Shown here piece by piece: positions 1 to 38,506 of a DNA stretch of 38,506 nucleotides. The translations under genes were made by a program, and so were the position numbers. Each line of letters starts with the position of its first letter. Position 1 is the first letter of the stretch. The DNA is taken from positions 1-38,506 of the forward strand of contig JAFRXO010000007.1 in assembly GCA_017443465.1 (NCBI GenBank), read 5' to 3'. Source of the stretch: Bacteroidales bacterium. GTDB taxonomy: Bacteria; Bacteroidota; Bacteroidia; Bacteroidales; UBA932. The notes under the pieces are model-generated. The model was not told the DNA's origin. It saw only the letters and a list, made by a program, of their open reading frames with translations, and did not search any database.

Positions 1-39
1 AAAGCCTGGGTAGACAACCAAAAATAGGAATAATGGCAA

Positions 40-122
40 GAGTCAACCTACACCAGTAATAAAGTTAAACCAGAGTCAACTTCTTTCAGGGGAAGGCTCC
101 AATCGGAGTCAACCAAAATCAG
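40..122. repeat. Three GAGTCAAC-N6-CAG repeats at an exact 33-bp pitch
   Basis: GAGTCAAC begins at 40, 73 and 106, and each copy is followed six bases later by CAG. The pitch is exactly 33 bp, about three helical turns, which would put the three copies roughly on the same DNA face. The rest of each 33-bp unit is not conserved. The array lies about 160-240 bp upstream of the GH31 gene. It could be a regulator binding array or the decayed end of an earlier gene. The frame through the repeats is open only from 34 to 156 and has no start codon, so I do not call it coding. Confidence 0.55.
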
Positions 123-132
123 GAAAGTACAC

Positions 133-214
133 ATCGTCCCATTTGATGGACCGTAAGCCACGAAAACACATGATAATCGTGTCTATCGTCCCATTCGCGG
201 GACCTCAGGCCACG
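133..214. repeat. Pair of imperfect 30-bp direct repeats, each with an inverted repeat
   Basis: Two 30-bp copies lie at 133-162 and 185-214, 52 bp apart. Both begin ATCGTCCCATT and end GCCACG, and they match at 24 of 30 positions. Each contains a small inverted repeat: GTCC/GGAC at 136-139 and 148-151 in the first, GTCCC/GGGAC at 188-192 and 199-203 in the second. The position just upstream of the -7 box of the GH31 gene fits paired operator sites or short RNA hairpins. Two diverged copies are too few for a CRISPR array. Confidence 0.5.
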
Positions 215-251
215 CTACGGACAAATATTTTATCGTTTTCTGGAAAAAATT

Positions 252-259
252 TATTTTTG
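252..259 (+). promoter_or_regulatory. Bacteroidota -7 box for the GH31 gene
   Basis: TATTTTTG at 252-259 matches the Bacteroidota primary sigma -7 consensus TAnnTTTG. It ends 24 bp before the ATG at 284, which allows a short leader. No good -33 TTG is seen at the usual spacing. Confidence 0.5.
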
Positions 260-283
260 ATAAATCATAAATAGATTTTCATC

Positions 284-1975
284 ATGCGCAGGTTAGCTTT
301 ATTTATCTCTTTGCTCCTTTGCTTGAAAGTAAGTGCCCAGACCGTTACTGAAATCGAATCCCTTCCCGGGGAAATGTGGTGGGGAGCTGTCGTAAACAAG
401 GGTTACGTACAGCCATTTACTGATTTTGACGTAAGTGACAATCATCTGCATGTAGGGAAAGACGACCCTCGCAACCAGCCTGCCGCTACCCGGGACAATC
501 CTCCATATGACCTTTCATGCCATGGGACTCACGGATTTACCGTGCCGCTTTTCCTTTCCAACAAAGGGCGTTATATCTGGAGCGACCGTCCCTTCGCCTT
601 CCGCTTCCAGGGCGGCAGGCTGATCATATACTCCAAGGAAGGGAAAGTGGAACCTGTCACTGCCGGAAAGACCTTGAAAGACGCCTATATGGCAGCTTCG
701 GCCGCGCATTTTCCATTCGACGGGCGTGAACCCGCAGAACTGCTTTTCACAAGGCCTCAGTTCAACAATTGGATAGAATCCGCCATTTTCGGAATTGACC
801 AGCAGCATGCCGAGGAATATGTCGATGGAATTGCTCAAAGCGGTTTTCCCTGCGGGGTGATTACCATTGACGGAGGCTGGCAGCGTTATCATGGAAGAAG
901 GGATTTCAATCCCGAGACATTCCCGGACGCCATAAAACTGTTCGACAAGATCCATGGATATGGGTACAAGTCCATGTTGTGGTGTTCTTATTTCCTGTCA
1001 GCGGACAGCCGGCCGGAATATGTCAATTATAAGCCTACGGCTCAGAATATCCTCGTCAGGAACAGGCAGAAGCCCTGGGAGGCGGCTCTTGTGTGGTGGT
1101 GGAACGGGATCAGCGTTACCATGGACCTTACGTCGCCTCCGATCCGCAGGAAATTCAGCGACGAACTCGCCGCATTCGCCGAAAGATTCCACTTCGACGG
1201 CTTCAAGTTCGACGGAGGTGACCCGGAGTACTTCCGGAACCAGGCACTTTTCAGCGAGGAATGGATGGAGCCTGCCGATTTCGCGACTGGGTACAACCTT
1301 GTAGGAGAGGACTTTCCATATCATGAATACCGGGCCGGCTTCAAGACTGGAGGCCATCCTCTCGTCCTCCGGCTCCATGACATCGGACACACTTGGGAAG
1401 AGCTTCACATCATAATTCCCAATATCATCCTTGCCGGCCTCTGCGGTTATCCATATGCTTTCCCTGACATGATCGGAGGAGGGCTCGCGAGCAGTTTCGC
1501 TCCAGGAAAGAGCTTTTCCCACAAACTGTTCATCCGCTCCTGCCAGATCCAGGCGCTGATGCCTCTTATGCAGTTCAGCGCCGCCCCGTGGCGGGTCCTG
1601 ACAGAAGAGGAGTGCGGGATATGCCGTCGGTTCGCCCAGCTCCACACAGACTTTGCTCCTTATATCATGGAGCAGGTGCATCATGCTTCTTCTACCGGTG
1701 AACCTATAGTGCGCAGCATGGAATACGAGTTCCCTGGCTGTGGTTATGAGAAAGTGGACGGGCAGTACATGCTGGGCGGGAAGTACCTTGTGGCTCCAGT
1801 GCTCGATGAGGATGACTCAAAGACAGTATTCCTGCCTGCGGGGAAATGGCGTGATGACCTCGGGAAGGTTTTCAAGGGCCCGAAGGTCCTGGAACTTAAG
1901 GATGTCCCGCTGGACCGCCTGCCTTACTACGAGCGTCTGGACATGCGCCTATCCGGCAAGGGCGTCGGCAAATAG
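284..1975 (+). CDS. Secreted glycoside hydrolase family 31 protein
   Basis: The 563-residue protein starts with a signal peptide (residues 1-19, ending SAQ), so it should be periplasmic or exported. The middle is a GH31 TIM barrel. It has an IDGGW motif at the end of an early strand, and the nucleophile strand FKFDGGD contains D310, the likely catalytic nucleophile. LRLHDIGHTW contains D366, the likely acid/base. GH31 enzymes cleave alpha-linked sugars such as alpha-glucosides, alpha-xylosides and alpha-galactosides. The short beta-sandwich N-terminus and the FNPETFPD segment recall the MYORG-like branch rather than YicI. Substrate cannot be read from the sequence. The 3' end overlaps the convergent GH20-like gene by 27 bp. 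Confidence 0.85.
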   Translation: MRRLALFISLLLCLKVSAQTVTEIESLPGEMWWGAVVNKGYVQPFTDFDVSDNHLHVGKDDPRNQPAATRDNPPYDLSCHGTHGFTVPLFLSNKGRYIWSDRPFAFRFQGGRLIIYSKEGKVEPVTAGKTLKDAYMAASAAHFPFDGREPAELLFTRPQFNNWIESAIFGIDQQHAEEYVDGIAQSGFPCGVITIDGGWQRYHGRRDFNPETFPDAIKLFDKIHGYGYKSMLWCSYFLSADSRPEYVNYKPTAQNILVRNRQKPWEAALVWWWNGISVTMDLTSPPIRRKFSDELAAFAERFHFDGFKFDGGDPEYFRNQALFSEEWMEPADFATGYNLVGEDFPYHEYRAGFKTGGHPLVLRLHDIGHTWEELHIIIPNIILAGLCGYPYAFPDMIGGGLASSFAPGKSFSHKLFIRSCQIQALMPLMQFSAAPWRVLTEEECGICRRFAQLHTDFAPYIMEQVHHASSTGEPIVRSMEYEFPGCGYEKVDGQYMLGGKYLVAPVLDEDDSKTVFLPAGKWRDDLGKVFKGPKVLELKDVPLDRLPYYERLDMRLSGKGVGK

Positions 1976-3076
1976 GTCGATGCCCGAGATGGTGTGCTGG
2001 ATGTGCTTTTCGTTGTCGGTGGGGTCCCATGGAGCCATCATGAAGCCCAGCAGGTGATCTTTTGAAATATGCTCGCGGCAGAACGGAACCAGGCCGCCGA
2101 TTACATCATCGGCGCCGAGACCTTCAGCCCTGCGCTTTCCGCCTACCCAGTTGGTACTGCACGGAACCTGGTCGAAGCCGGCCTCGTCCAGTTTCAGGAA
2201 GCTCTCCAGGCGGATCCTGTCTGAAGTGAAGTTCTTTTCCAGGTCGAATCCGCCATATGCGCTGTCATAGAACCAGTTCTGCTGGATTACGCTTTTCGGG
2301 CAGCGTTTGACGAAGTCTTCATGATACCAGAAATGGTCGCTCCACATCCAGGGACGGGCGCCATGTCCTTCGATTGTGTCTACCAGGTGGTAGAGGTCTT
2401 TCCACCAGTAATCGTCCTGGCGTATGCATATGTATTTGTAGCCTTGCTTCTGCTGGAAATCAGCTGTTTCTTCATCGCAGCCGATGTGGAAAAAGCGCGG
2501 ATGCCCGAAAATCTCCATTACGTCGGAAATCACCTCTTCGCACATTCGGTAATATGGTTTAGATGAGACCATATGAGTGTAATCGCCCATCCAGCCGTTG
2601 TGCGTGGTGGAGAAATTCAGCTTCGGGATGACTTCGATTCCCAGGCTGTTGAGCCGGTCTATTTCCGTACGCATCTTCTCTATGCTCCACGTCCCTTCGA
2701 TAGCCAGTTCGGGATGGGAAGGGTAGAACAGGCCTTCTCCAAGGTCTATTACGACCATGTTGATGCCGCGCTCGGCAGCCCTGTCTGTTGCCCTGCGCCA
2801 AAGTTCATCAGAACAGATCAGATGGAGGTCCGGCTTCTTCTTCAGGCTCTTTATGGCTTGCTCCATGTCCTCTCCCATCTGGGCCGACGGGTAATCACAC
2901 CACATGTTGTTTCCCAGGTGGAGTAGCACGGAACGGATGTCTCCGATTCCGGCCTGTGCGGTCTGGGGATGGGTTTTGGGGATGCGGGGTTTTCTCGCGC
3001 CTGGTGCGCAGCTGATTCCCATGCCTGCGGCAACAAGTCCGGCCGCGGCGGAGCTGATGAAATTCCTTCTGTCCAA
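1949..3076 (-). CDS. Tat-signal lipoprotein with GH20-like TIM-barrel domain
   Basis: The 375-residue protein begins MDRRNFISSAAAG, a twin-arginine signal, and has a lipobox-like ISC with C23. It is therefore probably exported folded and lipid-anchored. The rest reads as a beta-hexosaminidase-like TIM barrel. FFHIGCDEET (about residue 200) resembles the H-x-G-x-D-E motif of GH20, where Asp and Glu assist the substrate acetamido group. The enzyme may act on N-acetylhexosamine glycans, but the family match is by motif only. The gene lies 35 bp downstream of the Fur-family gene on the same strand and may be co-transcribed with it. Its end overlaps the convergent GH31 gene. Confidence 0.7.
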   Translation of the reverse strand: MDRRNFISSAAAGLVAAGMGISCAPGARKPRIPKTHPQTAQAGIGDIRSVLLHLGNNMWCDYPSAQMGEDMEQAIKSLKKKPDLHLICSDELWRRATDRAAERGINMVVIDLGEGLFYPSHPELAIEGTWSIEKMRTEIDRLNSLGIEVIPKLNFSTTHNGWMGDYTHMVSSKPYYRMCEEVISDVMEIFGHPRFFHIGCDEETADFQQKQGYKYICIRQDDYWWKDLYHLVDTIEGHGARPWMWSDHFWYHEDFVKRCPKSVIQQNWFYDSAYGGFDLEKNFTSDRIRLESFLKLDEAGFDQVPCSTNWVGGKRRAEGLGADDVIGGLVPFCREHISKDHLLGFMMAPWDPTDNEKHIQHTISGIDLFADALAG

Positions 3077-3111
3077 AATATTGATGATTAATTCAGTACA
3101 GTATCCTATGT

Positions 3112-3573
3112 TCAGGCTTTCTGGCTTTTTTTCTTGCGCCCGGTGGGATGGCAGTGGATGTAGATGTCTACTGAATCCAGGTGGTAGCCGGTTATCCTGC
3201 GCCGTGCCAGGAGTGAATCGGCCCTCTGCTGCAGTTTCTCATCGGTGACATCGATCAGGGCATCGTTCTTCGTGTCATAGTAATGCGCATGAGGGTCAGG
3301 ACGGATATCGAAATAAAGTTTTCCGGAGGAGCACATCCTCTTGGCATATATGCCTTTTTCCGAGAGTCCGTTGAGGATGTTGTAAACAGAGGCGGTGGTA
3401 ACGGAGACCATGCCTTCTTTCTGGATCTCGGCGCAGACGGTGTCTGCAGATGCGTGGATAAGCCGCATCATGGCGCGGTGCACTGCAAGGCGCTGTGATG
3501 TCTGCCGGAGTCCGTGCTTTGATAGCATGGACTTGAAAGCGGCGAGATCATTGTATTTCGCGGATGAAGCCAT
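3112..3573 (-). CDS. Fur/PerR-family transcriptional regulator
   Basis: This is a 153-residue protein from the ATG at 3571-3573; an upstream TTG at 3577-3579 is less likely. The N-terminal winged helix shows LRQTSQRLAVHRAM and TTASVYNILNGLSEKG, typical of Fur DNA-binding domains. The dimer/metal domain carries PDPHAHYYDTK, the histidine-rich regulatory metal site. The C-terminal CxxC pairs of the structural zinc site in many Fur/PerR proteins are missing, leaving a basic KKKSQKA tail. It lies divergent from trxB, so a PerR-like peroxide role is plausible but unproven. Iron, zinc or manganese sensing cannot be excluded. Confidence 0.85.
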   Translation of the reverse strand: MASSAKYNDLAAFKSMLSKHGLRQTSQRLAVHRAMMRLIHASADTVCAEIQKEGMVSVTTASVYNILNGLSEKGIYAKRMCSSGKLYFDIRPDPHAHYYDTKNDALIDVTDEKLQQRADSLLARRRITGYHLDSVDIYIHCHPTGRKKKSQKA

Positions 3574-3598
3574 ATACAAATATATGAATAAAAATGGT

Positions 3599-3606
3599 TA
3601 TCTTTG
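3599..3606 (+). promoter_or_regulatory. -7 box for trxB
   Basis: TATCTTTG matches TAnnTTTG and ends 21 bp before the trxB ATG at 3628. The divergent Fur-family gene starts 25 bp to the left of this box, so its product could control both directions from this short gap. No clear -33 TTG is present. Confidence 0.55.
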
Positions 3607-3627
3607 CCTTTCTAAGCAAATACGGTT

Positions 3628-4560
3628 ATGGAAAAAACAGGATGTCTGATAATCGGAGGCGGCCCGGCGGGCTACACATCTGCCATATACACTTCAAGGG
3701 CGGGACTTACGCCGGTTCTGTATGAGGGGATGGAGCCGGGTGGACAGCTTACAACTACCACTATAGTGGAGAACTATCCAGGTTTCGCCGCAGGAGTGGA
3801 TGCAAATGAACTGATGGCTTCGATGCGCTCCCAGGCCGAGAGGTTCGGGGCAGATATCAGGCATGGGATCGTAACCGCTGTGGACCTTTCTTCCAGGCCC
3901 TTCAAGGTGACAGTCGATGACTCCCATGAGATAGAGGCTGAAGCCCTTATCATAGCTACGGGTGCTACTGCCCGCTATCTCGGGCTCCCTTCCGAGCAGA
4001 AGTTCCGCGGAATGGGAGTTTCCGCCTGCGCCACATGCGACGGTTTCTTCTACAGGAAGAAGGATGTGGCGGTGGTAGGAGGAGGGGATTCCGCATGCGA
4101 AGAGGCTACCTACCTTGCCGGGATGTGCAAAAAAGTGTACATGATAGTCCGCAGGGATGTTTTCAGGGCCTCCAAGGCCATGCAGGACAGGGTGTTCTCA
4201 ACTCCGAACATCGAGGTCTTGTGGAATTGCAATACACAGGAGGTACTTGGGGATGATTCCGGAGTGACCGGGGTACGTCTCCAGAACAACAAGGATGGCA
4301 GGGTTTTTGACATCAAGGTTGACGGTTTTTTCCTGGGCATAGGACATCATCCCAATTCCGAGCTTTTCTCCAAGTGGATCAAGACCGACGACAAGGGCTA
4401 CATCATCACTGAAGAAGGAACCAGTGCGACCAATGTCGAAGGCGTTTTCGCCGCCGGAGACGTACAGGACCCGCGTTACCGTCAGGCCATTACCGCCGCG
4501 GCGTCCGGATGCAGGGCCGCGCTCGATGTTGAGAAATTCCTGCTCGCACACAGGGGATGA
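3628..4560 (+). CDS. trxB: Thioredoxin-disulfide reductase
   Basis: The 310-residue cytoplasmic flavoenzyme transfers electrons from NADPH through FAD to thioredoxin. The FAD site GGGPAG is at residues 10-15. The redox-active CATC is at 134-137, followed by DG as in the family. GGGDSACEEA is the NADPH-binding loop, and GVFAAGDVQDPRYRQ near the C-terminus is the second FAD motif. Length is normal. It is divergent from a Fur-family regulator and is followed 22 bp later by bamD. Confidence 0.96.
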   Translation: MEKTGCLIIGGGPAGYTSAIYTSRAGLTPVLYEGMEPGGQLTTTTIVENYPGFAAGVDANELMASMRSQAERFGADIRHGIVTAVDLSSRPFKVTVDDSHEIEAEALIIATGATARYLGLPSEQKFRGMGVSACATCDGFFYRKKDVAVVGGGDSACEEATYLAGMCKKVYMIVRRDVFRASKAMQDRVFSTPNIEVLWNCNTQEVLGDDSGVTGVRLQNNKDGRVFDIKVDGFFLGIGHHPNSELFSKWIKTDDKGYIITEEGTSATNVEGVFAAGDVQDPRYRQAITAAASGCRAALDVEKFLLAHRG

Positions 4561-4582
4561 CCAGGACTGAAGAGAGAAACAT

Positions 4583-5479
4583 ATGATTAAGAACAGGTTA
4601 CTGATTGCCGCTCTTGCGGTGCTGGTTTTTTCAGGATGCTCGTCCAAATTCGACACGATCCTGAACAGTACTGACGTGGACAGCAAATATGCTTCGGCAT
4701 TCGAATATTTCAACGACGGGAAATTCCAGAAGGCGGCAAAGCTTTTCGAATCCCTTTCGGTCCAGACTAACGGAACGTCCAAGGAGGATACGGTCCAGTA
4801 TTACTGGGGACTGAGCAACTACCGTTTCAAGGATTTCTATACGGCAGAGACCAACTTCAGCAAGTTCATTACGAATTTCCCGAGGAGCCCCTTCACTCCC
4901 GAGGCCTCATTCCTCAGGCTGGACTGTCTCTACAGATCGACTTACAGGTATGAACTGGACCAGATGCCGACCCGTGCCGCAATAGGAAGCATCCACCAGT
5001 ATCTTGTGGATAATCCCGGCAATGTCCACACCGATGTCTGCAATGAAATGCTCCGGGACCTTAATGACCGCCTCGACAAGAAGGCTTTCGAAGGAGCCCG
5101 CCTCTATTACAAGATGGAAGATTACCAGGCTTCCCGTGTCGCTTTCCGCAACATCTTGAAGGATAATGCGGAAAATAATTACAGGGAGCAGATCCTCTAC
5201 TACATCGCCATGTCTTCCTACAAGTTCGCCCATCTGAGTGTCGCAGCCAAGCAGAGGGACCGCTACCTTACTTTCGTTGACGACTATTTCAACTTTATCG
5301 GCGAGTATCCGGAATCCGTTTACAGGCGCGAACTGGACGTTGTTTACAAGCGCGCGCAGAGGGCGATGGGCAACAATTCTGTAGAGGATGAGGATATCGA
5401 CATGTCCGACCGCCAGTTCCAGAAAGAGCGTAAGGGCAGATTGAAAGAAAATGAAACTTCCTCTGCTGACGGGAAGTAA
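4583..5479 (+). CDS. bamD: Outer-membrane assembly lipoprotein BamD
   Basis: The 298-residue protein has a lipoprotein signal ending VFSGC, with C19 as the lipidated cysteine. Tetratricopeptide-type helical repeats follow (YASAFEYFNDGKFQKAAKLFESL, then YYWGLSNYRFKDFYTAETNFSKFI). BamD works with BamA (encoded at 16460) to insert beta-barrel proteins into the outer membrane. The last 30 residues are highly charged. The start codon lies in a CATATG palindrome. The gene order bamD-rpoZ-recN is consistent with Bacteroidota. Confidence 0.93.
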   Translation: MIKNRLLIAALAVLVFSGCSSKFDTILNSTDVDSKYASAFEYFNDGKFQKAAKLFESLSVQTNGTSKEDTVQYYWGLSNYRFKDFYTAETNFSKFITNFPRSPFTPEASFLRLDCLYRSTYRYELDQMPTRAAIGSIHQYLVDNPGNVHTDVCNEMLRDLNDRLDKKAFEGARLYYKMEDYQASRVAFRNILKDNAENNYREQILYYIAMSSYKFAHLSVAAKQRDRYLTFVDDYFNFIGEYPESVYRRELDVVYKRAQRAMGNNSVEDEDIDMSDRQFQKERKGRLKENETSSADGK

Positions 5480-5524
5480 AACATATGGGGGCCATGGGGC
5501 TCCCGAGTGAACAAAGCCAAGAAT

Positions 5525-5878
5525 ATGGATCAGAACAAATTGAAGAAAGTCCCCGGAAACACCATTACCCGGGATGTAAAGGACCTGGCAGCACCCACCG
5601 GAAACATCTATGAATCCGTGGTTATCATGTACAAGAGGGCCAACCAGATCGCCGCAGCGGAGAAGAAGGAACTTGACAAGAAACTCGAGGACTTCAGGAA
5701 CGACCGTGACACAATGGAGGAAGTTTTCGAGAACAAGGAGCAGATCGAGATATCCAAGTATTACGAGCGTCAGCCCAAACCCGATCTTATCGCCATCAAG
5801 GAATTCCTTGAAGGGGAGCTGACCTACAGGTTCGCAGGGGAAGACGAAAAGCAGCCTCAGGGACAGCCGAAGGAGTAA
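5525..5878 (+). CDS. rpoZ: RNA polymerase omega subunit, Bacteroidota type
   Basis: This is a 117-residue protein from the ATG at 5525; a GTG at 5507 would add six residues. The core TGNIYESVVIMYKRANQIA and the later FENKEQIEISKYYE and PKPDLIAIKEFLEG match the Bacteroidota form of the omega subunit. That subunit aids folding and assembly of the beta-prime subunit of RNA polymerase. The C-terminal tail is short and rich in Gln, Glu and Lys. The gene sits between bamD and recN and is followed by recN after 5 bp, so the three are likely one transcript. Confidence 0.88.
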   Translation: MDQNKLKKVPGNTITRDVKDLAAPTGNIYESVVIMYKRANQIAAAEKKELDKKLEDFRNDRDTMEEVFENKEQIEISKYYERQPKPDLIAIKEFLEGELTYRFAGEDEKQPQGQPKE

Positions 5879-5883
5879 ACACC

Positions 5884-7536
5884 ATGCTCCGCTCCCTTTC
5901 CGTCAGGAACTATGTTTTGATAGACTCTCTGGAAATCAGTTTTCCGGAGGGTCTAATCATTATTACCGGTCAGACCGGCGCCGGAAAATCCGTACTGCTC
6001 GGAGCGCTCGGTCTGGTGCTGGGTGCCAAGGCTGACGTGTCCGCGATCTCAGGGGATGCCCCTTCTTGTGTGGTGGAGGCATCTTTCTTTACCGATGATC
6101 CTGCGGTAAGGGATGCGATAGAAGAATGCGGTGCAGACTGGGATGGAGGGAATCTCATCATCCGCCGGGTGGTCAACCGCAGTGCCCGTTCCAGGGCCTT
6201 CGTGAATGATTCTCCTGTCCCGCTTCCGGTTCTTCAGGAGATAGCATCCTCCCTTGTGGATGTTCATTCCCAGAACCAGACCCGGATCCTTTCAGACAAG
6301 TCTTTCCAGATGGCCGTTCTCGACCGTTTCGCAGGAGACGGAGAGCTGCTGGAGAAATGTTCGGAATCCTGGAAACGTCTGTCCGCCCTTAAGGGTGAAC
6401 TGGAAGAAAAACGCTCCTCCCTAGCCAGGGTTATGGAGGAAAGCGATTATATCCGCGCCCGTCTCGAGCAGCTCGAGAATGCCCGCTTGACAGACGGTGA
6501 ACTGGAAGCGCTTGAGGCTGAAGAAAAACGTCTGGCCAACGCGGAGGAGATCAAGGAATCTCTGCAGGGGGCGGGTGCATTATTGAGTCCCGGGGACGAC
6601 TCTTCCGGCCAGCCTGTTGACATCCTCCTCAAAGAGGCTTCGAGACTGCTCAGGAAGGTTATCCAGTACGTCCCTTCAATCGAGGGTCTTCCTGAGCGGC
6701 TTGAATCGGCAAGGATAGAGATCCGGGACATCATCGACACTTTAGAGGAAGCGGATGAGGGGATAGATGTTTCCCCCCAGAGGCTTCAGGAGGTCGGTGA
6801 CCGCCTGTCCCTTCTCTATGACCTTATGAAACGCTTCTCATGCAATGACATCGCTTCCCTGATCGCAAAGCGCGATTCCCTCGGAGGGATGCTTTCCGAC
6901 ACGGAGGGACTCGAAGAGAGGTGCCGGGAACTTGAAAAAGAGATAAGCGCAGAGAAACAGAGATACGAAAGCATATGCTCGGCTTTGCATGAAGCCAGGG
7001 CTGCTGCGGCTCCTTCATTCGCTTCAGCCATAGAAGGTTCCCTTCGCACCCTGGAATTGGAGAAAGCCGTTTTCGATGTGCTCGTCGTCGAAGGTCCTGC
7101 CTCTTCCTCCGGCCAGGATTCCGTACTGTTCCGCTTCTCCTCATCGGGAAAGGACCCTGTCGATGTTGCCAAGTGCGCTTCGGGAGGAGAGATGTCCAGG
7201 ATCATGTTGAGCCTTAAGGCTATGATGGCGCGCTACTCCGATATGCCTACACTGGTCTTCGACGAGATCGATACCGGAGTCTCGGGAAGCGCTGCAGACA
7301 AGATGGGCTCAATGATATGTTCAATGGGCGGCGACATGCAGGTCTTTGCCATAACCCATCTGCCCCAGGTGGCGGCCAAGGGCAGCGCGCATTATCTGGT
7401 GGAGAAATCGGGAACCACCACAATCCGCCGGATCGACGGTGAAGACAGGGTGATGGAGATTGCGAGGATGCTCAGCGGATCCAGGATCACTCCTGCCGCC
7501 GTTGCCAATGCCAAATCCCTTCTGGGATCCGATTGA
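5884..7536 (+). CDS. recN: DNA repair ATPase RecN
   Basis: The 550-residue SMC-like ATPase acts in double-strand break repair by recombination. The Walker A motif GQTGAGKS is at residues 29-36. A long coiled-coil middle (about residues 160-360) is rich in Glu, Leu and Arg. The C-terminal head has the ABC signature ASGGEMSRI and Walker B TLVFDEIDTGVSG, followed by the switch histidine in FAITHLPQ. Length is normal. Its stop codon directly abuts the stop codon of the convergent hddC-gmhB fusion, with no gap and no visible terminator. Confidence 0.96.
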   Translation: MLRSLSVRNYVLIDSLEISFPEGLIIITGQTGAGKSVLLGALGLVLGAKADVSAISGDAPSCVVEASFFTDDPAVRDAIEECGADWDGGNLIIRRVVNRSARSRAFVNDSPVPLPVLQEIASSLVDVHSQNQTRILSDKSFQMAVLDRFAGDGELLEKCSESWKRLSALKGELEEKRSSLARVMEESDYIRARLEQLENARLTDGELEALEAEEKRLANAEEIKESLQGAGALLSPGDDSSGQPVDILLKEASRLLRKVIQYVPSIEGLPERLESARIEIRDIIDTLEEADEGIDVSPQRLQEVGDRLSLLYDLMKRFSCNDIASLIAKRDSLGGMLSDTEGLEERCRELEKEISAEKQRYESICSALHEARAAAAPSFASAIEGSLRTLELEKAVFDVLVVEGPASSSGQDSVLFRFSSSGKDPVDVAKCASGGEMSRIMLSLKAMMARYSDMPTLVFDEIDTGVSGSAADKMGSMICSMGGDMQVFAITHLPQVAAKGSAHYLVEKSGTTTIRRIDGEDRVMEIARMLSGSRITPAAVANAKSLLGSD

Positions 7537-8787
7537 TTACAGATATTCCTCCAGAACCTTTGACAGAGCGTAGGGCTCATTCGACGGGATCTTGACAGAT
7601 GCCATCACTCCTGCGTTTTCTCCGGCCATCACATCCCTGTCGTGGTCTCCTATCATGATGGAGCGGGAGAGGTCTATGCCCCAGTCCCCGGCGGCTTTCA
7701 GAAGCATCCCGGGAGCGGGTTTCCGGCAATCACAGACTATCTTGTATTCCGGCCTTTCGCCCGGAAAGCCCTTGTCAGGATGATGCGGGCATATGTATAT
7801 GTCGTTAACGAAGGCGTGCTCCTGTCCGAGAAGTGTCTCCATCCGGGCGTTGATCCTGCCCAGCTCTTCCCAGGAACAATCGCCCCTGGCTATCACCGGC
7901 TGGTTAGTCACCACTATGGCCAGCCATCCTGAAGCGTTTATCCTGGCGATTCCCCCGGCTGCGCCTTCGATCAGTTCCATGTCTTCTTCGCGGCTCAGGA
8001 ATCCCTTCTCCACATTGATGACTCCGTCCCTGTCCAGGAAGACTGCCGGGCGGAGATTTCTGCGGTTCAAAGCTGCGACCCTTCCGCTACGGACGTCTGC
8101 GCACACCTCTGCATACCTTTCGGGAGTGCCCATGTCTTTGATGTATTCTGCGGAGGGGTAGCCGAAGAACCTCATCCCCTTGTCCAGGCATGAGGGGAAT
8201 ATGTCTTTTTCCAGGTTCAGCCTGACCGCTTCCGGTATCTCGTCCACAACTTTTGGAGACAGGATGAAGAGTGAGGCGTTGACCTGGTTCCTCGAGATGA
8301 ATCCTTCTTCATGGGGCTTGAGGCGGAATGCGGTTATCCTGTGGGAAGAGTCGGTTTCGACAATGTCGGAATCATATGGATGGTCGTTCGGATGGACGAA
8401 AAGGGTGGCGTCAGAGCGGTTCTCCCTGTGGAAGCGGAGCATATGCTCCATGTCCACGTCCATCACAGTGTCGCCGTAAAAGACGAAGAAGTCCTCAGTG
8501 AGGAGTTCCCTGGCCTGGCGGAGGGCACCTGCTGTCCCTAGAGGCTCCTTTTCCTGGCAGTAGGTGATGTTCACCCCCAGGGAAGAACCGTCTTTGAAAT
8601 AGTCGCGGATAACGTCTCCGAGATGACCGGTGAGGAATATGAAATCCTTGAAACCATATGATGCGGCCATTTCGACCTGCCGCTGGATAACCGGCTTCCC
8701 TTCGACGGGTATCATCGCCTTGGGAATCTCAGAAAAGGAGGAGGCGATCCTGGTCCCTTTCCCCCCGGCTATGATTACTGTTTTCAT
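7537..8787 (-). CDS. Bifunctional heptose-1-phosphate nucleotidyltransferase / heptose bisphosphate phosphatase (HddC-GmhB fusion)
   Basis: This 416-residue protein has two enzymes in one chain. Residues 1 to about 235 form a sugar-phosphate nucleotidyltransferase, with the N-terminal AGGKGTR loop and the later FVFYGDTVMD metal site. Residues 245-416 form a HAD phosphatase of the GmhB type, with FLDRDGVIN carrying the catalytic aspartates, the zinc-loop residues CPHHPD...CDCRKP, and IGDHDRDV. Together they would remove the 7-phosphate from heptose 1,7-bisphosphate and then attach the nucleotide, probably GMP because the upstream kinase is of the HddA type. The start overlaps gmhA by 4 bp, indicating tight coupling. 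Nucleotide specificity is inferred from context. Confidence 0.88.
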   Translation of the reverse strand: MKTVIIAGGKGTRIASSFSEIPKAMIPVEGKPVIQRQVEMAASYGFKDFIFLTGHLGDVIRDYFKDGSSLGVNITYCQEKEPLGTAGALRQARELLTEDFFVFYGDTVMDVDMEHMLRFHRENRSDATLFVHPNDHPYDSDIVETDSSHRITAFRLKPHEEGFISRNQVNASLFILSPKVVDEIPEAVRLNLEKDIFPSCLDKGMRFFGYPSAEYIKDMGTPERYAEVCADVRSGRVAALNRRNLRPAVFLDRDGVINVEKGFLSREEDMELIEGAAGGIARINASGWLAIVVTNQPVIARGDCSWEELGRINARMETLLGQEHAFVNDIYICPHHPDKGFPGERPEYKIVCDCRKPAPGMLLKAAGDWGIDLSRSIMIGDHDRDVMAGENAGVMASVKIPSNEPYALSKVLEEYL

Positions 8788-9410
8788 TCGGCGAAGAATT
8801 TCTCTTCCAGCATGTTGCAGAGACAGTGATAGACCGGAAGATGCAGTTCCTGTACCAGGTAGGTCTCTGCCTGGGGGACTTTGATGCAGACGTCAGCGAG
8901 CCTGGAGAGGGAGCTGTCCCTGTTCCCGGTCAGGGCGATCACCTTCATGCCCCTGGCCTTGGCCGTTACGGCGGCGAAGAGTATGTTACGGCTTTCTCCC
9001 GAGGTGCTTATGGCGAAGAAGACGTCCCCCGAACGTCCGTATCCGTTGACTTGCTGGGCATATGCCAGGAGAGGGTCGCAGTCGTTCGCATATGCGCTGG
9101 CAAGGGGTGAATCAGAACTCAGAGCTATAGCCGGAAGGGCGCCCTGGAGTTTGCCGGAGAGTATCTTTCCCATATTGGGATCCGCTCCGACGAGGGCCTT
9201 TTTCTCTTCTTCAGCCAGCGGGCGCTTTTTGCGGAAGCCTTTCATCAGCTCCGCGCATATGTGCTCTGCATCTGCCGCCGATCCTCCGTTCCCGGCCAGC
9301 AGGAGTGTGCCCCCGTTGGAAAAGGACGTGGCAAGGATCTCATATGCCTTGAGGATTGCGCCGCTGCAGTGCGCAAGGACGGGATAGCGTTCTATGAGTT
9401 GGTCAATCAT
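8784..9410 (-). CDS. gmhA: Phosphoheptose isomerase
   Basis: The 208-residue SIS-domain enzyme converts sedoheptulose 7-phosphate to D-glycero-D-manno-heptose 7-phosphate. It shows AGNGGSAADAEHICAEL, with the phosphate loop and active-site region, the insert typical of GmhA, and the second phosphate-binding loop AISTSGESRN. The C-terminal helix has VQELHLPVYHCLC, carrying the active-site Glu and His region. The start codon is inside a CATATG. It lies 4 bp after hddA and overlaps the fusion gene by 4 bp. Confidence 0.92.
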   Translation of the reverse strand: MIDQLIERYPVLAHCSGAILKAYEILATSFSNGGTLLLAGNGGSAADAEHICAELMKGFRKKRPLAEEEKKALVGADPNMGKILSGKLQGALPAIALSSDSPLASAYANDCDPLLAYAQQVNGYGRSGDVFFAISTSGESRNILFAAVTAKARGMKVIALTGNRDSSLSRLADVCIKVPQAETYLVQELHLPVYHCLCNMLEEKFFAE

Positions 9411-9414
9411 ATGT

Positions 9415-10464
9415 TTACAGGTCTTTTACGCTGTCCGTCGGATAGATTTTCCAGGCGTGGGCGCCTCCGTCGGTGAACTGGAATGGCATGACGAAGCCGC
9501 TCAGGGCGCCGAGGGCGTCTGTTACCTGTTTTTTCCTGACAGGATCCACCATGAACATGATGAAACCACCTCCGCCCGCTCCTGAGACCTTCCCGGAGAT
9601 GGCTCCGGAAGCTTTGGCGACATCCATTACTTCCTGTATCCCTGGATTCGTGATCGGCCCTGCCATCTTTTTCTTGTCTTCCCAGGCTTGACCGAGTATC
9701 GAGGCGAATTCGTGCATATCCCCTTTCAGAAGGGCGATTTTCATCATGTCGACGCTTTCCCTGATCCTGTGCATGGCCTCGATTGCCTCGGAGTTTCCCT
9801 CTTCGGTGTTTTTCTTCTGGAGGTCTATGATGTTGGCGCTTTCACGGGATATTCCGGTGAAGTACAGGACCATCGAGGCTTCCAGCTCGTCGATGATCCA
9901 CCTCTTGATCTTCAATGGATTGACTATCACGACGCCGCTGCGCATAAACTCCATGTAGTTGAATCCGCCGAAGGATGCGGCATACTGGTCCTGGCGGCCT
10001 CCGCTGAGTCCGAGGTCGGTCCTTTCGATCTCATATGCGAGACGTGCTATTTCGTAGTCTCCCAGAGGCAGTGCGAATTTTTCCACGAGGGCTTTCAGGA
10101 TGCAGACCACCATTGTCGAAGAGGTTCCCAGTCCGGAACCGGCAGGTGCGTCGTTGTAGGTGGTGATCTTCATCGAGGGCAGCTGGATGCCGTAATCCTG
10201 CATTATCCTGTTGCACACTCCTTTGACAAGGGATGCCTGCCCGTCAATTTCCAGCCTGGATGTCAGAGGGAAGCTCTTGAAGCACTTCGAATCATATGAA
10301 TTGATGGTGAGCTTCCCGTCGGAAGTATCCTCCAGGGTGCAGTACGCATAGAGGTTTATGGTGGCGTTGAGGGCAAGTCCGCCGTACAGGTCGCAGTAGG
10401 GGGACACGTCCGTGCCGCCTCCTGCAAGTCCGAGCCTGAGCGGTGCTTTGCTTCTGATGATCAT
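9415..10464 (-). CDS. hddA: D-glycero-alpha-D-manno-heptose 7-phosphate kinase
   Basis: The 349-residue GHMP-family kinase starts at the ATG at 10464; a TTG two codons upstream is possible. The N-terminus RSKAPLRLGLAGGGTDVSPY is characteristic of HddA-type heptose kinases. APAGSGLGTSSTMVV is the ATP-binding GHMP motif, and KVSGAGGGGFIMF is the C-terminal motif. It phosphorylates heptose 7-phosphate at C1 to the alpha-1,7-bisphosphate. With gmhA and the hddC-gmhB fusion downstream it completes the GDP-heptose pathway. Fucokinase-like members share the fold, but the operon favours heptose. Confidence 0.9.
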   Translation of the reverse strand: MIIRSKAPLRLGLAGGGTDVSPYCDLYGGLALNATINLYAYCTLEDTSDGKLTINSYDSKCFKSFPLTSRLEIDGQASLVKGVCNRIMQDYGIQLPSMKITTYNDAPAGSGLGTSSTMVVCILKALVEKFALPLGDYEIARLAYEIERTDLGLSGGRQDQYAASFGGFNYMEFMRSGVVIVNPLKIKRWIIDELEASMVLYFTGISRESANIIDLQKKNTEEGNSEAIEAMHRIRESVDMMKIALLKGDMHEFASILGQAWEDKKKMAGPITNPGIQEVMDVAKASGAISGKVSGAGGGGFIMFMVDPVRKKQVTDALGALSGFVMPFQFTDGGAHAWKIYPTDSVKDL

Positions 10465-10473
10465 CTCCAAATG

Positions 10474-12240
10474 CTATTTAAGCAGGGTGATGCTGAAATC
10501 CGGATTGTAGACTATCCTCCTGACAGCCTGGTTTACACGCGGCTGATCCGAGTTATATCTGAAATCACTCTGGAGCCCCTGCCCGTTGAATTTGGTAAGG
10601 GCCTGCTGCCAGTGGTTCCCGTATTTGGATGCCAGGGAAAGGAAGTAGGTCGCGATGTCGTAGCCCTGGAAGGAGAACTGGGACGGTTCAGCCGAGAAGA
10701 GTCCCCTGTACTGGAGGACGAAATCCTTGACTTTCTGGCTGTTGTAGTCGATGTAGTAGGAGCATGAGACATGCATGGAGACAGTGTGGAAGTTCTCTAC
10801 TCCTATGGTGTCGAACGAACGGATCCTGGCCGGAGCGTAGAGGATTATCTTGTACTCCAGGTGAGACATCAGGTTGAGGTTCCTGACAACGTCGGTGATG
10901 AAAGCCTCGCTCTCGGACACGATTACTACCCTGTTGATGCCTTCCTTTGTGAACTGGGCTGTCATGGAACCGGTCAGGTTCCTGCCTTCAAGGATTCCGT
11001 AGGAAATTGTGGAACTGGGGATTCCGGACTCTTCTATGTCCTTCTGCAGAAGGCTCATAGAAGCGCTGGGAGTGGTCCCTTTCTCGGTGAAGACTATGAA
11101 CTTGTCGCTTCCTGTCATGTCGCTTCTGATCCAGTCCATCAGGTCAAGGTACTGAACTGCCGCCGGTGCCGGGGCGTGTATCAGGTTGCCGTAGTTCTCC
11201 ACTATCGCCTCTGCTTTCGGGTCAAGCGGGGAAATGACAGCAGTTGAGCCTATTCCGCTTTCCAGAACCTTTCCGAGGTCGGCAGCGCTGACCGGACCTA
11301 TCACAAGGTCTTCATTCCCGAGCCTGTCTCCCTGGACGGGCAGGTTTCCTCCGGCAACATCGTAAACGTTGAGGTCGGTCTTGATGCCGTTTGACGCCTT
11401 CAGGTCCCTCATCGCCATCATTACTCCCGAGTAGAAATCCATGAACATGGGATCGGGAGTGCCTTTCGAATTGAAGGGGAGGAGCAGCGAAGCGGTAAGT
11501 TCCTTTTTCTCCTTGAAGAGGAGCCAGTCGAAGATCCCTCCCAGAGGGGACTTCTGCTGCTCACCGCTGACTGCGGCCGCGGTGTCGGCCGGGGCTTTCA
11601 CTTCTTTGTCATCAGCCTCGGGCGCCTGGTCCGCAGCGGCTTTCACAACTTCAGCGGCTTTTGTTTCGGCGGCAGCTGTAGCCGTGGAACCGCCCCAGCG
11701 TTCGGGATGTTTGGGGATCAGGAGCTTTGTACGTTTCTTTACCTTTACGCTGGTCAGGTTGTTGATCTGCATTATTGTCTTTACATCGCAGCCATATTTC
11801 AGGGCGATGTCATCCAGGTCTTCGAACCACTTGACAGTGTGCTTGATGAATTCGTCATCCTGCTGGGAAGAATCCTGCAGCCGTTTTTCCTGGGATGCAG
11901 CCGGTTCAGGTGCCTGTTCCGGCTGCTGTCCGGCTTCTTCCCTGGGACTTGACGAAGCTAAGGGAATCTGGAGTATCTGGTTCTTTTTCAGTGACTCTGT
12001 CTCAAGGTGGAGTGCAGGATTGGCCTTGCATATGTCATCGACAGTCACTCCATATGCCTTGCTGATGGAGAACAGGGTCTGCCTTTCAAGCACGACGTGC
12101 GAGAGGTAGATATTTCCGTCGCTCCCGCGGATCTTGTCCTTGGAGACCGTTACCGGCGTCTGCGTGTAGGTCAGTGCGGGGACGCTCACGGAAGAGGCCA
12201 GCAGGAATGCTGAGAAGAATATGTGGAGGGCGTATTTCAT
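10474..12240 (-). CDS. Periplasmic protein with two LysM domains and a type 1 periplasmic-binding-protein fold
   Basis: The 588-residue protein has a signal peptide (about residues 1-23) and one LysM domain at about 48-92 (LFSISKAYGVTVDDICKANP). A second LysM lies at about 132-176 (DDIALKYGCDVKTIMQINN). A low-complexity Ala/Lys/Glu linker of about 50 residues follows. The C-terminal 340 residues read as a periplasmic-binding-protein type 1 fold, as in branched-chain amino-acid receptors and LpoA-type penicillin-binding-protein activators. LysM binds peptidoglycan, so a cell-wall-attached sensor or synthase activator is plausible. No membrane segment follows the signal. The function is not established. 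The neighbours are envelope glycan genes. Confidence 0.75.
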   Translation of the reverse strand: MKYALHIFFSAFLLASSVSVPALTYTQTPVTVSKDKIRGSDGNIYLSHVVLERQTLFSISKAYGVTVDDICKANPALHLETESLKKNQILQIPLASSSPREEAGQQPEQAPEPAASQEKRLQDSSQQDDEFIKHTVKWFEDLDDIALKYGCDVKTIMQINNLTSVKVKKRTKLLIPKHPERWGGSTATAAAETKAAEVVKAAADQAPEADDKEVKAPADTAAAVSGEQQKSPLGGIFDWLLFKEKKELTASLLLPFNSKGTPDPMFMDFYSGVMMAMRDLKASNGIKTDLNVYDVAGGNLPVQGDRLGNEDLVIGPVSAADLGKVLESGIGSTAVISPLDPKAEAIVENYGNLIHAPAPAAVQYLDLMDWIRSDMTGSDKFIVFTEKGTTPSASMSLLQKDIEESGIPSSTISYGILEGRNLTGSMTAQFTKEGINRVVIVSESEAFITDVVRNLNLMSHLEYKIILYAPARIRSFDTIGVENFHTVSMHVSCSYYIDYNSQKVKDFVLQYRGLFSAEPSQFSFQGYDIATYFLSLASKYGNHWQQALTKFNGQGLQSDFRYNSDQPRVNQAVRRIVYNPDFSITLLK

Positions 12241-12256
12241 TGCGGCATATGTTGTT

Positions 12257-13378
12257 CTAAAGTGTTTGCGAGAAATCAGTCAATGCCTTGCAGAAAGCGC
12301 GCCATGAAAGACGCTCTTTCTCCCGGCGTATGTTTTCCTTGCACTTGCTGCGGATTGCGTCGGAGGAGAAATAGGTCCTGACGGTTTCAGCTACTGCTTC
12401 GGCTGTAACGGCTTTGGTAACGAGTCCTGTGCCTGTGTCTCCTATGCTGGCAGGCAGGCCGCCTACCGGAGTCACTACGGAGGGGACTTCGAATTGGAAT
12501 GAGACCGATGAGATTCCGCTCTGGGTGGCGCTGCGGTAGGGAAGGACGCTCAAGTCTGCTGCGGAGAAATAGACTTTTACCTCCGAGTCCGGGATGTAGT
12601 CGGTGAAGACATGTATCCTGTCCCTGGCCGGCGATGAACTGATGATCTTTCCGTAGCTCTCAAAAGATCCGTAAGGCTCTCCTGCTATTACCAGCTGGTA
12701 ACTGTCATCCAGCATACCGAAAGCGTCCAGAAGGATGTCCAGACCTTTGTAGGCGCGGATGAATCCGAAAAACAGGAGGGTCTTCAGCCCCGGCTTGAGG
12801 CCAAGCCGCCTGACGGCTTCTTCCTTGGCGAGCGGTTCGCCGAAATGGGAGTAAAGCGGATGGGGCCGCAGGAGGTATTTCGCTTCGGGCTTCAGGGCGA
12901 GAAGGTCGGAAGTCACTTCTTCTGACATGGTGACGAAGCCGTCACATCCTCCGAGGAAGTACTTCGTAAGGACAGTGTCGAAAATCCGTTTCTCGTGGGC
13001 TTTGACGTTGTCCAGTATGGGGACAACCTTGCACTGTGGAGCCATATGCCTCGCCACATATCCCAGGGACGGGGCGAACCAGGGCATCCAATACTTCATC
13101 AGGAGCAGGTCCGGTCCCCACTTCCTGACAGCCCTCGCTGCCTTCCCGTAGGATAGTGGATTCGCAGTGTCCAGGACAGCTTCTGCGCTGACCTGGACGG
13201 CGTTATCCTGTGCGCTTACGTACTGTGTCTTTCCCGGGAAGAGGATCCCGGGATATTGCCTGGAGAAATTGAATGCCTTGACATCGTGTTCCTTTCCCAG
13301 CTCTGTGTACAGTGCAGCATTGAACTGGGCGATTCCGCCACGCAGGGGGAAGAAACTCGATAATATGGCAATCTTCAA
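12257..13378 (-). CDS. Glycosyltransferase, GT4/GT-B fold
   Basis: The 373-residue protein starts MKIAILSSFFPLRGGIAQF, the N-terminal nucleotide-sugar GT-B pattern with its glycine-rich loop. The C-terminal half has LLFFGFIRAYKGLDILLDAF, DYIPDSEVKVYFSAADLSVLPYRSATQSG and VPSVVTPVGGLP, typical of GT4 retaining glycosyltransferases. The donor and acceptor are unknown. Its place in a heptose-nucleotide operon suggests a role in surface glycan assembly. It follows the Skp-like gene by 15 bp and precedes the LysM gene by 16 bp. Confidence 0.88.
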   Translation of the reverse strand: MKIAILSSFFPLRGGIAQFNAALYTELGKEHDVKAFNFSRQYPGILFPGKTQYVSAQDNAVQVSAEAVLDTANPLSYGKAARAVRKWGPDLLLMKYWMPWFAPSLGYVARHMAPQCKVVPILDNVKAHEKRIFDTVLTKYFLGGCDGFVTMSEEVTSDLLALKPEAKYLLRPHPLYSHFGEPLAKEEAVRRLGLKPGLKTLLFFGFIRAYKGLDILLDAFGMLDDSYQLVIAGEPYGSFESYGKIISSSPARDRIHVFTDYIPDSEVKVYFSAADLSVLPYRSATQSGISSVSFQFEVPSVVTPVGGLPASIGDTGTGLVTKAVTAEAVAETVRTYFSSDAIRSKCKENIRREKERLSWRAFCKALTDFSQTL

Positions 13379-13393
13379 TCTCTCGGGCAGCTG

Positions 13394-14023
13394 TTACTTG
13401 GCGGTGTTGCCTTTGGTAAGGATATATTCGTCGTTGAGTCCTTTGAGGAGCTCGTCGGTCACGTCGAAAGTGCTGTCAGCTGCGTTGATCGGCATGGGAA
13501 GGATGTCTCCCTGGACTGCGATGATCATAGCATAGCGCTTTTCGGCGATGAATTTGTCGATATACTGCTTGATGGCGTCAGCGATCTGGTTGGTGAGAAC
13601 CTGCTGCTCTTCCATTATCTCCTGCTGTTTCTGGTTCGCATAGTTCTGGAACTCCTGCTGGCGCTGTGAAAGCTGCTGTCCGCGAGCCTCGGCATCGCTG
13701 CGGAGGAGGAGACCCTTGTTGATCTTGTCCTGGAAATCGTTGACATCCTTCTGGAGCCTGTTTCCCCTGCGGTTTACCTCGTCATTGATTCCGTTCACCT
13801 TGGTTTCCACTATGGAGCGGAGGTCATTGGCCTTGTCGTATTCGTTGAGCACCCTGTCGAGATTGTAGTACACGATTGAACCGGCAACTGCACCTGCGGC
13901 CGCATTTTCCCCGGCTGCGGGGGCCTGGACCTTCTTTCCGTCCCTTGAAGTCATGGAAAGGATTCCGAAGATGAGCGCCACTGCAAGGGCGATGACGCTG
14001 AGAACGAGTGATGTGTTTTTCAT
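13394..14023 (-). CDS. OmpH/Skp-family periplasmic chaperone
   Basis: The 209-residue protein has an N-terminal hydrophobic segment (residues 5-23) that could be a signal or membrane anchor. An Ala/Gly-rich linker and the strand IVYYNLDRVLNEYD follow. A long Gln/Glu/Lys-rich coiled coil (about residues 85-160) forms the Skp tentacles, and a C-terminal strand closes the body. Skp chaperones carry unfolded outer-membrane proteins across the periplasm. A second paralogue lies at 19130 next to bamA. This copy heads the glycan operon from its own -7 box. The uncleaved-looking anchor and long linker suggest it may stay membrane-bound. Confidence 0.82.
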   Translation of the reverse strand: MKNTSLVLSVIALAVALIFGILSMTSRDGKKVQAPAAGENAAAGAVAGSIVYYNLDRVLNEYDKANDLRSIVETKVNGINDEVNRRGNRLQKDVNDFQDKINKGLLLRSDAEARGQQLSQRQQEFQNYANQKQQEIMEEQQVLTNQIADAIKQYIDKFIAEKRYAMIIAVQGDILPMPINAADSTFDVTDELLKGLNDEYILTKGNTAK

Positions 14024-14064
14024 ATCATATAAAATGTTAAATTAACGAGAGATGAATCAATCCG

Positions 14065-14072
14065 CAAAGATA
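14065..14072 (-). promoter_or_regulatory. -7 box for the reverse Skp-GT4-LysM-heptose operon
   Basis: The reverse strand reads TATCTTTG, matching TAnnTTTG, 41 bp upstream of the Skp-like ATG at 14023 and immediately after the pdxJ stop. It gives the operon a start separate from pdxJ. Confidence 0.5.
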
Positions 14073-14073
14073 G

Positions 14074-14793
14074 CTAAAATATCTTAACCTTTTCCAGATA
14101 TGCGGAGATAGTTTTTTCGAGCCCCATGTATAGGGCATCGCATATGATTGCATGGCCTATTGAGACCTCATCGGTCCAGGGGATCGTGCGGATGAAGTAT
14201 TCTAGGTTCTCCAGGTTAAGGTCATGGCCGGCATTGAGTCCCAGTCCGCATTCGCGTGCACGGATGGCTGCGGCAAGGTAGGGGGCGATGGCCTTTTCCC
14301 TGTCAAGGGGATATTCCTCGGCGTATCCGGCCGTGTAGAGTTCGACTCGGTCCGCTCCGCATTTTGCGGCGCCTTCCACCATCTCCGGGTCCGGATTGAC
14401 GAAGATGGAAACCCGTATCCCGCAGTCCTTGAATTCTTTGCATATGTCCGTAAGGAAGTCCTTGTTGGCTATGGTGTCCCATCCGTTGTTGGATGTGATG
14501 GCAGAAAGGGCGTCCGGTACAAGCGTCACCTGGTCGGGGACGACTTCCTTAACCAGGGATACGAATGAGGGGATAGGGTTGCCTTCTATGTTGAATTCCA
14601 CCTTCAGAGTCGGTCGGATGAGCCTAACATCAGAGTAGCGGATGTGTCTCTCGTCGGGCCTTGGGTGGACGGTTATGCCCTCGGCGCCGAAACGCTCGCA
14701 GTCGAGTGCCGCTTTCTCTACATCAGGCATGGAGCCACCCCGCGCATTCCGCAAAGTGGCTATCTTATTAATATTTACGCTAAGTCTGGTCAT
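14074..14793 (-). CDS. pdxJ: Pyridoxine 5'-phosphate synthase
   Basis: The 239-residue TIM-barrel enzyme joins 3-amino-2-oxopropyl phosphate and 1-deoxyxylulose 5-phosphate to form pyridoxine 5'-phosphate, the last ring-closing step of vitamin B6 synthesis. The start at 14793 gives MTRLSVNINKIATLRNARG, the normal PdxJ N-terminus; a longer frame to 14838 would add non-homologous residues. The motifs ITVHPRPDERHI, QVTLVPD, RVELYTAGYAE and GLNAGHDLN are all family hallmarks. It diverges from nadK across an 80-bp gap. Confidence 0.96.
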   Translation of the reverse strand: MTRLSVNINKIATLRNARGGSMPDVEKAALDCERFGAEGITVHPRPDERHIRYSDVRLIRPTLKVEFNIEGNPIPSFVSLVKEVVPDQVTLVPDALSAITSNNGWDTIANKDFLTDICKEFKDCGIRVSIFVNPDPEMVEGAAKCGADRVELYTAGYAEEYPLDREKAIAPYLAAAIRARECGLGLNAGHDLNLENLEYFIRTIPWTDEVSIGHAIICDALYMGLEKTISAYLEKVKIF

Positions 14794-14816
14794 TTCGAAA
14801 TAGTTTTCTCGATTTG

Positions 14817-14824
14817 CAAAAATA
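14817..14824 (-). promoter_or_regulatory. -7 box for pdxJ
   Basis: The reverse strand reads TATTTTTG, 23 bp upstream of the pdxJ ATG at 14793. It lies only 21 bp from the forward -7 box of nadK, so the two promoters overlap and may compete. Confidence 0.5.
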
Positions 14825-14845
14825 TGCATTTTGCACAAAAAATAC

Positions 14846-14853
14846 TAAATTTG
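14846..14853 (+). promoter_or_regulatory. -7 box for nadK
   Basis: TAAATTTG matches TAnnTTTG and ends 19 bp before the nadK ATG at 14873. It is likely the start of the nadK-uppS transcript. Confidence 0.5.
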
Positions 14854-14872
14854 AAAATTCATACGAAGCGCC

Positions 14873-15694
14873 ATGACTGTTGCCATATATATAAAAAAAG
14901 AAGGACTGCGGGAAGACCCCCGCGTCAGCTCTCTTCTTGAAAGGATGCGCCAGGCAGGTATAAGCGTCTATCCTGTCAAGACATATGCAGACCTGAGGGA
15001 CGGTACTGACCTGGTGATGGCGGTAGGGGGTGACGGAACGTTCCTCTCCGCGGCGAAGCGCGTCCGTGATTCGGGGATCCCCGTGATGGGAGTGAATGTC
15101 GGAAGGCTGGGTTTCCTGTCGGAGAACAAGCCGGAGGATGTGGTGGATTCGCTCCTGAGCGGAAACTACACACTCGAGGACCGCACCCTTATCGAGACGA
15201 AGGTCTCCGGTTTCGACACTTCGCAGATCGAGGGCTTCTGGCCCATATCCTTCAATGAGGTTTCGGTCCACCGTTTCGGCGCCGGGATGATAGGAATCGA
15301 TGTCACAGTGGACGGCAGGCCTCTCCCGACATATTGGGCCGACGGCCTTCTAGTAGCGACCAGTTCCGGTTCCACGGCTTATTCCCTGAGCGCGGGAGGA
15401 CCCATATGCTATCCTGAGTCGAAGGTTCTCCTGATTACCCCTATCGCCCCTCATAACCTGAATGTGAGGCCTTTGGTGGTGCCCGAGAGCTCCCGGATCG
15501 GCATAAAACTGCGTTCACGGGACGAGAAGGCGCTTCTGACCATGGACAACCGTACGATGACTGTTCCGTCCGGAGTATCACTTTCCATCTCAGTGGCACA
15601 GTTTTCGCTCAGAAGAATCCGCCCGACCGAGTCTAATTTCGAGAAGGCCCTCACCTCGAAACTTTTCTGGGGAGAGGATATAAGGAACCTTTAA
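14873..15694 (+). CDS. nadK: NAD kinase
   Basis: The 273-residue cytoplasmic enzyme phosphorylates NAD to NADP using ATP or other phosphate donors. The signature GGDGT is at residues 52-56, inside AVGGDGTFLSAAKRV. Later motifs are FNEVSVHR, ADGLLVATSSGSTAYSLSAGGPI and ITPIAPHNLNVRPLVVP, all conserved in the family. Length is close to normal. It is followed 15 bp later by uppS, so the two are likely co-transcribed. Confidence 0.96.
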   Translation: MTVAIYIKKEGLREDPRVSSLLERMRQAGISVYPVKTYADLRDGTDLVMAVGGDGTFLSAAKRVRDSGIPVMGVNVGRLGFLSENKPEDVVDSLLSGNYTLEDRTLIETKVSGFDTSQIEGFWPISFNEVSVHRFGAGMIGIDVTVDGRPLPTYWADGLLVATSSGSTAYSLSAGGPICYPESKVLLITPIAPHNLNVRPLVVPESSRIGIKLRSRDEKALLTMDNRTMTVPSGVSLSISVAQFSLRRIRPTESNFEKALTSKLFWGEDIRNL

Positions 15695-15709
15695 GCAGCG
15701 GGATCCCAT

Positions 15710-16417
15710 ATGGAGGAAAACAGAATCATCCCTACCCACGTTTCCATCATAATGGATGGGAACGGGAGATGGGCGAAGCAGCGGGGCCTGGAGCGCGTCA
15801 GCGGCCACAAGGAAGGCCGGGAGAGCGTACGGGCTTGCGTTACATGTGCAGCTAAAACCGGAATCAAGTATCTGTCCCTCTTCGCTTTTTCGGAGGAGAA
15901 CTGGAACAGGCCGGTGAAGGAGGTCTCCGCGCTTATGGACCTTCTGGTGGATTCCATTGCGGCTGAGCTGGGACGTTTCGTGGAGAACAACATACGGGTC
16001 CTGGTCCTCGGTAACCGTAAGAGGCTCAATCCTATTGTGCAGAACTCCATCCGCTCTGCGGAAGAGAAGACGGCTTCATGCACCGGCATGACTCTGATCA
16101 TATTCCTGAGTTACAGCGGTAAATGGGACATCTTCCAGGCGGCTCAGAGAATGGCCGCTGACATGGCTGCGGATCCGAAGCGGAAGTTCTCCATGGAAGA
16201 TTTCGACAGTTATCTGGTAACGGCCGGCATTCCTGATCCGGACCTGATCATAAGGACATCGGGCGAACAGCGGATAAGCAACTACCTGCTCTGGCAGGCT
16301 GCCTATTCGGAGTTCTACATAACTGACATAATGTGGCCTGATTTCCGCGAAAAAGAGCTGACGGATGCCATCGAAGAGTTCTCGAGGCGTGACCGTCGTT
16401 ATGGTAAAGTGAAATAA
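15710..16417 (+). CDS. uppS: Undecaprenyl diphosphate synthase (cis-prenyltransferase)
   Basis: The 235-residue enzyme extends farnesyl diphosphate with isopentenyl units to make the C55 lipid carrier for peptidoglycan and surface glycan precursors. HVSIIMDGNGRWAKQRG carries the metal-binding D16, and SGHKEG, FAFSEENWNRP and DLIIRTSGEQRISNYLLWQ are the other conserved regions. The start codon is embedded in CATATG. It sits between nadK and bamA, a common Bacteroidota order. Confidence 0.96.
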   Translation: MEENRIIPTHVSIIMDGNGRWAKQRGLERVSGHKEGRESVRACVTCAAKTGIKYLSLFAFSEENWNRPVKEVSALMDLLVDSIAAELGRFVENNIRVLVLGNRKRLNPIVQNSIRSAEEKTASCTGMTLIIFLSYSGKWDIFQAAQRMAADMAADPKRKFSMEDFDSYLVTAGIPDPDLIIRTSGEQRISNYLLWQAAYSEFYITDIMWPDFREKELTDAIEEFSRRDRRYGKVK

Positions 16418-16423
16418 TTAGAT

Positions 16424-16431
16424 TATCTTTG
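16424..16431 (+). promoter_or_regulatory. -7 box for bamA
   Basis: TATCTTTG lies just after the uppS stop and 28 bp before the bamA ATG at 16460. It supports the ATG start rather than the GTG at 16445 and an extra transcript start for bamA-skp. Confidence 0.5.
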
Positions 16432-16459
16432 CAAGATATTTTTTGTGAATAGAGCCTTG

Positions 16460-19057
16460 ATGAGAGCCATAAAGACAATCCTGCTTGCTTTGACCATGAT
16501 CCTGCCTGCCGCACTCAGTGCGCAGGAGAAGGCCGGAGTAGAGATTGACTATAACAATCCCCGTAAATATATCGTGAGCGGTGTGTCCGTGGAAGGGAAC
16601 ACCTATTTCAGCTCCTCTCAGATTATCCAGTTGACAGGCCTGATGAAGGGAATGGAAATCACGGTCCCGGGAGACGACATATCCTCCATCATCGACAGGC
16701 TCTGGGCCCAGAAGTATTTCGAGGATATTTCCATCAAGATCGACCATCTCAGCGAGAATGCCGACTCCGCCTGGTTCGTCGTCGGAATCAAGGAAAGGGC
16801 AAGGGTGTCCACCTGGACTTACACAGGAGTAAAGAGCGGTGAGCGCAAAGACCTTCAGGAAAGGCTCAATCTCAAGAGGGGAGGAGAATATTCCGAGTAT
16901 GTAGGAAAGACATCCAGCGACATTATCAGGCGTTTCTACGCAGAGAAAGGCTATCTCAACTGCACTGTCACTCCCGAGGTGAGGAAGGATACTGTGATCA
17001 AGAACGCCATCAAGGTGAATTTCTCGGTCAACAGGGGCACCAGGGTCAGGATCAAGGAGATCAACTTCATCGGGGACAAGACCCTTTCCGACTTCAAGCT
17101 CGAGAAGGCGATGAAGAAGACCAACTCCGCTAAGATCTACAATTTCTTCCAGACGAAGAAATTCAAGGAGAAGGAGTACGCCAATGACAAGAGCGCACTC
17201 ATCAGTGCTTTCAATGAGGCGGGATTCAGGGATGCGAGGATAATCAAGGACTCGATCTACACCCTTCCCGACAAACCGAACCGCCTTGCCATCGATTTCT
17301 ATGTCGATGAAGGTAAGAAATATTATTTCAGGAATATCACGTGGACCGGTAACTCCGTCTATCCCACCGATGCCCTCAACGAGATCCTCTCTGTCAAGAA
17401 GGGGGATCCGTACGACATCGTAACTATGCAGAAACGCCTTCAGGGTGGCGGTAAGCAGAATGACTATGACGTGTCCAAGCTGTACCGCGACAACGGCTAC
17501 CTGTTCTTCAACGTGACTCCCGTGGAGATGGCGATCACCCAGGACTCCATAGATGTTGAAATGCGCATATCCGAAGGCAAGCCGGCGACCCTGAACAACA
17601 TCATAATCAACGGTAACGACCTTACCAGCGAGAAAGTTGTCCGCCGCCAGGTCTTCACCCGTCCGGGGTACCTGTTCAGCCAGACCGATTTCGAGCGTTC
17701 CATACGTGAGATCGCTTCACTGGGACAGTTCGATCCGGAGGCTATCGCTGATGCCAGCAAGGGTTACTCCATCCTTCCCAACCAGGCGGATAACACAGTA
17801 GATATTGTTTACAATGTGACGGAGAAGCCTTCCAGCCAGCTGGAACTCTCCGGAGGATGGGGTGGAAGGACATTCGTCGTGACTACCGGTGTGTCCTTCA
17901 ACAATTTCTCTTCCAGGCGCCTGTTTGACAAAACTGCATGGAGACCTGTCCCGCTGGGAGACGCCCAGAACCTGACATTCCATTTCCAGACCAACGGCCG
18001 TTACTACACTTCGCTGAGCGCATCATTCACGGAGCCGTGGCTCTTCGGCAAGAAACCTACTTCCCTCAGCATATCGGCCTATTACTCCAGGATGACGAAC
18101 TCCATCCTCCAGTACAACATCCTTAACAATGACAAGAGTTTCGAGGTGTTCGGATTCCAGGCCGGAATCGGAAACCGCCTGAAGTGGCCGGATAACTATT
18201 TCGTCCTCTATAACGGCTTGTCATGGCAGACTTACAAACTGAGAGACTGGTCATCTTCGTCGTTCATCATCAACAACGGAATGTCCCACAACATAAGCTA
18301 TATCGCCAGCCTTTCACGTAACTCCACTGACCAGCAGATCTATCCGCGCCAGGGATCCAACTTCTCATTGTCCCTTCAGGCGACTCCGCCATATTCCCTT
18401 CTCAGGAAAAAGGACTGGGGCAACCTGGACGCAAACGGAAAGCCGACGAAGGTTCACAGTTACAAGGACATAGACTATGATACGTGGACCGGCGAGCACA
18501 GGTACAAATGGATCGAGTACTACAAGTTCAAATTCAACGCGGAGACCTACACCAAGCTTTTCGGCAACTTCGTGCTCATGACCAGGGCCCAGTTCGGCTA
18601 CCTCGGCTATTACAACAGGCGCTGGGGTTATTCACCCTTCGAAGGCTTCTACGTCGGTGGCGACGGTATGTCGGGATATGATTCTTACGGAACCGAGGTC
18701 ATCGCCCTCAGGGGTTATGAGAACGGCTCGCTCACACCATATGCCAACACTAAATACAACCAGCTGGGATATGCTTCCGCAGGTAATGTGTATGACAAGT
18801 ACACAGTCGAGCTGAGGTTCCCGGTGGTAATGCAGCCGCAGTCGACCATTTTCGTCCTGGGCTTCGTAGAGGGAGGAAACTGCTGGTCTGACATCAGGGA
18901 TTTCAACCCGTTTGAAATCAAGCGTTCGGCCGGAGTCGGCGTGAGGGTCTTCCTGCCTGTCGTCGGTCTGCTGGGTATTGACTGGGGCTACGGTTTCGAC
19001 GACCATACTTCAAATGGAAAGAGCCATTTCCACTTCATGATAGGTCAACAATTCTAG
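16460..19057 (+). CDS. bamA: Outer-membrane protein assembly factor BamA
   Basis: This is an 865-residue protein from the ATG at 16460. A signal peptide ends ALSAQ. About 430 residues of POTRA repeats follow, for example YIVSGVSVEGNTYFS near the start, KEINFIGDKTLSD, RNITWTGNSVYPTDAL and NNIIINGNDLTSEKVV. The C-terminal half is the 16-stranded Omp85 barrel, containing GYENGSLTP (near the family RGF-type motif) and ending in an aromatic residue (GQQF), the usual outer-membrane signal. BamA inserts barrel proteins with BamD. CATATG is almost absent, with one copy at 18738 near the 3' end. Confidence 0.96.
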   Translation: MRAIKTILLALTMILPAALSAQEKAGVEIDYNNPRKYIVSGVSVEGNTYFSSSQIIQLTGLMKGMEITVPGDDISSIIDRLWAQKYFEDISIKIDHLSENADSAWFVVGIKERARVSTWTYTGVKSGERKDLQERLNLKRGGEYSEYVGKTSSDIIRRFYAEKGYLNCTVTPEVRKDTVIKNAIKVNFSVNRGTRVRIKEINFIGDKTLSDFKLEKAMKKTNSAKIYNFFQTKKFKEKEYANDKSALISAFNEAGFRDARIIKDSIYTLPDKPNRLAIDFYVDEGKKYYFRNITWTGNSVYPTDALNEILSVKKGDPYDIVTMQKRLQGGGKQNDYDVSKLYRDNGYLFFNVTPVEMAITQDSIDVEMRISEGKPATLNNIIINGNDLTSEKVVRRQVFTRPGYLFSQTDFERSIREIASLGQFDPEAIADASKGYSILPNQADNTVDIVYNVTEKPSSQLELSGGWGGRTFVVTTGVSFNNFSSRRLFDKTAWRPVPLGDAQNLTFHFQTNGRYYTSLSASFTEPWLFGKKPTSLSISAYYSRMTNSILQYNILNNDKSFEVFGFQAGIGNRLKWPDNYFVLYNGLSWQTYKLRDWSSSSFIINNGMSHNISYIASLSRNSTDQQIYPRQGSNFSLSLQATPPYSLLRKKDWGNLDANGKPTKVHSYKDIDYDTWTGEHRYKWIEYYKFKFNAETYTKLFGNFVLMTRAQFGYLGYYNRRWGYSPFEGFYVGGDGMSGYDSYGTEVIALRGYENGSLTPYANTKYNQLGYASAGNVYDKYTVELRFPVVMQPQSTIFVLGFVEGGNCWSDIRDFNPFEIKRSAGVGVRVFLPVVGLLGIDWGYGFDDHTSNGKSHFHFMIGQQF

Positions 19058-19129
19058 TGTGGTCTGATAATTGCTACATGCACAGTCCGGAATCAAAAAC
19101 ATTTAGTTGAATAACAAATTAAAAAGGAT

Positions 19130-19696
19130 ATGAAAAAGTTAGTTTTAATTGCCGCTATGGCTTTTCTCACAGTAGCTGCGGGCGCCCAGACCAAATTCGC
19201 GCACGTCAACTTCACTGAACTGATCCAGCTTACCGACGAGGCCGATGCTGCCCGTGCACAGCTCTCCGCAGCACAGAAAGAGGCTCAGCAGACTGACCAG
19301 AGCATGATCCAGGAATTCCAGTCAAAGGCTCAGCAGTATCAGCAGAAGGCTTCTACATGGACCCAGGCTATCCGTGAGAGCAAGGAGAAGGAACTTGCTG
19401 ACATCCAGCAGAGGATCCAGGAGTTTGAGCAGAATGTCCAGCAGGAGCTTGCAAACCAGCAGCAGCAACTCTTCGCCCCCATCCAGAAGAAAGCCCAGGA
19501 GACCGTTGACAAACTCGCAAAGGCAGGACACTACATCTATGTCTTCGAAGTCAGCCAGCTTCTCTATATCGATCCTTCACAGAGCACGGACCTCACCCCT
19601 GCAGCCCGTAAGGCTCTCGGTATCAAGGAAGGCCGTACCCTTGAAAGTCTCCAGCAGGAACTCCAGGCAGCTGCCCAGACCCAGGCACAGGAATAG
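19130..19696 (+). CDS. OmpH/Skp-family periplasmic chaperone
   Basis: The 188-residue protein has a cleavable signal peptide (MKKLVLIAAMAFLTVAAGAQ). The strand FAHVNFTELIQL follows, then a Gln/Lys/Glu-rich coiled coil (about residues 45-125) and a short C-terminal domain. It carries unfolded outer-membrane proteins to the Bam complex, and its place 72 bp after bamA fits that role. The tail is rich in Ala and Gln. A strong terminator follows 24 bp after the stop. Codon choice looks biased, as expected for a highly expressed gene, and no CATATG occurs. Confidence 0.9.
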   Translation: MKKLVLIAAMAFLTVAAGAQTKFAHVNFTELIQLTDEADAARAQLSAAQKEAQQTDQSMIQEFQSKAQQYQQKASTWTQAIRESKEKELADIQQRIQEFEQNVQQELANQQQQLFAPIQKKAQETVDKLAKAGHYIYVFEVSQLLYIDPSQSTDLTPAARKALGIKEGRTLESLQQELQAAAQTQAQE

Positions 19697-19719
19697 AATT
19701 TTAATCATATAAAATATTT

Positions 19720-19754
19720 GACCGGATCGATTATTATTGATCCGGTCTTTTTTT
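19720..19754 (+). terminator. Intrinsic terminator after skp
   Basis: The perfect 9-bp stem GACCGGATC (19720-19728) / GATCCGGTC (19739-19747) is followed by seven T residues. It ends the nadK-uppS-bamA-skp group before korA. Confidence 0.92.
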
Positions 19755-19779
19755 GTTTCATTTTGTCATTAAAAAGACT

Positions 19780-19787
19780 TACTTTTG
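19780..19787 (+). promoter_or_regulatory. -7 box for korA-korB-gdhA
   Basis: TACTTTTG matches TAnnTTTG and ends 36 bp before the korA ATG at 19824. With the terminator 25 bp upstream it marks a new transcription unit. Confidence 0.6.
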
Positions 19788-19823
19788 CGAAAAATTATAA
19801 GAATCATTTGTTCCGACTTTTAA

Positions 19824-21668
19824 ATGAAACACAAAGTTGTTGACGCCAAGGATGTCGTAATCCGCTTTGCGGGAGATTCAGGCGACGGGATGCAGCTTAC
19901 AGGATCCCTTTTCGCCAACACCTCAGCCATCTACGGCAATGAACTTTCCACCTTCCCCGATTACCCGGCCGAGATCCGCGCCCCCAAGGGCACCGTTTCC
20001 GGAGTGTCGGGATTCCAGGTACACATCGGAAGTGAGAATGTCACTACCCCGGGAGACTATTGTGACCTTCTTGTGGCGATGAATCCTGCAGCGCTCATGG
20101 CCAATGCCAAGTGGTGCAAACGTAATGCGATGATCCTTGTGGACAGTGATGCCTTTGATGATGCCAGTCTGGAAAAGACCGGGTTCAAGACGGACAATCC
20201 GTTCCTCGAACTTAAGGTAGAAGACAGGAACATCATAGCGGCTCCTATCACATCCCTTACTGCGGAAAGCCTTAAGGACAGCGGCCTGGATCCAAAGACA
20301 GTCCACAAGTGCAAGAATATGTTCACCCTCGGAATGGCTTGCTTCATTTTCGACAGGCCTCTCGATTACGTGTTCCAGTATCTTGAAGGAAAGTTCGGCA
20401 AGAAGCATCCTGAACTGGTTGCTCCTAACCAGAAAGTCCTGAAGGACGGTTTCAATTATGCGTCTAATCTCCAGATGGTTCCGGACACCTATCACATCGC
20501 TCCGGCCAATCTGAAGAAGGGCCTCTACAGGAATATCACCGGGAACCAGGCTACCGCATGGGGACTCATGGCCGCTGCGGAGAAAGCTCATCTCCAGCTT
20601 TTCTGCGGCTCATATCCCATAACCCCGGCTACTGCGATCCTCGAGGAACTGGCTATCTACAAGAGCCTCGGCGTGAAAACCATGCAGGCCGAAGACGAGA
20701 TAGCAGGCATATGCACGGCGATCGGTGCCTCATATGCAGGTAGCCTTGCCGTGACGACTACTTCAGGGCCTGGACTCTCACTTAAGTCCGAAGCTCTCGG
20801 CCTGGCCGTAATGACTGAGCTTCCCCTGGTGGTGGTTGATGTACAGAGGGCCGGCCCGTCAACGGGAATTCCGACAAAGACTGAACAGACGGACCTGAAC
20901 CAGGCGCTCTACGGCAGGAACGGAGAATGTCCTATGCCCGTCGTAGCCGCGCATTCTCCTGCACACTGCTTTGATGCTGCATTCTCCGCAGCTAAGATCG
21001 CCCTCGAGCATATGACTCCTGTCATGTTGCTTTCCGAGGGATTCCTGGGCAATGGCAGCGAGCCCTGGCTGATCCCTTCCATGAAGGATTATCCTGAGAT
21101 CAAGCCTCCTTTCGCTACCAAGCTTCCCCCGGACGGGAAATTCAAGCCGTTCGAGCGTGACCCCGAGACCCTGGTGCCCCGCTGGGCGCTTCCTGGCCAG
21201 AAAGGCTTCGAGCACCGTGTGGGAGGACTTGAGAAAAACCATGACGGAGTGCTTTCGTCTGCCCCGGAGAACCATCAGCTTATGGTTGATGAAAGGGCTG
21301 CCAAGGTTCAGAAGATTGCGGATTACATTCCGGAACTCAAGGTGGACGGACCTCAGGAAGGCAAGCTTCTGGTAGTCGGTTGGGGCGGAACATATGGTCA
21401 TATCCTCTCTGCTATACATGAGGTCCGCGAGACAGGTGCAGAGGTGTCATATGCCCATTTCGATTACATCCTGCCGGTGCCGAAGAACACCGGGAAGGTT
21501 CTCGGAAGTTTCGGGAAAGTGCTCGTATGCGAGTTGAACAGCGGACAGTTCGCCGGATACCTGCGTACACTCTTCCCGGAGATTGAAATAATAAAGTGCA
21601 ACAAAGTCCAGGGCCAGCCCTTCTTGGTCGGCGAGCTTGTGGACGCAATCAATAAGGCTCTCGAGTAA
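19824..21668 (+). CDS. korA: 2-oxoacid:acceptor (2-oxoglutarate:ferredoxin) oxidoreductase, fused gamma-alpha subunit
   Basis: The 614-residue subunit is a fusion. Residues 1-190 are the gamma (CoA-domain) part, with VIRFAGDSGDGMQLTGSLFA. About residues 210-450 are the alpha pyrimidine-binding domain, with GNQATAWGLMAA, SYPITPATAILEELA, MQAEDEIAGICTAIGAS and TSGPGLSLKSEALGLAVMTELP. The C-terminus is the domain II-like part. With korB it interconverts 2-oxoglutarate and succinyl-CoA using ferredoxin in the cytoplasm of anaerobes. The 2-oxoglutarate assignment rests on the fused architecture and the neighbouring gdhA; other 2-oxoacids are possible. Confidence 0.9.
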   Translation: MKHKVVDAKDVVIRFAGDSGDGMQLTGSLFANTSAIYGNELSTFPDYPAEIRAPKGTVSGVSGFQVHIGSENVTTPGDYCDLLVAMNPAALMANAKWCKRNAMILVDSDAFDDASLEKTGFKTDNPFLELKVEDRNIIAAPITSLTAESLKDSGLDPKTVHKCKNMFTLGMACFIFDRPLDYVFQYLEGKFGKKHPELVAPNQKVLKDGFNYASNLQMVPDTYHIAPANLKKGLYRNITGNQATAWGLMAAAEKAHLQLFCGSYPITPATAILEELAIYKSLGVKTMQAEDEIAGICTAIGASYAGSLAVTTTSGPGLSLKSEALGLAVMTELPLVVVDVQRAGPSTGIPTKTEQTDLNQALYGRNGECPMPVVAAHSPAHCFDAAFSAAKIALEHMTPVMLLSEGFLGNGSEPWLIPSMKDYPEIKPPFATKLPPDGKFKPFERDPETLVPRWALPGQKGFEHRVGGLEKNHDGVLSSAPENHQLMVDERAAKVQKIADYIPELKVDGPQEGKLLVVGWGGTYGHILSAIHEVRETGAEVSYAHFDYILPVPKNTGKVLGSFGKVLVCELNSGQFAGYLRTLFPEIEIIKCNKVQGQPFLVGELVDAINKALE

Positions 21669-21669
21669 T

Positions 21670-22689
21670 ATGGCAAGTCTATCATTCAAGGATTTCAAAT
21701 CGGACCAGGAAGTCCGCTGGTGCCCCGGCTGCGGCGACCACGCCGTCCTTGCCGCCCTTCAGAGAGCCCTTCCGATGGTCAGCCAGTCCCTCAATTATGA
21801 GAAGGAACGCTATGTTGTGGTTTCCGGTATCGGATGCTCGTCAAGGCTTCCTTATTATATGGATACATATGGATTCCATTCGATCCACGGCCGCGCTACG
21901 GCGATTTCCACCGGTATAAAGGTGGCGAATCCCTGGCTTACCGTATGGCAGGCCTGCGGAGACGGCGACGCCCTCGCTATCGGAGGAAACCACTTCATAC
22001 ACGCCATTAGGCGCAACGTGGATATAAACATCATCCTCTTCAATAACCAGATCTACGGCCTGACCAAGGGCCAGTACTCTCCGACCTCGAAGTTCGGCGC
22101 CATAACCAAGACTTCGCCATATGGAACCGTTGAACACCCGTTCAACCCCGGAAGCCTGGTGCTCGGTGCGAAGGGTACTTTCTTCGCCCGCAGCCTTGAC
22201 GTGACCCTGAAACTGACCGAAGAGGTGATGACTGCAGCAGCACTCCACGACGGCTGCTCCGTTATGGAAATGCTTACCAACTGCGTCATATTCAATGACG
22301 GGGCCCATAAGAGCATATCCGATCCTTCCGTCCGCGAGGACAGGACCATCGTACTCCGCCACGGAGAGAAGATGGTCTTCGGCAAGAACCATGACAAGGG
22401 CTTGGTGCTTAATGGAATGGGCCTTCGCGTAGTCACCATTGGAGAAGGCGGTTTCACCCTCGACGATGTGCTAGTGCATGATGCCCACTGTAAGAACGCA
22501 GGCATCCATATGATGCTCGCCGATATGAAATATCCCGATTTCCCGGTGGCTCTCGGTGTCATCAGGGACGTGAAGGACGTTACATATGATGACGGAGTAC
22601 GCGACCAGGTTAAGGACGTGACCCGCACATCGAACATACATTGCGTCGATGACCTGCTTCGCAGCGGTTCGACGTGGGAGATAAAGTAA
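21670..22689 (+). CDS. korB: 2-oxoacid:acceptor oxidoreductase beta subunit
   Basis: This 339-residue subunit starts at the ATG at 21670, one base after the korA stop. It binds thiamine diphosphate and an iron-sulfur cluster. RWCPGCGDHAVL carries two cluster cysteines, and GIGCSS carries another. WQACGDGDALAIGGNHFIHA and NNQIYGLTKGQYSPTS form the thiamine-diphosphate/metal site. It pairs with the fused KorA subunit. No separate ferredoxin-like delta subunit is present, as in other two-subunit enzymes. gdhA follows after 28 bp. Confidence 0.92.
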   Translation: MASLSFKDFKSDQEVRWCPGCGDHAVLAALQRALPMVSQSLNYEKERYVVVSGIGCSSRLPYYMDTYGFHSIHGRATAISTGIKVANPWLTVWQACGDGDALAIGGNHFIHAIRRNVDINIILFNNQIYGLTKGQYSPTSKFGAITKTSPYGTVEHPFNPGSLVLGAKGTFFARSLDVTLKLTEEVMTAAALHDGCSVMEMLTNCVIFNDGAHKSISDPSVREDRTIVLRHGEKMVFGKNHDKGLVLNGMGLRVVTIGEGGFTLDDVLVHDAHCKNAGIHMMLADMKYPDFPVALGVIRDVKDVTYDDGVRDQVKDVTRTSNIHCVDDLLRSGSTWEIK

Positions 22690-22717
22690 AAACTGATCAC
22701 AAAATATAACATGAATC

Positions 22718-24061
22718 ATGAAAACCAGTGAAATCATGGCAATGCTCCAGGCAAAGCATCCTGGAGAGAACGAGTACCTTCAGGCAGTGCAGGAAGTACT
22801 TGAGAGTATTGAAGATGTCTATAATCAGCATCCTGAGTTCGAGCAGGCCAGGATAGTCGAGCGCATGGTCGAACCCGACCGTATCTACACTTTCCGTGTC
22901 ACCTGGGTTGATGACAGGGGAGAGATACAGACCAATCTGGGATACCGCGTGCAGTTCAACAGCGCCATAGGTCCTTACAAGGGCGGACTCCGTTTCCACA
23001 GGGCGGTCACTCCTTCAATGTTGAAATTCCTGGGCTTTGAGCAGACTTTCAAGAATGCGCTTACGACCCTCCCGATGGGTGGTGGCAAAGGAGGTTCCGA
23101 TTTCGACCCGGTAGGGAAGAGCGACGGTGAGATCATGCGCTTCTGCCAGGCCTTCATGCTGGAGCTTTGGCGTTGCATAGGTCCCGACGAGGATGTTCCT
23201 GCAGGGGATGTCGGTGTCGGCGGCCGCGAAATCGGTTTCCTCGACGGAATGTACCGCAAGCTTGCCCGTCAGTACAATACCGGAGTCCTTACAGGTAAAG
23301 GTCTTACATGGGGTGGATCCATCCTCCGTCCGGAGGCTACCGGCTATGGTGCGATGTATTTCGCCCACCTGGCACTCGAGAGGATCGGAAAGGACCTTGA
23401 GGGGCAGAGGATTTCCCTCTCAGGATTCGGCAATGTCGCTTGGGGAGCAGCCAAGAAGGCCAAACAGCTTGGTGCGAAGGTTGTCGCCATCAGCGGTCCT
23501 GACGGAGCCTGCGAGATTCCGGAAGGAATTACAGATGAGATGATCGATTACATGCTCGTCATGCGTGCTTCGAACAGGAACATGGTCGAGGATATGGCTA
23601 CCAGGTTCCCGGACAAGGCGAAGTTCATCGCAGGCAAGAAGAGCTGGATAGTACCCGTTGACATCGCTTTCACATCTGCATTCCAAAATGAGCTCAGCCT
23701 CGAGGATGCAAAACAGCTGAAGGCCAACGGATGCTGGGCCCTTTTCGAAGTTTCCAACATGGGCTGCCAGCCGGATGCCATCCACTGGATGCAGAAAAAC
23801 GGAATGCTCTTCGCTCCCGGCAAGGCCGTGAATGCGGGCGGTGTTGCTACTTCAGGTCTCGAAATGACCCAGAATGCCGAGCATTTAAGCTGGACAGCTG
23901 ACGAGGTGGACGAGAGGCTTCATCACATCATGGCGGCTATCCATGAGCAGTGCGTCAAGTATGGCGCGCAGCCGGACGGAAAGATCGACTATGTCAAGGG
24001 CGCAAACATCGCAGGTTTCATGAAGGTGGCCCACGCAATGCTTGAGCAGGGAGTCATCTAG
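22718..24061 (+). CDS. gdhA: NADP-type glutamate dehydrogenase
   Basis: The 447-residue hexameric enzyme interconverts 2-oxoglutarate plus ammonium and glutamate. GPYKGGLRFH and LPMGGGKGGSDFDP carry the substrate and catalytic lysines. PAGDVGVGGREIGFL is a family signature, and LSGFGNVAWGAAKKAKQLGAKVVAISGPDG is the dinucleotide fold. Length and motifs match the biosynthetic type seen in enterics and Bacteroides. Position after korAB lets the operon make 2-oxoglutarate and aminate it. The start is ATG 22718, since the ATG at 22711 runs into a stop. CATATG is absent. Confidence 0.96.
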   Translation: MKTSEIMAMLQAKHPGENEYLQAVQEVLESIEDVYNQHPEFEQARIVERMVEPDRIYTFRVTWVDDRGEIQTNLGYRVQFNSAIGPYKGGLRFHRAVTPSMLKFLGFEQTFKNALTTLPMGGGKGGSDFDPVGKSDGEIMRFCQAFMLELWRCIGPDEDVPAGDVGVGGREIGFLDGMYRKLARQYNTGVLTGKGLTWGGSILRPEATGYGAMYFAHLALERIGKDLEGQRISLSGFGNVAWGAAKKAKQLGAKVVAISGPDGACEIPEGITDEMIDYMLVMRASNRNMVEDMATRFPDKAKFIAGKKSWIVPVDIAFTSAFQNELSLEDAKQLKANGCWALFEVSNMGCQPDAIHWMQKNGMLFAPGKAVNAGGVATSGLEMTQNAEHLSWTADEVDERLHHIMAAIHEQCVKYGAQPDGKIDYVKGANIAGFMKVAHAMLEQGVI

Positions 24062-24087
24062 CCCTCCTTTTTTTCATACGTTTACGC

Positions 24088-24135
24088 CCGCGAAGACGAA
24101 AAAAGGCAATGAATTCGTCTTCGCGGACTTTTTTT
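24088..24135 (+). terminator. Intrinsic terminator after gdhA
   Basis: A perfect 13-bp stem, CCGCGAAGACGAA (24088-24100) pairing with 24114-24126, is followed by a T tract from 24129. It is among the strongest hairpins in the window and closes korA-korB-gdhA. Confidence 0.93.
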
Positions 24136-24137
24136 GT

Positions 24138-24145
24138 TATATTTG
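24138..24145 (+). promoter_or_regulatory. -7 box for lysC-lysA
   Basis: TATATTTG matches TAnnTTTG directly after the gdhA terminator, 48 bp before the lysC ATG at 24194. The leader shows no obvious lysine riboswitch, being far too short for one. Confidence 0.55.
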
Positions 24146-24193
24146 AAACTTAAAGCAATATTCGTTAACCTGAAACATTAATTCACGCAGACG

Positions 24194-25513
24194 ATGAATA
24201 TCATGAAATTCGGGGGGACTTCTGTCGGGTCCCCGGAAAGGATCAAAAAGGTAGCGGAACTGATTTGCCGTGAAAACAGGCCGTTTGTCGTCCTCTCTGC
24301 CATGTCCGGAACTACCAACACGCTCCTGGAAGTCGCCGGCTATCTCCTGAACCGCAACCAGGAGGGCGCCATTGACACCCTGACTTCTCTCGAGGCTAAG
24401 TATGAGGGGGTCGTCTCCCGCCTGTACGGGACTGATGCCGCAAGGGAAAAGGCCGGGCAGTATGTGAAGGATGTTCTCGACTATCTCAAGACTTTCACCA
24501 AGAAACTCTTCACTTCCACCCAGGAAAAGATCCTGGTGGCTCAGGGTGAATTGCTTTCCACTCACCTGATGTATTTCTATCTGGAGGAGAAGGGAGTCAA
24601 GGTGGTTTTGCTTCCTGCCCTGGATTTCATGAAATTAAATCAGCAGGGCGAGCCCGATTCGGATTTTATCTCTTCCAGCCTTGCGCCGCTTGTTGCGGGA
24701 CACCCTGAGGCTGAAGTGTTCCTGACACAGGGATTCATATGCAAAAATGCGCAGGATGAGATAGACAATCTCCAGAGGGGAGGTTCGGACTATACCGCCT
24801 CGCTGGTAGGCGCTGCCTTGAATGCGGAGGAAATCCAGATATGGACAGACATAGACGGAATGCATAACGTGGATCCGAGGGTGGTGCGCGACAGCCGTCC
24901 TGTCAGGCATCTTCAGTTCGAGGAGGCTGCCGAGCTGGCATATTTCGGGGCGAAAATCCTCCATCCTACCTGCATACAGCCGGCCAAGTTCGCAAATATC
25001 CCCGTCCGCCTGCTCAATACAATGAACCCGGATGCCGAGGGAACCCTGATCGACAACAATCCCGATCACGGGGTTATCAAGGCCGTCGCGGCTAAGGACA
25101 ATATCGTCGCCATCAAGATTAAGTCCTCCAGGATGCTCCTGGCACATGGTTTCCTGCGCCGTGTGTTCGAGATATTCGAAAGCTACCGGACTCCGATAGA
25201 TATGATCTGTACTTCCGAGGTCGGGGTCTCCATGACAATAGATGACACCACCCATCTCAGCTCCATTATACACGACCTCAAGCGCTACGGTACCGTTTCC
25301 GTCGACCTGGACATGTGCATCGTCTGTGTCGTGGGAGATATGGAATGGGAAAATGTTGGCTTCGAGTCCAGGGTCCTGGATGCCATGAAGGACATCCCGG
25401 TCCGGATGATATCATATGGTGGAAGCAACTACAACATATCCTTCCTGCTGAAGGAGGAAGACAAGAAACGCGCAATGGAAGCCCTGCGCAGAAACCTCTT
25501 TGAAAAATGCTGA
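24194..25513 (+). CDS. lysC: Aspartate kinase
   Basis: The 439-residue enzyme phosphorylates aspartate, the first step to lysine, diaminopimelate, threonine and methionine. The N-terminus MKFGGTSVGSPERI is the kinase signature. GGSDYTASLVGAALNAEEIQIWTDIDGMHNVDPR is the catalytic and nucleotide region. The last 140 residues are two ACT domains (IKIKSSRMLLAHGFLRRVFEIFE, then ISYGGSNYNISFLL), which normally bind the inhibitory amino acid. It is monofunctional, with no homoserine dehydrogenase fusion. The end overlaps lysA by 7 bp, so translation is coupled. Confidence 0.95.
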   Translation: MNIMKFGGTSVGSPERIKKVAELICRENRPFVVLSAMSGTTNTLLEVAGYLLNRNQEGAIDTLTSLEAKYEGVVSRLYGTDAAREKAGQYVKDVLDYLKTFTKKLFTSTQEKILVAQGELLSTHLMYFYLEEKGVKVVLLPALDFMKLNQQGEPDSDFISSSLAPLVAGHPEAEVFLTQGFICKNAQDEIDNLQRGGSDYTASLVGAALNAEEIQIWTDIDGMHNVDPRVVRDSRPVRHLQFEEAAELAYFGAKILHPTCIQPAKFANIPVRLLNTMNPDAEGTLIDNNPDHGVIKAVAAKDNIVAIKIKSSRMLLAHGFLRRVFEIFESYRTPIDMICTSEVGVSMTIDDTTHLSSIIHDLKRYGTVSVDLDMCIVCVVGDMEWENVGFESRVLDAMKDIPVRMISYGGSNYNISFLLKEEDKKRAMEALRRNLFEKC

Positions 25514-26664
25514 AAGGAGCTTTCCCGGTAGACAGCTTCCGGGGCATGAAGACTCCATTCTATTTCTATGATATGGATCTTCTGCAGCGGACACTGGAGG
25601 AAGTCAGGCTTCAGGCCGGACGTTTCCCCGGTTTCCAGGTGCATTATGCCGTAAAGGCCAACTCCAATCCGGAAATCCTCAAGGTCATTGCTGAATCCGG
25701 ACTGGGCGCCGACTGCGTCAGCGGAGGAGAGGTTGCCGCAGCATTTGAGGCGGGCTTCCCTGCAGAGTCAATAGTCTTCGCGGGGGTGGGGAAGTCAGAC
25801 GAAGAGATCCGACTGGGCCTCCGTCTCGGAATATCCCGTTTCAACGTGGAGTCCGAGGCTGAACTCGAAGTCATAGACTCACTAGCCGCCCAGGCAGGGA
25901 CAGTAGCGCCTGTAAGCATCAGGGTGAATCCGGACATCGGAGCCCATACTCATGCAAACATCACTACCGGTCTTGCGGAAAACAAGTTCGGCATATATCA
26001 CGAGGAGCTGGAATCAGTTCTCCGTATGGTTCTCGGGATGAAGCACGTCCGTTTCTGCGGACTGCATTTCCACATAGGTTCGCAGATCCTGGACATGGCC
26101 GATTTCGTGGCCCTGTGCAACAGGGTCAATGAAATCACCTCCAGGCTCAAGCGGAGCGCCCTTCCCGTGGGAGACCTAAATGTAGGAGGGGGGCTTGGAA
26201 TCAATTATCAGCATCCCAACCATCTTTCCATCGCCGATTTCAAAGGCTATTTCGAAACCTTCGCCCGTCATCTCGACCTGGATCCCGGGCAGACAGTCCA
26301 TTTCGAGCCGGGACGCAGCGTGGTCGCTCCGTGCGGCACACTGATTTCGAGAGTGCTTTACATAAAGGAAGGAGTCACGAGGCAGTTCGCCATCCTTGAT
26401 GCCGGTATGACAGAACTCATCCGTCCGGCCCTCTATCACGCCTACCACCGCATCGAGAACCTCTCTTCCGACGAAGCAGAGGAACTATATGATGTCGTAG
26501 GACCTATCTGTGAGAGCTCCGACGTCTTCGGAAAAGGCCTTTCAATCGACAAGTGCCATCGCGGTGATTTCATGGCTATACGGAGTGTCGGGGCATATGG
26601 GGAATCCATGTCTTCCAGATATAATCTCAGGCCTCTCGCCGGGACTCTTTTTTATAGGAAATAG
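25507..26664 (+). CDS. lysA: Diaminopimelate decarboxylase
   Basis: The 385-residue PLP enzyme decarboxylates meso-diaminopimelate to lysine. VHYAVKANSNPEIL carries the PLP lysine. FCGLHFHIGSQI and NVGGGLGINY are the barrel motifs, and FEPGRSVVAPCG and GPICESSDVFGKG carry the active-site cysteine from the partner subunit. The start overlaps lysC by 7 bp. Pairing first and last lysine-pathway enzymes gives one control point for lysine and for peptidoglycan diaminopimelate flux. There is no clear terminator before the next promoter. Confidence 0.95.
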   Translation: MLKGAFPVDSFRGMKTPFYFYDMDLLQRTLEEVRLQAGRFPGFQVHYAVKANSNPEILKVIAESGLGADCVSGGEVAAAFEAGFPAESIVFAGVGKSDEEIRLGLRLGISRFNVESEAELEVIDSLAAQAGTVAPVSIRVNPDIGAHTHANITTGLAENKFGIYHEELESVLRMVLGMKHVRFCGLHFHIGSQILDMADFVALCNRVNEITSRLKRSALPVGDLNVGGGLGINYQHPNHLSIADFKGYFETFARHLDLDPGQTVHFEPGRSVVAPCGTLISRVLYIKEGVTRQFAILDAGMTELIRPALYHAYHRIENLSSDEAEELYDVVGPICESSDVFGKGLSIDKCHRGDFMAIRSVGAYGESMSSRYNLRPLAGTLFYRK

Positions 26665-26676
26665 CCAAATAATGAT

Positions 26677-26684
26677 TAAATTTG
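26677..26684 (+). promoter_or_regulatory. -7 box for the DASS transporter and porin
   Basis: TAAATTTG matches TAnnTTTG, 45 bp before the ATG at 26730. No -33 TTG is seen at the expected spacing. Confidence 0.5.
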
Positions 26685-26729
26685 CAACTTGATTATTCAG
26701 GATACATATAGATTGATTATAGTAGTAAA

Positions 26730-28181
26730 ATGTCATCGAAAAAACTGAATGTAAAGTATTCTGTCCTGTTGCCCATCGTGCTCTTTGTCACTATTTTCCT
26801 TTGGGCTGTCCCGACGAGTTTCTTTGGTATTGACGGTTTGACTGCAGTTCAGCAGAGAGTTATTGCAATCTTCGCCTTCGCGGCGTTGATGTGGATATTC
26901 GAGATTATCCCCAACTGGACCACCTCCCTTGTGGTCATCGCCCTAACCCTCCTTACGGTATCGAACAAGGGCTTGGGATTCATATGCAAGCCGGAGTACG
27001 GTCAGCTGGTAGATTACAAGCAGCTGATGGCGGCGTTTGCCGATCCGGTGGTAATGCTCTTCATGGGCGGTTTCGTGCTGGCAATCGTAGCTGAGGAATA
27101 TGGTCTGGATGTGACAATGGCCAGGGTCCTGCTGAAGCCGTTCGGAACAAATCCGAAAACGGTTCTCCTCGGATTCCTGATCGTGATCTCAGTCTTTTCG
27201 ATGTTCATGAGCAACACCGCGACCGCAGCCATGATGCTGGCTTTCCTGGCTCCTGTCCTTTCAGTCCTCCCCAATGATGACCGCGGAAAGATAGGCCTGT
27301 CGCTTGCCATTCCGGTAGCTGCCAACCTCGGCGGTATCGGAACCCCGATCGGAACACCTCCCAATGCGACGGCAGTGCGTTTCCTCGCTGATGCAGGATA
27401 TGATATCAGTTTCATGACATGGATGGAGCATATGATTCCGTTCGTGATCATAATGATCGTGTTTGCATGGTTCCTCCTTCAGGTTTTCTTCCCGTTCAAG
27501 GCCAAGAGCGTGGTCCTCGAGATTCCGGAGAACAAGCATAGAAAAGACTGGAAATCAACGGTTGTCTGGATAGTCTTCATCGGAACCATCCTCCTGTGGA
27601 TGACCGAGCAGATCCACAAGGTCAATTCCAACGTGGTTGCCCTCATTCCGCTTGCAGTGCTTACAGCCCTCGGGATATTCACCAAGGACAACATCAAGGA
27701 AATCAACTGGAGCGTGCTCTGGCTCGTTGCCGGAGGTTTTGCACTGGGTACTTCCCTTCAGGGCACCGGTCTTGCCAAGGTCCTCATCGAGGCCATTCCT
27801 TTCGGATCCATGTCCGTGGTCCTCGTGCTCGTGATCGCCGGCCTGGTCTGCTACTTCCTGTCGAACTTCATCAGCAACTCTGCCACGGCAGCGCTTCTCA
27901 TTCCGATCCTTATCGTGGTCGCTACCGGAATGGCTGATCCGGCTGCAGCCAACAATGTGTCATTCCTCGCACTGGGCGGCGCCCGTGCCATGATTGTGTT
28001 CATCGCGATCTGCGCTTCCATAGCGATGTGCTTCCCGATTTCCACTCCTCCGAATGCGATTGCCGCATCCACCGGCCTTGTCAACACCAAGGATATGGCC
28101 AAGGTGGGCATCATCATAGGTGTCGTGGGATTCCTCTTCGGTTTCTTCTGGGTAACCAAGTTATTCCCCTTCGCCTCTTAA
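26730..28181 (+). CDS. Divalent anion:sodium symporter, DASS/SLC13 family
   Basis: The 483-residue inner-membrane protein has about 11-13 hydrophobic segments. Both halves carry the family Ser-Asn motifs: FMSNTATAAMMLAFLAP with ANLGGIGTPIGTPPNA, and FISNSATAALLIPIL with FPISTPPNAIAAS. These repeat hairpins bind sodium and the carboxylate of the substrate. Family members move succinate, malate, fumarate, citrate or sulfate. A dicarboxylate is the likely substrate in an anaerobe that makes succinate, but the direction is unknown. A porin follows after 20 bp and is probably co-transcribed. Confidence 0.9.
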   Translation: MSSKKLNVKYSVLLPIVLFVTIFLWAVPTSFFGIDGLTAVQQRVIAIFAFAALMWIFEIIPNWTTSLVVIALTLLTVSNKGLGFICKPEYGQLVDYKQLMAAFADPVVMLFMGGFVLAIVAEEYGLDVTMARVLLKPFGTNPKTVLLGFLIVISVFSMFMSNTATAAMMLAFLAPVLSVLPNDDRGKIGLSLAIPVAANLGGIGTPIGTPPNATAVRFLADAGYDISFMTWMEHMIPFVIIMIVFAWFLLQVFFPFKAKSVVLEIPENKHRKDWKSTVVWIVFIGTILLWMTEQIHKVNSNVVALIPLAVLTALGIFTKDNIKEINWSVLWLVAGGFALGTSLQGTGLAKVLIEAIPFGSMSVVLVLVIAGLVCYFLSNFISNSATAALLIPILIVVATGMADPAAANNVSFLALGGARAMIVFIAICASIAMCFPISTPPNAIAASTGLVNTKDMAKVGIIIGVVGFLFGFFWVTKLFPFAS

Positions 28182-28201
28182 TTTAACTCATCAAACAAAT
28201 C

Positions 28202-29299
28202 ATGAAAAAATCGGTAACAGCCCTTGTGGCTTTCCTGATGTCTTTCTCCATGTTTGCAGGAGAAACGACAGAAACCTCTTCCCAGGCATCCCAGGAGAAG
28301 GCCCCTGTCGTTACCACAAAGATCAGTGGTTTCGTCATCGGAGAATACAATTACACTTCCCTGGAGGGAGCAAAGCCTGACAATACCCTTTCACTGCGTA
28401 TCGCCAGGGTCCAGGCTGCAGGCCGGATCCTCGGAGACTTCAACTACCGTCTCCAGATCCAGGTCAACGGTACCAGCAATTCAATCGGTGGTCCCCGCAT
28501 CGTCGATGCTTTCATCGAGTGGGACAAGTACAAGGCATTCTGTGTCAAGTTCGGACAGTTCAAGAGGGCTTTCACCTTCGAGAACCCCATGAACCCGATA
28601 GACCAGGGTTTCTACGGATACAGCCTTTCTACCTCTAAACTGGCCGGTATGAATGACCGCATCGGCGAGCACGCCAGCAACGGCCGTGACCTTGGTCTCC
28701 AGTTCCAGGGTGATCTTTTCCAGATTGACAACCATCCGTTCATCCACTACCAGGTAGGCCTCTATAATGGCCAGGGTATCAATGTGAAGGATGCCAACAG
28801 TCACAAGGATCTCATCGGCGGCCTGTGGTTCATCCCCGTAAAGGGCGCCCGTATCGGTATGTTCGGCTGGGATGGCCGCTACACTCGCGGTGACGTCACC
28901 CTGAAGCGTCAGCGCTATGCCATCTCCGGAGAGTATCTTGTAAGCGACTGGACCTTCCGTTCAGAGTATGTCCACAGCTATGGATATGCTTTCAAATCGG
29001 GTTACGGCAGCAGTGACGTCAGCCTCAACGAGGTCCTCGGCGACAAGTCCGATGCATGGTATGCAGCAGTCATCGCCCCGGTGGTCAAGAACGTCTTCCA
29101 CCTCAAGGCCCGTTACGACGTTTACAGGGACAATGCTTCCTGGGAGCGTTGCTACACCGCATATGACTTCGGTGCTGATTACCAGTTCACCAAAAACCTG
29201 GTGATCTCGGGAATCTATTCATTCGTGAATGACCGTCGCCTGGCAGAAGGAAAGCACAACTACAGCACTGCCGACCTGCAGATATCGTTCAGGTTCTAG
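28202..29299 (+). CDS. Outer-membrane porin, phosphate-selective O/P-like
   Basis: The 365-residue protein has a signal peptide (about residues 1-19, ending FAG). A mature beta-barrel with alternating aromatic strands follows, including KISGFVIGEYNY, DFNYRLQIQVNG, FCVKFGQFKRAFTFE and YAISGEYLVSDWTFRSEY, and it ends in an aromatic residue (ISFRF). It resembles the OprO/OprP porin family of Bacteroidota. Being 20 bp after a DASS transporter suggests it lets the same anion cross the outer membrane. Its stop overlaps the convergent nrdG stop by 4 bp, and a forward terminator lies inside nrdG. Confidence 0.82.
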   Translation: MKKSVTALVAFLMSFSMFAGETTETSSQASQEKAPVVTTKISGFVIGEYNYTSLEGAKPDNTLSLRIARVQAAGRILGDFNYRLQIQVNGTSNSIGGPRIVDAFIEWDKYKAFCVKFGQFKRAFTFENPMNPIDQGFYGYSLSTSKLAGMNDRIGEHASNGRDLGLQFQGDLFQIDNHPFIHYQVGLYNGQGINVKDANSHKDLIGGLWFIPVKGARIGMFGWDGRYTRGDVTLKRQRYAISGEYLVSDWTFRSEYVHSYGYAFKSGYGSSDVSLNEVLGDKSDAWYAAVIAPVVKNVFHLKARYDVYRDNASWERCYTAYDFGADYQFTKNLVISGIYSFVNDRRLAEGKHNYSTADLQISFRF

Positions 29300-29808
29300 T
29301 CTTTTTTCCTGCGCCAGATTACAGGCGTTATGTCCTCCTTTACGCGGCGTATGGCCGCACTTCCTCCGGCTCCTGCCGAGATGACGGAATGGACATGATA
29401 AAGCCTTTGATTAGTGGTCCTCTCGTTGAGAGGACCTTTTTTTTCTACATATGGCCCGAGCTTGACATAGTCGAAGACCTGCCATATGTCATCTTCCACC
29501 TGGTTCCGTCCCGAGTACAGGGCGGGAGCGATTCCCGGATATTTTTCGGAGATATACTTTCCTATGCGGACGAGGGCCTGGTGGTCCCGTCCTTCGCCTA
29601 GAAGGAGGAAACAATTGACTCCGAAGTTATCGGAGATCAGGGAATCGATCCGTTCAAAGGTAAGTTCCTCTCCTATGTCTTCACGGAGGAAGGGAGAATG
29701 GCATCCCGGACAGTTTTCCGGGCAGTTGGTGATGTCAACAGCCACTGAAACCCTGTCCGGGATTTCCTCAAGTACTATCGAGACCCTGTCGGGCAGGTAC
29801 TTGATCAT
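29296..29808 (-). CDS. nrdG: Anaerobic ribonucleotide reductase activating enzyme
   Basis: The 170-residue radical-SAM activase generates the glycyl radical on NrdD. DITNCPENCPGCHSP holds C29, C33 and C36, the CxxxCxxC ligands of the 4Fe-4S cluster. GEELTFERIDSLI follows, as in the family. The C-terminal third contains an Ala/Gly-rich stretch and a basic RRKKD tail. It starts by a 4-bp overlap with nrdD. A perfect forward-strand terminator hairpin lies in its 3' half and serves the opposing porin gene. Confidence 0.92.
   Translation of the reverse strand: MIKYLPDRVSIVLEEIPDRVSVAVDITNCPENCPGCHSPFLREDIGEELTFERIDSLISDNFGVNCFLLLGEGRDHQALVRIGKYISEKYPGIAPALYSGRNQVEDDIWQVFDYVKLGPYVEKKGPLNERTTNQRLYHVHSVISAGAGGSAAIRRVKEDITPVIWRRKKD
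29416..29444 (+). terminator. Forward terminator for the porin gene, embedded in nrdG
   Basis: The perfect 9-bp stem GGTCCTCTC (29416-29424) / GAGAGGACC (29428-29436) has a GTT loop and is followed by eight T residues on the forward strand. It lies 117 bp past the porin stop and within the nrdG coding sequence on the other strand, where it encodes KKGPLNERTT. On the reverse strand no T run follows the hairpin, so nrdG transcripts should not stop here. Confidence 0.85.
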
Positions 29809-32015
29809 GCCTCTACTTTAACCTCTGCGGGCTCTTCGGCGTAGAAGCGCTGGTAGGCCTCTTTCTGGCGTATTTCGGCGAAGGAGGAGATGCGTTTGAG
29901 GTAGCCGATAACCCTGGTCAGGTAATCCAGATTGTGGCTGTGGCACTTCGGGCACTCCGAAAGGGTGTCCTTGGAAATGTAGCCGCAATCATTGCAGACC
30001 GTATTGCGGATGTTGAAGGTGAAGTAGTTCGTTCCGTAATGGGCTGCGACATTGAGGAGCTGGCGGTACTGCTCCTTGGTGAGGTGCTCGTCCAGATTCA
30101 TATGCAGGGCGCTTCCTCCGTCGAGGTATTTCACATATTCCTCACCGTGGAGCTTGAACTTGTCTATGATCGACAGGCTGCTGTCCTCCGGATTGTAGAA
30201 ATAGGAAGAATACATGACGTGCTTCGGGGAGACGAAGTAGCCGTCCTTGCGATCCCAGTTGTAGTTCTTGCCTGCAAGGTTCTCGGCCGGGACGAATTCG
30301 GTGTTGAACATGGTGTCCTTCGTCCTGTCCTTGCGGTTGGAGATGTTGATGGTCTCCAGCAGCATGTTGACGAAATCCTTGTAATCGTCGTTCGGGGAGA
30401 TGGTCAGTCCGAGGAACTCTGCCGCATCGGTCATTCCGTTCACTCCGACGGTAAGGTACTGGCGCCTCATGTCGATGAATCCGGCACGATAGACATCCAG
30501 CATGTCGGCCTTGAGGAAGTCCTTGATGATTTCATTGAAGGCCGTCTGGTACTTGTGCACGCGCTCGGTCTCTTCGGTCACCTCTTCCTGGATGTAGAGG
30601 TAGAGCTTAGCCTTGTCATATGAATTCGGATCCAGGGCCATTCCTGCGGGCAGGTCGATGCGTTTCTCCTTCTTGAAGTACTTGCGGGTGGCGTTCTGGA
30701 TGAGGCGGTTCAGGTTGATGGTCATCACAGACTTGCTTCCGGTTGACACCGAAGCGGTACCCATGGAGTACTGGTGGGTAGTGTGGTTGTGCTCCTCGTC
30801 GTTGTGGTCCAGGTCCTTGAGGGAATTGCGCAGGCGGCAGCAGCTGGAGAGGCTGTCGGGGCTGTTGGAGAGGTAGCAGAAGAAGCTGTGTCCCTTGCTC
30901 CACATCTCGGATGTGAAATCCGCATATTCCTTGTCGGCGAAGTCGTCGCCTCCGTCGGTCATGAGGGCCATGGTCTCGACGGGGAAGGTAAGGATGTAGT
31001 GATTGCGCTCCTCGTTGAACCAGTTCATGAAGTGTTTCTGGAGCCATGAGAGGGTCTCCCACTTGGGCTGGGTGCCGTCGGGGAAGAAGAAGTCCTTGAA
31101 GACCCCGTTGAAATAAGGCTCGTCGAAGTAGCTGATGTTCCAGAACACAGTCTGGTAGCCCCTGTTGCCGGCGGGCATGTTCATGGAATGGACGACCTGC
31201 TGGAAACAGTTGTCTATGACCTTCTCCAGGGTGCGCTGCTTGCGGTTGTTCTCCACTACGTCGTTGAGGTGGTAGATGTAGTCGTCCCCGTAGTCCTTGC
31301 GGATGAAATAGTCGAGGTACATCAGGAACTCCGGAGTAGCTACCGCGCCCATGAACTGGGAGCTGATGGAGTACACCAGGTTGATGAATTCCCCGCAGAA
31401 GGATTTCAGGTCGGTGGGAGCGACTGAGACTCCGCCCAGTTCGCGGAGGCCGTTCACCAGGAACGGATACATGGTGATGGCCACGCAGTAAGGATAACCC
31501 GGGGTGCCGCTCTCATCATGCTTGTAAAGGACGTGGGACTCGAGGTCGGCGAGATACTGCTTTGCGAGGGACCTGCCGTACAGAGCCTTGATCTTGTCCG
31601 TCATGATGTAACGGTTCTGCTTGATGTTGTTCTCCTTGTAGAGTTCCTGGCCGAGGGTCACAATGTTCTTGCGGGTGACGTTGGCGTTGGCGTCGAATTT
31701 GGAACCGGAAGCCGCGTTGGAAGCTTTGATGTAGTCATGGATGAAGTCGCGCTTCTTGCGGAGGTCGAGTCCGGCATCGAAGGTCTCGATGTATTCAAGG
31801 GCGACCCTCTTGTTGATGGACATCAGGGAGTCCACTACCTGGCGGCGGATTTCCTGGCTGGAAATCTTGTCGTAGATATAGAGGTTGTCAGTGATTGAAA
31901 CGACTACTTCTTCGGGGCAGGCCTGTCCTGTGTGTGCATATGCGAGCCTTATGCCTCTTTTAAGTTTCTCGAGGTCGAACTCTTCGTAAGTCCCATTGGT
32001 TTTCCTTACATCCAT
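29805..32015 (-). CDS. nrdD: Anaerobic (class III) ribonucleoside-triphosphate reductase
   Basis: The 736-residue enzyme makes deoxynucleotides without oxygen. Residues 1-90 are an ATP-cone (VRKTNGTYEEFDLEKLKRGI), the allosteric site. The catalytic barrel follows. The C-terminus has the zinc site CNDCGYI...CPKCHSH and the glycyl-radical loop RVIGYLKR, with the radical on the glycine. NrdG, encoded just downstream with a 4-bp overlap, installs the radical. The gene has a leader of about 140 bases with two hairpins and a TAACTTTG -7 box. Confidence 0.96.
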   Translation of the reverse strand: MDVRKTNGTYEEFDLEKLKRGIRLAYAHTGQACPEEVVVSITDNLYIYDKISSQEIRRQVVDSLMSINKRVALEYIETFDAGLDLRKKRDFIHDYIKASNAASGSKFDANANVTRKNIVTLGQELYKENNIKQNRYIMTDKIKALYGRSLAKQYLADLESHVLYKHDESGTPGYPYCVAITMYPFLVNGLRELGGVSVAPTDLKSFCGEFINLVYSISSQFMGAVATPEFLMYLDYFIRKDYGDDYIYHLNDVVENNRKQRTLEKVIDNCFQQVVHSMNMPAGNRGYQTVFWNISYFDEPYFNGVFKDFFFPDGTQPKWETLSWLQKHFMNWFNEERNHYILTFPVETMALMTDGGDDFADKEYADFTSEMWSKGHSFFCYLSNSPDSLSSCCRLRNSLKDLDHNDEEHNHTTHQYSMGTASVSTGSKSVMTINLNRLIQNATRKYFKKEKRIDLPAGMALDPNSYDKAKLYLYIQEEVTEETERVHKYQTAFNEIIKDFLKADMLDVYRAGFIDMRRQYLTVGVNGMTDAAEFLGLTISPNDDYKDFVNMLLETINISNRKDRTKDTMFNTEFVPAENLAGKNYNWDRKDGYFVSPKHVMYSSYFYNPEDSSLSIIDKFKLHGEEYVKYLDGGSALHMNLDEHLTKEQYRQLLNVAAHYGTNYFTFNIRNTVCNDCGYISKDTLSECPKCHSHNLDYLTRVIGYLKRISSFAEIRQKEAYQRFYAEEPAEVKVEA

Positions 32016-32162
32016 GATGATGACAGTAAAATTTAGCTTGTGGTTAAATCTCTATATTTCAAATACTTCCAAGCCTTTTGGCATTGGTTTCAGTACAGTC
32101 TGGTGCTAAAAATTTCGGACTGCTTAGGGCAATCCGAACATGTTTTGGTATCCTTCGCTGGA
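32016..32162 (-). promoter_or_regulatory. Structured 5' leader of nrdD
   Basis: The reverse-strand leader between the -7 box and the ATG can form two hairpins. One at 32114-32138 has a 10-bp stem (TTCGGATTGC/GCAGTCCGAA with one G-T pair), a CCTAA loop, and is followed on the transcript by ATTTTT, so it could act as an attenuator. The second, at 32069-32087, pairs CCAA/TTGG and GCC/GGC with one bulged base and an AAAA loop. I do not recognise a named riboswitch class. The rest of the gap to nhaA holds the two promoters only. Confidence 0.5.
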
Positions 32163-32194
32163 CAAAGTTAACAAAAGGCCAGGCATCTTGTCAA
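32163..32194 (-). promoter_or_regulatory. Promoter of nrdD-nrdG
   Basis: On the reverse strand TAACTTTG (32170-32163) matches the -7 consensus TAnnTTTG. A TTG (32194-32192) lies 21 bases upstream, close to the usual -33 spacing. Confidence 0.6.
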
Positions 32195-32269
32195 GGGTGG
32201 AAGAGGAAAAGTTATCAACACTTCTAGTAACAATCTAGTTAAAAAATTTTCCGTTCCATTCTTTTTGCC

Positions 32270-32277
32270 TATTTTTG
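32270..32277 (+). promoter_or_regulatory. -7 box for nhaA
   Basis: TATTTTTG matches TAnnTTTG and ends 29 bp before the nhaA ATG at 32307. It supports that ATG rather than the TTG at 32265. Confidence 0.5.
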
Positions 32278-32306
32278 CTGCCCCTTTCCGGATAGGAGAA
32301 ATACAG

Positions 32307-33725
32307 ATGAGACTTATACCGATTTATTCCTGGACCCGCGGGGTCCGCAATTTCAACAAGAGGAACAGCCGTTTTTCCAAACAGCCCTGGGCCCAGGGCA
32401 TAATCCTTCTGGCCTGCGTCGCAGTAGCGATGTTGCTGGCAAACCTCCCCGGTACCAGGGACCTTTACCACTCATTCCTTGCCACTGACCTCGGATTCAG
32501 CGTGAAGACTCCCTCCGGAAGGGGTTTCATGTTCCCGAGGGACATGACCGTGCTGAATTTCGTCAATGACATCCTCATGGTCATTTTCTTTTTCTCGGTC
32601 GGCCTTGAAATCCGCCGCGAGATGGACCATGGAGAACTGAGTACGCCGAAAAAGGCGATCCTTCCCGTGATAGCCGCTTTCGGAGGTGTATTATTCCCCG
32701 CAGTAATATACACAGTAATAAATCACGGTACATATGCATCGTCGGGATGGGGGATTCCTACCGCAACCGACATCGCTTTCTCGATCGGTATCCTTTCCAT
32801 GCTTGGAAAGCGCGTCCCGCTGTCCCTCAAGGTTTTCCTCGCGACCCTTGCAGTCGCGGACGACCTTATCGCAATCCTTGTGGTTGCCATTTTCTACGGA
32901 GGCAGTATCAACCTGCTCCTTCTGGGGATCGCCTTCCTTGTAATACTCCTGGTAGTCCTCATCAACCGCCTCGGCGAGAAGCGTCCCTCCTTCTATCTGT
33001 TCCACGCCATACTGGTGTGGATACTGTTCTACTACGCCGGAATACACTCTACCATGTGCGGGGTGGTGATGGCCTTCCTCATACCGATGAAGCCCAGGTA
33101 CAACAGGGCATATTATTACAGGAAGCGCGACCAGTACCGCCGCAGGCTCTCCGAATATGACCTTATCGAAGAGGCCGGAGACTTCCCGAACGGGCCGCAG
33201 AGACACTGCCTGCGCAACCTGAGCCATATCAGCAAATACTGCATAGGGATGACCGACAGGATGGAGCATATGCTTTCTCCGTGGGTTACGTTCCTGATCA
33301 TGCCGCTGTTCGCACTTGCCAATGCCGGCGTGACCATCAGCGACCCGGCATATTTCAACATATTCCAGTTCTCTCCCGTGGAGGGAAGCGTCAGCCTGGG
33401 CATATTCCTTGGGCTCGTCCTTGGAAAGCCTGTAGGCATAACCCTGGCCAGTTTCATCGCAATCAAGACAGGGGTTGGCGCCATGCCGTCCAGGGCGACA
33501 TGGAAGATGCTTTTCGCGGTGGCCTGCCTGGGAGGAATCGGTTTCACCATGTCCATCTTCGTGGACACCCTTTCATTCTCCGACCAGCTGCCGGAAGTGA
33601 CTGCCAGGCTTCGTGACATGGGCAAGATCGCGGTCCTTCTCGGATCGCTTGTCGCAGGGGTTGTCGGTGCGTTCCTGATCTCCCTGGTGTCCCGGCTGGA
33701 GAATAAGGCTACCAGCCTTTCCTGA
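32307..33725 (+). CDS. nhaA: Na+/H+ antiporter NhaA
   Basis: The 472-residue inner-membrane antiporter exports sodium in exchange for protons. The start at 32307 follows a GGAGAA stretch. About 12 membrane segments are visible. The paired aspartates of the ion site are in FLATLAVADDLIAILVVAIFY, and GIPTATDIAFSIGILSMLG is the other core signature. A charged loop (about residues 270-320, rich in Arg and Tyr) separates the halves. The last 17 bp overlap the convergent hydroxyacid dehydrogenase gene, and a 15-bp direct repeat lies at this junction. Confidence 0.94.
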   Translation: MRLIPIYSWTRGVRNFNKRNSRFSKQPWAQGIILLACVAVAMLLANLPGTRDLYHSFLATDLGFSVKTPSGRGFMFPRDMTVLNFVNDILMVIFFFSVGLEIRREMDHGELSTPKKAILPVIAAFGGVLFPAVIYTVINHGTYASSGWGIPTATDIAFSIGILSMLGKRVPLSLKVFLATLAVADDLIAILVVAIFYGGSINLLLLGIAFLVILLVVLINRLGEKRPSFYLFHAILVWILFYYAGIHSTMCGVVMAFLIPMKPRYNRAYYYRKRDQYRRRLSEYDLIEEAGDFPNGPQRHCLRNLSHISKYCIGMTDRMEHMLSPWVTFLIMPLFALANAGVTISDPAYFNIFQFSPVEGSVSLGIFLGLVLGKPVGITLASFIAIKTGVGAMPSRATWKMLFAVACLGGIGFTMSIFVDTLSFSDQLPEVTARLRDMGKIAVLLGSLVAGVVGAFLISLVSRLENKATSLS

Positions 33726-33757
33726 TATTCCCGGCTATTGAAGCTACCAGCCTTTCC
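33708..33757. repeat. 15-bp direct repeat at the nhaA / dehydrogenase junction
   Basis: GCTACCAGCCTTTCC occurs at 33708-33722 and again at 33743-33757. The left copy contains the last sense codons of nhaA and the stop codon of the reverse dehydrogenase. The right copy encodes ERLVAS in the dehydrogenase. A short duplication or deletion between such copies may have reset the two stop codons. Confidence 0.85.
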
Positions 33758-34638
33758 CTGGCCTCTACGCTGGCCCAGGCTGTGTGCGGAGTGAAGCGGA
33801 ACCTCTCGGGGTGCCGTGTGTGGAGAAGCGGACTGTTGGCCGGTAGGGGCTCCTTCTCGAATACATCCAGCGCCGCTCCGCCTATGGCCTCTTCGTCGAT
33901 CGCGGCGGCAAGTGCGGCTTCGTTGACGATTCCTCCGCGTCCCATGTTCACTATGAAGGCTCCGGGTTTCATCATCTTCAGCTCTTTCTCTCCGATGAGG
34001 CCTGCTGTGTGCTCGTTATACGGGGCGTGGACGGATATGACATCCGAATGGCGCATAAGTTCCTCAAGAGGGACCGAGGGGTAGTCTTTGCAGTGGGAAG
34101 TCCCTGAGGTAGAATAATATATGACATTCATTCCGAAGGCGGTCCCGATCCGTGCGACCTTCGATCCTATGGTCCCCATGCCGACTATGCCCAGAGTCTT
34201 TCCGGTGCTTTCGTAGAACGGCTTTGAAAGGTCGGTGAAAATGTTGCTCGAGGAGTATTCCCCGCTTTTGACTTTCGCGTCAAGGTAAGGGCCGTTCCCC
34301 ATGAGGGAGAGGATGTGCATGAATGTCTCCTGTACGACGGCATCGGTGGAGTAACCGGCCACGTTCCTGACCGGTATGCCCCTCTTCCTGCATTCTTCCA
34401 CATCGATGTTGTTGACTCCGGTAGCGGCCTCGCATATGAGCCGGATCCCGGGACCGGCATCCAGCAGGGCGCGGTCGATACGGACCTTGTTGGTGATTAC
34501 CACCTCGGCATCAACGACTCTTTCCAGGGCCTGGGCCGGGGTCGAGGTTCCGTAGGTGACAAGTTCACCGCATTCTTCTATCGGGGTGAGGGGAGTGTCG
34601 CCAAGGGTGGCTGCATCCAGGAAGACTATCTTTGCCAT
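33709..34638 (-). CDS. D-2-hydroxyacid dehydrogenase
   Basis: The 309-residue NAD-dependent enzyme reduces a 2-oxoacid or oxidises a D-2-hydroxyacid. GMGTIGSKVARIG is the nucleotide-binding loop. NMGRGGIVNEAAL carries the catalytic arginine, DVFEKEPL the glutamate, and PHTAW the histidine. Overall it resembles glycerate or lactate dehydrogenases more than serine-pathway SerA, having no C-terminal ACT domain. The substrate is uncertain. The C-terminus ends ASIAGNIRKGW, somewhat shorter than usual, at the 15-bp repeat that overlaps nhaA. Confidence 0.9.
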   Translation of the reverse strand: MAKIVFLDAATLGDTPLTPIEECGELVTYGTSTPAQALERVVDAEVVITNKVRIDRALLDAGPGIRLICEAATGVNNIDVEECRKRGIPVRNVAGYSTDAVVQETFMHILSLMGNGPYLDAKVKSGEYSSSNIFTDLSKPFYESTGKTLGIVGMGTIGSKVARIGTAFGMNVIYYSTSGTSHCKDYPSVPLEELMRHSDVISVHAPYNEHTAGLIGEKELKMMKPGAFIVNMGRGGIVNEAALAAAIDEEAIGGAALDVFEKEPLPANSPLLHTRHPERFRFTPHTAWASVEARERLVASIAGNIRKGW

Positions 34639-34711
34639 TGTATTGAAATGCTTTATGTCGTAAAATTAGCAAAAAACGCAAAAAATAACCGTGCCTTTCA
34701 TTGGAAATGAG

Positions 34712-34719
34712 TAAATTTG
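34712..34719 (+). promoter_or_regulatory. -7 box for typA
   Basis: TAAATTTG matches TAnnTTTG and ends 25 bp before the typA ATG at 34745. A second match, TATTTTTG, lies at 34725-34732 and could give a very short leader. Confidence 0.5.
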
Positions 34720-34744
34720 TAAATTATTTTTGAAACAGACTCCA

Positions 34745-36559
34745 ATGCAAGAAATCAGGAATATCGCACTTATCGCACATGTCGACCACGGTAAGACCAC
34801 TATGGTAGACAGGATGATCTACCAGGCCAATCTGGTGCGCCGGCCGGAGAATCTCGGGAATCTCATTCTCGACAATAACGACATCGAAAGGGAGAGGGGA
34901 ATCACCATCCTGGCCAAGAATGTCTCGGTCACTTACAAGGGAGTGAAGATCAATATCATCGACACCCCGGGCCACGCCGATTTCGGCGGGGAGGTCGAGA
35001 GGGTCCTCAATATGGCTGACGGAGTGCTCCTTCTTGTGGATGCCTTCGAGGGATGCATGCCCCAGACCCGTTTCGTGCTCCAGAAGGCTCTCAGCATGGG
35101 AAAGAAACCCATCGTGGTCATTAACAAGGTCGACAAACCGAACTGCAATCCGGACGAGGTCCAGGAGCAGGTGTTCGACCTGATGTTCGACCTGAACGCC
35201 ACCGAGGAGCAGCTGGATTTCAAGACCATTTTCGGAAGCGCCAAGCAAGGCTGGATGTCAACGGACTGGCGACGTCCTACCAAGGACATCACCGCTCTTC
35301 TGGACACCATCCTCGAGGAAATCCCGGCGCCCAAGGTTGTAGAAGGAACGCCACAGCTCCTGATATCTTCACTGGAGTATTCCCCATATGTCGGACGTAT
35401 CGCAGTCGGCAAGCTTACCCGAGGCACTCTCAAGACCGGCCAGCAGGTGAGCCTCTGCAAGCGTTACGAGGAGATCCAGAAATCCAAGATCAAGCAGCTG
35501 ATGATTTTCGACGGACTGAGCAAGTCCAACGTCGAGGAAGTGGAATGCGGAGACATATGCGCGGTAGTCGGGATCGAAGGTTTCGAGATCGGAGACACCA
35601 TTTCCGATTATGAGAATCCCGAGGCCCTTCCTCCCATCGCTGTTGACGAGCCGACCATGAGCATGATGTTCATGATCAACAATTCCCCCTTCTTCGGACG
35701 TGACGGGAAATACGTAACTTCCAGGCATATAAAGGAGCGCCTTGACAAGGAGCTCGAGAAGAATCTGGCCTTGAGGGTGAAGCCAGGACTGAATGCTGAT
35801 TCTTTTGTGGTCTACGGCCGCGGTGTGCTTCATCTCTCAGTGCTTATCGAGGAAATGCGCCGCGAGGGATTCGAACTCCAGATCGGCCAGCCGAAGGTCC
35901 TGGACAAGACGATCGACGGACGCAGGTGCGAACCTATAGAGGAAATGACCATAGAGGTTCCGGAGGAATTCGTCGGGACCGCTATCGAACTCTCTACACG
36001 CCGCAAGGGAGCCCTCGTACGTATGGAACCGCGCGGTGACCGTACACTTCTGGACTTTGAGATCCCGACCAGGGGAATCATGGGCCTGAGGAGCAACCTG
36101 CTGACCGCCACCCAGGGAGAGGCTGTCATGGCGCACCGTTACAAGGAGTATCAGCCCTACAAGGGGGATATCGACGCCAGGGTGAACGGCTCCCTCGTTT
36201 CGATAGAGACCGGACAGGCGATAGCCTATTCGATGAACAAGCTTCTCGACAGGGGACGTTTCTTCGTGGATCCGGGAGAGGACATCTACGGAGGACAGGT
36301 TGTCGGCGAGCACACCCGTGAGAGGGACCTGAATGTAAACATATGCAAGACCAAGAAGCTCACCAACGTGCGTGCTGCAGGTTCGGACGAAAAGATCATA
36401 CTGCCCCCTCCGGTCAAATTCACCCTTGAGGAGGCGCTGGAGTACATCCGTGAGGACGAGCTGGTAGAGGTGACCCCTCATTATATGCGTATCCGCAAGA
36501 TATTCCTCGATCCGCTTGAGCGTAAGCGCCGCGGTGACACCGCTGATTCCGCAGAATAA
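34745..36559 (+). CDS. typA: Ribosome-associated translational GTPase TypA/BipA
   Basis: This 604-residue protein starts at the ATG at 34745; a TTG at 34730 lies inside a -7 box. The G1 motif AHVDHGKTT, switch region DNNDIERERGITILAKN, G3 DTPGHADFGGEVERV and G4 NKVDKPN are all intact. Domain II and the BipA-specific C-terminus (TRGIMGLRSNLLTATQGEAVM) follow. It binds the ribosome and helps 50S assembly and stress or low-temperature growth. Its neighbours yceD and rpmF are also ribosome-linked. Confidence 0.96.
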   Translation: MQEIRNIALIAHVDHGKTTMVDRMIYQANLVRRPENLGNLILDNNDIERERGITILAKNVSVTYKGVKINIIDTPGHADFGGEVERVLNMADGVLLLVDAFEGCMPQTRFVLQKALSMGKKPIVVINKVDKPNCNPDEVQEQVFDLMFDLNATEEQLDFKTIFGSAKQGWMSTDWRRPTKDITALLDTILEEIPAPKVVEGTPQLLISSLEYSPYVGRIAVGKLTRGTLKTGQQVSLCKRYEEIQKSKIKQLMIFDGLSKSNVEEVECGDICAVVGIEGFEIGDTISDYENPEALPPIAVDEPTMSMMFMINNSPFFGRDGKYVTSRHIKERLDKELEKNLALRVKPGLNADSFVVYGRGVLHLSVLIEEMRREGFELQIGQPKVLDKTIDGRRCEPIEEMTIEVPEEFVGTAIELSTRRKGALVRMEPRGDRTLLDFEIPTRGIMGLRSNLLTATQGEAVMAHRYKEYQPYKGDIDARVNGSLVSIETGQAIAYSMNKLLDRGRFFVDPGEDIYGGQVVGEHTRERDLNVNICKTKKLTNVRAAGSDEKIILPPPVKFTLEEALEYIREDELVEVTPHYMRIRKIFLDPLERKRRGDTADSAE

Positions 36560-36586
36560 TTCTGAGTGAAAATTGCCGCATGAGGC

Positions 36587-36616
36587 TTGCATTCAGAAAA
36601 AAAATGCTTACCTTTG
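36587..36616 (+). promoter_or_regulatory. Promoter of yceD-rpmF
   Basis: TTG at 36587-36589, 19 bases, then TACCTTTG at 36609-36616 is a full match to the Bacteroidota TTG/TAnnTTTG arrangement. It is the best promoter in the window and lies 26 bp before the yceD ATG. Confidence 0.75.
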
Positions 36617-36642
36617 CATCCCCTAAAATCTTTTGAAGGCAT

Positions 36643-37173
36643 ATGCATGAAAACTACATTATTCCTTTGAATGGATTGGACAGGGAGTGGAAGAAATTCC
36701 CCTGGCATGTAGGCAAAGAGTTCTTTACAGATTTTGGTAATTCAGAAATCCGCGATTGTGACGTTCAGGTTGAGGCTGAGGCGGCAAAAAGGGGGAGCAG
36801 GATCGACATTGACTGCCATATGGGCGGCTCAGTCGTGACAGTATGCGACCGCTGTCTCGGGGATCTGGAAATGGCAATCGATACTGACCTTCACCTTGCA
36901 GTGAGATTCGGGAACGAACCTGAGTCCTCACCTGAGGAAGAGGATGGACGCGAAGTGGTTTATGTCGGGATGGACAGCGACTCCATCGAGATGGATCAGA
37001 TTATCTACGATTACATATGCCTTTCCGTTCCGCTTCACAAGGTTCATGAGGACGGAGGCTGTGATCCGGAAGTTCTGAAGTTTATCAAGACAGATGGCGG
37101 GAGTGAGGAGAAGAAGGCTGCGGCCAATAATCCTTTCTCCGTCCTTAAAGGACTGTTGGACAAGAAATTATGA
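36643..37173 (+). CDS. yceD: YceD/DUF177 ribosomal accumulation protein
   Basis: The 176-residue DUF177 protein has the family cysteine pair in VVTVCDRCLGDLEM (CxxC) and an acidic middle (EPESSPEEEDGRE). The conserved EMDQIIYDYICLSVPLHKVHEDGGC segment follows. In other bacteria YceD aids 23S rRNA and 50S accumulation and is almost always next to rpmF, as here (19 bp). The start codon lies within CATATG. The ending NNPFSVLKGLLDKK resembles the usual C-terminus. Confidence 0.88.
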   Translation: MHENYIIPLNGLDREWKKFPWHVGKEFFTDFGNSEIRDCDVQVEAEAAKRGSRIDIDCHMGGSVVTVCDRCLGDLEMAIDTDLHLAVRFGNEPESSPEEEDGREVVYVGMDSDSIEMDQIIYDYICLSVPLHKVHEDGGCDPEVLKFIKTDGGSEEKKAAANNPFSVLKGLLDKKL

Positions 37174-37192
37174 TAATTAAAAATATTTAACA

Positions 37193-37375
37193 ATGGCACA
37201 TCCGAAACATAAACATTCGAAGCAGAGAAGGGATTTGCGGAGGACTCATGACTTCGCAGTTGTTCCGACCCTGAGCGTATGCCCCAATTGCGGTGCGACC
37301 GTGATATACCACAGGGTTTGCCCTCAGTGCGGTTATTATCGCGGACGTCAGATTATCGCCAAGGAGGCTGAATAA
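37193..37375 (+). CDS. rpmF: 50S ribosomal protein L32
   Basis: The 60-residue basic ribosomal protein begins MAHPKHKHSKQRRDLRRTHD, and its CPNC...CPQC is the four-cysteine zinc ribbon. The full length is normal. In many Bacteroidota rpmF is followed by plsX and fabH. Here it is followed by a tRNA gene and then opposite-strand DNA, so that order is broken or lies elsewhere. Confidence 0.97.
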   Translation: MAHPKHKHSKQRRDLRRTHDFAVVPTLSVCPNCGATVIYHRVCPQCGYYRGRQIIAKEAE

Positions 37376-37403
37376 AACCTTTCCGGAAAGGCTTCCGGTT
37401 GAT

Positions 37404-37475
37404 GGCCCTATAGTTCAACGGATAGAACGGAGGTTTCCTAAACCTTAAATATAGGTTCGATTCCTATTGGGGCTA
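37404..37475 (+). tRNA. tRNA-Arg (anticodon CCT)
   Basis: A 72-base cloverleaf. The acceptor pairs GGCCCTA with TGGGGCT (one G-T at the end and one T-G), followed by discriminator A. The D stem is GTTC/GAAC, and the anticodon stem GAGGT/ACCTT has loop TTCCTAA with CCT at its centre. The T stem is ATAGG/CCTAT with loop TTCGATT. CCA is not encoded. It lies 28 bp after rpmF and is followed at once by a terminator, making it a plausible integration target. Confidence 0.95.
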
Positions 37476-37477
37476 CA

Positions 37478-37524
37478 AAAAACCCTCGCAAGTGACTATA
37501 AATCAGCGCTTCGCGAGGGTTTTT
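37478..37524. terminator. Terminator after tRNA-Arg, probably bidirectional
   Basis: A 12-bp stem, AAAAACCCTCGC (37478-37489) pairing with GCGAGGGTTTTT (37513-37524), has a T run on each strand. Three further pairs are possible across a one-base bulge. It can end the rpmF/tRNA transcript and the opposing gene at 37543. Confidence 0.9.
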
Positions 37525-37531
37525 CGTGTTT

Positions 37532-37553
37532 TTAGTGGAACATTAGTGGAACA
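37532..37553. repeat. Perfect tandem 11-bp repeat beside tRNA-Arg
   Basis: TTAGTGGAACA occurs twice back to back (37532-37542 and 37543-37553). The right copy contains the last codons and stop of the reverse thioredoxin-fold gene. A tandem short repeat within 60 bp of a tRNA 3' end is the kind of site left by tyrosine-recombinase elements, but no integrase is in the window. Confidence 0.85.
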
Positions 37554-38505
37554 AATCTTCAAGATGTTCGTCAATCTTCTCCTTCGTCTCCGGAACCGAC
37601 GGCCTCAAATGCTCCCCAAAATCCACAATCACACCCTCTTTGTCAATTAAGATATAGAACGGGATACCCCGGCCCAAATGTAGGATAGGATCAAGGCCGG
37701 AGCGCTGGGCGTCGGTAAGGTGGAAAGTCTCAATCCCCAGCAAAGCGGATTCCATATCATCGGCCCCATTGTCCATATAGAAATTGACAATGCGGAGCGG
37801 CTTCCTCTGATAGTCTGCCGCCATACGCTTTTGGAAGGGAGTCTCATGCATCACCCCGGGGCACCAGGTGGCCCCAATGGTGATATACACAACCTTTCCC
37901 TCTTCCTTGGCAATGATGGACCGCAGCAACTTAAGCCCCTCATTCTCCTTCAGGACGATGGACTGGCCGTCACGGGGCTGGTCGGCCTTCAAAATGGCGT
38001 CAGACAAGGTCTTGGGATTCTCCTGATAGGCCTTCTTGAGTACATACCGGTCCCGAATGGAGAGTTTCAGCAGCGGATAGGTTACATTCTCATTGAAATT
38101 GTCAAAGTACTCTTCAAACTTAGCCACGTCATTGGCCTCCAGCAGCTGGTTATAGAAGTGACTGATGAGCATCTGCCGCAGCAGTTCGTTCTTGGTGGAC
38201 TTTTTCAGGAAGTCTACAAGGGCCGGATAATCATTGACGAATCGAAGGACTTCCTCTTTATCAAGACCGCGCAGCAGCCAATAGCAGATATTGGATGAAA
38301 GTTCAAACAAATTGCTGCTCAGGCAGTCTGCATTGAACAGGGGTTCCGCATCCTTAACCTTGAAGCATGTGTGTCCGGTAAAAGTTCCGGACGGTTTATA
38401 TAAAGTTTAACAATCAAACAAAGTCGGTTCGGTAGAACCATCAAGTTCATTGACAATATTGTAGTTAGGTTTTCCAAAGAGCTGTTGGAGCGGTGTTTTC
38501 TCTGT
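37543..38505 (-). pseudogene. Thioredoxin-fold (TlpA-like) protein, interrupted by an in-frame stop, upstream end cut by window
   Basis: The reverse frame is open from 38505 except for one TAA at 38407-38409. Downstream of it no ATG or GTG occurs before a TTG at 38308-38310, and the first internal ATG is at 38172. From the TTG the protein has 255 residues. An Asp/Glu/Leu-rich helical half is followed by a thioredoxin-like half: KVVYITIGATWC, an MDNGADD loop, and IPFYILIDKEGVIVDFG with the cis-proline. The active site reads WCPGV, so C150 is present but the second cysteine of CxxC is Val153. It may be a nonsense-inactivated gene, or two adjacent genes where the second uses TTG. The upstream piece (about 32 residues before the stop) is unassigned. 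Confidence 0.55.
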
Positions 38506-38506
38506 T

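Follow-up and report, generated by a model that had tools for sequence, protein, structure and literature searches.

CATATG is a highly iterated palindrome in a lineage of the Bacteroidales

Copies of CATATG in the window

Direct counting found exactly 58 copies of the palindrome CATATG in the window, the whole stretch of 38,506 bases analysed here, for which base composition gives an expectation of 8.2 copies (7.0-fold excess). An earlier note on this DNA had put the two figures at about 58 and about 8, in agreement with the count; 57 of the 58 starts that it listed were exact, and the remaining one, 2255, is to be read as 2254 (2254..2259).

The copies at 504..509 and 1452..1457 are read as NCA-TAT-G in a GH31 ORF. 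In a minus-strand ORF without a Pfam match, the copy at 2427..2432 is in the C-ATA-TG phase and the one at 2570..2575 in the CAT-ATG phase; the same two phases are found at 7790..7795 and 8440..8445, respectively. Start codons are overlapped at 4580..4585 (a YfiO-like ORF), 9408..9413 (a minus-strand SIS-domain ORF), 15707..15712 (the undecaprenyl diphosphate synthase ORF) and 36640..36645 (the YceD ORF). The copy at 6972..6977 is inside recN, that at 12246..12251 is directly upstream of a minus-strand LysM ORF and that at 5482..5487 is not within the ORFs considered, while bipA carries copies at 35385..35390, 35554..35559 and 36340..36345. The exact count also placed copies at 8373..8378, 8655..8660, 9059..9064, 9089..9094, 9256..9261, 9341..9346, 10032..10037, 10293..10298, 12029..12034 and 12051..12056. 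The other copies are given below with the corresponding sites of related genomes.

In the 31 ORFs considered in the window (longest ORF, at least 100 aa) 27 copies are read as NCA-TAT-G, 16 as C-ATA-TG and 9 as CAT-ATG; 6 copies lie outside these ORFs. The codon that completes the word was used without exception: TAT for tyrosine in CA_G (27/27), ATA for isoleucine in C_TG (16/16) and CAT for histidine before methionine (9/9). The use of all three phases, and the choice of ATA, CAT and TAT so as to form the word, had both been claimed before and are borne out by these numbers.

Abundance against null models

The whole source genome (G000, a 96% complete bin) contains 4,230 copies of CATATG in 2,645,555 bases, a frequency of 1,599 per Mb, against 79 copies of the reverse-read control GTATAC, which has the same composition. 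In the part of this genome fetched for a first-order Markov model (274,312 bases, 15,439 of them N), 424 copies were observed and 55 expected (7.7-fold). A maximal-order Markov model of the window predicted 44.9 copies against the 58 present (z 3.6), and three other hexamers with higher or similar z stood near the top of its list; this model was rejected as a null for CATATG because the component words CATAT and ATATG are themselves raised by the palindrome, so that the signal carried by the 5-mers is masked. The word is present genome-wide, in coding and noncoding DNA, the exceptions being four small contigs.

Synonymous codon shuffling and a comparison with relatives had been named as the checks to make. 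In the coding DNA of G000 that was shuffled, 1,005 copies were observed against a mean of 233 in 100 shuffles (sd 12, maximum 260), an excess of about 4.3-fold, and two sets of sequences from relatives stood at 0.87 and 1.15 of their first-order expectation. The ratio of observed to shuffled copies was 4.37 in G000, 4.49 in the related genome G423 and 0.94 in relatives. CATATG had the highest z among the folded hexamers tested by shuffling (words with an expectation below 25 excluded), and the next in rank, ATATGC, ACATAT, ATATGA and ATATGG, are overlaps of the palindrome. The top z of any palindrome over 101 sequence sets from relatives was 5.7 (TCCGGA), as compared with 10.4-10.5 for CATATG in two sets from G000 and one from G423 of the same size class; this comparison was restricted to sets with at least 8,000 coding bases and to words with 8 or more occurrences. 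Stretches consisting mostly of N were excluded from all ORF-based counts. Contigs C8, C16, C18 and C33 of G000 were excluded from the hexamer ranking, the clean context row, and the spacing and neighbour analyses, and included in the codon-shuffle, codon-context, His-Met and start-codon counts.

Outside the six bases preferences were weak, the strongest being G at -1 (37%). The extended 8-bp palindrome GCATATGC is 13.6-fold enriched and was rejected as the unit, since its G and C flanks co-occur no more than they would separately (90 of 848 oriented copies, against about 116 expected at 37% each). A restriction target avoided by its own host was ruled out, the word being enriched rather than depleted.

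Codon choice, noncoding DNA and start codons

The enrichment over shuffled sequence extended to all three phases of G000 (7.1-, 4.6- and 1.65-fold), and the word-completing codon was used in 88-96% of cases, against 7-57% in relatives. Tyrosine in CA_G was encoded by TAT in 599/622 cases in G000 and 117/120 in G423, as opposed to 42/104 and 79/139 in two relative sets; in G000, CAT was used for histidine before methionine in 154/161 cases and ATA for isoleucine in C_TG in 252/286. Noncoding DNA of G000 was 5.8-fold enriched in CATATG, with a density of 1.26 per kb against 1.72 per kb in coding DNA. The dipeptide His-Met was raised, and start codons were overlapped by the word in excess, this last count being the one most affected by the wrong start calls that a simple longest-ORF rule produces. 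By comparison, a force is shown to act on the six-letter word as a whole, in the three phases, in noncoding DNA and over start codons alike. With the His-Met dipeptide, these observations support the earlier proposal of a cause at the level of DNA, like that of HIP1 in cyanobacteria, and not of a protein or codon-pair effect.

Distribution, gain and retention among relatives

When 399 further genomes of the genus were sampled, a density of CATATG like that of G000 was found in G423 only. G423 is the nearest relative found by bipA (88% DNA identity); among the relatives listed, those at 79% bipA identity or less lack the trait at the level of G000 and G423. Raw counts (2,028 CATATG against 41) had made G211 a candidate for a further carrier, which was rejected: in the 40 kb analysed its z was 1.7 and codon choice showed little word context (TAT 33/47 in CA_G, 362/597 elsewhere), for which reason its raw count is ascribed mainly to codon use.

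Window copies common to G423 are those at 13043..13048, 14441..14446, 14982..14987, 20708..20713, 21448..21453, 29160..29165, 29483..29488, 30617..30622, 32731..32736, 33267..33272, 34433..34438 and 37014..37019, together with the start-codon copies of the undecaprenyl diphosphate synthase and YceD ORFs. The copy at 14141..14146 is shared in addition with the outgroup G033, as is that at 21009..21014 (CACATG in G405 and G308), and those at 27429..27434 and 31937..31942 are shared, besides G423, with G308 and G405, respectively. At other sites common to G423, different words were found in further genomes: CATCTG in G308 at 24736..24741; CCTACG in G405 and G308 at 21391..21396 (two changes away), 22118..22123 and 22583..22588; and CCTACG in G308 and G033 at 21866..21871 and in G308 at 26594..26599.

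G423 itself has CGTATG at 18738..18743, CTTATG at 20731..20736, CATGTG at 26981..26986, TATACG at 29448..29453, CGTATT at 36817..36822 and CATACG at 25413..25418 (CCTACG in G308). It has CATCTG at 15403..15408, as do G405 and G033; CACATG at 22507..22512, as does G405; and CATGTG at 30099..30104, as do G405 and G033, the last two copies being common to G308. In bipA, the copy at 35385..35390 corresponds to CTTATG in G423 and to CCTACG, CGTACG, CTTACG or, in G117, CATATG in seven outgroups; those at 35554..35559 and 36340..36345 are both common to G423, with CATCTG in 5/7 outgroups.

The outgroups mostly have no CATATG at the window sites, and the trait therefore looks recent; the comparison shows that many copies were acquired after the outgroups had branched off. 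The word is also preserved between the two carrier species: 80% of copies were kept between G000 and G423, as compared with 49% of similar words (alignments that overlapped, or that had no more than 700 columns or no more than 78% identity, were excluded). In tripeptides conserved between the two genomes, with each pair counted from both sides, the NCA codon was kept in 73/79 cases within the word and 395/826 elsewhere, ATA in 35/38 and 165/304, and TAT in 76/79 and 258/342; the histidine context showed little extra retention in a small sample (8/10 and 124/166).

One-step differences between G000 and G423 affect all three positions of the half-site and make up 16/24 and 4/9 of the differences. 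The outgroup forms include CCTACG, CATCTG and CACATG, with AATATG and TATATG less clear; if they are ancestral, there were among the gains transitions, transversions and changes of GC content in both directions. This argues that one mutational channel alone would not account for the differences.

Comparison with known iterated words

CATATG is to be grouped with the cyanobacterial highly iterated palindromes (HIPs); both the word and the phylum are new to this class. Like HIP1 (GCGATCGC) and the alternate HIPs described in Elhai 2015 (PMC4390886), it is palindromic, grossly overrepresented (4,230 copies; 7.7 times the first-order Markov and 4.3 times the codon-shuffle expectation) and genome-wide, and its frequency of 1,599 per Mb falls inside the range of 500-2,500 per Mb given there for cyanobacteria. 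It is also sporadic among relatives, as are the alternate HIPs; these coincide with a methyltransferase of equal specificity, which is a correlate in cyanobacteria and not strictly definitional. The cyanobacterial words are mostly GC-rich, whereas CATATG is a 6-bp word with an AT core found in the Bacteroidales. The word 'CATATG' is absent from PMC4390886, and no report of it as an iterated word was found among the titles and abstract openings of the literature searched. In contrast to the HIPs, searches of the CATATG genome for five Pfam families of DNA methyltransferase gave no match for four of them and only PrmC- and TrmN-like proteins for the fifth, copies accrue irrespective of their neighbours, and this level of the word was seen in 2 of the 400 genomes of the genus searched.

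The DNA-uptake sequences of Neisseria and the Pasteurellaceae are of about 9-12 bp, not palindromic, and occur about once per kb genome-wide. They are likewise short dispersed words; CATATG differs in having no clear spacing effect, and no extended non-palindromic consensus of the uptake type was found around it. Chi sites are overrepresented short chromosomal words, as is CATATG, but they are oriented and non-palindromic. Very-short-patch repair by Dcm/Vsr is a word-reading repair bias which raises its own target through one type of mismatch; the differences from CATATG occur at every position, and no C5-methyltransferase match was obtained in G000.

Search for a methyltransferase

In the strict form of the cyanobacterial model, the parental strand would be marked by an orphan CATATG methyltransferase, with methyl-directed mismatch repair then keeping and spreading the word. 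CATATG is a known target of restriction-modification systems (NdeI, FauNDI). Methyl-directed repair has been proposed for HIP1, and the coincidence of alternate HIPs with matching methyltransferases (PMC4390886), together with the density of about 1,600 per Mb within the cyanobacterial range, favours this model. Profile searches of G000 gave no match to PF01555, PF02086, PF00145 or PF02384; of two sub-cut-off matches to PF07669, one was PrmC (over its curated cut-off) and the other TrmN-like (its best hit, below cut-off). For PF05063, the control itself gave no match, which makes that search uninformative. The DNA pattern for DPPY/NPPY-type motifs was at background in G000 (72 places, against 70 for the reversed pattern); 53/72 places were read, and among the 21 of these in frames of 110 aa or more only RsmD-, PrmC- and TrmN-like proteins were methyltransferase-like by eye and profile. 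G423, searched for two families, gave no PF02384 match and one sub-cut-off PF07669 match. The lineage thus appears, from these searches, to be without ordinary DNA methyltransferases, and the orphan methyltransferase put forward earlier has found no support so far. We consider the strict model unlikely, while the most serious of the rivals.

Spacing and selection

Gaps between copies in G000 were near exponential (n=1,074, CV 1.04), those of 20 bp or less being somewhat rare (2.5% against 3.8% expected). The proportion of opportunities used, by quartile of distance to the nearest copy, was 0.77, 0.87, 0.82 and 0.79 (p 0.88; opportunities in the terminal 2 kb of a stretch excluded), the nearest quartile being used slightly less than the next. 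These analyses gave nothing notable in the way of regular spacing or clustering, and each possible place appears to be used irrespective of neighbouring copies. Heterogeneity of gene content could hide a weak regularity of spacing.

Selection on the number or spacing of copies, serving as a strand mark for mismatch repair, a Chi-like signal, an uptake sequence or a chromosome-organising site, would agree with copies that are dense, dispersed and preserved, as such signals are. However, returns did not clearly diminish in the vicinity of existing copies, and spacing was near random; a palindrome of 6 bp would be a short uptake signal, and the Chi sites that are known lack palindromic symmetry. 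That copies accrue regardless of neighbours argues for a bias of per-site maintenance over selection for spacing. It also weakens the case for signals that depend on a set spacing, such as repair marks and the uptake and recombination signals among the earlier candidates, and we regard this explanation as improbable.

Slightly less probable still is selection at each site independently by an abundant DNA-binding (nucleoid) protein, every copy being equally beneficial. The preserved silent positions, the use independent of neighbours and the raised His-Met dipeptide would fit, but selection would have to be intense enough at each of thousands of sites for silent codons to stay at 88-96%, no diminishing return was seen and the noncoding density was not the higher one. 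Independent per-site selection would leave traces identical to those of biased repair.

Context-dependent mutation bias or base composition is very improbable: relatives also show a mild excess of ATAT (1.63 and 1.73 of first-order expectation), and the high raw counts of some of them, such as G211, are explained by codon use, but the differences are of many kinds, it is the complete word that is in excess and GTATAC is rare. A codon-pair or translational effect, suggested by the share of the tyrosine phase among coding copies (599/1,005), is hardly credible in view of the enrichment in all three phases, noncoding DNA and start codons.

Proposed mechanism and significance

The reading that we prefer, at a little under an even chance, is that of a HIP-class CATATG which arose in one young lineage within a gut-type genus of the Bacteroidales and is held by a putative reader of the word that biases repair or conversion. 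Such a protein would recognise the CATATG duplex and bias the outcome of mismatch repair or recombinational conversion at each site, keeping changes towards the word and correcting those away from it. It might be a methyltransferase of unrecognised type, acting through methyl-directed repair, or a binder that does not methylate. Among the candidates of the earlier note, a biased repair system would fit best in our reading. The small extra retention in the histidine context, the relative rarity of short gaps, the slightly lower use of the nearest quartile, the negative searches as regards the methyltransferase version and the lack of a recogniser among the searches made were counted against it.

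A more speculative possibility, less likely than not though one we take seriously, is that of a HIP independent of methylation, in which a non-methylating reader of CATATG would, through repair or conversion, reshape the genome in favour of the site that it recognises, as a self-reinforcing drive. If true, this drive would have the strength both to keep silent codons at 88-96% and to increase the dipeptide His-Met.

A HIP-type phenomenon thus occurs with a different word in a phylum unrelated to cyanobacteria, its origin bracketed by bipA identities of 88% and 79% or less. The case also shows that a DNA word, as opposed to translation or protein function, can shape codon choice, a dipeptide and the context of start codons. 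The leading HIP model is affected by two of the results, the apparent lack of a methyltransferase and that of a neighbour effect. Since there are related genomes both with the trait and without it, its cause can be sought by subtraction of gene content, and the CATATG lineage provides a young system in which to examine an old puzzle of the cyanobacteria.

Abundance of CATATG in the window and in the genome

An exact recount of the window yielded 58 copies of CATATG, the number the earlier note had given, with 57 of its 58 start positions exact; base composition predicts 8.2. No copy of the reversed word, GTATAC, was found in the window. G000, the genome holding the window (2,645,555 bases in 81 contigs, 96% complete), contains 4,230 CATATG and 79 GTATAC. 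The trait is thus genome-wide, and the window represents it fairly. Its gene content is that of ordinary chromosome: recN, bipA and genes for undecaprenyl diphosphate synthase, a POTRA-repeat protein, a glutamate-type dehydrogenase, anaerobic ribonucleotide reductase and others alike.

Distribution among relatives

The closest BipA matches among named records were Bacteroidales bins from rumen and gut. A comparison with relatives revealed no like excess: CATATG stood at 0.87 of first-order expectation in named relatives (49 loci, 760 kb) and at 1.15 in genus relatives (40 loci, 633 kb), against 7.7 in G000 (259 kb). Among 400 genus genomes, G000 included, a like density was found only in G423, where the ratio was 9.7 (42 kb) and where 3,353 CATATG and 39 GTATAC were counted in about 2.1 Mb. 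A bipA match was obtained for 361 of the 400; among the matches listed, that of G423 was 88% identical in DNA to G000 and the others at most 79%.

After G000 and G423, the highest CATATG count was that of G211, with slight word-specific codon context. In another genus genome, G115, whose bipA shares 78% identity with the G000 gene, 20 of 24 contexts at loci L213 and L214 fitted CATATG (z 4.5; reference mean -0.5, spread 1.4 across 101 sets). ATATAT was raised there too. G115 is possibly a weaker carrier.

Codon use and coding context

Synonymous codons were shuffled 100 times within 487 ORFs (584 kb). The excess persisted, with 1,005 CATATG seen and 233 after shuffling (sd 12, maximum 260), which rules out codon use as its cause and upholds the earlier claim of a DNA-level origin. 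Copies exceeded expectation in the Tyr phase (NCA-TAT-G; 599 vs 85), the Ile phase (C-ATA-TG; 252 vs 55) and the His-Met phase (CAT-ATG; 154 vs 93).

Where Ala, Pro, Ser or Thr is followed by Tyr and then G, CATATG was spelled at 599 of 820 places in G000 (73%), compared with 42/573 and 79/550 in two sets of relatives. Tyr was encoded by TAT in 599 of 622 CA_G contexts and 3,260 of 6,952 others, and His preceding Met by CAT in 154 of 161 cases. Noncoding DNA of G000 held 63 copies (10.8 expected). With starts assigned by a simple rule, CAT directly preceded ATG at 60 of 338 starts in G000, against 6/372 and 7/346 in relatives.

His-Met, the sole dipeptide that CAT-ATG can encode, had the highest z over relatives among dipeptides with expectation above 20 (ratio 1.65 in G000 vs 0.91 in relatives; 1.33 in G423). 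The force behind CATATG therefore seems to extend to amino-acid choice.

Codon shuffling showed GTATAC to be strongly avoided (ratio 0.07 in G000 and 0.10 in G423 vs 0.49 in relatives). The count of TCCGGA was about 1.8-2.2-fold its first-order expectation in all of G000, G423, G211 and both relative sets, with z of 5-6 in a few sets on codon shuffling. Several GATC-containing words were less avoided in G000 and G423 than in relatives (AGGATC 1.19 vs 0.78), which would fit missing restriction at GATC.

Retention and gain of copies

The two carriers were aligned over 50,973 columns (12.9% divergence). Of 90 copies in G000 and 75 in G423, 66 were common to both; retention was 80%, compared with 49% for pooled words with four A/T, and ranked first among palindromes with at least 14 occurrences and second among 617 words with at least 60. 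Within conserved tripeptides, the NCA codon was retained in 73 of 79 cases inside CATATG and 395 of 826 outside, and ATA in 35/38 and 165/304, respectively; for the His codon CAT the difference was small (8/10 and 124/166).

At the window's sites CATATG was seldom present in outgroups (1/19, 3/23 and 2/24), the baseline being identity of any window hexamer at 18-20% of places. At seven CATATG sites an outgroup had CCTACG, and at five of these both carriers had CATATG, two letters away. One-step CATATG differences between G000 and G423 hit all half-site positions. Since many kinds of change converge on one six-letter duplex, the simplest explanation is that the word is recognised as a whole.

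Recogniser and mechanism

Profile searches of G000 (about 4% missing) gave no match to four Pfam DNA methyltransferase families (PF01555, PF02086, PF00145, PF02384); a fifth, PF07669, returned one PrmC and one TrmN-like protein. Of the two families also searched in G423, PF02384 gave no match and PF07669 a single one below cut-off. A DNA pattern for DPPY/NPPY-type motifs occurred at background level, and the 53 of 72 such places that were read yielded no recognised DNA methyltransferase. Within this scope, the orphan enzyme suggested earlier was not found.

The cyanobacterial highly iterated palindromes (HIPs) are the best comparison. According to one account (PMC4390886), their alternate HIPs are accompanied by a methyltransferase, whereas none was found here in the families and motif places searched.

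We infer a per-site bias toward CATATG that would act in repair or conversion, and favour it over independent selection acting at every site, the rival that remains. Selection for a fixed number or spacing of copies is disfavoured by site autonomy: gaps between copies are near exponential, and use of an opportunity (a place where codon choice could complete the word) showed no dependence on the nearest other copy. Opportunities with no second copy inside 1 kb were used less (16/31); some of these may lie in foreign genes.

Regions poor in CATATG

A TonB-dependent, SusC-like receptor gene (L260:7916-11218) has seven opportunities and no CATATG, and was possibly acquired recently. Loci L092, L100, L102 and L265, on G000 contigs C8, C16, C18 and C33, carry just 0-0.52 CATATG per kb, and codon context there is at baseline (4 of 34 opportunities used). 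These contigs are therefore probably contaminants or recent arrivals, and CATATG density could be used as a marker of bin quality.
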